Shown here: positions 1 to 64,000 of the stretch, in pieces | Layout: each line of letters begins with the position of its first letter | Position numbering within the stretch: position 1 is the first letter of the stretch | Source of the DNA: Natronorubrum tibetense GA33 | GTDB taxonomy: Archaea; Halobacteriota; Halobacteria; Halobacteriales; Natrialbaceae | NCBI RefSeq assembly: GCF_000383975.1 | Contig: NZ_KB913017.1 | Span: 3,324,265 to 3,388,264, forward strand | Length of the DNA: 64,000 nt | Direction of reading: 5' to 3' | Position numbers and translations under genes: made by a program | Notes under the pieces: generated by a model | Database searches by the model: none | What the model was told of the DNA's origin: nothing | The model's input: the letters and a program-made list of their open reading frames with translations, nothing else

Positions 1-2
1 AA

Positions 3-248
3 ATCAGACGGCTCGCCCGGCAACACGAGGTTCGGCCACTGATTAAGCATCGTGAGTTCACATCACTCCACAAGGCATGGAACGCACGCTTAGACGCTGA
101 TCTCTACGGACAACGGAGTCAATCCGAGACTGTGAACTCAACGCTCAAGCGAAAGTACGGTGCGTTCGTCCGCTCACGACGATGGTGGAAACAGTTCCGT
201 GAACTCACCATTGCTTGTCTCATTCATAATGTAGATCGATCACTCTGA
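3..248 (+). pseudogene. IS5-like DDE transposase, C-terminal fragment cut by the window edge
   Basis: Reading from base 3, the frame is open and ends in TGA at 246-248, giving about 81 residues. The fragment contains the ETVNSTLKRKYGAFVRSRRW stretch and ends in CLIHNVDRSL. This is the usual tail of haloarchaeal IS5-type transposases, in which the last catalytic Glu sits in the SETVNS region. The 5' part lies outside the window, so I cannot tell whether the element is intact. No inverted repeat was identified just downstream. Confidence 0.7.
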
Positions 249-266
249 GCGGTCAATACAGGGGGC

Positions 267-437
267 TCAAGCTGAAGTGGCATATCCATCGGCAAACATC
301 AAGATGGTTAATATGACAATTGGAACGATGAGCATCATTATCCCGTCGTTAGGAAATTGCCAAACCGCAGCAGGAACGCCAATAAAAGCAGAAATAGCAC
401 AGAATACGAGGAACCGCCGATCAGTAAGTGTACTCAT
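267..437 (-). CDS. Small two-helix membrane protein (56 aa)
   Basis: This is a short minus-strand frame with ATG at 435-437 and TGA at 267-269. The product starts MSTLTDRRFL and has two hydrophobic stretches (about residues 9-25 and 32-50) separated by a short polar turn, WQFPND. Small two-TM proteins with an MSTL/MSDL start are common in haloarchaea, and their function is generally unknown. It lies between the transposase tail and the helicase gene and is convergent with the former. No family is recognised. The coding call rests on the clean hydrophobic pattern and plausible start and stop. Confidence 0.5.
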   Translation of the reverse strand: MSTLTDRRFLVFCAISAFIGVPAAVWQFPNDGIMMLIVPIVILTILMFADGYATSA

Positions 438-704
438 ACTTACGGATGGAGAGTAGTAACAATAATAAAACTTATGATGGGATGGTTAATCCGGTCAGCA
501 CGCAGCTCTCATTGACCGATTGGTTCAGGCGAAAATATATCTGAAGAATAGGATTTCAACAGAGCCGATAGTTTCTATATTCCGGTTGCTGAATCCGACT
601 GGCAATAAGGTATTTGTACTGACAGCACTGAGTTAGCTAGTGAAACACAAACGCTGGGCGCAGATAGCACCCACCGCAGAATGAACCACCACGCTCGGTA
701 GACT

Positions 705-733
705 TCAGAATATACGCACGGTAACACAAGAAC
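705..733 (+). promoter_or_regulatory. Putative TATA box for the helicase gene
   Basis: An AATATAC sequence at 709-715 lies 20-25 bases before the ATG at 734, with no Shine-Dalgarno-like purine run in between. This is the spacing expected for a leaderless haloarchaeal promoter. The rest of 438-704 shows no gene that I can support. Confidence 0.4.
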
Positions 734-3583
734 ATGAGACGAATTGACAAGCTAGCTGATGAGAAGACGTCGACAGTAGATGATTCTGAGCAGTTCTACG
801 ATGAGCGATTAATCGCCTATACTCGTGATGAGTGGCCGTCACGAATCGATAGAGCGGCGCTTGACGTGCTCATGCTGGAAGTTGCGATTGGGTCTGAAGA
901 AACGAGTAATGACATCGGCGGAACGATCGGGAAACTGAATTTCGGCGATGCGACCGGGAAGTACTATGCGAAGGGGCTCACCGAGTTAGCAGACGACCAG
1001 TCCGACCTGCCGGGCCTAGTCAAGCAGTACAAGCGAGAGAACGGGGCTGATTCGGTGGGGGACCTCGCGTTTCGGTTGAATGAGCTTCGGTACGAGTTGG
1101 AGAAACACCTGGATTCGGAGAGTGAGATTCGGAATCTAAATCGGGCTGTTGAGGCGTTAATTGACAAGTTGGCTACGACGTCAATGTCGGAGAACGTGAC
1201 TCGGCAAGCACTGCGGGACCCGGAGTCCATCACGGATGCAATGATGCAGCTCTTTTCTGACCCTGCTATCGCCGAGTATGCGGACGTGTTGACGGAAACG
1301 ATGGATGTGGTCGCTCAGAATGAATCGTTCCTTGAGCGGCTTGACGCGCCGCACATGACGACGCCACTGTGGGAACACCAACGTGACGCGCTCGGCGAGT
1401 GGGTCAACCATGGCTGTAAAGGGTACGTCGATATGGCGACAGCGACGGGAAAGACTGTGCTCGGGTTAGCTGCTGTTGCGCTTCTCTACGGGGAACTCCA
1501 CCCAGATGATACAGCGCAGATATTTACGAGCGCCACTGCAGAGACCGCGCAGCAATCACTTATTGACGAGCTCTCGGTTGATTCAGATGATGAGCATGCT
1601 CGAGTGCTCGTCGTTGCTGGACAGGAACTGATTCTTGAGCAGTGGCAGAGTGAGTTCGACGAGCACCTAAATATTCCACGGGAACGTACGCAGACGAAGG
1701 GGCGGACGATGAAGTTTACGTGGGGGTCGATCGAGTTCCGGACAGCGCCTGACTTGCTTCAGATGGACACGTTAGGCGGGTATGATCTCGTCGTGCTGGA
1801 CGAAGCACATCAGTACTCTCATGGGGGGCGAAGTGGCGGGTGGCAGCCGGTCTTGGAAGAATTAGCACAAAAGAGCGATGCGATCCTCGCTATGTCCGGG
1901 TCGATCGACACTTCGTGGCAAGGCGACTCTGCGGTGAAACGCGTGTTAGAAGAGCACCTACACGAGTGTAAGCGCTTCTCCGTTGACGAAGCCAGAGACG
2001 CTGGTGTTGTCGCTGATTTCGAGTGGGATGTGTATTACGCTCACGCAGCTGATTCAGCGTCCCAAGACGGAGTGATTGAATCGACAACTTCGATCAGGAA
2101 GGTGTACGACCCGGAGCAGCACAAGATTCGCGTTGATAAGCTCGACGGTGATGTGCCGTCGAACACGCCGTCAGGATTTGAAACGCTGACGGATCTGCGT
2201 TCGTTCAGTCAGTCGAAAGAAGGGGCAGACGCTCGAGACGCGTCAGATGCGTTCGATAGACTCGCTACTGACGCGTTCACGCGACGGCCGAAACGGTGGC
2301 AGTTGCATCCACCGATCCAGACGCTAGTCGAGTTGATTGGTCGACACGCGCCTGAACAGCAGTGTGTGGTGCTCGTCCAGAGTTACGAGCAGGCCGATCA
2401 AATCGGTGACGTGCTCGAGGATCGCTACGGCGAGGATCTCGTTCTTGTTCCAGAAAGCGGGGCTTCGGAGCAGTTTGCAGAAATCACTTCGTTTAAGCAG
2501 AAGGACCGTGGTATCATCGTCGGTCCTGCGAACGTTCTCGGGACGGGTGTAGACTTGCCGAACGCAGAGGTGGCGATCAATCTCTCGAAAGGGGGTGTCA
2601 ACGCGTCGCTTATCCAACGTATCGGGCGTGTCTTGCGGAATCCTCACGGTACGAAAGAGGCGATGTTCTACCAGGTAGTGACGTTCCCGTCAGATCGACG
2701 CGGGTTGCTTCCCGGAGAAGACGGGCGTCGGTTGTTGCGACGTGCCAGTGAATTCCGGGCACTCGGCGCTCGCCTCCGGCAACTCCCAGGGTACGATGTT
2801 GCGGACGACCCGACGAGCGAAACGCTCGCAGTGCTCGAACAGCACGGTGTCGGTGGTGTTCTCCGAGATAACCGGTCGATCGACGAGATCGTGGAAGATG
2901 AGGTTGCGCAAGCGTTCCTCCGCGAACTATGCGATCTGATCTCGACGAGTGAAGACGAGAACGCAGAACGGCCCGTTCTTCGAACCTTCAATGGGCATGT
3001 CCTTGACCGGCAGGCTCGCCCGGTGGCTGAAGCAGTGAAACAACATCCCCGCACAGCAGAATCGAATCTGGAACAAAATGGAACCTCGACAGGAAGCAAG
3101 TCTGAATCGACGTCTCAGTCTTCAGGATCTGCAGAAACGTCGGAACCGAGTATGAACACGCACGCTATTGAAATCGAAATTTCACCGGCACTCAATTACC
3201 TAGTCGAACAGGAACTGGAGACAGAATCGTACGCGTCAATCGACGAGTTCACGGACGAAGTCGTCGGCAAGTACGTTTCCTCAGAATTGGATGGTTCAGC
3301 CTCAGTGGTTGCATCTAACGATGATTTCGATGTGACTCTCCCGTCGGATATCGAACGGGTAATCGAGGAGAAGTACATTGGGAACGGAGCAGACTCAGTG
3401 CCGCAATTTATCGAGGAAGCAGTATACGCTTACCTCGATCTGGACACTGAACCGAAGACGGTGGCGGTAACCCTCGGAAGTGGCCTTTACCAGGTTTCCT
3501 CAACTGTTGCCGAGACTTCCGAAGGACATGAAACGGTTGATGAGATCGTCACCGAGGCAATCCGAAGTGAGTTTGTTCGATAA
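734..3583 (+). CDS. SF2 DEAD/DEAH-type helicase with C-terminal RHH-like repeats
   Basis: This 949-residue protein is a superfamily 2 ATP-dependent helicase/translocase. Walker A is ATATGKT (about 235-241), motif II is DEAH (356-359), and motif VI is QRIGRVLRN (from about 628), the pattern of type III restriction/RecG-like helicases. Residues 1-210 are a helical N-terminal region that I do not recognise. After a Ser/Thr-rich linker (about 775-805), residues 807-949 contain three repeats of roughly 45 residues resembling ribbon-helix-helix units (for example IDEFTDEVVGKYV, VPQFIEEAVYAYL, VDEIVTEAIRSEF). A similar tail ends the MBL protein at 26441-28843. No nuclease domain is evident. It is monocistronic with a TATA-like box upstream. 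A role in defence is inferred from the neighbourhood. Confidence 0.8.
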   Translation: MRRIDKLADEKTSTVDDSEQFYDERLIAYTRDEWPSRIDRAALDVLMLEVAIGSEETSNDIGGTIGKLNFGDATGKYYAKGLTELADDQSDLPGLVKQYKRENGADSVGDLAFRLNELRYELEKHLDSESEIRNLNRAVEALIDKLATTSMSENVTRQALRDPESITDAMMQLFSDPAIAEYADVLTETMDVVAQNESFLERLDAPHMTTPLWEHQRDALGEWVNHGCKGYVDMATATGKTVLGLAAVALLYGELHPDDTAQIFTSATAETAQQSLIDELSVDSDDEHARVLVVAGQELILEQWQSEFDEHLNIPRERTQTKGRTMKFTWGSIEFRTAPDLLQMDTLGGYDLVVLDEAHQYSHGGRSGGWQPVLEELAQKSDAILAMSGSIDTSWQGDSAVKRVLEEHLHECKRFSVDEARDAGVVADFEWDVYYAHAADSASQDGVIESTTSIRKVYDPEQHKIRVDKLDGDVPSNTPSGFETLTDLRSFSQSKEGADARDASDAFDRLATDAFTRRPKRWQLHPPIQTLVELIGRHAPEQQCVVLVQSYEQADQIGDVLEDRYGEDLVLVPESGASEQFAEITSFKQKDRGIIVGPANVLGTGVDLPNAEVAINLSKGGVNASLIQRIGRVLRNPHGTKEAMFYQVVTFPSDRRGLLPGEDGRRLLRRASEFRALGARLRQLPGYDVADDPTSETLAVLEQHGVGGVLRDNRSIDEIVEDEVAQAFLRELCDLISTSEDENAERPVLRTFNGHVLDRQARPVAEAVKQHPRTAESNLEQNGTSTGSKSESTSQSSGSAETSEPSMNTHAIEIEISPALNYLVEQELETESYASIDEFTDEVVGKYVSSELDGSASVVASNDDFDVTLPSDIERVIEEKYIGNGADSVPQFIEEAVYAYLDLDTEPKTVAVTLGSGLYQVSSTVAETSEGHETVDEIVTEAIRSEFVR

Positions 3584-3841
3584 CTGCTGAACAGCTAATC
3601 GTCGTTTTTGTCTTCATGGATGTTATCATCAACGTTCAGGTGTGCCAACTCCAAGTAACTGAGGTGGCCAATTAAGTGTTCTAACACCCTCTCAGGGGGG
3701 GAACGTCGACCGTGTCGCTGATCTTACCGCTCGTGAAATAAAGATAAAATCATTCATAATACTCCGAGATCCTGGACTCGTTAATCTGTCGGGAGGTTTT
3801 TCGACCTATGATTTTTGTTGTTCGGTTCACATCTCAACCGT

Positions 3842-4483
3842 ATGTTCGACAAAATAACCGAGTTATTCCAGTCCGGACCAGACGTTCCTGATTTGATAGC
3901 GGTTCTCGACTTGGAAGAGTGGTATTTGAGCCTTGGCGATGGGCAGCGAGAAAAACTCCATCAGTACAGTACATCGGTTGGGATCGGGGTGACCTCATCT
4001 GGGGACGTTAATGAGTTCAACATGCTCGAACAAAGCGTATCAAGTACTTCTCAAACTGCGCAAAAGTACCTTCAAAACGTGGGGCAGACTGCAGCAACCG
4101 AAAAGGACTACGAGTTCGCTGAACAGGTTCTGCATGTAGCACTTGAGTTTGAAGATGGGTCGGCTTCAAGCACTCACTTCACGTACAATGAGCTGATCGA
4201 TGTCTACTACAAGCAACGTGACGAGCGAGGTGATGCGATAGAGAGGTGTATCGAGTACTGTAAGAGAGATATTGAACTCGCCGATGACTTTATCGATGAA
4301 TTTGGAGAAGTTCCGCGGATTCCCTCTTTCAAGCGTCTCGCTATTATTTACGAGAAGCAAGACCGTTACGAGGAGGCCCTTGATATCTGTGATCGGGCGC
4401 TTGAAATCGGCACCACGGATGGGACGAAAGGGGGATTTGAAGGACGGAAAGAACGAATTCGTAAGAAGATGAAAGACGGATAG
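3842..4483 (+). CDS. TPR-like helical protein
   Basis: This protein of about 213 residues starts at ATG 3842. An in-frame TTG nine codons upstream is possible but less likely. The C-terminal half is made of tetratricopeptide-like helix pairs, for example FKRLAIIYEKQDRYEEALDI and the preceding YNELIDVYYKQRDERGDAIE block. These fit protein-protein interaction repeats. No catalytic domain is visible. It stands alone between the helicase and a convergent small gene, and its function is unknown. Confidence 0.65.
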   Translation: MFDKITELFQSGPDVPDLIAVLDLEEWYLSLGDGQREKLHQYSTSVGIGVTSSGDVNEFNMLEQSVSSTSQTAQKYLQNVGQTAATEKDYEFAEQVLHVALEFEDGSASSTHFTYNELIDVYYKQRDERGDAIERCIEYCKRDIELADDFIDEFGEVPRIPSFKRLAIIYEKQDRYEEALDICDRALEIGTTDGTKGGFEGRKERIRKKMKDG

Positions 4484-4493
4484 AGGTGTATTG

Positions 4494-5003
4494 CTATTCA
4501 CCCCTGTTGTCGAAGCCGTGTTCTGGGTGCCACTGTTCTCGAATCTCGTTCCAGCAGTTGCGGCAGAACCGGTTGGTCGTGTTTCCGTTGGTACGGTTAG
4601 GTGTCACTATGTCTTGGGCGGGAGTTTTTTCGTGGCAGTGCTGGCACGTGATTGTTGGTGGGCCGGTGTAGTTGTCCGGGATCCATGATGGAAGCGTTTG
4701 AGTAGCGATTGGTGAGTCAACTAGCCAGTTCGGCACGTCAGTTTGCGTGGCGAGGAGTGTGTCGCCGAGTTCTTCGATGCCGTCTTGTGTGACTCGGACG
4801 ATACCGGACATGTACCCAGTATAGTTGACGAGGTACTCGTTGTCGGGTTTTGGGATGACTGTGATGCGGTTGATCCCGTCTCTGATAATGTGTGGTTCAG
4901 TATCGTTGTAGACGAGGGTAGTCGTTCGGTCAGAATCGCTCGGTGGCGAGTGGGACGTTCCTTTGCTGTGTTCGAGGATATTTTCTGATGAAATCCCTAA
5001 CAT
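4494..5003 (-). CDS. Hypothetical protein with C-terminal zinc finger
   Basis: This is a 169-residue protein of no family I recognise. The C-terminal 55 residues hold two CxxC pairs, CQHC and CRNC, about 30 residues apart, followed by a His/Trp-rich tail. They probably form one zinc-binding finger. The middle (about 35-95) is rich in beta-prone residues and reads like a small sensor or binding domain (RITVIPKPDNEYLVNYTGY). It converges on the TPR-like gene with an 11-base gap and is probably co-oriented with the 84-aa gene just upstream. Acidic composition and consistent frame use support coding. Confidence 0.6.
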   Translation of the reverse strand: MLGISSENILEHSKGTSHSPPSDSDRTTTLVYNDTEPHIIRDGINRITVIPKPDNEYLVNYTGYMSGIVRVTQDGIEELGDTLLATQTDVPNWLVDSPIATQTLPSWIPDNYTGPPTITCQHCHEKTPAQDIVTPNRTNGNTTNRFCRNCWNEIREQWHPEHGFDNRGE

Positions 5004-5019
5004 GAGTGTGAGTAGTGGT

Positions 5020-5274
5020 TCACAGGTCGTCGTGTGAGTATGCGTTCCCGTCGCTGTCGTACACGACGTAATCGGCGAACTCCGTTTCAGGAGGCATTGA
5101 GACGTCGTCGAGTGAATCGTACTCTGCGAGTTTCGTGAGCGCTTCTCCTGGTGGTTTCATCATGCTTATTTTGATGAGGGCGTACCCATCATCGGGATAC
5201 ACCGATTGGCGTTCCTTTCTACCGGCCTCGAACCCGGTTTTCTCACTACTCGTGGAGTTGTCCTGGGAAGTCAT
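5020..5274 (-). CDS. Small acidic hypothetical protein
   Basis: This 84-residue product has no family I can name. It begins with a Ser/Thr-rich stretch and ends with VVYDSDGNAYSHDDL. It ends 16 bases before the start of the 169-aa gene on the same strand, so the two are probably cotranscribed. Highly acidic composition supports a real haloarchaeal gene. No motif is visible. Confidence 0.5.
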   Translation of the reverse strand: MTSQDNSTSSEKTGFEAGRKERQSVYPDDGYALIKISMMKPPGEALTKLAEYDSLDDVSMPPETEFADYVVYDSDGNAYSHDDL

Positions 5275-5571
5275 GAGTAGTAGTTTCTCGTGAACATATT
5301 ATTTCTATGGGCTATCAAGAAGGGGACACTGGGTGTGAACAGATCAAAAGACGGTCTAGTAAGATCAATACGGCGAGTCATAATTCTGAACTGGGTGGTG
5401 GCAGTGGGCCGATGGTATCATATTCTAGCAGTCAACACTAAAGTATACATGAATGACTGGATTTGTCTCGGAACTTCTTTCAGACAACTGCTTCTAAATG
5501 GAGAGTTTCCTGTATCGGTCAGATGCGGAATTGTTTCCCGAAAAATCAACCACTTGTGGTGTTAGAGGCTG
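5275..5571. other. Intergenic region without a supported gene
   Basis: The region lies between divergent genes. I see no conserved coding frame, repeat or RNA. An AGTATACAT sequence near 5441-5449 could serve as a promoter element. A GAGG at 5565-5568 sits just before the ATG at 5572 and could act as a short ribosome-binding site. Confidence 0.4.
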
Positions 5572-8500
5572 ATGAAAACCAATATATTACACACAACAGA
5601 CACGTTTCTAGACCGCAAAAATATGGGTCGAACATCCCGTCGTAAAGATTATTTATCTGCCTTCAGCCAGGCTATTGCGTATGCACTCCGAGAAAATGTT
5701 GACGGGGTGATTCACACAGGCAATCTCTTCTGGACAAAAGATCCTTCAGAGGACATTATTGAGGCTAGCAAAAAGCCTCTGAATCGATTGGCAGAAGCAG
5801 AGATTCCGTTTTACCTGGTATACGGAAACAGGGATGAGAAGTTGGCAACTGACCTTCTGGACGAATTTCGAGAGGAAGGATTACTTCGCCCATTGACCTC
5901 AGAGTGGAACACCATCGGTGACGTCTCGGTTTGCGGCATCGACGTAACGACCGATCTGAGATCGACCGATCACCCGGAGATTAAACCACCGCGACCGCGG
6001 ATCGCTTGCGCACATGAGGACGTCAAGGTCTCCACCCTCAACAGGGTCCTGGGTTCAGAAGTTGATGCGTTGCTTCTCGGCGATCAGAAGGGGCCGGTTG
6101 ACCGCACGGAATCTGGCTGCCGAATTCTCTCTCCTGGTAGTCCCGAACGAGTGATAGGACAGTGGACGACTGAAACCGAAGCCGAGACCAGCACATGGAG
6201 GCAGCCGCGCCGCATCAACGTCTACACATTCTCCGAGGAGTCGATCTCCGTTGAGCCAAGTCAGATTGACGCTCGGGATTACGAGGGCATCGAAATTCGG
6301 ACCGATTCACAAACGACCATGCAGGACATCGAGCGAAGACTGGATCAGCTTGATCTGAAAAATAAGGCGGCCTTGCTGATCCTGAGAGGCGAGAACAGCC
6401 CTGCGACCCCGTCACGAGACGCAATCCAGAACGAACTATCGGACCGGGCTGAAATCGCTCGTGTCTACGACCGACGGGACGATGTCGATGCTTCTGATGG
6501 CGCGTCGGGAGAATCCAATGGGACGACCAAGGCACCTCTTGACGCGGATGGTGGAACGAATTTCACTCCTGCCAAGGATACGAGGACAATCAAGTCCGTA
6601 GATATTACGCGCGATGATATCGACAAACTCGAGGTCGCCGACGGGAACTCTCCCGATTCCTCACATCTCGCGGTCAAATTCGAGCGGTTACAGGCGCAGA
6701 TCGAGACTCTCTTCCAGAATGCACCGTGGTTTGAGTCGTTTGATTGGTCCGGCGACCCGGGCTCGCCGTACATCGGACCTCCTGACTCCAACGAATCGGA
6801 CTATCTTTGGCTGGGTGTGTATCACGACTCGTACCGGTCACTCGGCACGCAGGCCAGTGCGCTTCAGTTCGAGTTCGGGATCGATACGAATTCCAATCGC
6901 GGATTCTTCGACCACAGCATAATCTGCGGACTGTATCTCGGGCCCTGGGTAAAGGAGTCGGTCACCGAGGATATCGCCGATCATCTCTGGGCACATCACG
7001 CGAATGTCGCCTCCTTTTTGACCACTCAGTCGGACTACATCCTCGTCACTGGTGACAAAACGTGGCAGACACTCACCCCGGATATCGTCACAAGACGAGC
7101 TGATCCCATTGCCCAGGGATTCGCTCTCACCCTCGACCTTTCGCTAGAAGATCTCTATGCATGCGATGACCTGGTTGAACTCGTGGGGCAGACAATCCTG
7201 GAAGTACTGCCACTGTACTACAAACTCGCCGGAGTGGACGGTCCCGACCAGATCCGAAGTATAGAATCGCTTCGAGAAGACCTCATGGCTCACGAAGACT
7301 CGACTCGTGATGCGGAGGGCAGGTCAACCACACAACCGACCGTAACCGATGCCGATGTCAATGTAGAGGCGACGGTTGAATCGATTGAAGCATACTCATC
7401 GATACTCGATTCTGATGATATCGAAAAGTCTCTTGATAATCTCACTGAACGGGGTGCGTCGCGTGACGAGGCGTTGCGGTACGTCCGACAATACGTCCTC
7501 GACATGGAACGTGGCGACGGCCTCTACGCGATTAACGGACTGGGTCCGGTTGCCGGCTACGTGCTTACTCAGGCCGGAATCACGACTCCCGAGGAACTGG
7601 CGTCGGCCTCGCTCGAGGAGGTGAAGGCGATCGACGGACTGGTCGAGGACCACGCGCAGAGAATCCTGAAAAATACTCGCAACGGGGAGCTGACACCGGC
7701 GGCTGTGGAGGCGAACAATGGCTCATCAGCTGCCACAGCCGACACTGCGTCCGAATCGGACGTCACCGTAGCTTCCGAGGCGACCGGTGGCGAGCCTCGA
7801 AGGGTGTGCAAGTCACGCGTCCATTCCGCTGATGCATCTCGGTCGCATACAACAGACGATCTGCCAGTCGCCACCTACAACGGGCAAGAGGTCCCGGCAA
7901 ACCAGTTGTCCGAATGCTACGAAGCAATCCGCAGCGTTCGGAAGGTCCTTTCGACAGTCATGCAACTTCCGGGAACCACCATCGATCCCGATGATTTGAC
8001 CGATCCCTGCGTTCAATATTACGTGCTACTCGAAGCATGCATCAGCGGCCATTCAAATCTTGATTTATCGGGATATGGCCAACAGCATCGGGATCGACTC
8101 TCGTTCAGAATCGTTGATTATCGCCATGCGTATGGCGATGGCGACTGGGTGACCAAATATCACACCATCGACGTTACATCGTATCGAGAAGAGACGCAAG
8201 ACTGGCTCGAGGAAAAGACATATCTCGAGGACACACAGCGATTCGTTCGGCCGATACCGCCGGGGATCGAGCAGCCGCTCCCGGAGAGCGTCGGCTCAGT
8301 TGACGACCTCCGCTACGCGCTCGAGGTATTAAGCGAGTTCCCCGCTTATCCTCCCCTACCGATGGAGAACGGAGCCTCCGACCGTACAATACCGGTCGAA
8401 ACGCTCTATACATCATTGTTCAGCCAAGTGGATGGTGCGCAGTTGATCGATGTTGAGACGCTTTCCAACCTAGGTTCGGCAAGTCCTGAACCGATCACGG

Positions 8501-9201
8501 GACCGGTAGCTGACGCGACGCCAACGTCGAAGGCCGACGCTGAATCGGTACTGCTCGATTACGGCAAACTCACGCACCTGTATAAACAGGTCGAACCGCC
8601 GACTCAGTCGCCCGTTCGACGTCCGCTGCCCGTCTTCGGCCTCGACTGGTACCGTTCGGCATCTGGTTCATTCGACGCCCTGCGGGATCTCGCGAAGCAC
8701 GGTAAGGACGACCCGGTTTCGGTCTTTCGGCCGCGGCTGCGAGACATGGTGCATCGTCGATTCCTGCGTGATCGCTGGGAGTACGATTACATTACGGTTG
8801 TCCCGGGCCACGAGGCCGGAAGTTTGAGCTCGCAACTCGTTGAACTAGCGCAGGACTCCGTCCTCGAAACATCGACGATCTACTCACCGCTGCTGGAACG
8901 AACGGAAACGACGGAACGGCAGCGCGAGAAATCACGCGAGGAACGCAAAAAGGTCGCACGAAATCCGGAGGCAACATTGCGGGCCCGCGCCTCACTCGAT
9001 GGAGAAAGCGTGATTCTATTCGACGATATCTGCACCTCCGGGAACTCACTACTGGCGGGAGCGCACCTGCTGCGTGAAGCCGGGGCCGGCCGCGTGGTCG
9101 GTCTGACCCTCGGGTTTACACCCGGCGAAGACGAGATGCGGACGAAAGAAATCAAGAAGCCCGATGCCTACGCATCGGATATCATCGCAGGGCTAGAATA
9201 A
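5572..9201 (+). CDS. Degenerate Mre11-like phosphoesterase-HhH-phosphoribosyltransferase fusion
   Basis: This 1209-residue multidomain protein has an N-terminal region (1-260) with the layout of Mre11/SbcD metallophosphoesterases. The metal-binding motifs are altered: DTF instead of DxH, GNLF instead of GDxF, GNRD instead of GNH(D/E), and no GHxH. It is therefore probably an inactive, structural or DNA-binding fold. Residues 340-570 form an unassigned domain with some resemblance to McrB N-terminal (DUF3578-like) regions. Residues 640-710 carry a helix-hairpin-helix (INGLGPVAGYVLTQAGI). The C-terminus is a ComF-like phosphoribosyltransferase with a textbook PRPP loop, VILFDDICTSGNS (about 1148-1160). 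The stop overlaps the ATG of the DprA-like gene by one base (TAATG), indicating translational coupling. The combined function is unknown. Confidence 0.75.
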   Translation: MKTNILHTTDTFLDRKNMGRTSRRKDYLSAFSQAIAYALRENVDGVIHTGNLFWTKDPSEDIIEASKKPLNRLAEAEIPFYLVYGNRDEKLATDLLDEFREEGLLRPLTSEWNTIGDVSVCGIDVTTDLRSTDHPEIKPPRPRIACAHEDVKVSTLNRVLGSEVDALLLGDQKGPVDRTESGCRILSPGSPERVIGQWTTETEAETSTWRQPRRINVYTFSEESISVEPSQIDARDYEGIEIRTDSQTTMQDIERRLDQLDLKNKAALLILRGENSPATPSRDAIQNELSDRAEIARVYDRRDDVDASDGASGESNGTTKAPLDADGGTNFTPAKDTRTIKSVDITRDDIDKLEVADGNSPDSSHLAVKFERLQAQIETLFQNAPWFESFDWSGDPGSPYIGPPDSNESDYLWLGVYHDSYRSLGTQASALQFEFGIDTNSNRGFFDHSIICGLYLGPWVKESVTEDIADHLWAHHANVASFLTTQSDYILVTGDKTWQTLTPDIVTRRADPIAQGFALTLDLSLEDLYACDDLVELVGQTILEVLPLYYKLAGVDGPDQIRSIESLREDLMAHEDSTRDAEGRSTTQPTVTDADVNVEATVESIEAYSSILDSDDIEKSLDNLTERGASRDEALRYVRQYVLDMERGDGLYAINGLGPVAGYVLTQAGITTPEELASASLEEVKAIDGLVEDHAQRILKNTRNGELTPAAVEANNGSSAATADTASESDVTVASEATGGEPRRVCKSRVHSADASRSHTTDDLPVATYNGQEVPANQLSECYEAIRSVRKVLSTVMQLPGTTIDPDDLTDPCVQYYVLLEACISGHSNLDLSGYGQQHRDRLSFRIVDYRHAYGDGDWVTKYHTIDVTSYREETQDWLEEKTYLEDTQRFVRPIPPGIEQPLPESVGSVDDLRYALEVLSEFPAYPPLPMENGASDRTIPVETLYTSLFSQVDGAQLIDVETLSNLGSASPEPITGPVADATPTSKADAESVLLDYGKLTHLYKQVEPPTQSPVRRPLPVFGLDWYRSASGSFDALRDLAKHGKDDPVSVFRPRLRDMVHRRFLRDRWEYDYITVVPGHEAGSLSSQLVELAQDSVLETSTIYSPLLERTETTERQREKSREERKKVARNPEATLRARASLDGESVILFDDICTSGNSLLAGAHLLREAGAGRVVGLTLGFTPGEDEMRTKEIKKPDAYASDIIAGLE

Positions 9202-10166
9202 TGGAAATAGACAATCTCGCCTCTCTAGTCGCATTAACGGATGTCGACGGAGTCGGTGATAAGCGCGCCCTCAAATTGTATCGAGCGGTCGAGACACCGG
9301 AGGAACTCTGGTCGAGTTCGTTAACCGCATTTGACGACTTTCACTATGTGGATGAAGAAACCCACACGCAGCTACAGAATTTGCCGGAGACCATCGACAA
9401 CTACCGCGAGCGGTTCGATCGCTACAGGAACGATGGAATCAAGATCATCGGTATCGACGACGACCGGTACCCAGCATCATTACGGCGCAATCATGCACCG
9501 CTTGTCCTCTATGCGAAGGGAAATGTTGATCTGTTAAACGGGCCAGCAGTGAGCGTTTCCGGATCGCGCGAGACCAACGAAGCCGGGCAACACTGGACCC
9601 GTGAGATCGCGTGTGAGCTGGCCGCTGAAGGGTATACGATTGTCAGTGGCGGTGCTCGAGGCGCAGATACGGCGGCTCACGAAGGAGCCCTCGATGCGAC
9701 TGGCGAAACGATTGTTGTCCTCGGGACGGGTGTAGATATCCCGTATCCAGAGGAGAACAAGGCTCTGTTTTCCGATATCGTCGATACGGGTGGCCTTCTA
9801 CTCTCACACCAGCGACCGAATGCGGGACCGACTCGTCATTCATTCCTCAACCGCAACCCGACGATTTCTGCGTTGAGCCCTGGGATAATCGTCGTCGCTA
9901 CCGATGGGACGGGCGGAACGATGGCCCAGTATGACATCGCTGTCGAACAGAATCGCCGAATATTCGTTCCCAAAGCTGATCGCGACATACGACCCGATAA
10001 TGGCCTCAGAGAGTTGCGAACTGCCAAGGCGACGACGGTTGTCTCCTCGACTGCGTCGGTCGAAGCCAAACTTGTAGAAGCAGTTCCCGGTGACGAGGCA
10101 AAACCCGGTGATACGGACGGTTTCGAGGAACAGGCAAACCAAACGTGTCTGGATGACTGGGGGTGA
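9201..10166 (+). CDS. dprA: DprA/Smf-like Rossmann (SLOG) protein
   Basis: This 321-residue protein has an N-terminal helix-hairpin-helix (VDGVGDKRALKLYRAV, about 12-27), then a DprA-type Rossmann fold: VSGSRETNEAG, IVSGGARGADTAAHEGAL (about 149-166) and a VVLGTGVDIPYPEENK block. DprA in bacteria binds single-stranded DNA and loads RecA. In archaea, and in conflict systems, related SLOG folds may instead bind nucleotides. The C-terminal winged helix of bacterial DprA is not evident. It is coupled to the upstream Mre11-like/PRTase gene by a one-base overlap, so the pair probably acts together. DprA plus a ComF-like PRTase recalls the bacterial competence set, but no other competence gene is here. 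Confidence 0.8.
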   Translation: MEIDNLASLVALTDVDGVGDKRALKLYRAVETPEELWSSSLTAFDDFHYVDEETHTQLQNLPETIDNYRERFDRYRNDGIKIIGIDDDRYPASLRRNHAPLVLYAKGNVDLLNGPAVSVSGSRETNEAGQHWTREIACELAAEGYTIVSGGARGADTAAHEGALDATGETIVVLGTGVDIPYPEENKALFSDIVDTGGLLLSHQRPNAGPTRHSFLNRNPTISALSPGIIVVATDGTGGTMAQYDIAVEQNRRIFVPKADRDIRPDNGLRELRTAKATTVVSSTASVEAKLVEAVPGDEAKPGDTDGFEEQANQTCLDDWG

Positions 10167-10591
10167 CTCTTTCTAGTCAAGCTGTTTCCCGAATCGGGAA
10201 CTCGCAATTTTGCTTAGCGGACACTGGATAGGTTGTACCCGTCGGTGGGATGGTGGTAGTCGACGAGATCGGCCAGTGAACTCGAGGACGTACATCTCGA
10301 CAGACTGAGTACAGTGGTGTCGTTTTCCGCTCATATGTGTGGCGTGTCCGACCAGATATTCTGTTTAAATTACCGTCGCCGTCTCGGATACTCTCGAGGA
10401 CGTAGCGAATCCCCAGCAGAATTGCACAATCGCTCTTGTGTAGCACATTGTTTATGTAGAGCTGACTTGCGATTCTGTGGTGAACTGAGTAAGACTATAA
10501 TCCGGTCGTTGGGCGATCAGACGGTCAGTTTCTGTTCCAACTCCTTTATCGAGAGCTGTATCAACAATCTTTTGCGGAAGAGCGTTGGTAA
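10167..10591. other. Intergenic region with a perfect palindrome after dprA
   Basis: The region sits between convergent genes. At 10186-10200 there is a perfect palindrome, TTCCCGAATCGGGAA, 19 bases after the dprA stop. It could be a transcription terminator stem (though no T-run follows) or an operator. Beyond it I find no frame with convincing coding character; the longest minus-strand frame has basic, low-complexity composition unlike the neighbours. Confidence 0.4.
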
Positions 10592-11248
10592 TTATTTGAG
10601 CTCAGAATCAGCCTGTTGGTCTAAGTTGTCTCGCCAGTGATGTTCACCCGAATTTGGACTAATAGATGGGTACTGTTTGCCGTCAAGGTCGACCGGTGCC
10701 GACTCTAATCTATCAACGGTTTGTTCGGCTTGATCGTGTTTCTTTCTCACCGATGCTAGTATTGAATCAATCACCATCCCGTCACAGTCCCATTTCTCAG
10801 CCATCTCCTGCCTGTTTAATCCGGTTTCTTTCAACGAGACAATCTGTGCTTCCTCGTGAGAGAGAATGGTCCTCTGTTGGAGTTCTGCAAGACTTGGCCA
10901 TATCCGTGCAACCGTGTCCACGGTGTTTTTTCGTACTCGTCCTGTGTCGGTCCAGGAGTACGATAACTCTGCTTTGCCCCACGCTCCGTCTTCTGTTCGA
11001 GTGATTGAAACCGTGTGATGTCCCATATCGTCTTCCCGGTAGGGGCTCTCGAAGTTCTGGAATTGGGCGTGCACTTCCTCTGGATCATCTGAAGGTCCGT
11101 TTTCAACGACGCTGGTAACGGGTCCTGAGATGCTTCCCTTTTTATTAAGTGAAACAGTTATCTCGTCTCCTTTCTCAACTGAGTGTAAAACTCCGAACTG
11201 GTTCTCAGGAGATTGCTTTTTGAGGGTATAATCCGACAGATAAGCCAT
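10592..11248 (-). CDS. HTH-domain protein of unknown function
   Basis: This is about 218 residues with ATG at 11248. A GTG five codons upstream is possible, but a GGAG lies about nine bases before the ATG. The N-terminal 95 residues look beta-rich. Residues about 125-170 form a sigma-70-region-4-like or homeodomain-like HTH (LSHEEAQIVSLKETGLNRQE, then MAEKWDCDGMVIDSILASVRK). It probably binds DNA and regulates neighbours, or is itself part of a defence module. No partner is clearly cotranscribed; the 474-aa gene upstream is on the same strand about 95 bases away. Confidence 0.6.
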   Translation of the reverse strand: MAYLSDYTLKKQSPENQFGVLHSVEKGDEITVSLNKKGSISGPVTSVVENGPSDDPEEVHAQFQNFESPYREDDMGHHTVSITRTEDGAWGKAELSYSWTDTGRVRKNTVDTVARIWPSLAELQQRTILSHEEAQIVSLKETGLNRQEMAEKWDCDGMVIDSILASVRKKHDQAEQTVDRLESAPVDLDGKQYPSISPNSGEHHWRDNLDQQADSELK

Positions 11249-11343
11249 TTTGTAATACTCCACACACAGAACTTGGAGATAAACATTATGGCCCCGTTTG
11301 ACAGATTATATTGAATTAGCTTAATATTGGCCTGATTTTGAGA

Positions 11344-12768
11344 TCATTTGTTCCATAGATGGGGATGAGTATCTGTTTGAGTCTTCTGGAGCTGTTCATC
11401 AGGCCGATTGAGGTCATCTGACTCAGCAGCTATCTTCTCGAGTTGGTGCATACGCTTCTCGTACTGAATCTCTTCGAAGAGACGTTCTGCGGCGGAGAAT
11501 TGTTCTTTGCCAAACAGAGGAATGAATTCTCTTGTTATTGTCTGTACTGTTTGCAGATCAAGCTGTCGTGCGGGGAACGATTCTGGTGAAATGTTGTACT
11601 TTTCAAAGAATTGGTTACGGATATTATTGTATTCGGTTTCGTCAGCCTCCCGAAGTGCACTGAGACAAACGACTTCTTGTAACGGATAAAAATAATGTGA
11701 GTAGGCGGCCAGTGACTTGTAGTGTTCTGGTTCGTACCGCTTTCGAACCCATTGAACGAGTTCATCAATCGTTTTGAGGAGTTCTGGTAGCGAATCCTTC
11801 GGATGAAATGTCGGGACGTTGGTTAGTGAGTATCCTTGCGCCTGGAGGCTCCGAATGATACCATAGGGAGGGAGGTCAGGTACGCCATCGTGTTCCAGCA
11901 CAAGGCGGTTGTTATCATGTTTAGCGAATCGGTATCTGTCGATTGCGTATCGAGAGACGAGAGAGCCAAAGAGATACTGTGAATCCTCTGGATTTGTCAT
12001 CTCGATAGAGATTCCTTGATCGTCAACGGGTTCCTCCTTCTCTTCTTCCTCTTCTATAAAAAGAGCTTCTGGCAATTCAGACTTATCAACTCCGTCCCAG
12101 AGGTAGCTGTCTTCGCGAGGAAGGTAGACTGGACCTGTGACTGCATCAATATCATAGAGATACTTGAAAATCGACTCGTCAACATCGTCTTCCCACCACC
12201 TGAAGTTCTCTAAATTCGTCGCGAATTCCTCAATCACCTGATTAAATGCTTCTTCTGGAAGCTGGTGTTCGAACGAAGAGAAGAACGCAAATGTAGCGAT
12301 ACCACCTGCAAACTGACTGATACAGGCCTCCAACAGGGGATCTGCGTTGTTTGCGTGTTGCTCGAGAAATCGAGTTGCACTGATTAGGTGATCAAAGACG
12401 TATCGTCGGTTTGTCTCGGGCGTCGTTCGATCATGGTAACCGAAGCGTTTCAAAGCGCGACGGACGGGCCACGGAACTGACTCTGGATTGGAATTGTTAT
12501 AGCTGCAGGTACGTCGTTCTTCATCTACTATTTCAAACCCGTATGTTCCGAGACGTTCGTCATCCCGCCTATGAAGAACATCAATTCGATTCGTTCCATA
12601 TTGCGCTTCTCGGAGAGTAATCGTTATAGTCTCATCTGCATTTCCACGGGTCTCATCCTCACTCGGTATTTGGTCCTGATCGGTTACATAATCCGACCGC
12701 AGACCCCAATATCGAAGTGGAGTATCATATAGTGGTAGAGAGTATGTTTCCTTCCGAATCGAATCCAT
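11344..12768 (-). CDS. Hypothetical protein, 474 aa
   Basis: No domain is recognised. The protein is acidic. A region around residues 110-190 with helical character is followed by an acidic run (IEEEEEKEEPVDDQG, about 239-253), then a predicted helical C-terminal half (about 300-455) rich in Tyr/Phe/His. No membrane segment, nuclease motif or P-loop is evident. It is followed downstream on the same strand by the HTH protein and preceded by an IS scar. Given the island context it may be a defence protein, but there is no direct evidence. Confidence 0.55.
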   Translation of the reverse strand: MDSIRKETYSLPLYDTPLRYWGLRSDYVTDQDQIPSEDETRGNADETITITLREAQYGTNRIDVLHRRDDERLGTYGFEIVDEERRTCSYNNSNPESVPWPVRRALKRFGYHDRTTPETNRRYVFDHLISATRFLEQHANNADPLLEACISQFAGGIATFAFFSSFEHQLPEEAFNQVIEEFATNLENFRWWEDDVDESIFKYLYDIDAVTGPVYLPREDSYLWDGVDKSELPEALFIEEEEEKEEPVDDQGISIEMTNPEDSQYLFGSLVSRYAIDRYRFAKHDNNRLVLEHDGVPDLPPYGIIRSLQAQGYSLTNVPTFHPKDSLPELLKTIDELVQWVRKRYEPEHYKSLAAYSHYFYPLQEVVCLSALREADETEYNNIRNQFFEKYNISPESFPARQLDLQTVQTITREFIPLFGKEQFSAAERLFEEIQYEKRMHQLEKIAAESDDLNRPDEQLQKTQTDTHPHLWNK

Positions 12769-12857
12769 ATCGGAAAAGACTCATTTTTGTATTAATTAGT
12801 TATCGGCCGCTTGGTAGCGAGTCTCCACCTCAGATGATACTCTCAATCGAGATGCAC

Positions 12858-12966
12858 GGCACTGTCTAGTTCAGTACCGCCTCAGCTGGCGTCTTTCCAT
12901 CGAGCGATTGATGCGGTCTTTGATGGTTGTAGTAATGCACAAATTGCTCAAGCCATTTACGGGGCA
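12858..12966 (-). mobile_element. Transposase 3'-end scar (integrase-core type)
   Basis: Read on the minus strand this encodes WLEQFVHYYNHQRPHQSLDG followed by KTPAEAVLN and a TAG stop. This is the typical C-terminal motif of integrase-core (IS481/IS3/IS630-like) transposases. It ends in the terminal sequence GGCACTGTCTAG, which occurs again at 31395 after a second, more decayed copy. Only the last 30 or so codons remain. The stretch 12769-13070 holds nothing else that I can support. Confidence 0.6.
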
Positions 12967-13070
12967 CTCCGCCGACTGCCCACCCACGAGTTATGGAAAC
13001 GGTCAACCCGAATTTTGATTTGCATAATGGTGCTAAACGCTTCCATCCATTCTGCGGCTAAACGAGATGG

Positions 13071-15161
13071 TCAGGAGATTCGACCAAGTGCCCACGTTGC
13101 CTGTTCCTGAACCTGTTCATCGGGGTCGTCTTTGAGCAGCCGTAACTGGTCAACTGGAACCGGCGCATCAGCGTTACCAATCAATGTACACGTGTTCGCC
13201 CGCACGGTCGAATTTGAATCGCTGAGAGCTGCGACCAATTGTTCGTGTTCATCACGGACTGCTTTGGGGTTCGCTTCGCCGGCACGAAGTAACGTAATTG
13301 AGGTGTGCACTCTAGTTTCGTCGTCGTCAGCAGTAAGAGACTCTGCCAGCTCCGGTGCAAGTTCGATAACGTCTTCGGGGTTCGACTGTGCAATATCGGC
13401 CAAGAGGCCAGCAGCGTTCGCACGAACCAACGCATCGTCGTTGGTAAGCAATTCACCGAGTGAATCAACGATATCACCGGCTGCGTCGGGGTAGGCCTGT
13501 GCGATTTCCCCGAGCGTCGAGAGCGCGTTCGTACGTAGATTTTCATCGGGCTCGTCGATACTATTGATTAGGATCTCGACTGCCGGGAGGAGTTCCTCGG
13601 GATATGCTTCGGCGACGTTCGAGAACGTATATAGCAGCCAGCGGCGAGTCTCCAAGGTCGCTGAATCAGCTGCCGACGCCATCGCAGGCACCGCATCTAG
13701 CACCCGTTTTGGAGCTACCTCAGCCACAATTCCGAAGCACTTCGCTATTTCCGCTGCTTGCTCCCGATCGGTAAGGAGATCTAATCGAGCCAGGAGCATA
13801 GTCTCGAAATCGTCGGCAACTGTCTCACGGACGTCTTCTCGCTCCCCGAAGACCATAGCGATGAATTCTAGTGCTGTGGCGGCCTCGACTTGGCCATTCT
13901 GAGATGCTTCGAGAACAACCTCAACATCTCCGAGCGGGATTTGCTCTGCGTTCTCATCGGCGATCGCCACTAACTCCGAAATTGCGGAATCCCAGACCGG
14001 GTCGGGTAGCTGTTCGAAAGAAATCGGGTGAAGTTCACGCAGAGCCGGGAGACGGATCGTGATTGGGGGGTTTCCGACAATCGGTTGGAATCGAAACACC
14101 GGGGGCCCATGGAGCGGTTTTGCCGATGGCCGTGTAATCTCGTTGTGGTAGCCGACCACCCGCTGTTCTTCGTTATCGTCCAAGTACGCAATTTCGAATA
14201 GGTACCCGACATCCAGGATGGTTTCGACTGTGGTTTCGGATTCAAAGCCTCCCGTCATCGCTTCTGTGGATAGCCACTTCCCGGATTCGTGGGTCGGTTC
14301 CTGGATATCTGGAAGCGAACGCAGCCCGGGAGCAACGACATCTTCCCACCATCTTTGCCGGAATTCGTATTCGAAACCCTTTGCTCTGGCCTGAACACCG
14401 TTACTCCCAAGCGGATGATTTTTCTCGGGTTCCAACGCTTCCACGATCTCGTCACGGGACACACCGCCGTGTTCGAGGATGTACCGGCGTGCAGCGGCAA
14501 TAGCGAGCACACAGTCCTGACGCGGTGCTTTCATTGAAAAATCGACGTTCTCCAGAGCGAGCAGATCGGCATCGACCTCAAGCCGGCGCCTTCGCAAGTC
14601 CAGACTGAGTTGGTCACTCAGGACGTCCTGGTCGAATCTATCTTCGTACTGTGAGAGTGTTATCTGGCGGCTATCTCCAGTCCGGAACTCGGTGTTTCCT
14701 AATCGAATGCCGTGAGGGATTGCTTCGATCGGGAGTTCTTCCCTCCAGGCGGTAATCATCGCTTCTTGGATCGTGATGGAGTCCCCGTCGTCGGAAACCA
14801 GTTCTTTGTCTGGATCAAGACCGCCGCTCGCCGGGTCATAGAGGAACGCGTCAGCCCCGACGACATCATAGATCCCAAGCTCCCTTACAAGTCCGTTCCA
14901 GCGTCCCTCGATCGTCTCCTCGTCTTGGTCGTTCAGCAGCGCGATCAGATCTTGAATTAAGTCCGAGGTGAACTCCTTATTGAGCAGTCCCGCTTCTTCC
15001 AGCGCCTCGATATCGGGACTGGCAACCAGTTTCCGAACGCGATTTGTTATCTGCAGGGCCCGTTCTTGGCCTACTTCGTACTCCCGGTGCATCTTTGTTG
15101 CCATCGCACCTGCCCAATCACTCGCCCCCATAGAGAGGGCAAGCAGCCCGAGAACTATCAT
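13071..15161 (-). CDS. Membrane-anchored HEAT-repeat protein
   Basis: This 696-residue protein starts with a short hydrophobic segment (MIVLGLLALSMGASDWAGAM) that may be a membrane anchor or a truncated start. The central region (about 200-400) is unassigned and includes a winged-helix-like stretch around ARRYILEHGGVSRDEIVEAL. The C-terminal 250 residues are tandem HEAT/armadillo-type repeats, with NALSTLGEIAQAYPDAA and AAGLLADIAQSNPEDV as examples. The repeats closely match those of the HAD/HEAT protein at 19216-20928 (shared YPEELLPA, GLLADIAQ and LLRAGEANP blocks), so the two share a scaffold attached to different N-terminal domains. Such proteins usually mediate protein contacts. The role is unknown. 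Confidence 0.7.
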   Translation of the reverse strand: MIVLGLLALSMGASDWAGAMATKMHREYEVGQERALQITNRVRKLVASPDIEALEEAGLLNKEFTSDLIQDLIALLNDQDEETIEGRWNGLVRELGIYDVVGADAFLYDPASGGLDPDKELVSDDGDSITIQEAMITAWREELPIEAIPHGIRLGNTEFRTGDSRQITLSQYEDRFDQDVLSDQLSLDLRRRRLEVDADLLALENVDFSMKAPRQDCVLAIAAARRYILEHGGVSRDEIVEALEPEKNHPLGSNGVQARAKGFEYEFRQRWWEDVVAPGLRSLPDIQEPTHESGKWLSTEAMTGGFESETTVETILDVGYLFEIAYLDDNEEQRVVGYHNEITRPSAKPLHGPPVFRFQPIVGNPPITIRLPALRELHPISFEQLPDPVWDSAISELVAIADENAEQIPLGDVEVVLEASQNGQVEAATALEFIAMVFGEREDVRETVADDFETMLLARLDLLTDREQAAEIAKCFGIVAEVAPKRVLDAVPAMASAADSATLETRRWLLYTFSNVAEAYPEELLPAVEILINSIDEPDENLRTNALSTLGEIAQAYPDAAGDIVDSLGELLTNDDALVRANAAGLLADIAQSNPEDVIELAPELAESLTADDDETRVHTSITLLRAGEANPKAVRDEHEQLVAALSDSNSTVRANTCTLIGNADAPVPVDQLRLLKDDPDEQVQEQATWALGRIS

Positions 15162-15229
15162 AGTAAGGTATATTTCGGCGCTGCTGGCATCTCAGTTCAC
15201 TCGATTCGTTTACGGTCAAGATACGCGAA

Positions 15230-15595
15230 TTGCTGGTCGAACTCGTCAATCTTCTTCTGATGATTTTCGCCGAAGGCCATCCGAAGGTCTGCTTTCGCGC
15301 GTTCAACGGAGCTCCGCTTGAACACAGCAAACATACCGCTGCCGGCGTTGAAGAACGGTTGTCTACGCTGAAGTCCGTTCCTGAATACGAGGCCGGTGAC
15401 TGGCGAACAATCGCTCGAGAGCTTCAAGGTTTGGAGTACAAGATCGGCATTGACGATGTGTTAGATGCGTTCGCCTTAGCGCTCACTGCGTGTGCGCCTC
15501 ACGATGAGTTCCAGCAGTTGCCATCGGATCCACCGGAAGATACGCGTGGATTACCGATGCAAATGGTGTACCGAAGCGAAACGCAGTTACGCTGA
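15230..15595 (+). pseudogene. DUF429-family protein, C-terminal remnant
   Basis: The frame from about 15270 reads EGHPKVCFRAFNGAPLEHSK and continues through a GIDDVLDAFALALTA motif to RGLPMQMVY. This is the conserved C-terminal half of DUF429 proteins (predicted RNase H-fold nucleases). The N-terminal half with its first catalytic Asp is missing: the frame opens only 14 codons earlier, next to the HEAT gene start. It is most likely a decayed gene truncated by rearrangement. It lies divergent to the HEAT gene and convergent with the DUF7344-like gene. Confidence 0.65.
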
Positions 15596-15643
15596 GAACT
15601 TAGCCTGTAGCTCTGCGTGAGACACGACGCGACTGGCCCGAAA

Positions 15644-16033
15644 TCAGCGATCCATCTCAGGGGGTTTACTCATGTCGCTGTTAGCGGTCTCGATAGTCTC
15701 CTCAATGCTCTGCATCACCTGAGCCACAACCGGTGTCCGATCGGTCGTGGACACGGTCTTGCTCTGTTGATCGTAGTCGATGATCCCGTGCTCTGCAAGC
15801 ACTGGGAGGTGCGTGTGATGGAGTCCGATCGCGGCTTTACGTCGAGTTGTCTGACCGACTGCGGTGGACTCTACACCGGCTTCGATCGCTGCGACTTGAC
15901 GAGCGAGATCACGTGCGTGGACGGTCACTTCGTCGTTGGATTCCTCTCGTTGAACCTCGGAGAGGACGTCGAGGACAATGCGACGGCGTTCGGATTTGAG
16001 GACCTCCAAGAGATCGTCGAGTTCGTTACTCAT
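15644..16033 (-). CDS. DUF7344-like winged-helix regulator
   Basis: This is about 129 residues from ATG 16033 (MSNELDDLLEVLKSERRRIV). It has the hallmark of the haloarchaeal DUF7344 HTH family: an N-terminal helix with ERRRIVLDVL, an internal RDLARQVAA helix, and a KAAIGLHHTHLPVLAEHGII wing/linker with the LHHxHLPxL signature. These proteins are ArsR-like predicted transcriptional regulators. The start codon overlaps the end of a 62-codon frame upstream, suggesting coupling. The target is unknown. Confidence 0.8.
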   Translation of the reverse strand: MSNELDDLLEVLKSERRRIVLDVLSEVQREESNDEVTVHARDLARQVAAIEAGVESTAVGQTTRRKAAIGLHHTHLPVLAEHGIIDYDQQSKTVSTTDRTPVVAQVMQSIEETIETANSDMSKPPEMDR

Positions 16034-16214
16034 GACTGCCCTCCGATGACCAAGTGTCGATAGTCGGTTGTGGGATCGATCTTGTGGATGGTTCGAGCTG
16101 CCGCACACTGCGGTGGGCGGATTGTCCGTCTTCGTTGAAGCCAAGAGGTTGCTCGTTGCCTGTCGGTCGGACAGAGTTATCACTCTTGACCTGCGTAGGG
16201 TTGATTGCTGTCAT
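16026..16214 (-). CDS. Possible 62-aa leader protein upstream of the HTH gene
   Basis: The frame begins MTAINPTQVKSDNSVRP and stops inside the start of the DUF7344-like gene (the bases CATGAGTAA carry both signals). Composition is polar and disordered, with no domain. Upstream (about 16215-16290) lies a GC-rich block that can pair (GGTAGG with CCTACC, minus strand), then a TATA-like AT run near 16290-16300. It is either a small translated leader coupled to the regulator or the untranslated leader itself. Confidence 0.35.
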   Translation of the reverse strand: MTAINPTQVKSDNSVRPTGNEQPLGFNEDGQSAHRSVRQLEPSTRSIPQPTIDTWSSEGSHE

Positions 16215-16725
16215 TGGTAGGCAGCGCGGCGTTCCGGCGTCCTACCGCCGGGCCCGTTTCGGGACGACCGCGCTATCTCTGGATGTGAGACTAATCATAA
16301 AAAGCGCTTGTATTTCTGAGTGCTAACTATACAACCATGGAAATTACCCATCGGGTTTCCAGAAGCTAGCACTGTTAAATCGGGTAAATCAGATCGACTG
16401 CGTAGGGTTCTTTGAATCATCCAATGCAGTTGGTTTGCTATCTGTTTTCCTTAGCTGCCGTATTTCATCAGGTTGAGTAGTTCTAAAGTATCAGTGTCGA
16501 AATAACTATTAATACTCTATGCCGTGAGAAATGCTACTCAGACTTCGCCCCTACTGCGGTTTTTGTTCGATTTAACAGTACCTCTTCGGCTATTACATAG
16601 GAGTCTAGACGTTTCAGAGAAAGAATTATGCGTGATTATTTTTACTATGTTTACGAATCGTTCGGGCTTTGATCTCAGCCCTCAAGCTTCTTGTAGGTCG
16701 CTCCGAGATCGTTTCAACTGAGCGA
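16215..16725. other. AT-rich intergenic region
   Basis: The region holds the probable minus-strand promoter of the DUF7344-like unit (AT-rich run with TTATGATT around 16290-16300) and the 3' end of the EVE operon at its right. The central part, 16320-16720, is noticeably AT-rich and I see no conserved frame, repeat array or RNA in it. Confidence 0.4.
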
Positions 16726-17199
16726 TTACTGCGAGAGTTTCTGTAGCACTTCGTCGATAGTGTTGTATCGATTGTCAACGACGCGATGACTACTCTGGGG
16801 ATAGGAACTGTACCCGAGTATCGTTTCGATTTCTTTGACTGGTTTTCTTATCGGTTGGAAATCGGTAACAGTGTATGCGAGTGTCGCAACTGAAGTTCTA
16901 AAGAAGGTCTCCGCCTGTGCTTCGGTTAGTCGATGTTTCTCACCGACCCTACCTACGCCAACGTACAATTGTTCATCATCGGCAATTCCTCGCTTGACCT
17001 TGTAGAACAGTAGGCCGTCACCTGGTTTCATCGTGTCATAGAGCTTCTGCCCCTTCTCATTGCTTTTTTGCGCCCAAAGTCGAGCGCCCTGTTGGGTAGA
17101 GAAATTGGCTTTGTCGAAGAGTGTATCAGTGGGTGGAGATGCGAGTAATTGTCCGTAATTCGGTTCGTCTACCGTGATTCTGAATAGGTCTTGTGTCAT
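16726..17199 (-). CDS. EVE/PUA-like modified-base reader protein
   Basis: This is a 157-residue single-domain protein. The sequence has the EVE-domain layout: an N-terminal strand after FRITVDEPNYG, then a helix with ARLWAQKSNEKGQKLYDTMK, a PGDGLLFYK strand with the G-D pair typical of PUA folds, YVGVGRVGEKHRL, and a C-terminal helix. EVE domains bind modified cytosine or adenine in DNA. It lies 11 bases downstream of the HNH gene on the same strand, so reader and nuclease are probably made together and form a modification-dependent restriction pair. The EVE assignment is by pattern only. Confidence 0.65.
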   Translation of the reverse strand: MTQDLFRITVDEPNYGQLLASPPTDTLFDKANFSTQQGARLWAQKSNEKGQKLYDTMKPGDGLLFYKVKRGIADDEQLYVGVGRVGEKHRLTEAQAETFFRTSVATLAYTVTDFQPIRKPVKEIETILGYSSYPQSSHRVVDNRYNTIDEVLQKLSQ

Positions 17200-17210
17200 G
17201 GTGAATTAAG

Positions 17211-18017
17211 TTAGTTTTTAATTTCCAGATCATCTCGTGATTTGGATTGTTCTCTCGCTTTCTTTTTCCATTCGAATAATGGTAGAACAGATCCGACATC
17301 AGACTCGTTACCACTCGTCATAATCCATTCAGAACGTAATATTCTCTTTCTTAACTTAGTACCACAGGAGTTGCATTTGAAGAACTTTATAAATAAAATC
17401 GAGTTGAGTGTTACTGCAGCACTCTTTCCGCAGGTTGGGCAGGAACCGAAGATATCAGTTGCTTGTGTCCGACTATGCATCCTACCTCGAATTCTGTATC
17501 GTTTGAACTCTTGAATAGTTCCTGCAGTTGTCGGCTCTATTTTTTCAGTATTTTCGACACGAACTAATTCGAGATTTTGCCGTGCACCATCCTGTGTGAT
17601 TCTCTCATCGTACATTGCTCCACATGAAGAGCACTGGAGAACTTTAGCTTCCTCTTTGGCAGTTATTTGTTCCCATCGAACTGTGAGATTTGCTTCAGTA
17701 CAGTTGGGGCATCCCCCATAGAACTCGTTCAGTTCCTCATCAGCTGATTTATACATTCGACTCCAGAACCCTTTCTGAGGCCGGTGAGTCGTTGCTCCCA
17801 TCCAACTGTGCCGTTTACCGTGACAGTCCTTGCAAAGCGTTGTGAGATTCTTGAGTTTGTGACTCCCTCCCTTGCTTTTCGGGACAATATGATGAGCATG
17901 AAGCTCACTATCACCCCTGGAACCGCCTTTTTCCCCGCAGTCTTGACACGTGTAGTTGTCCCTTTGATATATCTTCTTTCGCCGTTGGTTCCAGTCACTG
18001 GGATAACCAGCACCCAT
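17211..18017 (-). CDS. HNH endonuclease with zinc ribbons
   Basis: This 268-residue nuclease has an N-terminal HNH domain (about 5-70): CQDC knuckle (C24, C27), HAHHIVPKSKGG (His at 40, 42 and 43), NLTTLCKDCHGKRH. The HH pair and the two Cys pairs give a complete beta-beta-alpha-metal site. Two further CxxC zinc ribbons follow (CPNC with CSSC, and CPTC with CNSC), likely for DNA binding. The start overlaps the stop of the upstream gene by one base, and the EVE gene follows. In context it is the cutting component of a small restriction-like operon. An IS-borne homing HNH is less likely given the operon structure. Confidence 0.85.
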   Translation of the reverse strand: MGAGYPSDWNQRRKKIYQRDNYTCQDCGEKGGSRGDSELHAHHIVPKSKGGSHKLKNLTTLCKDCHGKRHSWMGATTHRPQKGFWSRMYKSADEELNEFYGGCPNCTEANLTVRWEQITAKEEAKVLQCSSCGAMYDERITQDGARQNLELVRVENTEKIEPTTAGTIQEFKRYRIRGRMHSRTQATDIFGSCPTCGKSAAVTLNSILFIKFFKCNSCGTKLRKRILRSEWIMTSGNESDVGSVLPLFEWKKKAREQSKSRDDLEIKN

Positions 18018-18409
18018 TAGAACTCACCCTCTTGTTTTGGGTCATCCTCACACCACGGGCAACTTCGATCATCCCTGGACGGTTTGTATTCTAAGTTGCA
18101 CGTATCACATACGACGAGGTGATCAGCGGTATATGAGGTATACTCACTGCACAACACCGTTATTATTTCATCATTTTTCACCACTAGAATTGTTCTACTT
18201 GGTGGATGGAGCTTGGAAGTCCCACTATAGGAGATTCCACCAACGTGGTAGCCATGCAGCCATGCCTCAGTGAGACTGTGTGCGGTTCCGCGCTGAAGCC
18301 ATCTGAGCTTCGCATGGTCTGTACCTGTCGGTAGATGAGCCCAATCTTCGGGCTGAATGTCACGCCCAAGATCATCGGTTCCCTCCCGGATTGTATTCGG
18401 TACAGACAT
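18017..18409 (-). CDS. Small DUF4258-like protein with C-terminal zinc ribbon
   Basis: This is about 130 residues from ATG 18409 (MSVPNTIREG). The middle has an HAKLRWLQRG helix, then strands ending TILVVKNDEIITVLCSEY. This resembles DUF4258 or BrnT/RelE-type small folds, which include toxins, but the likeness is weak. A C-terminal knuckle (CDTC and CPWC, about 20 residues apart) could bind zinc. It sits 7 bases after the HTH gene and overlaps the HNH gene by one base, so it belongs to the same operon. Confidence 0.55.
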   Translation of the reverse strand: MSVPNTIREGTDDLGRDIQPEDWAHLPTGTDHAKLRWLQRGTAHSLTEAWLHGYHVGGISYSGTSKLHPPSRTILVVKNDEIITVLCSEYTSYTADHLVVCDTCNLEYKPSRDDRSCPWCEDDPKQEGEF

Positions 18410-18416
18410 CGACACT

Positions 18417-19061
18417 CTAATTATCTTCCTCGAGTTTTTGTTTCGCAGAGGAGACCCGTCCATTAATTGCCTGCCGGCTAACACCTCTTATTTCAGCCCA
18501 GTCTGACTGAGTCATTTGCGAGAGACCCCTAGATGACTCTTCCATCATCCAGTAGTCTATTGTGTCCGCACTCGATCCAAGATGATCTGTTAAGGATATA
18601 AGTTCTGCACGAGCAACTAGCCGCCCAATATCGACTGGAGAGATATTATCGATTCCTTCCTCACCATGGTTAAGGAACGTGTCGATTACTTGTCTTTCCG
18701 ACCCCTCATTGATGATAGAACCTTCAATAACGCACATACCATTCGCCTGATATTCAACATCAATTTTTGACCGTACATTTTCAGCAATATGTTGTTCTAC
18801 GGTTATTGCTCTTGCAGCCTCCCATGGTTCGGCTTCGGTTCCCGTCTGCGGGTTTGTGATTTGTGGAGTACCATACTCCCTCAATACACTGGTCATTTCT
18901 TCCAATTTTTCCCTATAGCGATCGTCCTCCTCAAGAATCAGATGTCCCTCCTCGTCTGTTGGACACCCAAATGAAGCAGGAACACTTCCAACGTCGAATA
19001 ACTCTACAGTGATCTCCCCTATTTCACGAATAGCCCTCAATTGCCTTTGAATCGAACCCAT
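18417..19061 (-). CDS. HTH protein heading the HNH-EVE operon
   Basis: This is a 214-residue protein. The last 50 residues hold an HTH (MTQSDWAEIRGVSRQAINGR, then VSSAKQKLEEDN), a pattern seen in sigma-like and phage regulators. The N-terminal 150 residues are unassigned, with a predicted alternation of helices and strands. It is the first gene of the minus-strand unit and is preceded by a strong TATA-like sequence, so it probably autoregulates the restriction genes. A DNA-recognition role in the system is also possible. Confidence 0.6.
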   Translation of the reverse strand: MGSIQRQLRAIREIGEITVELFDVGSVPASFGCPTDEEGHLILEEDDRYREKLEEMTSVLREYGTPQITNPQTGTEAEPWEAARAITVEQHIAENVRSKIDVEYQANGMCVIEGSIINEGSERQVIDTFLNHGEEGIDNISPVDIGRLVARAELISLTDHLGSSADTIDYWMMEESSRGLSQMTQSDWAEIRGVSRQAINGRVSSAKQKLEEDN

Positions 19062-19095
19062 ATATTGACGTTATATTTCTAATATATAAGTCTTG
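19062..19095 (-). promoter_or_regulatory. Promoter of the HTH-HNH-EVE operon
   Basis: On the minus strand CTTATATATT (19090-19081) lies 20-29 bases before the ATG at 19061, in an otherwise AT-rich stretch and without a Shine-Dalgarno sequence. This is the canonical spacing of a leaderless archaeal promoter. Confidence 0.55.
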
Positions 19096-19215
19096 CTGTA
19101 TAACAGTAAATAATATATTTACACCTCAGGTTGAGGTATTGCTGAGATTGTGCGATAGACGAGACACAAGAGCTACCGACCTCGAAACCACTCGTGTTGA
19201 CACCAGAGGTAACTG

Positions 19216-20928
19216 ATGTTCGTTCTCGCATTCGATCGTGACTGGACAGTCGATGTGAACCCGCCGCCAGACCGATCGGCCGTCCCACTTGATTGGGTAA
19301 CGTTCTGGGCGCACGACATTGAACACGAAGTGTGGGCGATTGGAAACCAGCAACTCGTCTACGAGGCTGGTATCCCGGGTGTTATCGAAGCTGTTGACCG
19401 GTATTACGGTGATCTCGACATCATCGGTGAACAAGATGAGTCCGGTGAGTACGATTTTTGGCCGTCACGGGAACGACGACTCGAACTACTGGCAGAACTT
19501 TTCCCCGACGCACGCAAACACATCGTTATCGGTGATAGCGACTGCAGCCACGTCGACGGGTGGGAGCAGTACACCGCCTGGGAATTCCGTGAGGCAGTCA
19601 CGACAGGTTCGCTGAGCGCGTTTTTCCACCCGCCATCTATTGACTCCGACACAATCAGCGATACGAGTTCAGATCACGTCGAAACGATCCGCCAGCAACT
19701 CCGAACCGCCAGCGAAGCCCAAATCACCGTCAGCGGCAGTGAAGAAGACGCGTTCCGAACCGCGTCGTGGAAAAAACCGCGTCCAACCGCACTTCCGGTC
19801 GACGCACCAGCAACACTCGACTTTACTACAACCGCTGGCGACACACGGCGCATCCAACTTCCAGACATCACTGATGTCACTGTCCTCGAGGAGCAACCTG
19901 AGTCCGAGCGCGAACACGAAGACAACTCCAAACCCACAGCCGACATCGAACTGCCGGACACCGGACTGATGCTGCGACGCGTCGAGCGGGCCACGTACCT
20001 GACAACCGCTCAACGAGTCGAATTCACGATCGATGTCCTCAAAACTGCCACGAAACTCTCCGCTCTCCCGAAAAAACTGATGGGCGAGTTCAACCGCGCT
20101 ATCGACGATGTCCCCGACGGCACGTCTCCCGTGGATAAGGCATCGTCCTACGCCGCACGACACCCCTCACACCTGCAAAACCACGTCAGCGATCTGAGCC
20201 GCCTTACTGGTGTCACCGATACTGGGGCGAGCAGACACGCAACCTGGTGCCTGATGGAACTCGCCGAGAAAACACCAGAACCTGTGATCGACGCCGTCCC
20301 AGCACTCACGACCGCACTCACAACCGACGACGAACCCACACGTACGTACGCAACGTATGCACTCACCTGCATCTCGAACCAATACCCGGAAGAACTCTTA
20401 CCTGCGCTCGATACGCTGATCAACCAGCTTGACAACGAGAACCAAACGATTCGAACCAACACGCACTCTGCCGTCGGTCATATCGTCAACGGCTACCCTG
20501 ATACAGCGGTCGCACATACCGACTCGATCGCAACACTCCTCGAAAGCGACACAAAGCGAGTTCGAAACAACGCCACGGGATTACTCGCAGATATCGCCCA
20601 AGAACATCCAGATCGTATCATTGAGTACGCTGACGACCTCGCAGCACGACTCACCGATCCAAACATCCAGGCCCGAATCAACGCCTCGATCGCACTTCTC
20701 CGAGCTGGAGAAGCGAATCCAGAGGCCGTCCGGAACCACCACCGGCAACTCGAAAAAGCACTCGACGATTCCAGCCCTGAAATGCGAGCAAACGCCTGTG
20801 TACTCGTTACGAATACTGACGCTCCAGTTTCAATAGAGATACTCCAAGAGCTTCGTGCAAACGATCCTGACGAGACTGTGAGAGATCACGCGGCGATGGC
20901 AATCAGAAGACGAGACAACAGTCCATAA
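19216..20928 (+). CDS. HAD-like/HEAT-repeat fusion protein
   Basis: This is a 570-residue protein. The N-terminal 140 residues resemble a HAD hydrolase: motif I-like LAFDRDWTVDVN (Asp7, Asp9), then PLDWVTFWAHDIEHEVWAIG and a later IVIGDSDCSH that may supply the acidic motif. After a linker, residues about 330-570 form HEAT-type repeats nearly matching those of the protein at 13071-15161. HAD enzymes are phosphatases or nucleotide hydrolases; the substrate here is unknown. An AT-rich stretch about 100 bases upstream could hold a promoter. Codon use differs slightly from neighbours (many GAA/AAA), consistent with exchange between replicons. Confidence 0.7.
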   Translation: MFVLAFDRDWTVDVNPPPDRSAVPLDWVTFWAHDIEHEVWAIGNQQLVYEAGIPGVIEAVDRYYGDLDIIGEQDESGEYDFWPSRERRLELLAELFPDARKHIVIGDSDCSHVDGWEQYTAWEFREAVTTGSLSAFFHPPSIDSDTISDTSSDHVETIRQQLRTASEAQITVSGSEEDAFRTASWKKPRPTALPVDAPATLDFTTTAGDTRRIQLPDITDVTVLEEQPESEREHEDNSKPTADIELPDTGLMLRRVERATYLTTAQRVEFTIDVLKTATKLSALPKKLMGEFNRAIDDVPDGTSPVDKASSYAARHPSHLQNHVSDLSRLTGVTDTGASRHATWCLMELAEKTPEPVIDAVPALTTALTTDDEPTRTYATYALTCISNQYPEELLPALDTLINQLDNENQTIRTNTHSAVGHIVNGYPDTAVAHTDSIATLLESDTKRVRNNATGLLADIAQEHPDRIIEYADDLAARLTDPNIQARINASIALLRAGEANPEAVRNHHRQLEKALDDSSPEMRANACVLVTNTDAPVSIEILQELRANDPDETVRDHAAMAIRRRDNSP

Positions 20929-21216
20929 CAGCATTTCACCTCAATAGCACTCAGGAAAAGGTGTCAAAACCGGCGATCGGATCATCATCGGCTCGTCGGT
21001 TCCATCTTTCAAAAACGAGAAAAAGGGGTCTTGGAACAACGTATCGGAACGGCCTATCGGGATGTCGCTCACGCGCTATTGTGGAATGAGTTCCCAGAAC
21101 ACCGGACGGATCTCACGAACGTATTGTGTGGTGTAGATTTTTTGTGAGGGCGCGATAGCGCTGTGAAAGTTCCGACCGTTAGTAGTTTATCTCCCTGGGA
21201 TAAGCTATGAATAGCA
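20929..21216. other. Intergenic stretch with a possible gene remnant
   Basis: A plus-strand frame around 21010-21147 reads LEQRIGTAYRDVAHALLWNE and ends GVDFL before TGA. It has coding-like composition but no start and no recognisable family, so it may be the tail of a lost gene. A TTTAT motif near 21186-21190 precedes the ATG at 21217 by about 27 bases and is the likely promoter of the next operon. Confidence 0.35.
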
Positions 21217-23337
21217 ATGAACGACGAGACACTGACTTCGTCCCCGAGGTGTTTGTATTATCTCGTCTCGTCTACCGATTCAGTCATTTCCCAAAGTAAA
21301 ACAGTGACTGATCGGCTTGACGAGATACCCGGTATCCAGGCAGAGGTGACGATCACGGACCTGATTTCTGACTCGCCATATGACTCGGTTCTTCGATCTG
21401 CAAAGGTGGGGTCTCGATACGGGAAGCCATTACTCGATCTCTATCTTGATGAGATTCGAACACGGCTGGAACGTGTCGATGAGGCCGCCCTAGCAGATGA
21501 GTTAGAGGCGCAGTTCAGTAGGAATGGAGCTGATCCGTATCAAGCCGGACTCACGGCTGATGTGTTGACTATTGGAATCGACGTCAAGTCGAAGCTTGAA
21601 CAGACGATTGAGACGCCGGAGCAGCTTTCGTTTAACAGTGATGACCTTGCGGCAGCTGCTGGCTTCGCCGCTGAGCAAGAGAATATCCAATCAAACGAAT
21701 GTTGTGGTGCAGTCCTCGTCCAAGTCAACGAACCGCTATCGGAACTGGTTGATCGTCATTCTACGGGCGGGTTATCCAATGTTGTACAGCAGCTTTTGTT
21801 GGCAGGTCTTGATGTTTACTTTGTTGGGTCGCGTGGAGGGTCAGATGAACTTGAGATCATCCGTAACCAGTTTCGACGTATTGGGTCTTTTTCAGTAGAA
21901 GAAGAGACACAAGTTGAGTTTGACACCTCAGAGGGAACGAAGTCGTTTGTGGAACAATGGTATGAAAGTCTGTCATTCGATGTAGCAGACGGGCGTGTCA
22001 GAGAGTCAGTAATCCGTCCGGCAAGTGTCGTAGCTTACGATCTACCAGAGCGAAAAGCGCGTCGTCATTTCTTTAGAGCGATCGTTGATGGCCTACAAAT
22101 CGCATACGCAGAGCAAAAGTCCGATGCAGAGGAGTTCGCTCAGCTATGGTCGGATCGGATTACGCCTCACCCAGAGTATGATCAATACCGGTCTCAGCGG
22201 AGCGATTTCCCAATCGTCACACTCGCACGTGAAGATGGTCGGCAACGCGAGTTCCGGTTTACATACCGGGGTCCAAACACGAAACCGCATATCGATGGTG
22301 TTCCAGTTCGGTCAGAGGAGATTGAGGAAGCCTTTATTGATCTCCTTGAACGGTACTTGGACGCCTCTGTAGTAGATGATGAACAGTGGAACGGTCTTCT
22401 AGATGGTATCCGGACAGGCATTGGGGAACAACTTGACTTGGATGCTGAATCTCTTGCGGAAAATGCTCTCCTGCGACGAGCTCGGATTCGGACTCAGATT
22501 TCTCCAGCTCTAAGTCCCGTCCAACACTCGAAACAGAACATCCGATCCTTGGAAGAAGAGAAGAACGCAGAGTGGTACCGTGATCACTGGCGGACAATTC
22601 TCTCTGATTACAAAATCACGACGACAACCGGCACAAACATAATCAAGAAGAAACAAGAACTGACCACCGAACTTAATCCGGAATCAACAGCTGACACGGC
22701 GCTCTATTACAAACTTCAACGGGATATCGAAAACGCGTGGGAGTACTACTGCTCGAATTTGAAAGAACAAATTCGAGTCAGTTTACCGGATGAACTCGCT
22801 GTCGATATTGAGCAACAAGAGAAGGATGCTCGAACGGATATTCGCGTTGCCGTGCATCCACCTGATGCAGGCAACGTAACTACGACCGTATCGATTTACC
22901 TGCCGTTTAGCGATGTCCGGGTTGATGAAGAGCGAGTGACGCGAGCTACCGTTCCGACTGTCGTTGCGCGAATATTAGAAATGTTTGAGGGGGTTCTTTA
23001 CTCCCGAGCCGATGGAGATGAGATTGGCGCTGAAGAGTTACTACTGGAGATAATCCGGCTCTATTGTAACGTAGCAGAGGTGGAAAAGGGAGATTTAGTC
23101 TACTTCGAAGAGATCGTCACATTTGCACAATCGTTACCAGACATTGCTGAGCGATTCCAAGAACCGAATCAAGATATTGAGGAAAGCATGTACCAGAAAC
23201 TCGGTAGCAGGCAGGTAATGGATTCGCTCCGTGAGGCTCACGTCCGGTTCCACCGCAAGGGCAGTGACGACAGACGAAGTGTCAAAGTTAGAGGTGACCA
23301 ATACATTGCGATGGAATTACGTGACGGGGCACCATAA
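21217..23337 (+). CDS. Unknown 706-aa protein, first gene of the ATPase-helicase-nuclease cluster
   Basis: No domain is recognised. Residues 1-110 are a mixed alpha/beta region. The middle (about 330-375) contains FPIVTLAREDGRQREFRFTY, suggesting a beta-sheet domain. Residues 440-560 look helical and charged. The C-terminal 60 residues (from about YFEEIVTFAQSLPDIAERF to KVRGDQYIAMEL) look like a winged helix. No P-loop, nuclease or membrane motif was found. The next gene starts 9 bases after its stop. Position at the head of the set suggests a system-specific component (sensor or scaffold), but this is inference. Confidence 0.7.
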   Translation: MNDETLTSSPRCLYYLVSSTDSVISQSKTVTDRLDEIPGIQAEVTITDLISDSPYDSVLRSAKVGSRYGKPLLDLYLDEIRTRLERVDEAALADELEAQFSRNGADPYQAGLTADVLTIGIDVKSKLEQTIETPEQLSFNSDDLAAAAGFAAEQENIQSNECCGAVLVQVNEPLSELVDRHSTGGLSNVVQQLLLAGLDVYFVGSRGGSDELEIIRNQFRRIGSFSVEEETQVEFDTSEGTKSFVEQWYESLSFDVADGRVRESVIRPASVVAYDLPERKARRHFFRAIVDGLQIAYAEQKSDAEEFAQLWSDRITPHPEYDQYRSQRSDFPIVTLAREDGRQREFRFTYRGPNTKPHIDGVPVRSEEIEEAFIDLLERYLDASVVDDEQWNGLLDGIRTGIGEQLDLDAESLAENALLRRARIRTQISPALSPVQHSKQNIRSLEEEKNAEWYRDHWRTILSDYKITTTTGTNIIKKKQELTTELNPESTADTALYYKLQRDIENAWEYYCSNLKEQIRVSLPDELAVDIEQQEKDARTDIRVAVHPPDAGNVTTTVSIYLPFSDVRVDEERVTRATVPTVVARILEMFEGVLYSRADGDEIGAEELLLEIIRLYCNVAEVEKGDLVYFEEIVTFAQSLPDIAERFQEPNQDIEESMYQKLGSRQVMDSLREAHVRFHRKGSDDRRSVKVRGDQYIAMELRDGAP

Positions 23338-23346
23338 TTTCAGAAT

Positions 23347-24516
23347 GTGTCACAATCTCCATTCTCCATCGATCCGGATACCGCGATACCGATACTAACG
23401 AGGTTACAACAAGGGGTTCCTCCTGAACCGGAGAGTATCCAGTACATCCGTGTTGGACGAAAAGACGAAGAACGCCGTCTCTGCGATAAGCCCATAGAGG
23501 GGCTACAGAGTCTTAAACGGGGCAGCGGTCAAATCTACTTCGTTCTCGGTGACTTCGGGTACGGGAAGTCGTTTTTCATCAACCTTCTTTCACAGCGGGC
23601 TACTGACATGAATATGGTGCGGTCCCGTTTCGACCTTCAGGATATCCAAGATATCGCTGATAAGACAGATTTGTATACTAATATCGTTCGAAATATACGG
23701 TATCCAGATGAGCGAGGAGAGGGACTGGTACCGCTTTTCCGGAGATTCTGTGAAGAAGTAGACCGTAGTGATTTTGACCGTATTGCGACCGAGCGCGGAT
23801 TCTATGGGCACCCGATCTATAATATGCTCTCGAATTTGCTTGAGGCATGGGAGAAAGGACAACTGCGCGTTGAAAAAGATGAGGTGACACTTGATCAAAG
23901 TCAGGTACTCACTGCTGTTACTAGCTATCTTCAAGGTGAGGATGTTCCTTTAGAGGGACTTCACGCTATCGGCAAGGTTGGGTTTGATCATATTTCGAAG
24001 GAAGACGAGTACGAATACCTCCAGCATATTCGCTCTCTGGTATTAGAACTGGGATATGATGGGGTAGTAGTGCTGTTAGACGAAGCCGCAGAGCAACTTG
24101 AATGGTCCCCTGATTCTGGGACGACCCAACGGTTGATCGATCTTTACAATAAGTGCTTTCAGCAAGGCAAATTTGATCATATGATGTTCGTCTTTGTTGG
24201 TAACCAGGATAAGTGGGACACGCTAATTGATGAGACAGGACATCAAGCTCTCTCTGACCGATATCGAGCGAAAAAGGTAGTTCTCGGAGAACTTACTGAA
24301 GAGGACTATGTGGACCTAGTTGAACGTGTCGCCCATCTTGTTACGGTCGCCCATGACCGTTCGGTCTCGCTGACGGAGACGGAAGCACGCGAAATTGTAA
24401 CTAATGCTGCAAGTGAGTACGGGGGCGTTAGCGAACTTAGCCCCCGCCGATTACTCCTTTTCCCAAGGCGAAAAGAGAACGATACAACTCTTGTTGATCT
24501 AATCAGTGACAAGTAG
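23347..24516 (+). CDS. BrxD-like (DUF2791) ATPase
   Basis: This 389-residue P-loop ATPase has GTG as the start, 9 bases after the previous stop. The N-terminus has the family's pattern ILTRLQQGVPPEPESIQYIR, then VGRKDEERRL. Walker A is GDFGYGKSFF (about 70-79) and Walker B is VVVLLDEAAEQLEW (about 239-252). The C-terminal segment GGVSELSPRRLLLF fits the lid/winged region. These are hallmarks of the BREX system ATP-binding (BrxC/BrxD) family, STAND/AAA-like ATPases associated with defence operons. No PglZ, PglX or BrxL is present, so this is not a BREX locus. It probably forms a complex with the zinc-ribbon ATPase downstream. Confidence 0.75.
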   Translation: MSQSPFSIDPDTAIPILTRLQQGVPPEPESIQYIRVGRKDEERRLCDKPIEGLQSLKRGSGQIYFVLGDFGYGKSFFINLLSQRATDMNMVRSRFDLQDIQDIADKTDLYTNIVRNIRYPDERGEGLVPLFRRFCEEVDRSDFDRIATERGFYGHPIYNMLSNLLEAWEKGQLRVEKDEVTLDQSQVLTAVTSYLQGEDVPLEGLHAIGKVGFDHISKEDEYEYLQHIRSLVLELGYDGVVVLLDEAAEQLEWSPDSGTTQRLIDLYNKCFQQGKFDHMMFVFVGNQDKWDTLIDETGHQALSDRYRAKKVVLGELTEEDYVDLVERVAHLVTVAHDRSVSLTETEAREIVTNAASEYGGVSELSPRRLLLFPRRKENDTTLVDLISDK

Positions 24517-24565
24517 GGCTATCAGCCGACAGGTTTTTCTATTTTAGCTGAGGTTTCAGAGTATA

Positions 24566-26080
24566 ATGGCGGTACATGATTGCTCTACTTGTGACCGGTC
24601 AATAGTCAGTACTGCGATTTACTGTCCCCACTGTCTCATAATGCGGATTGAGTCCGATACTTCTTGGTTTCCCGTGACGACAGAAGGGAGTGATAACTCA
24701 TTGCTTCAGCATGAACTAGTCCCCGAGCATCGGATTCTACCCGAAAAACGTACAAAACAACTGCTCAAGGAATATGATATTGAACGTACAGACTTACCAC
24801 GGATTAAGGATACAGACCCTGCGATTGAACATCTTACTTGCGGACCGGGTGATGTAATTGAAGTCATCAGGGATAGTCGAACAACAGATACTGCGAAGAA
24901 CTATCGATTAGTCACCGGTAACAGTGGGGCCTTGAACTCTGGGGGAACATCACACGAGGAATGGCGTAATCCTGCTGATACAGCTGATGACCTTTATACA
25001 GCTACTGAAGAGCTCACAGAAGACAAAGCACTCCACATTTTGGAGAACATCAGAGCACATGTTCCACCAAGTCGTCCAGGAGCGTGTGAAGCGATTGCCG
25101 TCAATAGAGACGACGAGATCACGGACGCAACTACAAGAGTAAGAGAGGGGGCACCATATACGTTCATTCAGGGCGAACTCGGCTATGGAAAGTCGTTCTT
25201 TCTCCAGTGGGTCCGCGATCGAATGTTTCCAACAACTGCGATCAGTTTCGTTGACTTGGACGACGAAATTACATTTACGAACGACGCCTTGATTGTCGAA
25301 GCGTTCTGGAAGAATCTTGAGACTCCCCGTTCAAATGTGAACGACCAGTATGCAAACGGGCTTGACGAAGTCTGGGATACGTTCTTGCGTCAGGTCGCAA
25401 ACCTATGTGCTAACTACTATGAGGGGCAAGGCTACGATCTTCGGAAAGACCGGGTTGCTAGGAGTTTGAGTCAAGCGGTAAGAGATATCCTTCGATCCAA
25501 CGGGGTTGAATCAGAGATCGCAGACCAGCTTTCAAATGTCGCGGGAAGCTACTTCGACACTTCCGTCAAGAGTTTAAGTCAAGTACTTGAAGACGACCTC
25601 CAGATTGATGATCCGATGAACCTCATCTCGCTTATGGCTACACTTGTACATCTCAACGGATATCACGTGCTATTGGCCGTTGACGAACTTGAGAAGTCTG
25701 ATAGGACAGAGGAGCATTTTAAAGCGATTGATAAGTTCATAGAGAGACTGCCTCAGGGGGTCTCTTTATTCGTGACAGGAACACCTGAGCTTGTAACTGG
25801 CGGTCAGGAAGGGAACGGTATGAAAGAGACATATCAATCATTCCACAAACGCACGATCAACAACCGGATCACACTTGAGCAACCATCCAGAGAGGAGTTG
25901 ATAGCAATCGTCAAACGGGTGAACTACTTAGAGACAGAATTAGTCGAGAGCAATGCTGTACGAGAATATTCTGATGCAACTGAAAATTTGGGCGGGGTAG
26001 AGGAAGCAGTTGAGACGTTCCTTTCCGAAACTGCACCTTCTTTCCGCGCTTTCCTGACTCATCTAGAAGAAAATAGTTAG
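24566..26080 (+). CDS. Zinc-ribbon ATPase of the BrxD-like group
   Basis: This is a 504-residue protein. An N-terminal zinc ribbon (C6, C9, C20, C23: CSTC and CPHC) is followed by a linker and an ATPase domain with Walker A GELGYGKSFF (about 203-212) and Walker B HVLLAVDELEKSD (about 369-381). The Walker A context (GYGKSFFLQWVRDRMF) mirrors the upstream ATPase (GYGKSFFINLLSQRA), so the two are paralogues. A sensor-like LFVTGTPELVTGG follows. It starts 49 bases after the previous gene. The zinc ribbon may contact DNA or the helicase encoded further downstream. Confidence 0.75.
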   Translation: MAVHDCSTCDRSIVSTAIYCPHCLIMRIESDTSWFPVTTEGSDNSLLQHELVPEHRILPEKRTKQLLKEYDIERTDLPRIKDTDPAIEHLTCGPGDVIEVIRDSRTTDTAKNYRLVTGNSGALNSGGTSHEEWRNPADTADDLYTATEELTEDKALHILENIRAHVPPSRPGACEAIAVNRDDEITDATTRVREGAPYTFIQGELGYGKSFFLQWVRDRMFPTTAISFVDLDDEITFTNDALIVEAFWKNLETPRSNVNDQYANGLDEVWDTFLRQVANLCANYYEGQGYDLRKDRVARSLSQAVRDILRSNGVESEIADQLSNVAGSYFDTSVKSLSQVLEDDLQIDDPMNLISLMATLVHLNGYHVLLAVDELEKSDRTEEHFKAIDKFIERLPQGVSLFVTGTPELVTGGQEGNGMKETYQSFHKRTINNRITLEQPSREELIAIVKRVNYLETELVESNAVREYSDATENLGGVEEAVETFLSETAPSFRAFLTHLEENS

Positions 26081-26440
26081 TGAGTTAGATCATAATCTGC
26101 AATTTGATTTCCGTACTATCGTAGCTTCTAGTAGTCTTTTCAGGTCCTGACATTTTCTCATTATTCAACCTAGTTTCCGACCAAGAGAGATGGCCCTGAG
26201 CGCATACTCTGAAGACCCGTACTGATACTTCCATCGGCTTAAAGTCAGATTTTAAATGGGGAGATACGAAGAGTCAACTTGGCTCTAGCAGCATTTCATT
26301 CCGATAATAGACGCACATTGACACGTCGAGTTAGGAAAACTACTCGTGGTTCTCATGACTGGCCAGGGGTCGGAGATGTAATGGGATCCCACTATCCATC
26401 AATCAAAATTACTATACTCTTAGCTAACGCGTTTTATGAC
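26081..26440. promoter_or_regulatory. Intergenic region with promoter for the MBL gene
   Basis: The region contains an AT-rich stretch with TTACTATACTCTT (26409-26421), placed about 20-30 bases before the GTG at 26441, the start I prefer for the MBL gene. Upstream in-frame starts (TTG 26279, ATG 26381) would add basic residues atypical of the family. No other gene is seen here. Confidence 0.45.
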
Positions 26441-28843
26441 GTGCGTATCTCCTTTCACCATGCCAACCCCGACGCCGGGAACGAGTCCTTCCTACTCCGG
26501 TTCAACGGGGAAGCCGATGAGACACCATGCATCCTTGTTGACGCAGGTGACGGCGTGGACCTTGATGCGCTCCTTCAGCAGACCGACCAGCTCGCCGCTA
26601 TCTGCCTCACGCATGCTCACCTCGACCACTACGCCGAGCTCACTGCTGCCCATCGTGATGATGCACCTATCGTTACGTCACCAGCAACCGCAGCGGTCCT
26701 TGACGATGTCCTTGACATCGCTGGGGTGGAGTACAATGTCGAGACGACAGATGCCGTCGCCGACGCCATAACGCCAGTTGACGATTGGATCGATGTTGCT
26801 CCCGGGATCGACGTCCATCCAGTTCCCGCAGGACATATCCCAGGTGCGGTTGGCTTCCTCGTACGTGCGACCGATGGCGACCAAAGCCACCATATCTTGG
26901 CGACCGGCGACTTCACACGCCGCCGTGTTGGGGGGTTCCCCGGGTTCGATGCTGAGGGATTCGTCGATATTGACGTTCTCTTCTTAACGGCGGCTACTTA
27001 CGATGACTTCGAGAGGGGACTCACTGGTGCGCTCGGGACGGCGCTTGAACATGCTCACGGTGGGGCACCGACCCTTGTTACGACCAGCGGAATCGTCGGC
27101 GTCCATATCGCCTACCTACTATCGTCACTCGCCGCTGAGTACGACCTTCGGGTGCCGATACGGGTTGTCGGCCACGTTGCGAAACTCTACGAGGCGCTTG
27201 ACTACGATCGTCCGGGTGTTGAGACGATCCCGCACTTCCAGAACACCGACGAGTGTCTCGAACCGGGGGCAATCGTAATCGCTGGTCCGGAAATTCCGAG
27301 CGAACGGAGCAGTGGCCGGTTGTTCGGTGTCCTCAGGGAGAACCCCAATGCTTGTGTCGTCCAGATTGTTGGATCTGGTGAGGAGCCACTCTCCGAGGCC
27401 ACGTGTACGATCCACGACTACGAACTCAGTAATCATCCCTCGCGCGAGACGCTCATTGATATCCACGACACACTTGACCCAACCCAAACGGTCATCACTC
27501 ATCGTCACGGTGGCGCACAGGGCGCGTTCAACGATCTATCGAGTGTGGTGTGGGGGGCCGGTGATACGGACGAGTACACGCTGTTCGACGGTCGCCGCTG
27601 GAAACTCCCGCCCTGGATGCCTGGGAGGAACGTCTCCCAAACCCATAGCCGAAGCCTCCAGCAGATCGCTGGCGCCGATCTTCTCGCCGAGTTCTCGGTC
27701 CCGGCGCTTGATCGCTCCGCCGAACCTAATCTAGAAGCAGAGGGCCTTGACGAGGATCGGATTGCAACGCTCCTCCACCAGAATCAAGATGGGGGGACGA
27801 GCCTTGACGCCCCAGAGGGGAACAACAAGCAACCAGCTGAACAACCGGATTCGCGGACAGATTCCACGACCATGGCTACGGACAACACCGATTCGACTGG
27901 CAGCAGTGACTCGACTACCGATGCGAAGCCACCAACAGGACTGATACGGACGGCCGGTGCCGATCTTGATGTTGGACTCGATCCCGCCTTACAAGCGGCG
28001 CTCAGTGATGGCTCGCTCGCAACAGAGGATCTTACTGCCGCGCTCACCGCACAGAAGCGTCTCGTTGGACAGGACACCGAAAGTAACGATGAGAACGAGG
28101 AGCGGGACGAGGGCGATTCAGCAACCGCTCCTGAGAACGGTGGGGCCAAGGCAGAAGACACTGACGAAGAGTTCGTCGAATTCAATGGTGAGGACGGAGA
28201 CGGACCTGAGACTGCCTCTGAAGACGGGGCTACAGAAGTCCTCGCCGATGGTGCGGCAGAAGGCGTGTACACGACGGAGGAGCCAACGGACGAAACATCG
28301 TCCACCGAGCCGCCAGAGACAACGAATAGCGAGGTTTCAGAGCCGGATACCAATACGTCGCTACCTCCTGGGTCCGAACTCCATGCGGCGGAAACGAAGG
28401 CGGCAATTGTACTTGATCTGAACCCGGTCGCAGTGACCCTAGCCGAGCGAGCAGTTGAGGAGATGGGCGATGACTCGGACCCAGTTGATGCAGCGATCGT
28501 AGCAGCTGTCGATCAGTATATCGCTGCGCTTCTAGCCGGAGAGGCGTCTGGCTGTAAAGACGAACGGTTTACTGTCAGTTTCGACGGCAGCCGAGCCGTT
28601 GAACGAGCACTCACCACCGTCGTCGATGAACACAAGCAGTTCGAGTCTCCGACAGACTTGGTGACCAACGGGCTTGCATCGCTTCTCGGTAGCGATTCGA
28701 GTGGTGTACGAGAGGTTTCTGGTCTGGGCGTCTATCGCCAACACCTCAATGCGATTGCGGCTAACGAAGCGTACGTGTTCAATGAGGTTGCGGAGATTGT
28801 CGAAGCTGCCATCGCCTGGACAACTGTGACTGTCACCGAGTAA
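26441..28843 (+). CDS. MBL-fold hydrolase with C-terminal RHH-like repeats
   Basis: This is about 800 residues from GTG 26441 (MRISFHHANPDAGNESFLLR). Residues 1-400 are a metallo-beta-lactamase fold with HAHLDH (His58, His60, Asp62, His63), PVPAGHIPGAVGF, TGDFTRR and a late TVITHRHGG, the order seen in RNase J/CPSF-type beta-CASP proteins. These act as nucleases on RNA or DNA. A long Ser/Thr/Asp/Glu-rich disordered region (about 440-630) follows. The last 150 residues carry RHH-like repeats (VDAAIVAAVDQYIAAL, PTDLVTNGLASLLG, NEVAEIVEAAIAW) like those ending the helicase at 734-3583. It has its own promoter but fits the surrounding plus-strand set. Nuclease activity is likely but unproven. Confidence 0.75.
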   Translation: MRISFHHANPDAGNESFLLRFNGEADETPCILVDAGDGVDLDALLQQTDQLAAICLTHAHLDHYAELTAAHRDDAPIVTSPATAAVLDDVLDIAGVEYNVETTDAVADAITPVDDWIDVAPGIDVHPVPAGHIPGAVGFLVRATDGDQSHHILATGDFTRRRVGGFPGFDAEGFVDIDVLFLTAATYDDFERGLTGALGTALEHAHGGAPTLVTTSGIVGVHIAYLLSSLAAEYDLRVPIRVVGHVAKLYEALDYDRPGVETIPHFQNTDECLEPGAIVIAGPEIPSERSSGRLFGVLRENPNACVVQIVGSGEEPLSEATCTIHDYELSNHPSRETLIDIHDTLDPTQTVITHRHGGAQGAFNDLSSVVWGAGDTDEYTLFDGRRWKLPPWMPGRNVSQTHSRSLQQIAGADLLAEFSVPALDRSAEPNLEAEGLDEDRIATLLHQNQDGGTSLDAPEGNNKQPAEQPDSRTDSTTMATDNTDSTGSSDSTTDAKPPTGLIRTAGADLDVGLDPALQAALSDGSLATEDLTAALTAQKRLVGQDTESNDENEERDEGDSATAPENGGAKAEDTDEEFVEFNGEDGDGPETASEDGATEVLADGAAEGVYTTEEPTDETSSTEPPETTNSEVSEPDTNTSLPPGSELHAAETKAAIVLDLNPVAVTLAERAVEEMGDDSDPVDAAIVAAVDQYIAALLAGEASGCKDERFTVSFDGSRAVERALTTVVDEHKQFESPTDLVTNGLASLLGSDSSGVREVSGLGVYRQHLNAIAANEAYVFNEVAEIVEAAIAWTTVTVTE

Positions 28844-29233
28844 TAGCTCAGTGGTTCTGTATCGATTGGGATCGCTTGTCCGATAAGCCACTGAAGTTGA
28901 GAGAGCCCGATGACGTTCTGTGAATCACTCAGAGGTTGATCCTTCGACACACAATAGATGATACTTTGTGAAGTACTGATACACGTTCGAGATTTCGACG
29001 GTTGCGCTCCCAGGAATCTTGTACCGGGTCAGTTCGGACAGGAGGGAGGGGGATTTCGGTTATCGGCCACGCTCTGAACCAGACTGAGTAACCCCGATTC
29101 CTTTCGAGGAAGAAAGAAGGGGAAACGGCCTTTCCGCTTATCCTATCTCTTCTTCCCTTTGTTACGTAGACCCCGACTCCAATACAAGACAACATCATCA
29201 GCCAGATTTTATATTGGTTCGGCAGGCCTTGAA
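28844..29233. other. Intergenic region with a decayed minus-strand gene tail
   Basis: The minus strand at about 29042-28929 reads LSELTRYKIPGSATVEISNV, then YQYFTKYHLLCVEGSTSE and a stop. This is coding-like but lacks a start and a family that I know. The rest is featureless. It marks the left junction of the inserted GmrSD-type gene, so it may be debris from the same insertion. Confidence 0.4.
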
Positions 29234-30949
29234 CTACTCTGCTGCTCCCTCTACCTGCAGCAACTGACCCTCCTCCAACCTCAGAAGACTCGCAGACTTC
29301 TTCACCAGATAATCCTTGAAGTCTCTGACATTCTCAGGTGTCCAATCATCATACTCCTCGACCACACGACGAGTCAAATCAAAATTCGTAGCCGCACGGT
29401 CTTCAGCCACCGATGCTAAGGTACTGTCACTCCCCATGTAGTGAGCCGCCTTCGTTGGGAAGGGCTTCTGCTGAACCGTCTCGTGAACCTCCTGTTCCAA
29501 GGGGATCAAATTACCTAGACTATGTCTCAACTTAGCGGCCTCTTCAGCAGAGAAGTTCTCCCTCCAATACTGCTCGTTCTCCATTGCAGTAGTGAATTTC
29601 TTGGGTAGAATGTGCTCACGGTGCAGTTCCTGGCCAGGCTCAATCTCACTGGTCTTCATATCTGGAGTGAACCGGTACTCGATAGCGAGAAGAAGCGGTC
29701 GATGCCAGCTAGCTTCGTAAACGTCAGAGTCCAGATTGTTCTGCACCTTCTGAGCGATGTTTTTGCTGCTACGATCATCCTCGATGTACTCCCAGACCTC
29801 ATCGAGACTTCCACCGTCCTTAATCAGGCTCAGAAGGTCGTAAGACGGGTTCTTGATTTTTGCGCTGGTGTGGCCTCCAACCCAATAGGAGTAGTACATA
29901 GCGACCAGGGCATCCACCAACCCCTCGTAATCCTCAAACCCTTGCTTCTTTGCTGTGGTGAGCAAGGTCTTCCAGTACTGAGTGTGCTTTAGATTAGAGA
30001 GCATGTACATCTCCCGCGACTGATCATTTTCTACACTCAGGAACTCCTCCGCGTACCTATCGATGTCCCTGGCCAATTCCACGACAGATGTCTCGCCGTG
30101 CAGCGTTGAGTCAAACTCATCCTTCAACTCCTCGTAGATTGACGATTCTGCCCGTGTTTCCTGAATATAGAGTCGGTAGCTGGATAGCAGGTTGTCTAAC
30201 CGACTGTAGTTGTCCTCGAACTTGCTGGAGAGTTTCTTCCAGGACTCCGTCACCGTCTTTCGCTGTTCATCGTTCGAGGTGAGGCTGAGAAGGTAGCTCT
30301 TGGTCAGGTCGGAGACAGTGAGGTCCTTTCCTCGCGTATTCGCCGTCTGAAATAGCCGGATAGCATACGAAAGATCCGATGTCTCAATCTGTATGATCTC
30401 AACCTCTAGTTCGACAAAGTCGTAGAAGTTCCTCAACTCCTCTGGATCCTCAAACTTGTCCTCCAAGGCGTTCTTGGTGTACTTTGCTGCGTCCGTGTAG
30501 TTGTTGTCTTCACTCAGGTCGACACCGGATAGGATCGTGGTCTCAAACTCGTCCTGATGCTTCTCACCTGTCCGTAGCCTGTACGTTGAGTCGTCACCTG
30601 AAGAGTCCTCCAACCGGCGTTCTATTGTACCCATTTGAGACGCCAACTCTTCACTGAAAAAGTCACGAAGGACAGCATAGAAGATTATCAACGTAGTGAT
30701 ACGCTGCTGACCGTCTAAGATATCCAGTCTTTTCTCACCGTTGTCAACCAGAATCACCGTCCCCAAAAAGTACGAATCATCACCATTCTTCTCCGCGTTC
30801 CAGGCCTCGAAAAGGTCATCCCAGAGCTGGTCGATATGTCTTTTCTCCCAGCTGTACGGTCGCTGGTACTCCGGAATCTTGTACAGGGTCTTCCTGCCCT
30901 CGAAAAGATCACAAATATCCGCTGGTTCTGCGTCGAACTGGCTAGCCAT
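29234..30949 (-). CDS. gmrSD: GmrSD-type DUF262-DUF1524 restriction protein
   Basis: This is about 571 residues from ATG 30949 (MASQFDAEPADICDLFEG); an in-frame ATG 8 codons upstream is possible. The N-terminal DUF262 domain is ParB-like, with YKIPEYQRPYSWE (about 22-35), DILDGQQRITTL (about 76-87) and FQTANTRGKDLTVSDL. The C-terminal DUF1524 is HNH-like, with the HREHILPKK motif followed by LRHSLGNLIPLE. GmrSD enzymes cut phage DNA with glucosylated hydroxymethylcytosine or other modified bases. Single-chain S-D fusions are common. The gene is on the opposite strand to its neighbours and is bordered by transposase scars at 28.9 and 31.0-31.6 kb, so it seems to have been inserted into the plus-strand cluster. 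Confidence 0.85.
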   Translation of the reverse strand: MASQFDAEPADICDLFEGRKTLYKIPEYQRPYSWEKRHIDQLWDDLFEAWNAEKNGDDSYFLGTVILVDNGEKRLDILDGQQRITTLIIFYAVLRDFFSEELASQMGTIERRLEDSSGDDSTYRLRTGEKHQDEFETTILSGVDLSEDNNYTDAAKYTKNALEDKFEDPEELRNFYDFVELEVEIIQIETSDLSYAIRLFQTANTRGKDLTVSDLTKSYLLSLTSNDEQRKTVTESWKKLSSKFEDNYSRLDNLLSSYRLYIQETRAESSIYEELKDEFDSTLHGETSVVELARDIDRYAEEFLSVENDQSREMYMLSNLKHTQYWKTLLTTAKKQGFEDYEGLVDALVAMYYSYWVGGHTSAKIKNPSYDLLSLIKDGGSLDEVWEYIEDDRSSKNIAQKVQNNLDSDVYEASWHRPLLLAIEYRFTPDMKTSEIEPGQELHREHILPKKFTTAMENEQYWRENFSAEEAAKLRHSLGNLIPLEQEVHETVQQKPFPTKAAHYMGSDSTLASVAEDRAATNFDLTRRVVEEYDDWTPENVRDFKDYLVKKSASLLRLEEGQLLQVEGAAE

Positions 30950-31030
30950 GAGAAACAGTCGAAGTAACTTCAAATAAAATCTATGCTATAGGTGTCATTT
31001 GGCCTCTCGGAAATAATTTCGAACCTTCTG

Positions 31031-31130
31031 TAGCGTGGCGGACCCGATCTATGAGTATTAGGGCCTCCTGCGTGGGCAGGAACGGGTATGTGCAAACAAC
31101 GCCCTGCCGAAGGCAGGAGGATTGAAGACC
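31031..31130. mobile_element. Hairpin resembling an IS200/IS605 (TnpB) end
   Basis: The sequence contains two small hairpins, CCTGC/GCAGG near 31050 and CCTGCC/GGCAGG near 31104-31118, followed by AGGATTGAAG. Haloarchaeal IS200/IS605-type elements end in such C/G-rich stems followed by an AGGAT motif. No tnpA or tnpB remains here. The call is by resemblance only. Confidence 0.3.
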
Positions 31131-31179
31131 CTGATCAGTTGGGAGCAATAGAGTTTCGCCCGGAGCCGCTCGACAATCG

Positions 31180-31395
31180 TGTCAAGCGGAGACTCAAGGC
31201 TATTTGGGTGACACGATCTGCCCACACAGCAAAGCGGAAGCACTCCAGGCGCTCGATAGTTCCAGCCGAATCTGGGGCCGTCGCTGTAACTCGAAAGCTG
31301 CCTACACTCGTTCGATGCCGTTCTACAATTCGGAACTCGCTCCCGACGAGTCCCTCATCACATTCATCCTGTACGCCGATACGTTGCTCAGATCG
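31180..31395 (+). mobile_element. Zinc-ribbon transposase N-terminal scar (IS1595-like)
   Basis: One plus-strand frame reads MGDTICPHSKAEALQAL, then WGRRCNSKAAYTRSMPFYNS and DESLITFILYADTLL. This resembles the N-terminal zinc-ribbon region of IS1595-type transposases. Several Cys positions are lost (Ser, Ala), indicating decay. It is interrupted directly by the next scar at 31395. Confidence 0.4.
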
Positions 31396-31590
31396 GCACT
31401 GTCTAGTTTAGCACCTCCTCGGCTAGTGTTCAGTCATTCAGCGCTTTATTCGGCCGATCGTGGTTGTAATGGTGTCTAAAGCGCCTGAGCCAGCATCGTG
31501 CGATATAGATTGACTAGGTGTTCTAACGTCTCCTCGTCGGTGCAGCGGTTTGTCGTCGATTCCGTCTTCTGGTAATGGCTGCGGTATCGT
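31395..31590 (-). mobile_element. Second integrase-core transposase scar
   Basis: On the minus strand, just before the terminal GGCACTGTCTAG (shared with 12858), the sequence encodes HHYNHDRPNKALND, a stop, then TLAEEVLN. This matches the scar at 12858-12966 but is more decayed. Further upstream a frame TDEETLEHLVNLYRTMLAQA, possibly from another transposase, abuts it. These nested fragments mark the right junction of the inserted GmrSD-type gene. Confidence 0.5.
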
Positions 31591-31638
31591 CGATCAAATT
31601 ACAAAAGTTCACAAGCAGCAATCGACAAGAACCGGCAG

Positions 31639-34179
31639 ATGAAGAATCGACCCGACATTGGGGAGACAGTCGAATGGTTACGGGGTCGAGGCTATTACGG
31701 GGGACAGATCACGCATCAACTGGTTGAGAAGGGACAAGCTGCGGAGACGGCTGATATCGACGTTTCTGACCCGGTATCGGTCGCACTTCGACAGTCCGGA
31801 ATCTCGAGTCTGTATTCTCACCAGGTTGAGGCAATTGGGGCTGTCCAGTCTGGTGAAAACGTGGTTGTCGCAACGCCAACGGCTTCTGGCAAAACCCTCA
31901 CATACGTCGTTCCCGGTCTCGAGCGAGCGATCGAAAACACAGGGAAGACACTCTATATCGCACCGTACCGCGCACTCATCAATGATCAAGCGGACACGTT
32001 CGAAGCGTTCGATACTGAGTTAGGGCTTGGTGCTTCGATCGATATAGGTGTTCAAACAGGAGAAACATCGAGAACGGTTCGGCAGGAAATCAAGGGTTCT
32101 CAGCCGGATGTACTTCTGACGACGATCGATCAACTCCATCTTAGTCTCCTCCCATATGCCCACGGGAAGAATCATTGGCGGTGGTTATTCCAGCAGTTGG
32201 ATACCGTAGTCATCGACGAGGTCCACATGTATCGTGGGGTCTTCGGAAGTCATGCCTCGTTGATTTTTCGACGGCTCAATCGGTTGTGTGACCATTATGA
32301 TGCGTCTCCACAGTACATCTGTTGTTCGGCAACGATCGGGAATCCCGTCGAGCATGCAGCAACTGTCACTGGCCAGGACGAAACCACGTTCAGACTTGTT
32401 GATGACGATGGGAGTGCATCGGGCGATCGCCACTGGCTGTTCTGGAACCCACCGCTCAAGCAAGATGGCGACGAAGACCGATCGATTACGGATCCGGCTG
32501 TCGACGCAGATGGTACTGTCCGTGCTGGGCATGATGAACATCCACCTGAGCAGATCGCAGCCGCTATTGATACCGCTCCGAGTTCGACAATCGACTCACA
32601 AGCGGAGCCAGACGGGTCATCGGAGCCCGCCGATGAGATTACCCTCCCATCCCATCAGGAGGTGGTCGGTGGGGAACGGCAATCGAATCACGTCGAATCC
32701 GTGCGGCTGTTCTGCGATCTCGTGACCAGGGGCTATCAAACGCTCGTTTTCACTGCTGCTAGACAGGGGACGGAACAGTATGTTGACTGGTCGGACAAAA
32801 TGCTGCGTGACCGAGGCCAGCATGACCTCGCGGACAGCGTTCACGCCTATCATGCAGCACTCAATACGGACCGCCGCCTCCAACTTGAAGAGGAGCTTCG
32901 CAGCGGCGATGCTCGTGGCGTTTGGAGTACGAACGCGCTTGAGCTCGGGATTGATATCGGGACTCTCGACGTCGTCTTGCTCGATGGCTATCCGGGAACG
33001 TCGATGAGTACATTCCAACGAGCCGGGCGAGCTGGGCGTGGTGAGGACGCCTGCCTCGTTGTTCTCGTCGGGGCAGACGATCCACTGGACCAGTATACGA
33101 TCCGAGAGCCCGAGGAATTGTTTGAGAGTGGTGCTGAACAGGCTGCTGTCAACCCGACTAATGATGCGATTCGCCCGGATCACGTTGTTTGTGCGGCAAG
33201 TGACCATTTCTTGTCGCCAGATGACGAGGACTATTTCGGCCCCGATCTGCCTAGTGTTGTCACGGACGCGGAAGCCAATGACCGCCTTCGCCGTGTAGAG
33301 AGTGGCGATCGGATTCAATGGCGTGCCACGGATTCAGATGTTCAGTGGAATACAAATATTCGAGCGATCGATGACCGCGAAATCGATCTCATTGACCGGA
33401 ACCGGGACGAGCAGTTGGCATCGCTTGAGTTTGGAGCTGCGGTGCGGGATGCACATCCGGACGCGATTTATCGCCATCAGAAACAGACCTATCGAGTTGT
33501 GGAGTTAGATCTTGAATCCGATCAGGCGTTGCTCGAAACGACGTCTACAGCAGAGTACACACGTGCTCTTCGAGAGAAGTCCGTGACTATTGAGGATACG
33601 TACCGCCAGTCATCCGTTGAGACGCATGAAATGGACGCTCAAGCGACGTTAGGAAAACTCACAGTAGAGGATACGGTCACGGGATATTTGCTGTACAGCA
33701 ACCCCAGTGACGACACTCCACGGGAGTGTGAGTTTGAAGAGCCGTTGGAGTCACGAGCTATCGAAACTACAGGAGTGTTCATCACCGTCCCCGGCGACGT
33801 TGAGGCGATGATTCTCGACCAGGTAGAGTCACAAGATGAGTATCTCAGTGCGCTCCACGCGATCGAACATGCCCTGATATCGCTGTTTCCCATGGAGGTG
33901 CTATGTGATCGAGGCGATATCGGCGGCCTTTCAACTGTCAGTCATGGGCAAACGACTAATGGGACCATCTTCATTCACGATGGCCATCCCGGTGGAGCCG
34001 GGCTGACGCGACAGGCATTCAATCAACTTGACGTACTGTTAGAAAAGACGTTCAAACTACTTCAGGACTGTAGCTGCCGGGATGGGTGCCCATCCTGTAT
34101 TCATTCACCCCACTGCGGGAATGCGAATCGGAGTCTTAACAAACAGCTTGCACTGCAGTTGTTGTCGGAGTTGAAATAG
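31639..34179 (+). CDS. Hrq1/MrfA-like SF2 helicase with DUF1998
   Basis: This is an 846-residue helicase. Walker A is ATPTASGKT (about 78-86), motif II is DEVH (about 193-196), and motif VI is STFQRAGRAGRGE. It has a C-terminal DUF1998-type domain with the five-Cys zinc motif CSCRDGCPSCIHSPHCGN (C811, C813, C817, C820, C826). This tail is diagnostic of Hrq1 (yeast, archaea) and MrfA/YprA (Bacillus), 3'-5' helicases linked to mitomycin C and crosslink repair. DUF1998 helicases also recur in DISARM and Druantia defence systems. An insert between the two RecA lobes (about 275-345) is acidic and low-complexity. It is transcribed toward YhaO/YhaN after a 356-base gap. Confidence 0.85.
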   Translation: MKNRPDIGETVEWLRGRGYYGGQITHQLVEKGQAAETADIDVSDPVSVALRQSGISSLYSHQVEAIGAVQSGENVVVATPTASGKTLTYVVPGLERAIENTGKTLYIAPYRALINDQADTFEAFDTELGLGASIDIGVQTGETSRTVRQEIKGSQPDVLLTTIDQLHLSLLPYAHGKNHWRWLFQQLDTVVIDEVHMYRGVFGSHASLIFRRLNRLCDHYDASPQYICCSATIGNPVEHAATVTGQDETTFRLVDDDGSASGDRHWLFWNPPLKQDGDEDRSITDPAVDADGTVRAGHDEHPPEQIAAAIDTAPSSTIDSQAEPDGSSEPADEITLPSHQEVVGGERQSNHVESVRLFCDLVTRGYQTLVFTAARQGTEQYVDWSDKMLRDRGQHDLADSVHAYHAALNTDRRLQLEEELRSGDARGVWSTNALELGIDIGTLDVVLLDGYPGTSMSTFQRAGRAGRGEDACLVVLVGADDPLDQYTIREPEELFESGAEQAAVNPTNDAIRPDHVVCAASDHFLSPDDEDYFGPDLPSVVTDAEANDRLRRVESGDRIQWRATDSDVQWNTNIRAIDDREIDLIDRNRDEQLASLEFGAAVRDAHPDAIYRHQKQTYRVVELDLESDQALLETTSTAEYTRALREKSVTIEDTYRQSSVETHEMDAQATLGKLTVEDTVTGYLLYSNPSDDTPRECEFEEPLESRAIETTGVFITVPGDVEAMILDQVESQDEYLSALHAIEHALISLFPMEVLCDRGDIGGLSTVSHGQTTNGTIFIHDGHPGGAGLTRQAFNQLDVLLEKTFKLLQDCSCRDGCPSCIHSPHCGNANRSLNKQLALQLLSELK

Positions 34180-34221
34180 GTGAACTACTTTACTCGCTCG
34201 CTTACTCGTTCGCGGCTGACA

Positions 34222-34325
34222 CCGCTTGATGCTTGAGGGGAGAAATTCCTGTTTTCACGATGCGCTTTCAGATGCAGGTGTATCCACAGGGAGCGCAGTC
34301 TTCACGGGATTTGGTTGCAGCCGTA
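34222..34325 (-). mobile_element. TnpB (IS200/IS605) C-terminal scar
   Basis: The minus strand reads NPVKTALPVDTPASESAS followed by a stop. This matches the P-V-x-T-A-L-P-V-D-T tail of haloarchaeal IS1341/IS605-type TnpB proteins. The remainder of the gene is absent. It sits between the Hrq1-like helicase and YhaO-like genes. Confidence 0.45.
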
Positions 34326-34499
34326 CTCAAGCGGTATTCCTTGATAGGGTCACGGGGTGTGTCCGGAATTGCTGTCAATAGAATCTAACTGCTAGAAGAG
34401 TCTCTGTATCTGGGATATCAGCGATAATCCAACCCGCTCGTCACGAGTTCGCTCAACGGAACATATCACGAAGAACTATCAGCCTCTCAACCTGATCAC

Positions 34500-34535
34500 C
34501 GGATTTATATCAATAGCTTCGTAGTTGCTTATCAG
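34500..34535 (+). promoter_or_regulatory. Promoter of the YhaO-YhaN pair
   Basis: GGATTTATATC with the core TTTATAT at 34504-34510 lies 26-32 bases before ATG 34536, with no ribosome-binding site. This suggests a leaderless transcript and that the nuclease pair can be expressed apart from the helicase. The rest of 34326-34500 shows nothing. Confidence 0.5.
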
Positions 34536-35822
34536 ATGGCATCAATAGAGGTTCTGTGTACAGCGGATATTCATATCGGACGCCGTCCGAGCCGACTTCC
34601 CGACAGATTCGATCCGGCCGACTTTTCTCCCCGGACGATCTGGGCTGATATCGCGGAAGCAGCTGTTACTCGGGGAGTGGACGCGGTCGTCGTTGCGGGT
34701 GACCTCGTTGACCGCGAAAACAAGTACGCCGAGGCGTTCGGTGCCGTTGAGTCCGTGGCGGCCACGCTCGCGGAGGCTGGTATTCCCCTCGTCGCTGTCG
34801 CTGGTAACCACGACGCCGGCGCTCTTCCGGACTTGGCCGAGGCAATCGATAATCTTCAGTTGCTTGGCCGGAACGGTTCGTGGGAGCGAACAGGCCTCAC
34901 CGATGACGACGGAGATCCGTGCCTCCACGTCGACGGGTGGTCATTCCCGAGCCGGTACCACCACGAGAGTCCCTTAGCTACCTACGATTTGGCTAACGAG
35001 GGCATTCCACGTCTTGGCGTCGTCCACGCAGACGTGAGTGATGAGGACCGGTACGCACCGGTTGCTGTGGATGACTTGGCGACAAGTGGGCACGTAGCAT
35101 GGGTGCTTGGCCACCTCCACGTCCCGGGCCTACGCCACGACAACCCACCAGTCCTCTATCCGGGATCACTACAGCCGCTGGACCCAAGCGAGACCGGCGG
35201 TCACGGTGCGTGGTTGGTTTCGGTCGAGACTGATGGTACAGTTGACACGGAGCCGCTCGGGTCGGCAACACTGCAGTACAGGGAGGCTGTTGTCTCAACG
35301 ACCTCCGAACAAGGGTTCCATGATGTCGTCGACACTATACACGAGCGGTTACGTGAGACGGTCACGGAGTGTAGTCCTGAAACCGAACTCTTAGCCGTCG
35401 ATGTGACGATCGAGGGTCGAACAGACGCACATACCGACTTACGCGGCCGAAGCGGGGAACTCGAACAGATCGAGCTTACGGACGGCGGGACGACAGTACA
35501 GGTCGCCGACGTGACTGTCGACGCGAAACCCCCGATCGATCTCACTGATCGCGCCGGCGATGATGATCCGATCGGGTACTTGGCCGGGCTTTTGCGCGCA
35601 CTCGAGGGTGACGAACCGCTCGAACCCTATCAGGATGTCATTGAGACTGCGCACATGAATATCCGGGAGACGCACGACTCAAATGCCTATCGGGAACTCA
35701 AGAGCCATGATGAGACGTATTCCCGCCCGACAGAAGCCGAAACGAAAGACGTACTCCGCCAACAGGCTCGGCAACTCATCGACGCATTCGTTGAGCAACA
35801 GGGGGTGACGGCGGATGAGTGA
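34536..35822 (+). CDS. YhaO/SbcD/Mre11-like DNA exonuclease
   Basis: This 428-residue calcineurin-like phosphoesterase has all metal-binding motifs intact: DIHIG (about 10-14), VVVAGDLVDRE, VAGNHDAG and GHLHVPG. The order matches Mre11/SbcD/YhaO nucleases that use two Mn ions to degrade DNA ends. The C-terminal 150 residues should contact the partner ATPase. The stop overlaps the start of the YhaN-like gene by 8 bases, so the subunits are translationally coupled. It contrasts with the degenerate relative at 5572. It probably supplies the nuclease activity of the cluster. Confidence 0.85.
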   Translation: MASIEVLCTADIHIGRRPSRLPDRFDPADFSPRTIWADIAEAAVTRGVDAVVVAGDLVDRENKYAEAFGAVESVAATLAEAGIPLVAVAGNHDAGALPDLAEAIDNLQLLGRNGSWERTGLTDDDGDPCLHVDGWSFPSRYHHESPLATYDLANEGIPRLGVVHADVSDEDRYAPVAVDDLATSGHVAWVLGHLHVPGLRHDNPPVLYPGSLQPLDPSETGGHGAWLVSVETDGTVDTEPLGSATLQYREAVVSTTSEQGFHDVVDTIHERLRETVTECSPETELLAVDVTIEGRTDAHTDLRGRSGELEQIELTDGGTTVQVADVTVDAKPPIDLTDRAGDDDPIGYLAGLLRALEGDEPLEPYQDVIETAHMNIRETHDSNAYRELKSHDETYSRPTEAETKDVLRQQARQLIDAFVEQQGVTADE

Positions 35823-38800
35823 GCCAGTCCCAACTGACCGCGACCAGTCCGACACCGACGGTGACACAGCGGATGAGCGGGAGACGCCCGTTGCTATTAA
35901 CGCCGTTACGCTCGAGCGTGCACCGGGGTTCGAGACGGCTGGTTTCACAGTTGAGGACTTTTCCCCAGGTGTCAATGTTGTGTACGGTGCGAATGCGGCT
36001 GGCAAAACGACGCTTTCGGAGGCGATCCGATGGTCGCTATGGCCCGAGGAGGCACCGTCCTCGGCGACTGTTCGGGCTGAACTCACCTACGATGGGGAGT
36101 CGCGGCGGATCGAACTGCATGGTGGCGTTGGTGAGCATGTCCGCGACGGCGCACCAGCTGATCCGATCCCGGTGCCGTCGCTGAATGGTGGCCGCCGGTA
36201 TGCGCTCTCGCTGCACGACATGCTGCAGGAGGAAACGGACGATGGCGAGTTCGCAAACGTCATCCAGCGGGAGTCAACTGGCGGGTTCAATATCGATGCA
36301 GTCCGGGAAGAATTCGATCTCGCTGACGGGGCCAGTCCATCTACACGAGGAATTAGTGCTACACAAGAGGCGGAGACAGCCATCGAACAAGTCGAGAAAC
36401 TGCGACGGGATACACCTGATCTCGAAGCGGAACGGGCACGCCTCGCCCAACTCGAAGAGGACCTTGCCGCTGCTGCCGCCGCAAGAGAGCGAGTCGATCT
36501 GCTTGAGACGGCCATTGAGTACACGAAGGCAGAAGACGACTACGACCAGAAAATCGCGGAGTTAGAGTCATTCCCTGACGAACTGTCGGCGTTCGACGGC
36601 GATGAAGTGGAACAGCTCGACGACCTCGACGAACAGATAGAGAAACAGAAGCGGGAGGAACAGGAAGCGGCCTTGAAACACCGCTCAGCTGCTGAAAAGC
36701 TGGCAGACACGGAACTGCCCGAAGATGGCGTCGACGATGAGGTGCTCCAAGTCCTCCGAGGGCATCGGGACGACCTCGCTGACGCTGAAGACGATTGTGA
36801 CCGTTTCGAACGAGAAGTAGCCGATGCAAAAGCTGAGCGCAACGAGATTCAGGCGAAGATTCCGCTCAATCTCGACAATGAGACACTCCGCGAGGTCAAC
36901 ACGGGCGACCTTGCTGAACTCCGATCGTTCGTCAGCAAGGTAGCTGAAGTCGAGGGGAAAAAGCAGGTCGAAGCTGCCATCGACGAGTGGTTCAGCGATG
37001 ACTCGGATAATCGGTCGGATCGTGAAACCCTCGAAAGCGGGCGGAATGCACTTGAGAACTGGCTCGCAGCCCCACCAGAACACGCCACTAACAACCAGCG
37101 TGGTCAAGGACTCGTCGCAGCGGCCGTCACGGCCGGGGTTCTCACAGCACTCTCAGGGCTCGTGCTTGCGTTCACGGTCAATCCGGCTGGCGGCGTGCTG
37201 ACGCTCCTTGGTCTTGGGCTCGCTGGATACGCGGCGTTCACCGCGAGGAGTGATGATGGTAGTACGGACACTGCTAGGACGACTCATGCAGAAACGTTCC
37301 GGCAGACCGGGCTAGAGGAGCCGGCAACTTGGGAAACCGATGCCGTCAGAGACCGGTTAACCGACCTTCGCAAGCGACTGAGTGGTATCGAAGTCGGCGA
37401 GCAGGAGATACAGAAGCGGGACGAACTCCACGCACAGTTTGACATCGATGATCTCAAGGATGAACTGAGGACGGCCCGAGAGCGACTTCGGGAGCGGTTC
37501 GACACTGAGGTCGACGACGACATTGAGCTGGCGGTGACAGTCGAACGTGTCGAGCGCTGGCAGGCTGCCGACGAGACCGTCGCCGGGAAACAGGCGGCAT
37601 TGCAGGAAGCTAAAGACCAAGTCGAGATGTACCGGAAGCGGTTCTGCGCGACGATCGAAACCTACACGACTGACACATACACCTACGCGGTCGAGACGAG
37701 TGCCGAGGCTACGGCCGCGGTCGACAGTCTCGAACAGCGGCAGCGCGACTACGAGGATGCGACGCAGCGCCTCGTAGAGGTCGAGGGGAGTGTCGCTACG
37801 GCCCGTAAAGAACTCGAACGATACAGATCGGAACGGGAATTACTGTTCACCGAGCGTGACTTGGAGCCCGGTGACAGCGATCACCTCTCGGCGCTGTGTG
37901 ATCAACACTCGGAGTACGAAGCTACCGTTGACGCAAAGCACACAACCGAGACCACTCTTGAGAACCGGCGTGAGGACCTTCGTGACCACGAGATCTACGA
38001 CGAGACCATCGAAGAGCGAGACAGAGAGGACTTGGAAAAAGAATTAACGGAGAAACAGAAGGTTGCAGACCAACACGACGATCTCTTACAGGAGAAAACA
38101 ACCCTGGGGAAAGAAATCGAGGACGCGAAAGCGTCGACGGAGATCGCTGATGCTGTCCAAGAACGGGACGAAGCCTTGGCGGCCCTCGAAGACACGCTCG
38201 AAGCGGACGTCGCTGACGCGGTGACGGATACGCTCCTTGAGTTCGTCGAAGAAGAGACGATTAGCAGCAACCAGGAGCCGGTCTTTCAGCGGGCAGACGA
38301 CCTGCTGCGTCGGATTACTGACGGACAGTTCGAACTGAGACTCGATGACGGTACGTTCAGGGCGTACGATACGGGTGAACAGCGACGGGTTGACCTGAAC
38401 GACTTATCGAGTGGGACGCGAGTGCAGGTTCTGTTAGCGGTCCGGGTCGCTTTCGTCGAACACAGAGAGCAGGAGACCGCACCCCCGTTGTTGCTTGACG
38501 AGACGCTGGCACCGTTCGACGACCAACGGGCCGAGACAGTCCTTGAGACCGTGATCGATTTGGCCCGAGAGGGGCGACAGGTGTTCTACTTCACGGCCCG
38601 GCATGACGAACGCACGCGTTGGGAGAACCGCCTCGAGGAGTCAGATATTGAGTACAGTCTCCAGCAACTGACGGCAGGCGACGGGCACGACCCGATCGCG
38701 GAGCCGCCGACACTCGAAACACTTGGTGCAATCGACGTGCCAGCTCCGGACGGCAACGATCATCGGACGTACCGTGAACGCCTGGGCGTCCCGACGTTTG

Positions 38801-39372
38801 ATCCACGACAAGGAGCTGCCGCAGCTCCGCTCTGGTACGTGACTGAGGACCCGGAGCAACTATACCGACTCCGTGCTGCTGGCATCGAGCGCTGGGGACA
38901 TCTCCGATCGTTGTTGGAAGTTGGTGCCGTTGATGGTCTCCTATCGGAACCGTCCCGAGAACAGGTCCGACAGCACGGTGTGGCACTTGAAGCGTTCGTT
39001 GAGGCGTATACTGTTGGGCGCGGGAAGGCGGTTGACCGCGATGTGTTAGAAGCCAGCGGTGCTGTCAGCGATAATTTCATCGACGAGGTGAGTTCCTTGG
39101 CGGACCGTGTCGACGGCGATCCAGAAGAGATTCTTGATCGGTTGCCTGATGTCCCTCACTTCTATCAGGATAAAATCGAGGAACTCCGAGAATACCTCCG
39201 TGAAGAGGACTACCTTGATCCGCGCCCGACGCGGCCGGACGAACAGATCCGGTCAGCGGTGGTCGATACCTATTGTCAGCACGGACTCGAACCAACCACA
39301 GCAGCAACGGCCGCAGACAGACTCCTTGATCGGATTTCAGCAACCCCTGGTTCGGGCGAAGAAACGGGCTGA
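35815..39372 (+). CDS. YhaN/Rad50/SbcC-like SMC ATPase
   Basis: This is a 1185-residue protein. Walker A is GANAAGKTT (58-66). Long Glu/Arg-rich coiled coils run over about 170-420 and 480-800. A hydrophobic stretch lies at about 430-478 (VAAAVTAGVLTALSGLVLAF, then GGVLTLLGLGLAGYAAF), like the membrane segments seen inside the coiled coil of YhaN. The signature is LNDLSSGTRVQVLLA and Walker B is PLLLDETLAPFDD (about 893-905). Unlike Rad50 there is no zinc hook. A 200-residue C-terminal extension (about 985-1185) includes HhH-like helices and is unusual. It works with YhaO as a DNA-end-processing complex, perhaps at the membrane. The 3' end abuts a transposase tail, so the last residues may be altered. 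Confidence 0.85.
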   Translation: MSEPVPTDRDQSDTDGDTADERETPVAINAVTLERAPGFETAGFTVEDFSPGVNVVYGANAAGKTTLSEAIRWSLWPEEAPSSATVRAELTYDGESRRIELHGGVGEHVRDGAPADPIPVPSLNGGRRYALSLHDMLQEETDDGEFANVIQRESTGGFNIDAVREEFDLADGASPSTRGISATQEAETAIEQVEKLRRDTPDLEAERARLAQLEEDLAAAAAARERVDLLETAIEYTKAEDDYDQKIAELESFPDELSAFDGDEVEQLDDLDEQIEKQKREEQEAALKHRSAAEKLADTELPEDGVDDEVLQVLRGHRDDLADAEDDCDRFEREVADAKAERNEIQAKIPLNLDNETLREVNTGDLAELRSFVSKVAEVEGKKQVEAAIDEWFSDDSDNRSDRETLESGRNALENWLAAPPEHATNNQRGQGLVAAAVTAGVLTALSGLVLAFTVNPAGGVLTLLGLGLAGYAAFTARSDDGSTDTARTTHAETFRQTGLEEPATWETDAVRDRLTDLRKRLSGIEVGEQEIQKRDELHAQFDIDDLKDELRTARERLRERFDTEVDDDIELAVTVERVERWQAADETVAGKQAALQEAKDQVEMYRKRFCATIETYTTDTYTYAVETSAEATAAVDSLEQRQRDYEDATQRLVEVEGSVATARKELERYRSERELLFTERDLEPGDSDHLSALCDQHSEYEATVDAKHTTETTLENRREDLRDHEIYDETIEERDREDLEKELTEKQKVADQHDDLLQEKTTLGKEIEDAKASTEIADAVQERDEALAALEDTLEADVADAVTDTLLEFVEEETISSNQEPVFQRADDLLRRITDGQFELRLDDGTFRAYDTGEQRRVDLNDLSSGTRVQVLLAVRVAFVEHREQETAPPLLLDETLAPFDDQRAETVLETVIDLAREGRQVFYFTARHDERTRWENRLEESDIEYSLQQLTAGDGHDPIAEPPTLETLGAIDVPAPDGNDHRTYRERLGVPTFDPRQGAAAAPLWYVTEDPEQLYRLRAAGIERWGHLRSLLEVGAVDGLLSEPSREQVRQHGVALEAFVEAYTVGRGKAVDRDVLEASGAVSDNFIDEVSSLADRVDGDPEEILDRLPDVPHFYQDKIEELREYLREEDYLDPRPTRPDEQIRSAVVDTYCQHGLEPTTAATAADRLLDRISATPGSGEETG

Positions 39373-39499
39373 AATCGGGTTCGATTTGGGAATTAAGCGC
39401 ACGCTTGGCGACGCCGTGCGAGCGCGAAACTGGTACCGAGAGTTCCGTGAAATCGTCCTGATGTGTGGTTTCTACAACATCAAGCGTGCTGTGAGCTAG
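39355..39499 (+). mobile_element. Transposase C-terminal scar
   Basis: In the frame shifted from the YhaN gene, the sequence reads IKRTLGDAVRARNWYREFRE then IVLMCGFYNIKRAVS and TAG. This is the typical tail of haloarchaeal IS4/IS5-type DDE transposases. It overlaps the last codons of the YhaN-like gene, indicating that an insertion or its excision formed the present gene end. Confidence 0.6.
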
Positions 39500-39587
39500 G
39501 CGAATCAAACGCTATATGGTGATTTACCACAGGCAAAATTAGCTGCGGAGTATTGTCAATATTATATGTAGTGAATTTGTTTGATGT

Positions 39588-39623
39588 GCAGCTATATAAT
39601 CGGGAAGAATAATCACCGTTATA
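39588..39623 (+). promoter_or_regulatory. Promoter of mcrBC
   Basis: A TATATAA box at 39593-39599 lies 25-31 bases before ATG 39624, in an AT-rich stretch without a Shine-Dalgarno sequence. It is a clear leaderless archaeal promoter. Confidence 0.6.
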
Positions 39624-42600
39624 ATGACCAATGGACCGACTTCTCCTTCAGTGGAACTCGATGACGGGACCGTGATCACACGAACCGATGTCATTGAAGG
39701 ATTCAAGAATACCAAAGACGAGCCGCCGTATGAGAGTCATAGTAAACGCGTCTACGTAGATGGCAAGGGGAAAGGGGTAAAAGATGTCTTCCGTAATTTG
39801 CCTGGAATTTCAGATGATGCAAATCTCCATACCCACAGAATTGAGGATCTCTTTGAAACGCTGGGATTCGAAACCGGAACGGATGATGGCTCTACCGATT
39901 TGTCCATAACCGGTGATATTGGTCAGGTATGGCACTTCGGCTTCAATGACGGTTGGTGGGAACTATTTAAAGAGAACAAGTGTGTGAGTATCGGCTTCTC
40001 TGGTGCCAATACTGATCTCTCTGAGTTAACCGATGTAGATGCGATTGTAAGCAATAGCGGGCTTGAAGACGATTCTAACCATCCTCGAAATCCAGCAGAG
40101 CAGTTACGAAAGTTCGCACACGATGTGCAGATCGGCGACATACTCGTTATCAAAGATGGGCAGCGATTCGAAGACGGCGATTCGTGGGCAGGTGGGGCTG
40201 AGATTCCGGCTATTGGTGTCGTTACTGGCGAGTATCAATATTCTCAAGCAGAAGACTGGTATAATAGTCTGCCAGCCGAAATTGCGGCAACGGAGAATCA
40301 TCACCATCGACGAGTGGACTGGGTTATCGATTTAGAATCTAGTGAAGAAGGCAGGTTCCAACCAAATGCACTCATCCAACAGTGGACGATTGATGACATT
40401 GACTACGAGAATATAAAGCGGCAACTCCTTGATGCGCGTGGATTTGAAGCAGAATTTGAGGAGCTTGAACAGCGATCTGCAGCGCTCGTCGAACGTAGAT
40501 CCGAGCAAATCGATAGTCGGAGATTCGATGATGTGATTGAGTTTGGGGGGATTGATGCACTTATTGATCGTTTCGTTGATGTCTGGCGTGCAGGTGGATA
40601 CGAGGAGGATGCTGAGTCACCAGTTGGGTGGGAGACGTGGAAATGGGATTATCAGAAACACCTCCAAGAGGAATTTTTGAGCAACCACGAAATAACGAAC
40701 CTCTCGCCGGATGATGTCGAGGAGTTGACCGAGGTGCTCGATGAAAAAGTGAGTCTCAACACCCGAGTCCCAGTGTACATGTTGGGTGGAGGTGCGAATG
40801 GTGGTATTGCGTGGCGTGACTTTAAGGAGATTTCACGTGAGGATCCGGGAGAGGCTGCTAAGACGCTCTCATTCTTTTTCGATACGACGGAAGATATTGA
40901 GGAACGGCTCGAAGCATTCCGTGAGTTCTATTCGGAGATCGATACCGGTCCTGGATCGTTGCTAGCGTTGGCGGCGTGTCTGCTCATGTTCGTTCATCCG
41001 GCCCAGTACATCCATTATAAGTGGACGCAGATGCGGGAGTTCTTCGCGGAGTTCTCAGAGTACACAGTGAGCCAGGGATTCGATTCGGACCAGTATCGGG
41101 AATTGAATCAGGCGTGTGAACGGTTACGGGAGCGACTTGAGGGCCGAGTGGAGGAGCCATCGATGCTGCACGTTCAGTCGATGATCTGGAGTTGGGGGGA
41201 CCTTATGTCCGAGACGGATGTGAAGGCGGAAGAGTTTCGGGAGGCAGCTCCTGACGACGTTGCGTTCTACTGGGTAAACCAGACGCATACCGAAGAGCTC
41301 GAAAAGGAGTATTTACGATCCCAGGACACGAAGTGGCAGCGGGATTTGACGGTGTTGGAGCCGGGTGATGTGGTGTTTCATTACACCGATCAGGCACTCC
41401 AGGCGGTATCGACGGTGGTAAATAAGCCGTATCGAGACGAGTACGAGGGTGGACAGCAATATTTTGTTGAGCTCAGCACGGAGTGGTTCGACACGCCAGT
41501 CCCGCGGGACACGGTCACCGAAGTGCTACAGAAGCCGGAGATCCGCCAGGAGCAGTCACGATACCCGATCGATAAGAACGGGGGTGTTATTCAGGCGTAT
41601 CTTTGTCACTTAACGCCCGCTGCAGGTGCGTTTTTGCTAGATGTTGCCGACGCGTCGATTCCGGATCGTGGGGAGAGAAGAGATGATGGAGAGAAACGCT
41701 ATTTCTGGGTGAATGCGGCGAACACGGGCTGGCACGAGGAGGGTGGGGAGGCGTTCTATGCGCTAGAGAGCTCCGATGGAACAGAACGGCGGAATCAAGA
41801 GGCGTACGAGCAGGCGCGTTCCGGGGATGAGGGGCTCGTGTATCGAGTTTCGACGGCGAAGCAGGTTATCGGGCGAGTACGTGTAGTTGAGGGACTGCAC
41901 GAGGAAGTCCCGGAGGGTCGTGACGAAACAGCCGAGGGAATTACGTTTCAATGGGAGGAGTCGTTAGATGGGGCGCAGTGGTGCGATGTGATGTCGGATC
42001 CAGAACTGACCGATAGCAAACTCGTTACATCGGATAACAGCTACTACATCACCGAGCTGGACAAGCGAGAATATAACCGGATCCTTGAGTTAGGGGAGAT
42101 CACCAGGTTCGAAAAGTACGAGGAAGAACTCACTGTTCCCGCGTCGGAGATTACTGTCGAACAAGGCAATCTCCATTTCCAACGAAGAGAGTGGGAACGG
42201 CTACAATCCCGAATTGAGAAGGCGCTGATGAACGGGAACCACGTGCTGTTGTTCGGGCCGCCGGGGACGGGGAAGACGAAGCTGGCGCGGCAGATCTGCG
42301 AAGCGACTGTGGGGGCCAAGAATTACGAGCTCGTGACAGCGTCGGCAGACTGGTCAACGTTCGATACGGTCGGCGGGTATCAGACAACGACACAGAACAC
42401 GCTGGAATTCGAACCCGGTGTCGTGTTGGATCGGTTCCAGCGTAACGAGGACGGGATGCCAGCGAATGAATGGTTGGTTATCGACGAACTCAACCGAGCA
42501 GATATCGATAAGGCGTTTGGCTCGATGTTCTCGGCGTTGACCGGCGAGAGCGTCACACTCCCATTCGACGGGTCTGACGGTTCGCCAATCCAAATCCTTG

Positions 42601-43157
42601 ACGCGTCCCGGAGCCATGAAGAAGTCAAGGCGAACCGGTTCTACATCCCGGAGGACTGGCGGATGCTGGCGACGATAAACACACTGGACAAAACTTCGCT
42701 GTACGAGATGAGTTACGCGTTTATGCGGCGCTGGGCGTTTGTCCCCGTTGGAATCCCTAATCTTCCTGACCGTGAGGATGGCGATGATTCTGAACTCGAA
42801 TCACTCGTCGCGGACTATGTTGCAGTCTGGGCGGCAAACGGTGAAGTGCCGGAAGCAGACCATCACTACGAGACAGTCGGGCGTATCTGGCGAGCGGTTA
42901 ACGAACAGAGAGCTATCGGGCCAGCTATCGTGGAGGACATTTATGAACACGTTGCAGCTGCTTCCTCAATGGAGACGGCGGATTACGTTTCGCCGATTAT
43001 CATGTACGTGTTCCCGCAATTGGAGGGTCTGCGGCGAAACGAGTTAGAGCAGCTGATCGGGGCGCTTGAAGTGATTGTTGACGATGAAACTGGTGAGTTG
43101 TGGACAGTCGCACGTGATTTCTTCCAGGTTGATCTGCAGCCGGGCGGGGGAGAGTGA
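39624..43157 (+). CDS. mcrB: McrB-family GTPase with multiple EVE/PUA-like domains
   Basis: This is a 1177-residue protein. The C-terminal AAA+ domain is McrB type: Walker A GPPGTGKT (878-885), Walker B WLVIDELNRAD (about 952-962), and ATINTLDKTSLYEMSYAFMR (from about 1016), the McrB form of the NTxD signature. Upstream lie PUA/EVE-like modules: one at about 95-235 (VWHFGFNDGWWELF, IGDILVIKDG, GVVTGEY), one at about 543-680 (AFYWVNQTHTEELEKEYLRS, PGDVVFHYT) and one at about 690-800 (KRYFWVNAANTGWHEEGG, GDEGLVYRV, IGRVRV). Between them is a helical region (about 300-520). EVE modules read modified bases. Standard McrB has one reader domain, so this is an expanded version. The nuclease gene follows after 6 bases. 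It is a GTP-driven, modification-dependent restriction system. Confidence 0.85.
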   Translation: MTNGPTSPSVELDDGTVITRTDVIEGFKNTKDEPPYESHSKRVYVDGKGKGVKDVFRNLPGISDDANLHTHRIEDLFETLGFETGTDDGSTDLSITGDIGQVWHFGFNDGWWELFKENKCVSIGFSGANTDLSELTDVDAIVSNSGLEDDSNHPRNPAEQLRKFAHDVQIGDILVIKDGQRFEDGDSWAGGAEIPAIGVVTGEYQYSQAEDWYNSLPAEIAATENHHHRRVDWVIDLESSEEGRFQPNALIQQWTIDDIDYENIKRQLLDARGFEAEFEELEQRSAALVERRSEQIDSRRFDDVIEFGGIDALIDRFVDVWRAGGYEEDAESPVGWETWKWDYQKHLQEEFLSNHEITNLSPDDVEELTEVLDEKVSLNTRVPVYMLGGGANGGIAWRDFKEISREDPGEAAKTLSFFFDTTEDIEERLEAFREFYSEIDTGPGSLLALAACLLMFVHPAQYIHYKWTQMREFFAEFSEYTVSQGFDSDQYRELNQACERLRERLEGRVEEPSMLHVQSMIWSWGDLMSETDVKAEEFREAAPDDVAFYWVNQTHTEELEKEYLRSQDTKWQRDLTVLEPGDVVFHYTDQALQAVSTVVNKPYRDEYEGGQQYFVELSTEWFDTPVPRDTVTEVLQKPEIRQEQSRYPIDKNGGVIQAYLCHLTPAAGAFLLDVADASIPDRGERRDDGEKRYFWVNAANTGWHEEGGEAFYALESSDGTERRNQEAYEQARSGDEGLVYRVSTAKQVIGRVRVVEGLHEEVPEGRDETAEGITFQWEESLDGAQWCDVMSDPELTDSKLVTSDNSYYITELDKREYNRILELGEITRFEKYEEELTVPASEITVEQGNLHFQRREWERLQSRIEKALMNGNHVLLFGPPGTGKTKLARQICEATVGAKNYELVTASADWSTFDTVGGYQTTTQNTLEFEPGVVLDRFQRNEDGMPANEWLVIDELNRADIDKAFGSMFSALTGESVTLPFDGSDGSPIQILDASRSHEEVKANRFYIPEDWRMLATINTLDKTSLYEMSYAFMRRWAFVPVGIPNLPDREDGDDSELESLVADYVAVWAANGEVPEADHHYETVGRIWRAVNEQRAIGPAIVEDIYEHVAAASSMETADYVSPIIMYVFPQLEGLRRNELEQLIGALEVIVDDETGELWTVARDFFQVDLQPGGGE

Positions 43158-43163
43158 CTGAAA

Positions 43164-44558
43164 ATGGCGAAGACGACTGAAGAGGCGTTGTTAGGAGAGA
43201 TTGCCGACGATTTCCAGACGTATCTCCGGAAAGGAGTTCGGTTCGATCGAGTCATCGGGTCGGCGTACGCGGATCTAGATATCGATGACATCGAAACGCT
43301 GCTTCGGATTCACTTCGTCCTGACCGATACTGAAGACGACAGCTCGGAAGTCGGTGTCCTGGATTTTATGCGGGAGTTAGAAGACCGAATTCGGCAGATG
43401 AAGACGACAACCGCTCCTGAGTCGTTCCAGTACCGCGGTGAGATCCGCGGACAGATCGACTGGCAGGGAACGGTGAAGACACGAGCGCGCGCTGGACGGC
43501 TGGATGAACCGATGTTTGTGTGTACGCAGCCTGAAGAGCACTACAATATCGACGAGAATCTCGTGCTGAAACAGTTACTGACGATTATTCACGATATCGT
43601 TATGGACGACCTTGCGTACGCGGTAGACAACCCGGAGGGATATGACTGGCTGAACGAATGGGTGATGCCGCATACAGGTGGAAGTGGTCGGGGCGTGGAG
43701 TCAGCAGCGGAGATGCTTGACCGGATTTACGAGCAGAACATCTATCTGCAGCGGATCAACGCCGCTGAGGCAGATATCACAGACAGAACCATCGAGTCAG
43801 TCAAGCGCTCGCGCTCGCAGTTCTATCAGGATGCAGCAATACTTCTAGATCGGTACCGTCAATTGATGAACCACGAGTTGGACAGTACCGAAGCACGCGA
43901 TATATTGAATCACACACTCATCGCGCCGGCGAACACGGACACGCTGTTCGAACTGTACTGGGTGTTCCGCGTCCTCGATGCGTTCGAGAACGTCAAGTAT
44001 CGGGTGTTAACTGACAGTCGGGATAGTCCGTCGACGATCGCTACGTGGGAGCAGGACGGGTCACGGTTCGTCCTGTCCCATGATGCGACCGGTGAAGGTC
44101 TGTCATTCAGCGAGTCAATCGGTTCTGAAGACATCGAGCCTGACGGGTACTTGTACCGCATGAACGAGGTGCTCTCCCGATGGCAAACGATCTCTGAGGA
44201 TCTGCTTGGCCGTGGTGGCAGTGATTCACTGTGGGGTGGCCGTCCTGATATTGTCCTGGAGCGATATCGGGAGACAGAGACTGGTGAGGAGGAACTTGAA
44301 CAACTGTTCCTTGGGGAAGTGAAGTACACGCAGAATACCGACTACGTCGCAACCGGGCTCCGAGAACTATTGGAGTACATGGCGTTTGTCAAACGGTCGG
44401 CGACTGACGAGTACGTTGAATCCGCAGACAACCTCCTGAAGTCAGTCGATGTCAAGGGGCTGTTGTTCGTCGACGAGTTATCCCGCGAGACACCCACTAA
44501 CCGCGACGAAGACGTGAAAATCATTCAGTACCCGGAATCACCGGGATCGGTATTGTAA
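43164..44558 (+). CDS. mcrC: McrC-like PD-(D/E)XK nuclease subunit
   Basis: This is a 464-residue protein. The N-terminal 330 residues follow the McrC/LlaJI pattern (RARAGRLDEP, NENLVLK-like NIDENLVLKQLL). The C-terminal PD-(D/E)XK site is GRPDIVLERYR (Asp about 359), then LFLGEVKYTQ (Glu-Val-Lys, about 377-386). It starts 6 bases after mcrB and should be its partner, cutting DNA after GTP-dependent translocation. All catalytic residues are present. It converges with the PD-(D/E)XK gene at 44583. Confidence 0.85.
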   Translation: MAKTTEEALLGEIADDFQTYLRKGVRFDRVIGSAYADLDIDDIETLLRIHFVLTDTEDDSSEVGVLDFMRELEDRIRQMKTTTAPESFQYRGEIRGQIDWQGTVKTRARAGRLDEPMFVCTQPEEHYNIDENLVLKQLLTIIHDIVMDDLAYAVDNPEGYDWLNEWVMPHTGGSGRGVESAAEMLDRIYEQNIYLQRINAAEADITDRTIESVKRSRSQFYQDAAILLDRYRQLMNHELDSTEARDILNHTLIAPANTDTLFELYWVFRVLDAFENVKYRVLTDSRDSPSTIATWEQDGSRFVLSHDATGEGLSFSESIGSEDIEPDGYLYRMNEVLSRWQTISEDLLGRGGSDSLWGGRPDIVLERYRETETGEEELEQLFLGEVKYTQNTDYVATGLRELLEYMAFVKRSATDEYVESADNLLKSVDVKGLLFVDELSRETPTNRDEDVKIIQYPESPGSVL

Positions 44559-44582
44559 GCCGGAACGACGCGGGCTTCGAAC

Positions 44583-45992
44583 TCAGTTTTGTTTGGGCCT
44601 CATGGTGATCTGGCTGCCGTAGACCTCTGCGACGGCGTCGGTATAGATATTGTCAAGGATGGTGATCAATTCTGGATTCTCGACGACTAGGTCAGAGAAC
44701 CCTCGCTCGAGTGCAGTGACATAGGCCGCGAAGAAGTCCTCGTGTTCGTCGGGGAGGATGTTGTACTTTGCCGATATCATATTCCGTTTATTACCGGTGA
44801 GACTGGCAGTTTCCGGCAGCGCTGCTTCGATAGCATCGGCTCGCGCATCGAAGTGCTCAGACACAGCATCTATGAACGATTGATCGTTGGCTCCCATGTT
44901 CCGGAAGTAGAGCGTAAGCGTGTTGTCTCGGAGTGCATGCTCACGGTCGTTTTCGAGGCGATGGTGGAACCCGATTCGGGCGTCGTTTCGATCATCCGGC
45001 CGGCCGTGGAGAATGTCTGTGAGGTCATCGGTGTGTCGCCACCAGCCGTGTTTGAATATCATCCCCCAATCGGAACTCGTTGAGCGGAACCACCAGTCCC
45101 CGACAGCGTCGTTCGCACACTCGAACAGTACGTGGTAGTCGCTCTCCGAGCGGATCGATCCTTGATCGGCGGTTACGAGACGATCAGAAAGATGAGAGGG
45201 CCAGTTATGAGAGAACGTCTCCCACTGGTTCTCGAATGTAGCCGTCACGTCAGCGATGGCCTCGTAGTGGTCGAGATACAGTTCGATCTTCTCGTCAACG
45301 TTGTCGGTGGGGTCTGACATACCTGTGATTGATCGAATATCGTCAGCGAATTCGTGGAGCTGTACGACTGTTCGTTGTGGGTATCGTGGTGCGTTATCGA
45401 CGATAAAGTCGGTCAGGACGGTTTCGACGAAGGCTGTCCACGTCCAGTTATTGAATTCTGGGTCGTTCGCGTCTGGTCGGTCCTCTTGATGCAGATAGAG
45501 ATAGTATGCACCAGACTCGTAGTCGTCCTTCGGAACACCGTCGATGTGTGTAACATCCTGTCGGTAGAACTCCGTCTGAGTGTCTTCAGCAGAGAATTTG
45601 AGTTCGACCAGAAGGAACCATTCGTTGGGGACTTGAACTGCCAGGTCGACGAATCCTGACGACACTGTTTCTCCGTCGACTTGCTCAGTGAGCCGTACTT
45701 GATCGTCGACGACGACATCCGAGAGATCGTGGATATCCTCCTCGAATCCACACGTATCGGGTAGGCCATTGAGAAATGCGCGGAGAAATTCCGAGTTCAT
45801 CCGGTGTGGCTGCTCCGGGTCGAGGAAGTATGCGAAGAGCCGGTTGATGTACACCTCGGCCTTCCGTTGCGTTCCTAACGAGTATTCGATCACGTCCATC
45901 AGTGATCGAGGCGTCTCGGGAACCGCGGTGAGTTGCTCCCACCGGCGTGTAAGCGTCTTCAATTCCCGCCGCAAGTCATCTGTCTCAGTCAT
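44583..45992 (-). CDS. PD-(D/E)XK superfamily nuclease (PDDEXK_4-like)
   Basis: This is about 469 residues from ATG 45992 (MTETDDLRRELKTL). An in-frame ATG 25 codons upstream (46067) is possible. The N-terminal half has the PD-(D/E)XK_4 layout: RKAEVYINRLFAYFLDPEQP, SGFVDLAVQVPNEWFLLVEL with KFS next (Asp, then Glu-x-Lys), and a QTEFYRQDV helix. The C-terminal 250 residues (with DWGMIFKHGWW) are unassigned. Members are common next to defence and abortive-infection genes. It follows the ATPase gene on the same strand after 146 bases, perhaps as a unit. Confidence 0.75.
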   Translation of the reverse strand: MTETDDLRRELKTLTRRWEQLTAVPETPRSLMDVIEYSLGTQRKAEVYINRLFAYFLDPEQPHRMNSEFLRAFLNGLPDTCGFEEDIHDLSDVVVDDQVRLTEQVDGETVSSGFVDLAVQVPNEWFLLVELKFSAEDTQTEFYRQDVTHIDGVPKDDYESGAYYLYLHQEDRPDANDPEFNNWTWTAFVETVLTDFIVDNAPRYPQRTVVQLHEFADDIRSITGMSDPTDNVDEKIELYLDHYEAIADVTATFENQWETFSHNWPSHLSDRLVTADQGSIRSESDYHVLFECANDAVGDWWFRSTSSDWGMIFKHGWWRHTDDLTDILHGRPDDRNDARIGFHHRLENDREHALRDNTLTLYFRNMGANDQSFIDAVSEHFDARADAIEAALPETASLTGNKRNMISAKYNILPDEHEDFFAAYVTALERGFSDLVVENPELITILDNIYTDAVAEVYGSQITMRPKQN

Positions 45993-46138
45993 ACCATCAT
46001 CTCCGAATAACTCAGCGCGGGAGTATAGACGCTTTGGCGACAAACTTCGAGGCTGGAACGAATACATCTTCTAAGAGGGCCATGGGGGAACGACTCGGAG
46101 CACGGAACAGGCCGCCGACATAGACGGTAAAGGATTTC

Positions 46139-47818
46139 TCAGCAGATCAGTAAGAACAACCAGAAGGGGAGATAGCAGATACTGGTCTCGTCTTTCTCGA
46201 TGACCAGGGATTCGTCCTTTCTGACTTCCTTTGGCAAGCTGTCGGTAACGATGAACCGGTACGGTGCCTGATAGTCTAACTCCTGTAGCTCCTCGCTGCC
46301 GGATTCGGTGTGCTGGCCGGATTCGGGATCGAATTCTTCGGCGATTGTTTCGGCGTTGCCAGTGTGTGGGTGGTAGGAGAGGATGAAGGGGAGGACGTGT
46401 CCCTTGTGGTGGAGGATGTAATCGACTAGCCCAGAGTCTGTCTCTGTGTATTCGACATCGTATGCATCGACTTGATATGCTAATCGTTTGGCGTGGTCGA
46501 AGGCGACGGTGCGAGCGAGTTTGTATTCGAATTCGTGGTTGAGTGTGTCTTCCTGTTCATACGCCTCGAAGCCGTGGTGTTCCTGTCGTTGGGAGAGGAG
46601 GACGAGGTGGCGTGGGTTGCGGAGGTACAAGCGTGTGCGGCGGTAGCGGCGCAGAGAGTAGTCGTGGGATTCAGTGACGGCGATGCCTTCATCGAGGACA
46701 TCGAGGTAGTTGTCGACGGTCCGCCTGTCGACGCCGACTTGGTCGCTGAGATCAGTGTACTGGAGTTCTTCACCGGCGTTGGTGGCGGCGATGGAACTGA
46801 GTCGGTGGAGGTTTTCAGGTTGTTGGATGGACCGGTACTTGGCGAGTTCTTTGTAGAGGAAAAGGAGGAAGTGAGATTTTGAGAGGTCGTTCCGGATCGA
46901 AGCGTCGTCTGTTTGGTGGAGTGTGCCGCCTGTTCTGAGGTATGCGCGCGCTGCGTCGTGGAGGTTATTTCGTTCGTCCTCATCAAAAATTTCGAAGCAG
47001 AGTTCCGAGAGTGTCTCAACAGCTGTGTCGAGACTGGTCTCTGAATTCGTTCCGGAAAGCCCAGTCCGAATTGTTTTGATCGGTGATGGGCCGTCTAAGT
47101 CGGGTGATTGGAATTGTTCGAGTCGCGTTCGGAATGCCTCATTGAATTCGACACCTAGTCCTTCGCCGGTTTGGACGGTATCGATGAATTTCATCGGGAG
47201 GATAGGCCATGGACCTTCGAATTCATCGACGGTGTCGGCGGTTTCGACGGTGGAGTGGTTGACCTGTGCGCGGACGTTGCCGGTTAGGAATACGTACGTA
47301 TTTTCGTCGATGAGATCGAGTAACTCTGCTTTGCGGTTCTCATCGAAGTCAAGGGCTTGGACGTCGTCGAGAAGGATGAATTTCTGTCCTTGGCGGGGTG
47401 CGACGTGCGTCTGGAAGTAGTCGATGACTTGGTTGAGGCGTTTGATGTCGTTACCTGGGCGCTCCAGCTGATACAGAGAATCTTCTAAGGGGAGATAGAG
47501 GATTTGTCTGGGGGAGAGTGCGGAGGTGAGTTCAAGGTCTTGGTTTTGCCGTGGGAATTCAGTTGTGTCGAGGAGAGCTGCGACGAGTTGGTGGAGAAGG
47601 GTTGTCTTGCCGATCCCGGTTTGTCCGTGGATTGCGTAGACGAGACTCTCGACATCGTCAGTATAGTGGATGTTTGTTCTCTTGAGGACCCGGTGGAAAT
47701 CAGAGCGAGGGGTAAGGTCTGTGGCGTGTGATAGTTCTGGGGAAGTGCCGTCACTCCACCACTGGTTGTGGTGTTCGGCGTCGTCAATGAACTCTTCTGC
47801 GCTCCCTGTCCCGATCAT
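46139..47818 (-). CDS. AAA ATPase, DUF4143-like
   Basis: This is a 559-residue protein. Walker A is GQTGIGKTTLLHQLV (about 69-83) and Walker B is KFILLDDVQALDFD (about 142-155). The sensor-like YVFLTGNVRAQV is typical of AAA_14 archaeal ATPases. A winged helix follows (YTDLSDQVGVDRRTVDNYLD), then a region resembling DUF4143 (restriction-endonuclease-like fold), with only part of the usual acidic-Lys motif visible. These ATPases often act as single-gene conflict or regulatory proteins. It is transcribed divergently from the Argonaute operon, sharing a 255-base promoter region. Confidence 0.75.
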   Translation of the reverse strand: MIGTGSAEEFIDDAEHHNQWWSDGTSPELSHATDLTPRSDFHRVLKRTNIHYTDDVESLVYAIHGQTGIGKTTLLHQLVAALLDTTEFPRQNQDLELTSALSPRQILYLPLEDSLYQLERPGNDIKRLNQVIDYFQTHVAPRQGQKFILLDDVQALDFDENRKAELLDLIDENTYVFLTGNVRAQVNHSTVETADTVDEFEGPWPILPMKFIDTVQTGEGLGVEFNEAFRTRLEQFQSPDLDGPSPIKTIRTGLSGTNSETSLDTAVETLSELCFEIFDEDERNNLHDAARAYLRTGGTLHQTDDASIRNDLSKSHFLLFLYKELAKYRSIQQPENLHRLSSIAATNAGEELQYTDLSDQVGVDRRTVDNYLDVLDEGIAVTESHDYSLRRYRRTRLYLRNPRHLVLLSQRQEHHGFEAYEQEDTLNHEFEYKLARTVAFDHAKRLAYQVDAYDVEYTETDSGLVDYILHHKGHVLPFILSYHPHTGNAETIAEEFDPESGQHTESGSEELQELDYQAPYRFIVTDSLPKEVRKDESLVIEKDETSICYLPFWLFLLIC

Positions 47819-48073
47819 AGGGGTGATTATTCTAGGCTAGTACAAATATTCGTGCATCCTGATGTCCCTATCTCGACCCTATTAGAAACTCTCTGTTCGC
47901 CGTGGTATGTGTGGGAGATTTATGACCTCGTCGTTGTCCGGTGCTATCTTCGCAGCGTCCCCAAACCGTTTGTAGAGAGGTTATTGTATTGGAATTGCCC
48001 TAAAGCTCACTTTCCGTGTTTTAGATGTGCCTAGTGGAAACCTATTTATTATGGGGGTTCGTTGGCCGGTGTA
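47819..48073. promoter_or_regulatory. Divergent promoter region of ATPase and Argonaute genes
   Basis: On the plus strand, TATTTATTAT (48043-48052) lies 22-31 bases before ATG 48074, supporting that codon as the Argonaute start on a leaderless transcript. On the minus strand an AT-rich ATATTTGTA sits about 30 bases before ATG 47818. No gene is visible between. Confidence 0.5.
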
Positions 48074-50743
48074 ATGGCAGTGAAGACCGACATTGAGGAT
48101 GGGAAACAGATCGATATCTCACTGCGCGTCACAGGGACTGACGAGTGGGATCACGACGCCATCGCTCGGAAAGTCCAGTTGGAGGACGTCGAAGGGACGC
48201 CAGTGGAGCTGACCGTATTCCACAATAATGAGATCGCGGATTTCGAGTGGGATGACGAGCGCTGGTACGTACTGGAGAACGTGGTCGGGAACGAGTATCG
48301 CGGTGAGATGCAACTCAACCCGGGATATGACCTGATCGTCACCCCGCTCGACGAGCCACCTGCTGCAGCCGAGAACGGCGGGGCGGAGAACACATCGGCT
48401 ACGCAGTCCTCCGAGAGTGGTGATAGTGGATCTTCAACGGAGGCAGATCAAAGCGCTGAGTCGGAGTCCGCTCGAGAGAGTGAGGTGACGAGCGAACCAC
48501 GGCCAACGGCAGATGGTGGCGGTGAACTGTTACACCAACAGCCGTTGTCGGAAGGGAACTATCTGCTGCAGTTCGAACTCGGGGACCTACCGGAACTCAC
48601 CGTCCACGAATATGAACTCCGCGCAACCGGGAGCGGCGGGATCAACCCAGACGACTTCACGAACGGGATTGAGGGGTTCACAGCGAAAGCGGCGAACTAC
48701 TACCAGTCACGGATCAACAGCCCAGTCACAACAGCTGATGCGTCCCGGCGGCGTATCTACGCAACCGAGAAACTCCACGGTAAAATTTCGATTCACGGGT
48801 ACACGGTCAAGCCGGTACATCAGGGCGAGACGACGCTAGAAGCGCGTTCGTACACGGACGACGGACCGCTCCAAGAGTTCGTCAAGCAAGACGTGAAACG
48901 AGCTGTTGCTGGCCGCTTCGAGGTGTCAGGTATTGATTCGATTATCGAGCCCACCCCGCAGCGAACCGCGAACAGTGGATTGTTCGAAGCCTATCGAAAG
49001 TACAAGTGTCGGATTCGCGTCGATGCTGACGGGACTGTGATTTGCGGTGTGAACGTCGCATATCACTTGGAATCGACGTTCTCCGCCGCCGACTGGGTAC
49101 AACGCGGACACGACATTGCCGAGGTGACCGTCGAACACGACACGGACCTGTACGACAGTGCTCGCACGGCAACGGTCAAGGAGGTCATCGATATGGACTA
49201 CGACGATGTGCTGGACGGACCGGGCGTTCCGATGTCGGAGTACCACGAGCAGCACGTCGAGCAGGACGTCATCAACTCAATGCAGGCCGGTGACCCAATC
49301 ATCGCTGATCTGCAGTACGGGAGCGACGAGGACTCGATCTTCCCGCAGCTCTTGGAATACTGTAAGGTCATCCCGACGTTCGACCAGTTGGGCAGTGTCG
49401 ATGACACGTTCCTGGATGTCATCCATAATGAGAGCCGGATGGAACCTGAGGAACGATTCAGTGTCGTCACATCGTTCGTAGACCTACTCGGCCCGACACC
49501 GTACTTTAGCTTCGACCCCGTCCCGCAACCCACGAACGCAGGATACCGGGAGCACAAGACACCAAACACCCCGAACCTGCGGTTCGGCGATGGGAAGACA
49601 GGGTTCTATGGGGCCGGTGGGCTGGAACGGAAGGGATATGGCATATACAAAGCTCCTGAATCGTTCGATATCATCGCGCTGTACCCGGAAGATGAAGAAG
49701 ACGACGCACGGCCGTACGTACTCTCGCTGCTCAACAAGCTCGCAGACTACGATGCGGGTCCAACGGTATTCGATCAGGAGACCTACGAACTCGGCTCGGA
49801 GTTCCACTACTCTCAGCATGCGCAGAAAGCGAGTGACTACGATGCGGCGCTGATCGTCGTGCCGGATGCAGACAAGGCTGCGGCAGCCGACTACGACGAC
49901 CCGTATCCCGAGTTTAAGCGTCGACTCGGACAACTCGGAGTCCCGAGTCAGATGATCTCTGTCGACAATCTCGGCAACGACAACTACCGCGGGAACATCT
50001 GCTCGTCCCTCATTGGGAAAGCGGGTGGTGTGCCGTGGCGTATCGACGACGTCCCTGGAGACGTTGACGCGTTCGTCGGGCTTGACGTGACCTACGACCA
50101 TGCGACCAAGCAACACCTCGGCGCGGCTGCGAACGTCATCATGGCCGACGGAACGATCCTCGCGTCGGAGGCCGTCACGAAGCAGGCGGGTGAGACGTTC
50201 GATGAGGATGACGTTGCGAACGTCATCAAACACGTCTTGGAAATTTTCGCCGAAGAGGAAGGCCGGCCACCACGGCACGTAGTCATTCATCGTGACGGGA
50301 AGTTCTATCTTGATGTCGAGAACCTCGTCAAGCGTCTCGACAAAGCCCGCGATCTCATCCAACGGTTCGACCTTGTCGAGATCCGGAAATCCGGGAATCC
50401 CCGCATCGCCGCATACGACGAATCGGAATCGCGGTTCGATATCGCAGACAAAGGGATTGCCTTCCACGTCCACAACGGCGACCACTCCTACCTGACCACG
50501 ACCGGCGGAAGGGAGGGCAGCCCGGGCACGCCGCGGCCGTTGCAGATCGTGAAACGCCACGGGTCGACAGATCTTGACACGCTCGCGGAGCAAACTTACT
50601 GGCTGTCGGAAGCACACGTCGGTTCGCTGAGCCGGTCCACCCGGCTCCCCATCACCACGTACTACGCCGACAAGTGCGCCGACTTCGCCATGAAGGGCTA
50701 CCTCACCAAAGGCAGCGTCATCCGCGGCGTCCCGTACATCTGA
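48074..50743 (+). CDS. ago: Long prokaryotic Argonaute (NgAgo-like)
   Basis: This is an 889-residue protein closely similar in layout to Natronobacterium gregoryi Argonaute (887 aa). It has an N-terminal beta-rich OB-like region, a Ser/Glu linker (about 100-155), and N/PAZ-like and MID regions. The PIWI domain contains a full catalytic tetrad: Asp671 (FVGLDVTYD), Glu707 (QAGETFDEDD), Asp741 (VVIHRDGKF) and Asp866 (YYADKCADFAMKGYL). VEIRKSGNPRIAAYD and the SLSRSTRLPIT block are also shared with NgAgo. Long pAgos use short guides to recognise and often cut invader DNA or RNA. A TATA box sits at the expected distance for ATG 48074. It heads a five-gene plus-strand operon with DNA-processing enzymes. 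Confidence 0.95.
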   Translation: MAVKTDIEDGKQIDISLRVTGTDEWDHDAIARKVQLEDVEGTPVELTVFHNNEIADFEWDDERWYVLENVVGNEYRGEMQLNPGYDLIVTPLDEPPAAAENGGAENTSATQSSESGDSGSSTEADQSAESESARESEVTSEPRPTADGGGELLHQQPLSEGNYLLQFELGDLPELTVHEYELRATGSGGINPDDFTNGIEGFTAKAANYYQSRINSPVTTADASRRRIYATEKLHGKISIHGYTVKPVHQGETTLEARSYTDDGPLQEFVKQDVKRAVAGRFEVSGIDSIIEPTPQRTANSGLFEAYRKYKCRIRVDADGTVICGVNVAYHLESTFSAADWVQRGHDIAEVTVEHDTDLYDSARTATVKEVIDMDYDDVLDGPGVPMSEYHEQHVEQDVINSMQAGDPIIADLQYGSDEDSIFPQLLEYCKVIPTFDQLGSVDDTFLDVIHNESRMEPEERFSVVTSFVDLLGPTPYFSFDPVPQPTNAGYREHKTPNTPNLRFGDGKTGFYGAGGLERKGYGIYKAPESFDIIALYPEDEEDDARPYVLSLLNKLADYDAGPTVFDQETYELGSEFHYSQHAQKASDYDAALIVVPDADKAAAADYDDPYPEFKRRLGQLGVPSQMISVDNLGNDNYRGNICSSLIGKAGGVPWRIDDVPGDVDAFVGLDVTYDHATKQHLGAAANVIMADGTILASEAVTKQAGETFDEDDVANVIKHVLEIFAEEEGRPPRHVVIHRDGKFYLDVENLVKRLDKARDLIQRFDLVEIRKSGNPRIAAYDESESRFDIADKGIAFHVHNGDHSYLTTTGGREGSPGTPRPLQIVKRHGSTDLDTLAEQTYWLSEAHVGSLSRSTRLPITTYYADKCADFAMKGYLTKGSVIRGVPYI

Positions 50744-50805
50744 CCCTGCACCGTAACAGCCCGCGCAACCACCCACGTACCCGTCAACACACCGGTGACC
50801 CTCGC

Positions 50806-52926
50806 ATGACCAAGACAGGATTCGAAGCAACAGTCGAGTTCGACGACGGCAGCACCGCCGAACTAGAGATGGCTGCCGACAAATCATGGGATAGCTTCCT
50901 GAACTACTTCGGGGACGCCCAGCACGTCTACTGCGTCACGTACAGTCAGTCCCCCGCGTTCATCTACAAGATTTTTCAGAACCAAGACCTCGAAGTGGAC
51001 TCGCTAGAGGTCATCGTCGGGGACAACCAGCACGACGACTACCGACGCTCGCTAAAAAACACGAACAACGCAAAGAAAATCGCCGCGCAACTAGAATCAC
51101 TTCGGCGGGACGGCGACCTTCTTATCCACACCGTCGATTCCGCACGCGTCCTACTTCACACGAAACTCTACATTGTCGAGAACCAGGACGGGTCACGTAC
51201 TCTCATCTGTGGGTCCGCGAATCTCTCCAAGCAGGCCTGGCAGGGGAGCAAGCAAACCAACGTCAACATCGCCTGGCGTACCGATGGAGGCACGCCCGTC
51301 GACGAGTGGTTCGAACGGCTCTACGCGTTCCACAAGGACTACGCGACGCCGTTCATGGAGGATCTGACCGAGGAGATCGAGGACGCCGAAACCGCAGAAG
51401 AGGAGGCGAAGATCTACGATATCTGGCTGGGTGGCGACGAGTTCAGTGACGACCCGGTCGCCGAGCTGAACGCACGGCTCGACGAAGCAGTTGACGACGA
51501 CCAGGTCAATACGTACAACGTCGTCACCGACGCCGAAGAAGCAGAGAAAGCTGTGTTCGCCGCTGAAGATACGGACACGGATCCGACCGAAATCAGCCCG
51601 GACAAGCGCGTCCGTCTCTCCCCACAGGGACTCGAAGACGCTATCTCGAATCTGGACGACACGCTGTCTGCCAATAACATCCGGATCAACGACGGTGAAA
51701 TCGTGGCGACACCCGCCGGTATCGCACGTTACAAAGAGACCTTCACTGGGTATCCTGACCTCAACGTCGATAGAGACGAGAAAAATGTTGGATTGCGGGT
51801 TGACGACTCCGTCCTTGAACTAACGGCATCACTGCCGGACGATCCGCAGGAAGTCGCTAACGCACTTGACCTGATCGAGCAGTACATCGAAACTGTCGGC
51901 GAGTTCGGTGAAACGCGAACGCCAAAGGAGACGCGGGCACATTTCTACGAGGGAATTATCTACTTCTGCTGGGCTCCGTTCGCCAACTACTGTGCCCATC
52001 ACTACGCCGAATACGAGTCCGCAGAACTGGACAAGGATCTACCGTTCCTGTTCCTCCACGGTGACAACGACAGCGGGAAAGGCATGTTCCTGCGGTTCGG
52101 GGCGCGGCTCATCTCGAACGGGTACGTACAGGAGGTCACGACCGGGGACGACTTCGTCAAAAACAACATCGAGCGCGCTCGTGCGTCGGACACCGTTTTC
52201 CCGTACATCGTTGACGACGTGGCGAAGTCGAAGATCGACCGGGACATCATCAAGTCATACTGGGAGGGGAAGTGGGACGGTTCTATCCAGATGCCGACGT
52301 TCATTTTCTCCTCGAACGACTCGACGAAGCCGAAATCCGAACTCCGCACTCGGATGAAGACGCTGGATTTCAACGTCAACTTCTCCGAACTGAAGAAGGA
52401 CGAACGCGAAGCAGCCGCGCAGATCGCGGGACAGGCAGACAGCTGTAATTTGTTCCCGTGGTTTGCCCACCTGTTCTTGCAGCGGGATATCTCGCTGCCA
52501 GACCAGTCGGATCGGCTCGCGGATGCTCGGGACGTGTTTGCGGAGCTGTACGCATATGCCGAGAAAGAACCGCCGGAATACGTGCCGCTGGAGAAGCCCG
52601 CCGAACAGGAACACGATCCGGGGCGTCGGAAGTGGATCAGTGCGCTGTCCGACAGGCTGTGTGAACTTGATTTCAAGGACAACGGGCGGATTGTTGCTGA
52701 TTTCTCGGCACATCTGGACCAGCAACAATGCTGGGAGTTCCAGAAAGCCACGCCAGCCCATATTCGGGCGGGTATTTACGGACCGGCGGTTCAATTTGAA
52801 AGCGCAAACAGGTTCCAGAATTGGATTGATGAGCCCAGTATCATCGAAAATGCACGACGCGACACCGAGACAGCCGCTGACGACACCGGTGTTCTGTCTC
52901 GGGTCACGCGGCTCGTCCGAGGGTAA
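50806..52926 (+). CDS. PLD-like nuclease fused to an SF3-like ATPase
   Basis: This is about 706 residues from ATG 50806, 62 bases after ago. Upstream in-frame starts overlap ago and give basic sequence. Residues about 30-175 are a phospholipase-D-like domain with one HKD half-site: H118-T-K-x4-E followed by CGSANLSKQAW. The usual Asp is Glu, so activity is uncertain unless dimeric. After a linker, residues about 370-620 form a P-loop ATPase (HGDNDSGKGMF, about 417-427; VFPYIVDDVAK; PTFIFSSND with KSELRTRMK), like SF3 or primase-linked plasmid/viral helicases. The ATPase half is paralogous to the protein at 62381-64000. It probably handles DNA in concert with Argonaute. Confidence 0.75.
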   Translation: MTKTGFEATVEFDDGSTAELEMAADKSWDSFLNYFGDAQHVYCVTYSQSPAFIYKIFQNQDLEVDSLEVIVGDNQHDDYRRSLKNTNNAKKIAAQLESLRRDGDLLIHTVDSARVLLHTKLYIVENQDGSRTLICGSANLSKQAWQGSKQTNVNIAWRTDGGTPVDEWFERLYAFHKDYATPFMEDLTEEIEDAETAEEEAKIYDIWLGGDEFSDDPVAELNARLDEAVDDDQVNTYNVVTDAEEAEKAVFAAEDTDTDPTEISPDKRVRLSPQGLEDAISNLDDTLSANNIRINDGEIVATPAGIARYKETFTGYPDLNVDRDEKNVGLRVDDSVLELTASLPDDPQEVANALDLIEQYIETVGEFGETRTPKETRAHFYEGIIYFCWAPFANYCAHHYAEYESAELDKDLPFLFLHGDNDSGKGMFLRFGARLISNGYVQEVTTGDDFVKNNIERARASDTVFPYIVDDVAKSKIDRDIIKSYWEGKWDGSIQMPTFIFSSNDSTKPKSELRTRMKTLDFNVNFSELKKDEREAAAQIAGQADSCNLFPWFAHLFLQRDISLPDQSDRLADARDVFAELYAYAEKEPPEYVPLEKPAEQEHDPGRRKWISALSDRLCELDFKDNGRIVADFSAHLDQQQCWEFQKATPAHIRAGIYGPAVQFESANRFQNWIDEPSIIENARRDTETAADDTGVLSRVTRLVRG

Positions 52927-52931
52927 TAGAC

Positions 52932-54989
52932 ATGTCTGATCACCCATCTCACCGGCGGTTCGACGGGACGTTAGTCACAGTACCGTTTGGGGGCGAAAAC
53001 ATCGAACGGGCAGCACGAGACGAATACCGAATGCTTCTCGACGAGCACGATTCTGAGGATGTACTCGTCATTACAGGTGCGCCGACGAGTGCGGACACGT
53101 TCCGTGAGGCGTTAGGTGAGGAACTGCCGGGCGCGGCGACGCCGTACGTGACGTCGCCGGTGGTGCACGCAACCGATGTCCTCAACCAGACCGATGACTG
53201 CGTCATTCTCTCCGACGCGCTGCGGCGTGAACTCCTGTATCGGTTCCTCGCAGACTACGAATGGGAAACCGAGTACCTCCAACGGGCATCTGTGCAGCCG
53301 TCGTTTATCGAGGATGTGGATGCCGTGATGGGCACGATCTCCTGGCAGACGGTCACACCTGAGGAAACTCCAGAACTCCGTGACATCATGGCTGCGCTCG
53401 ACGCGTTCCACGAGTGGCTCGCCGATCACGGGCACATGGAGCGCGGGCACCTCATTTCAGAAGCGCTCGATGTCCTCAGTGGGGATGCCCGCGACGATGT
53501 CGTCGATTTCGATGCGGTGCTTGCAGTCGAGTTTGAGGAGTTCTTCCCGCTTGACCGCGCGTATCTCGACGCGCTCGCGGGAGACTGCGACCTCGTCTGT
53601 GTCGCCGAAGAGAACGCGAGTGTGCGCCGGACGTGGGTCGAGACAGGGCCAGTCACGGACTACGTCTCGTTCAGAGAGTCTCGACGTGGGGCATCGGGGA
53701 CACCGTCGACGCGACCCGCTGCGACGGCGGCCTATTTCGCCGAGGAAACGGTCCCGAAAGATCCGGGAGCTGGGTCGGTCTCTGTTCTCGCTACAGACTC
53801 TAGTGACGAACAACTTGCCGAGATTACGAACGAGATTGAAGAGCTCGTCGCGCAGCCGGACTGGGGATACGACGACATCGCTGTTGCCACGAAGCAAAGC
53901 GGCAGTGCTGTTACAGACATTATCGAGGCACTCGAAGGCACTGGGATTCCAGCGGAATCGACAACCGTCACCGGGTTTGGTGACGACCCCGCGATTCGGG
54001 AGCTTCTCGCTGTCGTTCAGTATCTCGCCGGCGATGACGATGATGTACCCAACCACGGTCCGGAACTCGATACAGAGCGCATAGACCGTGTCAGCGAGAA
54101 TGACAGCCTCGAAGACGCGATTCGCTGGTGGGCGACGGACTCCGGGTTAAAAGAGCGGATCGCGGAGCGGGCGGCCCCGTTGGATGCACGGGCGCAGTTC
54201 GGGAACGTCCGGCGGGCGTTCCGGATGGCCGAATTCCTCGAAGAGACCGAGTTCGTGGATGCGACGTGGGAGTCCTTCAAGGAGATGCTCGAACGTGCTC
54301 ACGAGTATGCACCACAGCAGAATCAGACGAGCGCGACGGACCTCAGCGGTGGCGTCCGCGTCGATCACTTGCAAGCGATTAAGAACGAGTCCTTTCGCGC
54401 TGTGTTCCTCGTGAATCTCGTTGACAGTGAGTACCCAGGTGACCCGTTCCAGACACGGTTGTTCCCGAGCGAGCGAGTCGCGTCGATGCCGGACTATCCT
54501 GGTGTTACGGAACTCGAGGGATCGGATGTGGATGCGACGTTCCCGACGGCGTCGACAGCGTCGGGACGACCGTTCGTGCAGTACCATACGGAGCACGCGC
54601 GGCGACGGTTGGCTGTCGGTGCGGGTGCGGCGGCGGAGCGGCTATACTGTTGTCTCTACGAGTACGAAGACATGGCGCTCGAAGAGCGTGTGCAGGCGTC
54701 GAGGTTCCTCACAGCGGCGTATGAGGATCTTCCGTGGGTGACTGAAGCCGATGAGCCACACATTACGAGTGAGCAAGCGGCGGAGCAGTACCTGCTGTCG
54801 CGGGTTGACAACGCGCTCGCGGAGGTGCGCCGCGCGAACAGTCAGAACGTGACGGTGTCGCTTGACGAGGTCGAAGCGGAACTCGGAGAAATTCAGGACC
54901 TACTCGAACAAAGTGGCTCCCGAGGGGACGATCTCCGGGAAGCGTTGCGTGCACGTGTCGAATTCGCTAACGGGGAGGTGCGGCGATGA
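52932..54989 (+). CDS. AddB-like inactivated helicase subunit
   Basis: This is a 685-residue protein starting 5 bases after the PLD-ATPase gene. It lacks Walker A. The layout follows AddB/RecC-type UvrD-like folds: an N-terminal VTVPFGGENIERAARDEYRM, a central FDAVLAVEFEEFFPLDRAYL (degenerate motif II region), IRELLAVVQYLAG, and GVRVDHLQAIKNESFRAVFL (motif V-like, about 475-494). It is presumably the non-catalytic partner that helps DNA loading or recognition. The stop overlaps the next start by 4 bases (ATGA). Assignment is by fold pattern plus its position beside a RecB-like partner. Confidence 0.65.
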   Translation: MSDHPSHRRFDGTLVTVPFGGENIERAARDEYRMLLDEHDSEDVLVITGAPTSADTFREALGEELPGAATPYVTSPVVHATDVLNQTDDCVILSDALRRELLYRFLADYEWETEYLQRASVQPSFIEDVDAVMGTISWQTVTPEETPELRDIMAALDAFHEWLADHGHMERGHLISEALDVLSGDARDDVVDFDAVLAVEFEEFFPLDRAYLDALAGDCDLVCVAEENASVRRTWVETGPVTDYVSFRESRRGASGTPSTRPAATAAYFAEETVPKDPGAGSVSVLATDSSDEQLAEITNEIEELVAQPDWGYDDIAVATKQSGSAVTDIIEALEGTGIPAESTTVTGFGDDPAIRELLAVVQYLAGDDDDVPNHGPELDTERIDRVSENDSLEDAIRWWATDSGLKERIAERAAPLDARAQFGNVRRAFRMAEFLEETEFVDATWESFKEMLERAHEYAPQQNQTSATDLSGGVRVDHLQAIKNESFRAVFLVNLVDSEYPGDPFQTRLFPSERVASMPDYPGVTELEGSDVDATFPTASTASGRPFVQYHTEHARRRLAVGAGAAAERLYCCLYEYEDMALEERVQASRFLTAAYEDLPWVTEADEPHITSEQAAEQYLLSRVDNALAEVRRANSQNVTVSLDEVEAELGEIQDLLEQSGSRGDDLREALRARVEFANGEVRR

Positions 54990-55894
54990 GTTCGTCGCTC
55001 TCCCCGTCGCGGTTAGCGAACTACGCGACGTGTCCGCGCCTGTACGACTACCGCTACGCTCAAGACGTGAACGCGCCGGACCGTACAGAACTGTATCTCA
55101 ACCAAGGAACGATCTACCACGAGACTATCGAGGACGTGTGTGATGCGACTGACCGCGGTGACGACCCGGAGACGATACACAACCGGGCGATGCAGGTCTT
55201 CGATGCGAAGTGGGACGAACACAGTACTCCGGATGACTACGAATCTGCCGCGCATCAGGAGTACCAGCGAACTGAGAACCGCGCTGCCATCGCGTCGTTC
55301 TTCGATCCGGACGGCGGTGACGGGATCGAGCACGCTCGCTACTCGGTCGCTACGGAATGTTGGGTGGAGTGCGAAGTGGATGGTCGAGAACTCCATGGGA
55401 AAGCTGACAACGTCGTCCGGAGTGACGACGGGCTGCACATTTTCGACTACAAGCGGAACACGGACGGGGTTCTTTCGTCGGGGACGGCCGAGTATCTTGG
55501 CGACCATCTCGACGGGGAAGCCCACGAACCGAAGCGGGTCCGGAACGCGTTCCAGACCGCGACATACGTCGAAGGCGTGAAGAACGAACCGTTCTATGAG
55601 GATGGGATGAAGATCCGGTTCAGTTTCTACGGGATCCTCAACAGCACGTCGTTCGAGAGCACCCCGAGCGGATACGACGTGTCCGCGCGTGGCTGGCCTC
55701 GGGAAACCACGGAAATCTACGAGGACCACTACGACACGATATGGGCGCTCATCCGGGACGCCCATGATGGCATCACGGGTGAGACGTACGAGCCGGACCT
55801 GCTCGAGCTCGACCGTATCACTGAGGAGGCGTGCCCGGACTGCGACTATCGAGAAATGTGTGCTGACCGACTGTCCACGGAGGTGCAACGATGA
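54986..55894 (+). CDS. Cas4/AddB-type PD-(D/E)XK Fe-S nuclease
   Basis: This is a 302-residue protein. It has SPSRLANYATCPRLYDYRY (C16), GTIYHETIED (motif I helix His), HGKADNVVRSDDGLHIFDYK (Asp, then the DYK motif), and a C-terminal CPDCDYREMC (C283, C286, C292). The four cysteines match the 4Fe-4S cluster of Cas4 and AddB nucleases. It would cleave single-stranded DNA in the helicase complex. The 4-base overlaps on both sides indicate strict cotranslation with the AddB-like and AddA-like genes; it may be the detached nuclease domain of AddB. Confidence 0.85.
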   Translation: MSSSLSPSRLANYATCPRLYDYRYAQDVNAPDRTELYLNQGTIYHETIEDVCDATDRGDDPETIHNRAMQVFDAKWDEHSTPDDYESAAHQEYQRTENRAAIASFFDPDGGDGIEHARYSVATECWVECEVDGRELHGKADNVVRSDDGLHIFDYKRNTDGVLSSGTAEYLGDHLDGEAHEPKRVRNAFQTATYVEGVKNEPFYEDGMKIRFSFYGILNSTSFESTPSGYDVSARGWPRETTEIYEDHYDTIWALIRDAHDGITGETYEPDLLELDRITEEACPDCDYREMCADRLSTEVQR

Positions 55895-58800
55895 GCGACG
55901 AGGCCGAGTACCCGTCTTGGTTTCCAGTGCCGGAAGCAGATCTCTCACCGGAACCCCAACAGGAGTCGATTATCGACTCGGACGCATACCCGATGCGTGT
56001 CCTCGCAGGCGCAGGAACGGGCAAGACGTTCACGATGGTGCGGAAGATCGAGCATCTTATCGACGATGAAGACGTCTCGCCGGACCGGATTCTCGCGTTA
56101 ACGTTCACGAACAACGCGGCGGACTCGATGCGGGAGAAGCTTAACGCGAAACTCGGGACAGCGGGGTACGACATCGACGCGTACACGTACCACTCGATCT
56201 GTAACGAGATCCTCACCGACTACGCCTACGAAGCTGGGATCGACCCGGACTTCGAGGTTGCGACGGACGCCGAGAAGTACGCTATTGTGCTGGATGTTCT
56301 CGACGACATCGAGTACCGATCGGTCAAACCCAACGTGTACGGCAGCGACGGATATGCGTCCGGAGCCGCGTCGAAGCTGCTCAACTTCATCGGGTCGATG
56401 AAGCGCAGCGGCATCTCCCCAGACGACATCGACGCGTTCCTCGGGCCTGCCGACCGCGTCTACGATCTCGCCGACCTTCCGGAGCGCATCGAAACGATTG
56501 CCAGCGACCATCTCGGCGGCCGTTCCGTGTCAAGCGTACTTGAATCACTTTCTGATGTGCGCGATGAACTCACCGCGGAACGCGACGCATTGGGAACGGA
56601 CGGGATCGAAGCCAGCGCCCGAGACTTCCTCGACCGGCTCGTCGACCTGTGTGATGCGCTTGAAACCGCGTTCGAGGCCCACGAAGATGGCGAGCGTGAC
56701 CTGCCAGACAATGCGTACAAACTCCCGAAGTACCTGTTCGGAGGGTACGCAAGCGGTGCCCCGAAAGGGATCCCGGACGATCTGGACCTCGAACTCACGG
56801 ACCATCTCGACTCGTTCGTTTCCGACTGTCTTACTGCCCGAGACCTCACCGCAGGGTACGCTGCATACGAGCGAGAACTGGACGACCGAAATCTCATCGA
56901 CTTCGACGGCCTAGTAGTCGAGACAGCTGTGCTGATGGATTCTCCAGTTGGCGAGGAAATCGCCGAGCGGTGGGACTACGTGTTCTGCGACGAGTTCCAA
57001 GACACGGATCGCCTCCAGTTCGACCTCGTTACGTCACTTGTCACCGACGATAATCTGTTCGTCGTCGGGGACGACGATCAGGCGATCTACGAATGGCGCG
57101 GCGCGAACGTCGCCAACATCACCGACGAACTCGATCAGGCGTTCACGGCGCTCATGGACGAACCACTGGAGGAGAACTTCCGCTCCCGACAGCCGATTCT
57201 CAACTTAGCGAACGAGGCAATTCAGAAACTCGACCACCGTGAACGGCACAAAACACTCACTCGCGTCGACGAACCCGCGTATAACGGGGACACCGTCGCT
57301 ACCGTCGAACTACCGGACGAAGACGACGACTCGAACGGTGCAACCCAACTTCGTACCGTCGTACAGAATTTACTAAGCGGTGCAGCAGAAAATCTCGATG
57401 AGACATACGACCCAGGCGACATCGCGTTACTCGTTCGGAAGAACGCCCACGCGACACCTGTCATCGAAGAATTCGAAGACGCTGGCATCCCGTACCAGGT
57501 TGCTGGCGATTTAGCCACGGAATCAGTCGGCGTCGGAACCGTCACTGCCTACCTGAAGGCGCTTGCGCGGCCGGAAGACGAGGTGAGTTGGAATCGCGTC
57601 CTCCTGATGCGGTACCGGCTGTGCGACGCAGACCTCCGCACGCTCAATGCAGGCGACGACCTGCTCGTGGATACGCTTCAGGAGACATCACTCGACGAGT
57701 TCGAGGAGCCCGACCGCGTCGCAGAAGCCCGCGAGCACGCCACAGAACTCCTCAATATCCGTGATTCGGCGTCGCTCAGCCACCTGTACCGCGAACTCAC
57801 GGACCGCACGAACATCGAGTGGTATCTCAGCGAGCAGGAGCGCCGGGACCTTGCCCAGCTTGAAGACGTCATCGAACAGTACGGGGATAGTGCCGTCCAA
57901 CCACCACTCACCCCGGAGTTCATCGACTCGCTCGAACACTACGACTCCCTGTTCGACGAGAGTGGCACCACACCCACGAGTCAGCCAGACGTCGCCGACG
58001 ACGCGGTCAACGTGATGACCATCCACAAAAGCAAGGGCCTGGACTTCCCGGTCGTCCTTATCCCACAAGTCACGGCTGATGAATGGGCACCGAGCTCACG
58101 TACGTACGACGCCCTCGAAACCAGCCTCTCGGATGGCGCGGAAGCAGCGTTCGCCGAGGACTTCGTTGAGCGTGATGCCCGTGAGACCCGTCGTGTGTTC
58201 CACGTCGGGATCACGCGTGCCGAGGACATCCTCGTCATGCAGGGCGGTAGCGAGGAAGGCGACGATGCTGCGGACGAGGATTCGGTTTCAGAGATGGTTG
58301 ACGAAATTCTTCCATCTCGAATCCCATGGCAGCCAGATCGAGGACATCTCCCGCTCTGGACCGACATCCAAGAGTGTCTCCCGGGCGAGGCAGTAGACTG
58401 GACGAACACGCTGGCCAGCGAGACTGTCGGAGACGTTGGTGGTTCCGTCAGGCATGATGGGGAGGAACTCGCGGTTGAAGCTGCGCGTAACCGCGTGATA
58501 GATCTCGCAACAGCCACACTCGGCGGGAATCTCTCACCGAGAGCCGAGCGGGAGACACTTCAGGTTGCGTCGCTGACTGGCCCGTCGACACCGTCGCCAT
58601 CGCTCTCTCACAGCTACACGTCGCTAGCGGCCTACGAAGAATGCCCGCGGAGTCACTACTTGGAGTACGTGGTCAACGCCTTCCCCGATTACCAGGAGAC
58701 CACAAGCGACGCCGGGAATGGCGTGTCGCAACGTACAATCGGGTTGTTGTTCCACGACACTGCAGAGCAAGCCGCGAATCAAGATGTGGAATGCCGTGAG

Positions 58801-59346
58801 GAATGGTACGAAATCTGCGAGCGACTTGCCGTTCAGCGCCGCTCTGAGGACGCTCTCCCGGCGGCAAAACAGTGCATCGACCGGTACTTTGAGTTAGATC
58901 TCCCCAGTTACGAGATCATCGACGCGGAGAGGGAGTTCGAACTTGATATCGATGGTCACGAACTCGTCGGCTATATCGACGCTGTCTACCGCACGCCTGA
59001 CGACGAACTGATCGTCGTCGACTATAAGGCGACCGAACGTCACCGCGACCTACAAGATGATAAGCAACTCCCAATCTACCTGTTAGCGTGTCGTGACCTG
59101 TACGATGAGCCTGTATCACGAGCGGGATACGCTTATGTCGGTGACATTGGCGCAAAAGTCGAATCCCGAACATTCAGCGGTGACGACCTCGAAGCGATCA
59201 GGGACGACGTAACGGAGTCGATGAACCGTATTGCGGAGTTCTCGTTCAGTCAGTACACTGCGGGCGAACACTGTCAGTGGTGTCAACACAACCAACTTCC
59301 CTGCGCACCAGATTCGTTCACTGTCGAGCCTGGGTTCAAAGAGTAG
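55891..59346 (+). CDS. AddA/RecB-like UvrD helicase-nuclease
   Basis: This is a 1151-residue protein. The SF1 helicase has Walker A GAGTGKT (40-46), DEFQD (367-371), VVGDDDQAIYEWRGAN, VMTIHKSKGLDFPVVLIP and HVGITRAEDILVM. The C-terminal PD-(D/E)XK nuclease has SYTSLAAYEECPRSHYLEYV, GLLFHDTAEQAA, GYIDAVYR, VVDYKA (1043-1047) and QLPIYLLAC, plus trailing CQWCQHNQLPC, so it probably carries its own Fe-S cluster. This is a full AddA/RecB-type enzyme that unwinds and degrades DNA ends. It is the last gene of the Argonaute operon, overlapping the Fe-S nuclease by 4 bases. A HerA remnant follows directly. Confidence 0.9.
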   Translation: MSDEAEYPSWFPVPEADLSPEPQQESIIDSDAYPMRVLAGAGTGKTFTMVRKIEHLIDDEDVSPDRILALTFTNNAADSMREKLNAKLGTAGYDIDAYTYHSICNEILTDYAYEAGIDPDFEVATDAEKYAIVLDVLDDIEYRSVKPNVYGSDGYASGAASKLLNFIGSMKRSGISPDDIDAFLGPADRVYDLADLPERIETIASDHLGGRSVSSVLESLSDVRDELTAERDALGTDGIEASARDFLDRLVDLCDALETAFEAHEDGERDLPDNAYKLPKYLFGGYASGAPKGIPDDLDLELTDHLDSFVSDCLTARDLTAGYAAYERELDDRNLIDFDGLVVETAVLMDSPVGEEIAERWDYVFCDEFQDTDRLQFDLVTSLVTDDNLFVVGDDDQAIYEWRGANVANITDELDQAFTALMDEPLEENFRSRQPILNLANEAIQKLDHRERHKTLTRVDEPAYNGDTVATVELPDEDDDSNGATQLRTVVQNLLSGAAENLDETYDPGDIALLVRKNAHATPVIEEFEDAGIPYQVAGDLATESVGVGTVTAYLKALARPEDEVSWNRVLLMRYRLCDADLRTLNAGDDLLVDTLQETSLDEFEEPDRVAEAREHATELLNIRDSASLSHLYRELTDRTNIEWYLSEQERRDLAQLEDVIEQYGDSAVQPPLTPEFIDSLEHYDSLFDESGTTPTSQPDVADDAVNVMTIHKSKGLDFPVVLIPQVTADEWAPSSRTYDALETSLSDGAEAAFAEDFVERDARETRRVFHVGITRAEDILVMQGGSEEGDDAADEDSVSEMVDEILPSRIPWQPDRGHLPLWTDIQECLPGEAVDWTNTLASETVGDVGGSVRHDGEELAVEAARNRVIDLATATLGGNLSPRAERETLQVASLTGPSTPSPSLSHSYTSLAAYEECPRSHYLEYVVNAFPDYQETTSDAGNGVSQRTIGLLFHDTAEQAANQDVECREEWYEICERLAVQRRSEDALPAAKQCIDRYFELDLPSYEIIDAEREFELDIDGHELVGYIDAVYRTPDDELIVVDYKATERHRDLQDDKQLPIYLLACRDLYDEPVSRAGYAYVGDIGAKVESRTFSGDDLEAIRDDVTESMNRIAEFSFSQYTAGEHCQWCQHNQLPCAPDSFTVEPGFKE

Positions 59347-59757
59347 TCAGGATTACGTCTGAAGGCCGCAAGTTCGGATTCGGACTCGGGATTATCAGTC
59401 AACGCCCGTCGAAAATCGATCAAGACGTTCTGTCGCAGTGCGGAACGCAGATTTCGATGCAGATCAAGAATCCGAGTGACCAGGACGCAATCAAAAACTC
59501 CGTGGAGGCCGCTGGTGAAGACGTGCTTCGAGAGTTGCCCCGGTTTAACCCCAGGGCAAGCGGTCGTGTCTGGTGATGCAATGAACACGCCGGCACTGAT
59601 CCAGGTTCGACAGCGACGCACACCACACGGTGCTGGAAGTCGGCCAGTCATCGAGGAATGGCGCGAAGCATACGACGAACGGCAACGTGAACCGACACAG
59701 TCCGAATCTGCTGATTTCGGGGAGGGGGACTCGACTGGCGTTCAGAGTCTCGATTAA
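59340..59757 (+). pseudogene. herA: HerA helicase C-terminal remnant, frameshifted
   Basis: The sequence reads RITSEGRKFGFGLGIISQRP, then SKIDQDVLSQCGTQISMQIK, up to DVLRELP. It continues in the next frame as GLTPGQAVVSGDAMNTPAL to the stop at 59757. This is the C-terminal quarter of archaeal HerA, the hexameric DNA translocase that works with the NurA nuclease. An extra C in the run at 59538-59541 explains the frame change. The N-terminal three quarters, with the P-loop, are absent. The remnant begins at the very end of the RecB-like gene, suggesting a recombination joint. Confidence 0.8.
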
Positions 59758-59844
59758 TGTGATCTGGCTGTGAGCGAGAATCACGCTTTTGAGGGCGCAA
59801 CGGTCTGCTGAGAAAGTAACTGCTTGTCAGCAGTCACAGAGATT

Positions 59845-62103
59845 CTATTGCTCAGTCGGTTCAGTTGAACGTGTTGCTCGGAACTCGAACCGTGCGCCGT
59901 CTTCTTCGCTGTCTGTAAGGGTAACGTCCCAGTTGTGAGCTTGGGCAATTCGTGAGACAATTGTGAGTCCGATACCGCTTCCGCTGTAGCCTGTTGTATA
60001 ACCATGATCAAACACAGTGTCACGTTCGTCAGAGGGAATACCGTCACCAGTATCTTCGACGTAGAATCCGTTGTCAAGCGGACCAACCCGGACAGTCACG
60101 TCTGGGCCACCGTGTCCGACCGCATTCCGGAACAGATTCTCGAAGAGTGCCGTGAGCTGACTTGCATCGCCCGACACTGTGCACGGGTCTGTTGACAGGG
60201 TTGCTGACCGCGTGTCGATGAATTCCCAGGCGTCGTGGGCAATCTCAGACACCGACACTGGTTCGTGGTTTTCGTCAGGCATCCCGTGACGTGCGAGTGC
60301 GGTTAGATCAGTGATGAGTTCCTGAATACGGGTGAGGGACATATCAATCGATTCGAGTTGTGATTCGTTACCGGTTTCCTGATATAATTCGAGGCTCCCG
60401 GACGCAATTGATAACGGGTTGCGGAGATCGTGTGAGACCATACTGGCGAACTGTTCAAGCCGTTCGTTTTGGGCTTCTAACTCCGCTTCTCGCTCACGTA
60501 ACGCCTGTTCGGTGTTGACCTGAGAGAGTGCAGTAGTGAGGTGAGCGGCAAGTAGTTCGCCGATAGCTACGTCTTGTGAATCGAACTCCGAGGTGGTTGG
60601 TGACCCGGCCATCAAGATGCCGTACTCACCCAGTGGAAGGTGCAACTCGCTGCGGATCGGTGACTCCGGGTTATAGATATCTGCGTCAGTCTGGGTATCA
60701 TCAATCGCTGTCGCGTTCTCATCCGCAAATACCCGCCACGCGATACTCTCTTCGTCACGAAACGTCGGCGGGTCACCAATGAGCTCCAGAACAGCATCAG
60801 TGTACGCGATAGGGGCCAGTTCTTCGTTCTCCGCGTCGTACAGATGAATCGCGTTCGCCTGTAGGTCTAAGATCTCACGAGCGGCGACAACCCCCCGTTC
60901 AGCGACTTCCTCAACCGTCTCAGCGGACAATAACCGTGGCATCTCTCTGTTGAGTGCTTCGAGTTGGCGTTCTCGTTCTTTGCGCTCGGTTATCTCTGTA
61001 GACACGCCGAACACGCCTTCTACCTCACCAGCAGTATCCAGCGCAGGGACTTTCAATGAGAGATACGTTCGCTCATCACCGCCTACCGTGATTTGTTCTT
61101 CAACTTCAACCGGTTCGCCCGTTTCAAGGACACGGCGATCGTTTGCGTGGACAGTTTCAGCCATGTCCGGTGGGTGGATGGCCTCATCGTCTTGGCCGAC
61201 GAGCTCTTCGGAGTCTACATTGAACAAGCGCTCGTATTCAGCATTCACAAACACGTACCGGCCATCAGTATCTTTCAGATACATCACTGCAGTCGTATTG
61301 TTGAGGATGAGGTTCAGACGGCGGTCTGCCTCCTGGAGGTCTGAGAGGACGTGTCGCCGGTTAAGGTACGCCGTGACGAACTGTAGAATCGTGGTGAGCA
61401 GCTCCTGTTCTTCGAAGAGAAACACATCGCTGTCCGTCTCAGACACAGAATCGGTCGTGTAGCCGATCGTGAGTGTGAGTTCATTACCAGCGGTGGTCAC
61501 GTCCTGAACTGTGAGTTGGTGAACTGGTGGTTCATACTCCGGAGAGGTGAACTCTGTCTCATCGATAGAGAGCGAAGCAACTGCTGCTTCTGGGAACTGC
61601 AGCGACTGTGGAAGATACGTAACGATTTGCTGGAATTTTTCTGACGACTGACCGTCACCATCGCTAAGCAGATCGCTGATCGTTTGAATCGTAGTGAGTT
61701 CTTTTACTCGTTCTCGCAGTTCGTGTTCCGTTTGGTACTCGGCAACTGCGTGACGAATGCGTGTGGCAAGCCGGTCGTACTGTTCTGTCCCGCGTTTCTG
61801 TAGGTAATCGGTTACTCCGGCAGAGATGGCTTCGCTAGCGATCTCTTCTGAGCCTTTCCCTGTAAAGAGAATAAACGGTAATTCCGGATGGGTTTCACGA
61901 ACCGTGTCTAAGAATTCAAGCCCATTCTGGTCTGGCATCTCATAGTCACTCACAATACACGTAATCGGTTCCGTCTCAATGAGTGTCCGCGCGTCGTGGA
62001 CGCGTGTCGCAGTATGTATCGTCGCCGCAGGGAGTTTGCGTTGTAAAAACGTGGTTGTGAGATCCAAGAAATTCGTGTCGTCATCGACACAGAGAAGATG
62101 CAT
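59845..62103 (-). CDS. Receiver-PAS-GAF hybrid histidine kinase
   Basis: This is about 752 residues from ATG 62103 (MHLLCVDDDTNFL); a start 13 codons upstream is less likely. The N-terminal receiver has the phospho-acceptor Asp53 in IVSDYEMPDQNGLEF and Lys in LFTGKGSEE. A PAS domain (about 265-375) and a GAF domain (about 390-530) follow, then HisKA (FASMVSHDLRNPLSIASGSL) and HATPase_c (NLFRNAVGHGG, DTGDGIP, GSGIGLTIV). No membrane segment is present, so it is cytosolic. This receiver-first layout is common in haloarchaeal two-component systems. The cognate output is not in the window, and a link to the defence genes is not evident. Confidence 0.85.
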   Translation of the reverse strand: MHLLCVDDDTNFLDLTTTFLQRKLPAATIHTATRVHDARTLIETEPITCIVSDYEMPDQNGLEFLDTVRETHPELPFILFTGKGSEEIASEAISAGVTDYLQKRGTEQYDRLATRIRHAVAEYQTEHELRERVKELTTIQTISDLLSDGDGQSSEKFQQIVTYLPQSLQFPEAAVASLSIDETEFTSPEYEPPVHQLTVQDVTTAGNELTLTIGYTTDSVSETDSDVFLFEEQELLTTILQFVTAYLNRRHVLSDLQEADRRLNLILNNTTAVMYLKDTDGRYVFVNAEYERLFNVDSEELVGQDDEAIHPPDMAETVHANDRRVLETGEPVEVEEQITVGGDERTYLSLKVPALDTAGEVEGVFGVSTEITERKERERQLEALNREMPRLLSAETVEEVAERGVVAAREILDLQANAIHLYDAENEELAPIAYTDAVLELIGDPPTFRDEESIAWRVFADENATAIDDTQTDADIYNPESPIRSELHLPLGEYGILMAGSPTTSEFDSQDVAIGELLAAHLTTALSQVNTEQALREREAELEAQNERLEQFASMVSHDLRNPLSIASGSLELYQETGNESQLESIDMSLTRIQELITDLTALARHGMPDENHEPVSVSEIAHDAWEFIDTRSATLSTDPCTVSGDASQLTALFENLFRNAVGHGGPDVTVRVGPLDNGFYVEDTGDGIPSDERDTVFDHGYTTGYSGSGIGLTIVSRIAQAHNWDVTLTDSEEDGARFEFRATRSTEPTEQ

Positions 62104-62380
62104 ACAGGAGTGTATGATGCCCTTATCAAAGCTCTTTCTCAAAACACATTCTTCAGCGCCTTAATACGGACACTATCCAGACGCTACTACCGATACGGTT
62201 GATTTCGCGGCCGCGGCGATGACGTCTGCTTCTGTGTGGGGGTTCTGTTCAGTCATCCACGCGTAGTCCCGCGGCAACACGTACGATCCGTCGAAGTTGT
62301 TCGACCAGCGTATCGCTATGACGAGCAGGCGATGGATCTCGTGTAGTACCCCGCGAGAGTCAGACAGGCGATCGTGACGA

Positions 62381-64000
62381 CTAGTCCCCAAGCAATCGAG
62401 AAAAGAAGCCACCAGATTTGTCGGTATCCGACGCGTCTTCCGTGGTGGCTGACTGCTCGATGTCCGTACCGGTTTCGGCCGCCCCGTTCAGGAGGTCGTT
62501 GACAGAGTACCCGATCCACTCAGCGAATTCCTCAGGTGCGCCGATATAGACGCTGGTGGATGATTTCTCGGACATAAATCGTTTCGGGAGACGCTTCTCG
62601 TAGTCGTACACCTCGTACTCTTCGCGGTCGAAGTCAGCCGTAATGGCATTCGGCTCCGACTCGAACGTGACACGTCCGCCTTGGATATCTCGCTGCCACT
62701 TCAACCGTCCCGTGTCGTACGTCTTCTCAGCCGGTTCATCAGCGGGGAAGTACTCGGGTTGCTCTCGACCGGCTTCGTCGTAGAATTCGCGGACAATGCG
62801 ACGGACGTCTTCGATAGTGCCGTTCGCATCGGTCCACGGCTGCTCGGTGAGCATTCGCCGAGCCACGTAACTGAAGATCGGGTTTTGTCGTTCCAGCACC
62901 TCCGAAAGGTCTTCTTGTGCTTCGCGGAATCCCGGGTCCTCCGGATTAGAGGGGAAGGAGACATCCATGCTCAGGATTTTCATTCGGTTCCGGAACTCGG
63001 ATTTCGGGAGCGCGTCGTTGGTCGTGAAGATGAGACACGGCTGATCGACGCTGGTGGGCGTCCAGTCGCCCCAGTAGTTTCGGATCGGGCTCCACCGCTG
63101 AATCTTCTCCTTCTCCGCGTCGATGATAGCGTACGGGAAACACGTGTCCCACTCACGGACGCCGCGGACCTCTTTGACGCCGACATCGTCCGCGTCTACA
63201 CCGGAGATGACCGTGTTGTCGGAGACGAGTCGCAGGATGTACTCAGTGAGCTTGTCTTTCCCCGCGTCACTCTTCCCTTCGATGTAGAGGTGCTGCAGGA
63301 CGTTGTCCAGCGTCCGGGACGGTGACGACAACGCCGCGGCGTACTGGTTGGCGAACGGGGCCCAGAACCCGTAGAGGAACGCTTCGTACATCTGCGCCAT
63401 CACTGCGGTCTCGGATTGCGTGTGGCCGTGGTTCTCGACCGTCTCGATGTAGTCTTCGATTGTTTCGAGGCAGTGATCCAGGACTTCGGGGGTCGGCTCG
63501 CCGGTGGCGACAAGAATCATTTCGTCATCCTCGCCGATCACGACCTGTTCGGCCTCCGGAAGGATGGACATCGTTGGGATGGCTGTCGATTCCTTGACCT
63601 GCTTGTTATACGCGCTCATTGGCGCGGTAATGCTGTGGTCTTCGACGGTCGCGCCACGGTCACGGAGCCCAGCCCCGAACTCGTCAGCAGTGTCTTTGTC
63701 CACCTTGCTGGTTCCCATCCGTATCTTCTCGTCGGGTGCACGAATCCGCGGACGGTCGAGCCCATCCGTTAGCCCCGTTTCGTGATCCGATTCGACGAGT
63801 CCGACGTCCGGTGATTCGTCGTCATCCGGAGCGACGCTCGAGCTTTCATCGTCCGTTGGCTCGTCCGGCTCGATGACGTTGCGATCGGCGTTCTCGGGGT
63901 CTTCGACGAACGCAACTGTCTCGTCGGCCTCCTCTGGGTCGTCGACGACGGCAGTGACCTGATCGGCAACATCTTTCAGGTCCTCGACGGCATCCTGATT
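62381..64000 (-). CDS. SF3-like ATPase, paralogue of the PLD-linked ATPase; runs off the window
   Basis: The frame is open from 64000 down to the stop at 62381. The ATG at 63718 is internal, since acidic coding sequence (VAFVEDPENADRNVIEPDE) continues upstream to the edge. The ATPase core mirrors the one at 50806-52926: FWAPFANQYAA, P-loop IEGKSDAGKDK, CFPYAIIDAEKEKI, CLIFTTNDALPKSEFRNRMK. The C-terminus ends SGGFFSRLLGD. This SF3/D5-like group is typical of plasmid and viral replication helicases. N-terminal domains are outside the window. Whether a PLD domain is present is unknown. Confidence 0.8.
   Translation of the reverse strand, partial: NQDAVEDLKDVADQVTAVVDDPEEADETVAFVEDPENADRNVIEPDEPTDDESSSVAPDDDESPDVGLVESDHETGLTDGLDRPRIRAPDEKIRMGTSKVDKDTADEFGAGLRDRGATVEDHSITAPMSAYNKQVKESTAIPTMSILPEAEQVVIGEDDEMILVATGEPTPEVLDHCLETIEDYIETVENHGHTQSETAVMAQMYEAFLYGFWAPFANQYAAALSSPSRTLDNVLQHLYIEGKSDAGKDKLTEYILRLVSDNTVISGVDADDVGVKEVRGVREWDTCFPYAIIDAEKEKIQRWSPIRNYWGDWTPTSVDQPCLIFTTNDALPKSEFRNRMKILSMDVSFPSNPEDPGFREAQEDLSEVLERQNPIFSYVARRMLTEQPWTDANGTIEDVRRIVREFYDEAGREQPEYFPADEPAEKTYDTGRLKWQRDIQGGRVTFESEPNAITADFDREEYEVYDYEKRLPKRFMSEKSSTSVYIGAPEEFAEWIGYSVNDLLNGAAETGTDIEQSATTEDASDTDKSGGFFSRLLGD

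Follow-up and report, generated by a model that had tools for sequence, protein, structure and literature searches.

A probable DprA/PRTase toxin-antitoxin pair in Natronorubrum tibetense with a pseudo-Mre11 domain and other putative DNA-reading modules

A 64,000-nucleotide stretch of the Natronorubrum tibetense GA33 genome (contig NZ_KB913017.1; hereafter the window) contains two adjoining genes that probably form a defence pair in this haloarchaeon, a toxin-antitoxin system of the DprA/phosphoribosyltransferase (PRTase) kind, which includes ShosTA, PsyrTA and RqlHI, with a putative DNA-reading array as part of the toxin. The pair is most likely an abortive-infection system, in which a dead nuclease would sense DNA ends or the state of repair and free a PRTase that damages nucleotide pools. 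This kind of toxin-antitoxin system is known; what appears to be new is the sensor part, in which a pseudo-Mre11 domain, a DUF1054-like domain (A), a helix-hairpin-helix (HhH) region, a further domain (B) and pentapeptide repeats occur in varied combinations. We recognised no description of an Mre11-PRTase fusion among the open-access papers searched, as judged by titles and the openings of abstracts. The proposal draws on features read from sequences, namely the predicted domains, ligand loss, purifying selection, constant PRTase-DprA pairing, island location and module exchange.

The gene pair

All coordinates given below refer to the forward strand of the window. The toxin gene (5572..9201), delimited from its open reading frame and from Pfam, NCBIfam and PADLOC matches, encodes a protein of 1,209 aa with the order pseudo-Mre11, A, HhH, B and PRTase, and is followed by a dprA-like gene (9201..10166) for a putative antitoxin of 321 aa. 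The two genes have the same direction and are coupled by the one-base overlap that the first-pass annotation had pointed out, base 9201 being common to the toxin stop TAA (9199-9201) and the dprA start ATG (9201-9203). The C-terminal ComF/ShosT-type PRTase (aa 1004-1209; 8581..9198) is matched by Pribosyltran at aa 1127-1175 (Pfam, 2e-6, 27.4 bits versus a cut-off of 26.3), by comF (NCBIfam, 1e-7) and, in PADLOC, by ShosT (9e-15) and PsyrT (5e-9), although its likeness to ShosT is modest at the sequence level. Its PRPP loop, VILFDDICTSGN (about 9010..9048), is kept, as previously noted, and the DD of this loop is found in 17/17 aligned PRTases; in the PRTase/DprA alignment, 34 N-terminal residues of one DprA with an upstream start were omitted and the second G139 copy was excluded. 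The partner is matched by DprA (Pfam PF02481, 2e-56), by ShosA (6e-57) and PsyrA (1e-40) in PADLOC, and by the PDB entry 9vzo, "DprA-like antitoxin protein ShosA" (2.8e-26). The system is of a known kind, a PRTase toxin with a DprA antitoxin, and the DprA-like protein is therefore probably an antitoxin and not a signalling partner.

Several properties of the bacterial relatives have been described. According to the available part of a review (PMC12593503), ShosT has PRTase and pyrophosphatase activities that upset purine pools; DNA duplications are also attributed to ShosT, and DNA binding to ShosA. Bacterial ShosTA is reported, in extracts of the literature, to respond to phage SSB, and the same part of the review (PMC12593503) adds T7 Gp0.7. 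For RqlHI, the accessible portions of the literature relate that toxicity depends on the PRTase domain of RqlH, that the DprA-like RqlI binds and restrains RqlH and, as a proposal, that the PRTase alters genomic nucleotides; a report available in part describes protection of E. coli from T7 and lambda by DprA plus a PRTase. The earlier suggestion of a defence-type pair built around a nucleotide-handling enzyme agrees with the PADLOC matches, the island location and the sporadic distribution of the pair. Its more specific choice between signalling and NAD or nucleotide depletion survives in part: no sign of a signalling nucleotide or of an involvement of NAD was found, and the purine-pool effect of ShosT, as the available part of the review has it (PMC12593503), lies nearer to "nucleotide-depleting".

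The pseudo-Mre11 domain

The N-terminal domain (aa 1-310; 5572..6501) consists of a phosphoesterase and a capping region from which most of the metal ligands are gone. It is matched by Metallophos at aa 4-115 (Pfam, 5e-7) and, capping region included, by Mre11_Halo (NCBIfam NF041030) at aa 3-306 with 118 bits, which is under the equivalog cut-off of 550; its PDB profile matches are Mre11/SbcD proteins, with Pfu Mre11 at 2e-14. The first-pass annotation had described an Mre11-like N-terminus without most of its ligands, and its motifs are present as read: D-T-F stands for DTH, GNLF for GDLF, GNRD for GNH[DE] and GDQK for GDxH. Where it cited "no GHxH", the last histidine is indeed lost (GDQK), but the absence of GHxH is not diagnostic, because 20 distinct aligned haloarchaeal Mre11 proteins carry GDxH. 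By alignment the motif IV histidine is also missing; the ligand call is uncertain at that one position because an H lies close by, in "CAHED"/"CAHEE", in the window protein as well as in two 86%-identical relatives.

The full ligand set (DxH, GD, GNH, H, GDxH) is found in none of the eight pseudo-Mre11 proteins, as compared to 20/20 liganded haloarchaeal Mre11 proteins (a set of 21 rows, 20 of them distinct and one locus present twice; an earlier motif-filtered ligand table dropped 12 of the 21 loci tried, and one locus, L027, is not Mre11). The pseudo-Mre11 proteins form a clade of their own with support of 100/100. Ligand loss is thus a property of this clade, which lacks the ligand-complete homologues that the first-pass annotation had named as evidence against its reading. 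The dead domain is under purifying selection, with omega values of 0.16-0.29 versus 0.36-1.27 for the linkers. An assembly artefact or a decaying gene is ruled out by these values, which are well below 1, and by 86%-identical copies of the toxin in two other genomes (G387 and G330). The net charge of the domain is -5 to -29, as compared to -29 to -40 in liganded Mre11, and the loop after motif I carries +1 to +4 versus -2 to +2; this lower acidity and basic loop are as expected if DNA binding has been retained. It appears that a nuclease without its catalytic site has been kept as a sensor within the toxin, where it may serve as a reader of DNA ends; both the trigger and the binding of DNA by the pseudo-Mre11 domain and domain A are inferred.

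Elsewhere in its genome the host encodes another Mre11, with its ligands intact and adjoining Rad50 (an 899-aa frame). The pseudo-Mre11 domain could be a guard or decoy that, instead of reading DNA itself, mimics or contacts the host Mre11-Rad50 complex, such that a viral inhibitor, or loss of the complex, would free the PRTase. Other defence systems are known to guard host repair complexes, and a domain that is clearly derived from Mre11, capping region included, and is dead yet conserved would fit such a role. We consider the idea unlikely: the likeness to liganded Mre11 stops near aa 302-326 of the toxin, so that a C-terminal Rad50-binding region is not apparent; the domain and the host Mre11 are just 28% identical; and the basic loop favours DNA over protein as the ligand. 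No Rad50 was found by Pfam among the large neighbouring ORFs scanned.

Domains A and B, the HhH region and module exchange

Two domains were overlooked in the first-pass annotation, A (aa ~338-600) and B (aa ~770-960), and the possibility that aa 340-570 form part of the PRTase is ruled out by the existence of A as a separate domain. Domain A (aa 338-600; 6583..7371) has a predicted DUF1054/YktB-like fold, as suggested by a predicted model and a fold match. Compared by VIA-align with B. subtilis YktB (PDB 2a8e), the model aligns over 194 residues with a Z of 15.3 and an rmsd of 3.4, and with 3mqz it gives a Z of 12.7, the identity to DUF1054 structures being just 8-11%. This fold match is one of VIA-align Z, in a model with an overall pLDDT of 47 and values of mostly 50-87 by ten-residue block within A; Foldseek with the first AF2 model gave no match at E <= 0.001, and at the sequence level A had no match in Pfam at E 1 or among PDB sequences at E 5. 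The HhH region (aa 605-705; 7384..7686) is matched by HHH_5 at aa 653-700 (Pfam, 4e-6) and resembles the RadA/Rad51 N-lobe with a Z of about 7. Domain B (aa 770-960; 7879..8451) occurs in 48/391 Halobacteria genomes, partly in contexts unlike this one; the AF2 models of B and the PRTase are unconfident, with pLDDT there of about 30 in the first and 34.8 in the second.

The pseudo-Mre11, A and pentapeptide modules combine variably among relatives, the pentapeptide repeats being found in the relatives. Domain A is known outside the PRTase family from three places (two checked for context by Pfam, and G309:C1 by its ORF list), and these include McrB-like AAA+ proteins in G245, together with McrC, and in G309. 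In Haloprofundus, a pseudo-Mre11-HhH gene heads an McrB-McrC operon. HhH-B-PRTase toxins without pseudo-Mre11 are found in G082 and G174, and the pseudo-Mre11 domain is therefore dispensable for this kind of toxin. PRTase toxins are linked to McrBC by modules that are common to both, and one might suppose, with considerable doubt, that such modules are plug-in DNA-reading cassettes, including a dead Mre11 that reports ends or repair state, which haloarchaea would wire either to McrBC or to a PRTase suicide toxin held by DprA, depending on the genome.

Each recognisable module before the PRTase has a DNA-associated type or context, as might also be expected if the array brought the PRTase to DNA ends to modify nucleotides there, with DprA recruiting repair as in the RqlHI model. 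We know of no PRTase that has been shown to act on DNA, and such targeted damage seems improbable to us. The proposal on genomic nucleotides in the accessible portion of the RqlH paper, and the ShosT duplications and ShosA DNA binding mentioned in the available part of the review, would speak for it, but that same part ascribes the effect of ShosT to altered nucleotide pools (PMC12593503).

Distribution and neighbourhood

Full-size dprA is present as 18 genes in 15/391 Halobacteria genomes, and all 18 adjoin a PRTase gene. These PRTases include six short ShosT-like ones, haloarchaeal ShosT-like proteins being 246-328 aa long, and G139 encodes a 930-aa HhH-RecQ-like helicase-PRTase protein twice (the copy scanned matched PsyrT with 874 bits). 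The toxins of G387, G330a, G180 and G200:C57 and the second G139 copy, which the PADLOC scan omitted, were assigned by similarity to a scanned one; the G180 toxin is spread over two contigs and was treated as one gene, and the G200 copies are interrupted by contig ends. Of the 391 Halobacteria genomes, 8 carry the HhH-B-PRTase family and 5 the pseudo-Mre11 fusion. In the window, the defence-like neighbours (pAgo with 1,090 bits, SngB/BrxD-like, HEC-06/Orf5-like and McrB-like) indicate that the pair is located in a defence island, and neither this location nor the 8/391 frequency is that of core haloarchaeal metabolism. No viral contig was found with the query sequences A1, A4 or A2, no relatives were found in phages, and in plasmids the toxin's C-terminal half had only relatives of domain B.

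The sporadic distribution, the gene overlap and a GC content of 0.558 in the pair and 0.541 in the window, versus about 0.63 at core loci, would also suit a pair that chiefly stabilises a mobile island, without sensing viruses. Such addiction, which we regard as very unlikely, has no need for an array of 1,000 aa whose DNA-reading modules are exchangeable and under purifying selection, and the neighbours are defence-like. A housekeeping or competence role, in which DprA loads recombinase and its fusion partner is a repair scaffold, is scarcely credible, for although the DprA, HhH and Mre11 folds all come from recombination biology, full-size dprA is sporadic (15/391 genomes) and always adjoins a PRTase, and the genome has a liganded Mre11 with Rad50 at another locus. 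The first-pass annotation had likewise set competence aside.

Proposed mode of action

If the pair is an abortive-infection system as we suggest, the toxic activity would lie in the ComF-like C-terminal PRTase and be kept in check by the DprA-like protein as antitoxin, with the putative DNA-reading modules (dead Mre11, DUF1054-fold A, HhH and B) replacing the RecQ helicase of PsyrT/RqlH. In an uninfected cell, DprA would keep the PRTase off. Virus replication would give rise to DNA ends, to branched DNA or to abnormal DNA-protein states, any of which could be bound by the array or by DprA; this binding would lift the restraint, and the PRTase would then use up PRPP or perturb nucleotides until growth stops. 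It may be that DprA by itself reads the trigger, since the short haloarchaeal ShosT-like toxins are without such an array. By analogy with the relatives, this scheme presumes the toxicity and chemistry of the PRTase, the function of DprA as antitoxin and an effect against phages. Among the papers searched, we came upon no experiment with this pair or with any archaeal relative.

A pseudo-Mre11 sensor would bear on the question of how DprA/PRTase toxins sense infection. A repair nuclease without catalysis as a sensor leads to the concrete hypothesis that DNA ends or Mre11-Rad50 status are what is read, and extends DprA/PRTase systems to archaea with a sensor not found in the literature searched. 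If true, such toxin-antitoxin systems would have a new means of detecting viruses, and break-sensing immunity an archaeal parallel, with a dead repair nuclease as the immune receptor for DNA breaks.

Comparison with known systems

The pair resembles ShosTA in its PRTase core with a DD PRPP loop and in its adjoining DprA-like gene, to which the ShosA structure 9vzo corresponds. The short PRTase-only toxin that is the hallmark of ShosTA is absent, however: the ShosT model has 237 positions, whereas the PRTase here comes after four other regions that together span ~1,000 aa, in a protein of 1,209 aa. With PsyrTA and RqlHI it shares a large N-terminus predicted to act on DNA, a C-terminal PRTase and an operon with a DprA-like gene. 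Where those toxins have their helicase, this one has the dead Mre11, the DUF1054-like domain and domain B, and neither Pfam nor NCBIfam matched any helicase family to it at E values up to 1. The G139 toxin, with HhH and a RecQ-like helicase, is a haloarchaeal version of PsyrTA/RqlHI.

The toxin's N-terminus is similar to haloarchaeal Mre11 (NF041030) in its phosphoesterase and capping sequence, and differs in that all eight members of its clade have incomplete ligand sets, and in having itself no adjoining Rad50 and no apparent Rad50-binding C-terminus. The predicted likeness of A to DUF1054 (YktB) is one of fold, with identities of 8-11% and no match at the sequence level. McrBC type IV restriction is comparable in that A occurs on McrB-like AAA+ proteins and that, in Haloprofundus, McrB and McrC are encoded downstream of a pseudo-Mre11-HhH gene; the effector here, by contrast, would be a PRTase with DprA rather than an AAA+ motor with a nuclease.

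The gene pair and its surroundings

In the 4.93-Mb haloarchaeal genome to which the window (3324265-3388264 of contig C1) belongs, a forward-strand open reading frame for a 1,209-aa protein (5572-9201) overlaps by one base the forward-strand gene for a 321-aa DprA (9201-10166). Pfam and NCBIfam assign to the larger protein an N-terminal Mre11-type metallophosphoesterase domain, an HhH region and a C-terminal phosphoribosyltransferase (PRTase); these domains and the one-base overlap bear out the DprA-coupled fusion described in the first-pass annotation. PADLOC matches the C-terminus to ShosT and PsyrT and the DprA to ShosA and PsyrA, and the DprA also matches the solved ShosA structure (PDB 9vzo) at 2.8e-26. 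Defence-like genes flank the pair on both sides within the window, namely a PbeA-like helicase (734-3583, by PADLOC), SngB/BrxD-like (23347-24516) and HEC-06/Orf5-like (29234-30973) genes, a SngC/BrxH/DruE-like helicase (31639-34179), an McrB-like AAA+ protein (39624-43157), a pAgo (48062-50743; PADLOC, 1,090 bits) and a Cas4-like protein (54986-55894). These matches and neighbours favour the earlier view of a defence-type nucleotide-handling pair rather than a competence function; a signalling role for DprA is less well supported, an antitoxin being more probable. GC content is 0.541 in the window and 0.558 in the pair, against a value of about 0.63 for this genome's Mre11-Rad50 and Smc loci. 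The pAgo gene opens a co-directional run (48062-55894) that continues with helicase-like, unknown and Cas4-like genes, and two HEAT-repeat proteins encoded in opposite directions (13071-15161 and 19216-20928) lie on either side of an HNH/zinc-ribbon protein (17211-18017).

DprA partners across the Halobacteria

Full-size DprA (E < 1e-28) occurs as 18 copies in 15 of 391 Halobacteria genomes, the remaining matches listed being weak fragments of about 20-32 bits, and a PRTase gene adjoins all 18. The partner is a short ShosT-like protein (246-328 aa) in six cases, a 930-aa HhH-RecQ-like helicase-PRTase in two, both in genome G139, and a member of the window-type group (HhH-B-PRTase, where B is the domain at about residues 770-960 of the window protein) in ten; for two of the ten, truncated at a contig boundary, just the PRTase end is visible. 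One of the 930-aa copies scores 874 bits as PsyrT in PADLOC; the two copies (4423-8283 of extracted locus L090 and 2893-6753 of L091), 36 kb apart and each with a DprA, are an archaeal PsyrTA. The HhH-B-PRTase family is found in 8 of the 391 genomes and in two of the nine from the window's genus. Among bacterial plasmid relatives of the DprA, the neighbouring gene in E. coli encodes a RecQ-family helicase, that in Sinorhizobium a short PRTase, and that in Priestia is annotated as HAD hydrolase.

A Mre11-like domain without a full ligand set

We aligned the window's Mre11-like domain and seven relatives (pseudo-Mre11) with 20 distinct liganded haloarchaeal Mre11 proteins. DTH, GD, GNH, the motif IV histidine and GDxH are all present in 20 of 20 liganded proteins, as compared to a full set in none of the eight pseudo-Mre11 proteins, which upholds the claim that most metal ligands have been lost. 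In the eight, motif I reads D/N/Q/K-x-F/H/Y/S/T and motif II GN, GD or GH, the GNH histidine is replaced by R or K, and the last histidine of GDxH is absent; the motif II aspartate persists in three and the motif I histidine in one (locus L032). They form a separate clade (support 100/100) apart from the liganded proteins, with several long branches and an unsure internal order. Six are fused to a PRTase (the window protein, G387, two in G330, G149, and G180, where the fusion was read across two contigs), and those of G082 and G141 are without one. A second haloarchaeal Mre11-like clade, of 388-415 aa with all ligands kept, is distinct from canonical Mre11 (98/97) and is represented at loci L012, L013, L016, L018, L022, L023, L025 and L026.

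Comparing the window protein with two relatives of 86% identity gives an omega of 0.16-0.29 in pseudo-Mre11 and 0.06-0.32 in the other domains, as compared to 0.36-1.27 in the linkers, which argues that the dead domain is maintained. Its net charge is -5 to -29 (liganded Mre11, -29 to -40), and that of the loop after motif I is +1 to +4 (liganded, -2 to +2); in a halophile, such reduced acidity and a basic loop fit a nucleic-acid-binding surface, as indirect evidence. On the simplest view, DNA ends would be what the dead Mre11 senses, since the Mre11 scaffold is kept, basic residues have been gained and catalytic residues lost. The main rival is that it acts as a guard of Mre11-Rad50; the host's own liganded Mre11 and Rad50 are encoded elsewhere in the genome.

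Putative sensor arrays and their modules

The novelty of the window-type pair is the putative sensor part before the PRTase, and the arrays ahead of this common domain differ among relatives: pseudo-Mre11-A-HhH-B in the window, G387, G180 and one G330 copy (G330a), pentapeptide-pseudo-Mre11-HhH-B in the other (G330b), B-pentapeptide-pseudo-Mre11-HhH-B in G149, A-HhH-B in G082 and pentapeptide-HhH-B in G174. G330b, with pseudo-Mre11, and G174, without it, share one clade of the DprA tree (98/100), and pseudo-Mre11 must therefore have been gained or lost inside it. Domain A (about residues 338-600) is predicted to have a DUF1054/YktB-like fold, its shallow AF2 model (8 rows, overall pLDDT 47) matching 2a8e with Z 15.3 over 194 residues and 3mqz with Z 12.7. 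It is present in 8 of 391 genomes, in six with window-group proteins and in two on McrB-like AAA+ proteins, one of which adjoins McrC. The A-HhH-B-PRTase/dprA pair of Haloprofundus marisrubri precedes a three-gene operon convergent with it (L046, 12001-18400), made up of pseudo-Mre11-HhH (733 aa), McrB-like AAA_5 (873 aa) and McrC (PF10117, 176 bits); here the same dead Mre11 module stands beside a type IV restriction system. A 302-306-aa metallophosphoesterase (L047 11879-12787, L045 3099-4019, L042 4929-5849) turns up in three genomes, twice next to the dprA pair and once next to a PRTase-less pseudo-Mre11.

Domain B is more widespread (48 of 391 genomes), in proteins of 477-3,090 aa at nine further loci examined. 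Three of four such proteins scanned with PADLOC are PbeA-like helicases; the fourth (477 aa), to which the scan gave no name, joins B to a Mre11-like domain with ligand motifs present and adjoins a PbeA-like helicase. With A, pseudo-Mre11 and B thus found with McrB/McrC or PbeA-like helicases, the array modules occur also in restriction-type systems. A protein of this B-plus-Mre11-like type, about 479 aa long, is encoded at L138 (4392-5825), and similar frames occur in other genomes. At L133, L134, L136, L137, L139 and L141, the proteins that carry B are large, at about 1,000 aa and in one case 3,090 aa; they include the three PbeA-like helicases, and some adjoin tRNA-guanine-transglycosylase-like or DpdA-like genes, which suggests DNA-modification-linked defence. 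A 1,428-aa protein of G284 (L036, 1065-5351) is another fusion of these modules, in which domain B is combined with HhH repeats, a C2H2 finger and a Bles03-like region; no PRTase was found in it.

A putative abortive-infection system and its relatives

On our best reading of the evidence, the pair is probably an abortive-infection toxin-antitoxin system, in which DprA would restrain the PRTase and viral DNA states would be read by the module array or by DprA. In the bacterial RqlHI system, the DprA-like RqlI is reported to bind and restrain the RqlH toxin, whose toxicity requires a PRTase domain that is by itself insufficient (PMC4670107). A DprA-PRTase pair is described as protecting E. coli from T7 and lambda (PMC9122126), and ShosTA as responding to phage SSB (PMC10732053). 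ShosT is reported to act as both PRTase and pyrophosphatase, to disturb purine pools and to be triggered by T7 Gp0.7 (PMC12593503). A dead repair nuclease serving as sensor would, if borne out, be a step beyond this known DprA/PRTase kind.

What the first reader, a model, noticed from the sequence alone, without database searches (positions are those of the whole stretch)
21217..39372. Candidate undescribed defence system: unknown protein, two BrxD-like ATPases, MBL nuclease, Hrq1/MrfA-like helicase, YhaO-YhaN
Seven plus-strand genes combine (i) an unrecognised 706-aa protein, (ii) two paralogous BREX-type ATPases, one with a zinc ribbon, (iii) an MBL-fold protein with intact HxHxDH, (iv) a DUF1998 helicase with the full five-Cys tail, and (v) an intact Mre11-like nuclease with a YhaN-like SMC ATPase carrying a hydrophobic insert in its coiled coil. 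BREX needs PglZ and PglX, DISARM a methylase, and Dnd has dnd genes; none is here. The architecture suggests ATPase-gated recognition followed by unwinding and end resection, possibly at the membrane.
Basis: partly seen in the sequence, partly recalled or inferred. Interest (0 to 1): 0.85.

Follow-up and report, generated by a model that had tools for sequence, protein, structure and literature searches.

The report
Immunity ATPases carrying an RNA-polymerase subunit
Part of this salt-loving archaeon's defence island is a rare, apparently undescribed three-gene unit in which an ATPase related to known anti-virus ATPases has captured a piece of the cell's own RNA polymerase, next to a gene for a nucleic-acid-cutting enzyme, which suggests (but does not show) an immune system that works at the transcription machine.

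Summary
P1-P2-P3 (21217-26080: unknown 706-aa protein and two ATPases) is a real conserved unit: same genes and order in two Halorubrum species and, much diverged, in an archaeon of another class. In all three haloarchaea a beta-CASP metallo-beta-lactamase gene (P4, 26441-28843) lies directly beside it on the same strand. The helicase, GmrSD and Mre11/YhaN-like pair are separate modules that occur elsewhere without P1-P3.

P2 and P3 are homologues of the Shango/BREX-2 ATPases SngB/BrxD; SngA and SngC are absent. It is the best-conserved part of P3 and keeps 31-33 of 37 near-invariant RpoH positions.

Best reading: a Shango/BREX-related ATPase system, in haloarchaea probably docked on RNA polymerase, with the CPSF73/aCPSF1-type nuclease as likely but exchangeable effector. 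Docking and antiviral activity are inferred, not tested. I found no description of this arrangement in the databases and papers searched.

The parts
21217..23337 (+). P1: 706-aa protein without a known family; first gene of the conserved unit
   Evidence: Homologues in H. alkaliphilum and H. laminariae (41% identity) and G527 (about 20%), always just before P2
23347..24516 (+). P2: SngB/BrxD-like AAA+ ATPase, 389 aa
   Evidence: PF10923 E=8e-29; hhalign vs SngB E=3.5e-21; Walker A GDFGYGKS, Walker B VLLDE; 65-66% identical in Halorubrum, 38% in G527
24566..26080 (+). P3: zinc ribbon + RNA-polymerase subunit H domain + SngB/BrxD-like ATPase, 504 aa
   Evidence: PF01191 E=1.8e-23 and PF10923 E=2e-11; Walker A GELGYGKS; hhalign vs SngB E=3e-8
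24701..24913 (+). RpoH/Rpo5 domain inside P3 (residues 46-116)
26441..28843 (+).
   Evidence: hhalign vs haloarchaeal beta-CASP proteins E=1.6e-17; Foldseek; next to P1-P3 in 3 of 3 haloarchaeal loci
29234..30973 (-). GmrSD/HEC-06-like restriction protein, separate module
   Evidence: GmrSD_N E=1.4e-37; HEC-06 E=4e-53
31639..34179 (+). P5: MrfA/Hrq1-type helicase with MZB domain, separate module
   Evidence: TIGR03817 E=2e-170, below that family's cut-off, and MZB E=9e-23; close relatives in six loci without P1-P3
34536..35822 (+). P6: Mre11/YhaO-like phosphoesterase, separate module with P7
   Evidence: Metallophos E=7e-11; paired with P7 in eight other loci
35815..39372 (+). P7: Rad50/YhaN-like ATPase with hydrophobic insert, separate module with P6
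   Evidence: AAA_23 E=1.2e-8; 8-bp overlap with P6 and hydrophobic stretch

Best explanation
The finding spans several neighbouring defence modules. The novel one is P1-P2-P3, a conserved unit of one large unknown protein and two different SngB/BrxD-like AAA+ ATPases, in haloarchaea accompanied by a beta-CASP nuclease (P4). By homology with Shango and type-2 BREX, P2 and P3 probably form a mixed ATPase assembly with P1 that recognises invading DNA or its activity and licenses an effector. In the haloarchaeal lineage P3 carries a complete RNA-polymerase subunit H (Rpo5) domain. The most likely role of that domain is to seat the ATPase complex on RNA polymerase through the contacts subunit H normally makes, so that the system acts where invader genes are transcribed. 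The most likely effector is P4, whose relatives (aCPSF1/FttA, INTS11, CPSF73) cut nascent RNA at the polymerase. Shown: gene content and order, homology, domain identity, conservation of the RpoH domain. Inferred: complex formation and defence role (likely, from homology and island context), polymerase docking (about 50%), P4 as effector cutting nascent RNA (about 35%). The stated confidence is for the unit, its kind and its separation from P5-P7, not for the docking mechanism.
For: Unit: P1-P2-P3 in the same order with 6-9 bp between P1 and P2 in the window, H. alkaliphilum, H. laminariae and G527 of another class; P1 and full-length P3 found in the same 2 of 391 sampled class genomes. Kind: P2 vs SngB hhalign E=3.5e-21, P3 vs SngB E=3e-8. 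RpoH: PF01191 E=1.8e-23, PDB Rpo5 E=1.2e-14; 31-33 of 37 near-invariant positions kept but only 12 of 38 variable ones; 68-69% identical between window and Halorubrum against 51% for the ATPase; fused copies form one group, support 100/99; haloarchaeal signature RDSRTTD. Nuclease: beta-CASP by hhalign and Foldseek; beside the unit in 3/3 haloarchaeal loci although the window and Halorubrum copies belong to different MBL clades (50% identical to each other, 65-99% within clades). Separation. Island: SHOS-like, PbeA-like, pAgo and HEC-06 homologues around it. Literature: RpoH binds A'' (PMC3906176); FttA works at the RNA exit channel (PMC11616081); a beta-CASP protein, Cas14, is the nuclease of type VII CRISPR (PMC10910872).
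Against: No experiment. Only four loci are known, two of them in close relatives. G527 lacks the RpoH domain and its P3 frame is interrupted by a TAA after the zinc-ribbon part, so the polymerase link is not needed for the core. P4 is widespread without P1-P3: 96-99% identical MBLs in G103 and G015 have none nearby, so it may be an independent gene. The P3-P4 gap is 360 bp, not a tight operon. In the FttA structure the nuclease contacts the stalk, Spt5 and zinc-binding domains, not subunit H (PMC11616081). P1 has no fold assignment.
Confidence: 0.72

Rival explanations
1. Sensor or decoy: the RpoH domain of P3 does not join RNA polymerase but imitates subunit H, as bait for virus proteins that attack or hijack the polymerase; binding of such a protein triggers the P1-P2-P3 ATPase complex.
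For: A captured host domain with its surface kept and variable residues changed fits a decoy as well as a docking part; archaeal virus RNA-polymerase inhibitors are known (PMC8448823). P1-P3 without RpoH exists (G527), so RpoH looks like an added input module.
Against: The known archaeal virus inhibitor RIP binds inside the DNA channel (PMC8448823); no virus factor that binds subunit H is known to me. Core-facing near-invariant residues are kept as much as a working subunit would need.
Confidence: 0.25
2. One reading: all seven genes form one system in which the ATPases gate recognition, P5 unwinds, P4 cuts and P6-P7 resect ends, possibly at the membrane.
For: Same strand; P5 is 356 bp before P6; other MZB helicases precede P6-P7-type pairs in three loci; Mre11-Rad50-NurA-HerA genes lie by the unit in H. 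alkaliphilum and by haloarchaeal Shango.
Against: No close P5, P6 or P7 homologue next to P1-P3 in either Halorubrum; P5, P6-P7 and P4 each occur without P1-P3; a divergent GmrSD gene and 2.8 kb separate P4 from P5.
Confidence: 0.08
3. P4 is an unrelated, independent defence gene; P1-P2-P3 works alone and P4 lies beside it only because both collect in defence islands.
For: P4 relatives in 54 of 194 genomes in many contexts; near-identical P4 without P1-P3 in G103 and G015; no P4 visible on the short G527 contig.
Against: Beside P1-P3 on the same strand in 3 of 3 haloarchaeal loci, from two different P4 clades and on either side.
Confidence: 0.4
4. P1-P2-P3 is not defensive but a chromosome or plasmid maintenance or transcription-regulation unit (ORC/Cdc6-like ATPases bound to RNA polymerase).
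For: BrxD-type ATPases belong to the ORC-Cdc6 group (PMC12839542), which includes replication initiators; no antiviral test exists.
Against: Closest ATPases are Shango SngB; rare and patchy distribution; neighbours are defence genes in the window and in Halorubrum.
Confidence: 0.12

Closest known systems
Shango (SngA TerB protein, SngB ATPase, SngC Lhr-like helicase)
   Same: P2 and P3 are homologues of SngB; small operon with a large protein gene directly before the ATPase gene; haloarchaeal Shango also sits next to Mre11-SMC-NurA genes
   Different: No TerB protein (P1 vs SngA hhalign prob 0.1), no SngC orthologue in the unit, two ATPases rather than one, RpoH domain, beta-CASP nuclease beside it
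BREX type 2 BrxD ATPase
   Same: Same ATPase family PF10923, proposed helicase loader (PMC12839542)
   Different: No PglZ or PglX recognised among the window genes scanned; P2 and P3 score 37 and 24 bits against NCBIfam's 350-bit BrxD cut-off
Archaeal RNA polymerase subunit H / Rpo5
   Same: P3 residues 46-116 cover the domain, with haloarchaeal signature residues
   Different: Extra copy besides the normal gene, fused between zinc ribbon and ATPase, on a long separate branch
aCPSF1/FttA, INTS11/CPSF73 and RNase J beta-CASP nucleases; Cas14 of type VII CRISPR
   Same: P4 aligns along MBL and beta-CASP domains; a beta-CASP protein is a known defence effector (PMC10910872)
   Different: Starts directly with the MBL domain, has a long acidic C-terminal half, and forms its own family common in haloarchaea
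YhaO-YhaN / Mre11-Rad50 pairs
   Same: P6-P7 overlapping pair, phosphoesterase motifs, AAA_23/AAA_27 ATPase, hydrophobic insert
   Different: Not part of the P1-P3 unit; a haloarchaeal family of its own

Membership tests
Shango | SngB-type ATP-binding protein | tested here: met
   PADLOC SngB E=5e-23 for P2; hhalign E=3.5e-21 for P2 and 3e-8 for P3
Shango | TerB-domain protein SngA | tested here: not met
   P1 has no TerB domain; P1 vs SngA profiles prob 0.1, twice, with shallow profiles
Shango | SngC helicase in the same operon | tested here: not met
   No SngC-type gene linked to P1-P3 in Halorubrum; P5 is 25% identical to SngC over the helicase core and of the MZB type
BREX | PglZ phosphatase and PglX/BrxX methylase | tested here: not met
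   No such hit among the window genes scanned
DISARM | DrmA/DrmB plus a Drm methylase | tested here: not met
   Only helicase-core similarity of P5 to DrmA; no DrmB or methylase hit
Pbe / Dnd | pbeABCD or dndFGH with phosphorothioation genes | tested here: not met
   P7 vs PbeC only E=5e-4; a PbeA-like helicase lies at 734-3583, outside the unit; no Dnd hits among genes scanned
RNA polymerase subunit H (Rpo5) | complete Rpb5_C domain above the curated cut-off | tested here: met
   PF01191 82.5 bits against 23.5, profile positions 3-73 of 73
RNA polymerase subunit H (Rpo5) | assembles into RNA polymerase | not testable with these tools
   31-33 of 37 near-invariant positions kept: compatible, not proof
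beta-CASP nucleases | MBL plus beta-CASP domain in one chain | tested here: met
   hhalign prob 98.9, E=1.6e-17 over 328 columns; Foldseek E down to 8e-8 with a low-confidence model
beta-CASP nucleases | nuclease activity on RNA or DNA | not testable with these tools
   HxHxDH and downstream His/Asp residues conserved in nine family members
YhaO-YhaN | adjacent Mre11-like and SMC-like genes | tested here: met
   8-bp overlap and pairing in eight other loci

The most novel reading that the evidence does not exclude
Transcription-coupled immunity: an AAA+ defence complex that joins the host RNA polymerase through a captured copy of subunit H and uses a CPSF73/INTS11-like beta-CASP nuclease to cut nascent invader transcripts, an Integrator-like immune system in archaea.
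Probability: 0.25. Interest if true: 0.92.

Novelty: new variant of a known kind. Interest (0 to 1): 0.7.

Why it matters
It adds an apparently undescribed relative of Shango/BREX-2 ATPase systems, conserved across two archaeal classes. In haloarchaea an RNA-polymerase subunit has been built into the defence ATPase. If that domain docks, archaeal immunity would have a way to read or block invader transcription at the polymerase itself, which can be tested directly by pulling down P3. It also identifies a beta-CASP nuclease family present in about a quarter of the haloarchaeal genomes sampled, often in defence islands. And it corrects the seven-gene model, so that the right genes are tested.

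Tried and rejected
AlphaFold models of P1 and P4 were poor (pLDDT about 40), with only three sequences in each alignment; P1's model was not searched, P4's gave a consistent beta-CASP signal but no usable geometry. P1 against TerB/SngA: no relation found. P1's weak Pfam matches (WbqC, FadA) are below cut-off and not shared by its homologues. P1 not found in plasmids or phages; viral-contig scans for P1 and P2 found nothing. The single genome-contig scan used exact peptide patterns, so distant loci may be missed. No further members near G527 in 58 genomes of its class. G015's second P3 match was not a second RpoH. Considered and rejected: one seven-gene system; membership in Shango, BREX, DISARM, Pbe or Dnd.
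Full report
What is in the sequence. The window lies in a 4.9-Mb haloarchaeal genome (G000, contig 1, 3324265-3388264). Pfam gives: P1 nothing; P2 BrxC_BrxD; P3 BrxC_BrxD plus Rpb5_C; P4 metallo-beta-lactamase; 29234-30973 (minus) GmrSD; P5 DEAD/Helicase_C/MZB; P6 calcineurin-like phosphoesterase; P7 AAA_23. The surroundings are defence genes: a PbeA-like helicase, a SHOS/PSYR-like pair, pAgo with a PLD protein, and an AddAB-like helicase-nuclease set.

P3 residues 46-116 are a complete RNA-polymerase subunit H (Rpo5) domain: PF01191 E=1.8e-23, NCBIfam PRK09570 E=2.4e-26, above its curated cut-off, and PDB archaeal Rpo5 chains to E=1.2e-14. It sits between a zinc ribbon (Cys6, 9, 20, 23) and the ATPase. 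The genome also has its ordinary RpoH. Across 391 class genomes full-length P3 occurs only in the window genome and G260; the others match through their ordinary RpoH. The fused copies form one group with 100/99 support and share the haloarchaeal signature RDSRTTD. They keep 31-33 of 37 near-invariant haloarchaeal RpoH positions (a thermococcal RpoH keeps 24) but only 12 of 38 variable consensus residues, and the domain is 68-69% identical between window and Halorubrum, against 51% for the ATPase and 41% for the linker. This is what is expected if the domain still uses the RpoH interface; it is not proof. RpoH binds RpoA'' in Pyrococcus and probably touches RpoK in Sulfolobus (PMC3906176).

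The true unit. P1 is rare: 2 of 391 class genomes. Homologous loci are in Halorubrum alkaliphilum (L036, the same contig as G260:C18) and Halorubrum laminariae (L037). In both the order is MBL-P1-P2-P3, P1 and P2 being 8 bp apart (9 bp in the window); in the window the order is P1-P2-P3-MBL. In L037 a reading frame on the other strand, which looks to me like an insertion-sequence transposase (read by eye), lies between P2 and P3. A profile of P1 finds one more locus in G527, a genome of the same phylum but another class: P1 (714 aa), P2 (38% identical over 366 aa) and the P3 ATPase (27%) in the same order. There P3 has an N-terminal cysteine-rich part but no RpoH domain, and a TAA interrupts it. 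So P1-P2-P3 is probably the older core and RpoH a haloarchaeal addition. No further members were found in 58 genomes of G527's class or, beyond the two known, in 52 Halorubrum genomes.

Relation to Shango and BREX. P2 relatives on plasmids are mostly ATP-binding genes next to TerB genes, that is Shango. Profile comparison places P2 (E=3.5e-21) and P3 (E=3e-8) with SngB. P1 is not recognisably SngA, and P5 is not SngC. Shango is defined by a TerB protein, an ATPase and a helicase (PMC10250203); BrxD has been proposed to load or activate its helicase (PMC12839542). This unit shares the ATPase only: it may work like Shango but is not a member.

The nuclease. P4's best NCBIfam match is aCPSF1 (E=2.3e-6). 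Aligning nine P4-family members with haloarchaeal beta-CASP proteins gives hhalign prob 98.9, E=1.6e-17 over 328 columns including the beta-CASP half. Foldseek with a poor model still returns only beta-CASP enzymes or their Integrator partners among its 46 best matches (INTS11, CPSF73, TTHA0252, aCPSF, RNase J). aCPSF1/FttA cuts nascent RNA at the polymerase exit (PMC11616081), and a beta-CASP protein (Cas14) is the effector nuclease of type VII CRISPR (PMC10910872). P4 relatives occur in 54 of 194 genomes, in diverse contexts, without P1-P3 in every other locus examined. The Halorubrum P4 is 96-99% identical to copies without P1-P3 (G103, G015), while the window's belongs to another clade (65-68% to G068, G065, G033, G183). 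So P4 became linked to P1-P3 at least twice, or was swapped: suggestive of function, not decisive.

The other genes. P6-P7 occur as a pair in eight other loci, 80-82% identical and alone in G010; close P5 relatives occur in six loci (85% identical in G024, without the other genes); only one locus (L112) has both within 20 kb, and none has P1-P3. In three loci a different MZB helicase (about 31% to P5), with a 485-aa RNase H-like protein, precedes the P6-P7 pair, so a helicase-YhaO-YhaN link exists but is independent of P1-P3. Resection genes do recur near these ATPases: HerA-NurA-Rad50-Mre11 in H. alkaliphilum and Mre11-SMC-NurA-ATPase after Shango in DL31 and Natrinema zhouii. The two sets are only distantly related (about 25-34% identity), and the first also occurs with MBL but without P1-P3 in G103.

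Mechanism. Shown: gene content, order, homology, domain make-up, conservation of RpoH residues. Likely: P2 and P3 are ORC/Cdc6-like ATPases in one complex with P1, and the unit is defensive. About even odds: P3 docks on RNA polymerase. About one in three: P4 is the effector that cuts nascent transcripts. The decoy reading of the RpoH domain is the main rival. No paper found in the open library describes an RpoH-defence fusion; that library lacks most subscription journals and preprints.

Verdict.

Noticed in passing
window 5572-10166: 1209-aa protein with N-terminal Mre11-like phosphoesterase, HHH and C-terminal phosphoribosyltransferase/ShosT-like domain, followed by a DprA/ShosA-like gene: a SHOS/PSYR-like pair with a fused Mre11 domain
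   Followed up: partly
window 734-3583: Helicase with PbeA similarity (E=5e-26), without other Pbe genes recognised nearby
   Followed up: no
window 48062-59346: Argonaute gene overlapping a PLD-family gene, followed by an AddB-like protein, a PD-(D/E)XK nuclease and a UvrD-nuclease; parts recur in G019, G046, G100, G113
   Followed up: partly
L124, L125, L137: Haloarchaeal Shango loci followed by Mre11-SMC-NurA-ATPase genes; SngA of Natrinema zhouii has an N-terminal TM2 domain
   Followed up: partly
L034:3334-19998: Downstream of P1-P3 in H. alkaliphilum: two TGT-family genes, an HSP90-type ATPase, unknown genes and a helicase; looks like an archaeal 7-deazaguanine DNA modification cluster
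   Followed up: no
L112:7953-17596, L113, L118: 485-aa HHH/RNase H-like protein plus 855-aa MZB helicase just upstream of a YhaO-YhaN-like pair in three genomes, possibly a four-gene unit of its own
   Followed up: partly
L064:6290-8425 and L069:7055-9220: vWA-domain protein gene overlapping the start of a P4-type beta-CASP gene by 4 bp in two genera
   Followed up: no
L122:9118-16111: G117 keeps a P7 C-terminal remnant, then McrBC-like and nuclease genes up to 94% identical to window 39.6-46 kb, so that downstream block moves separately from P1-P6
   Followed up: no
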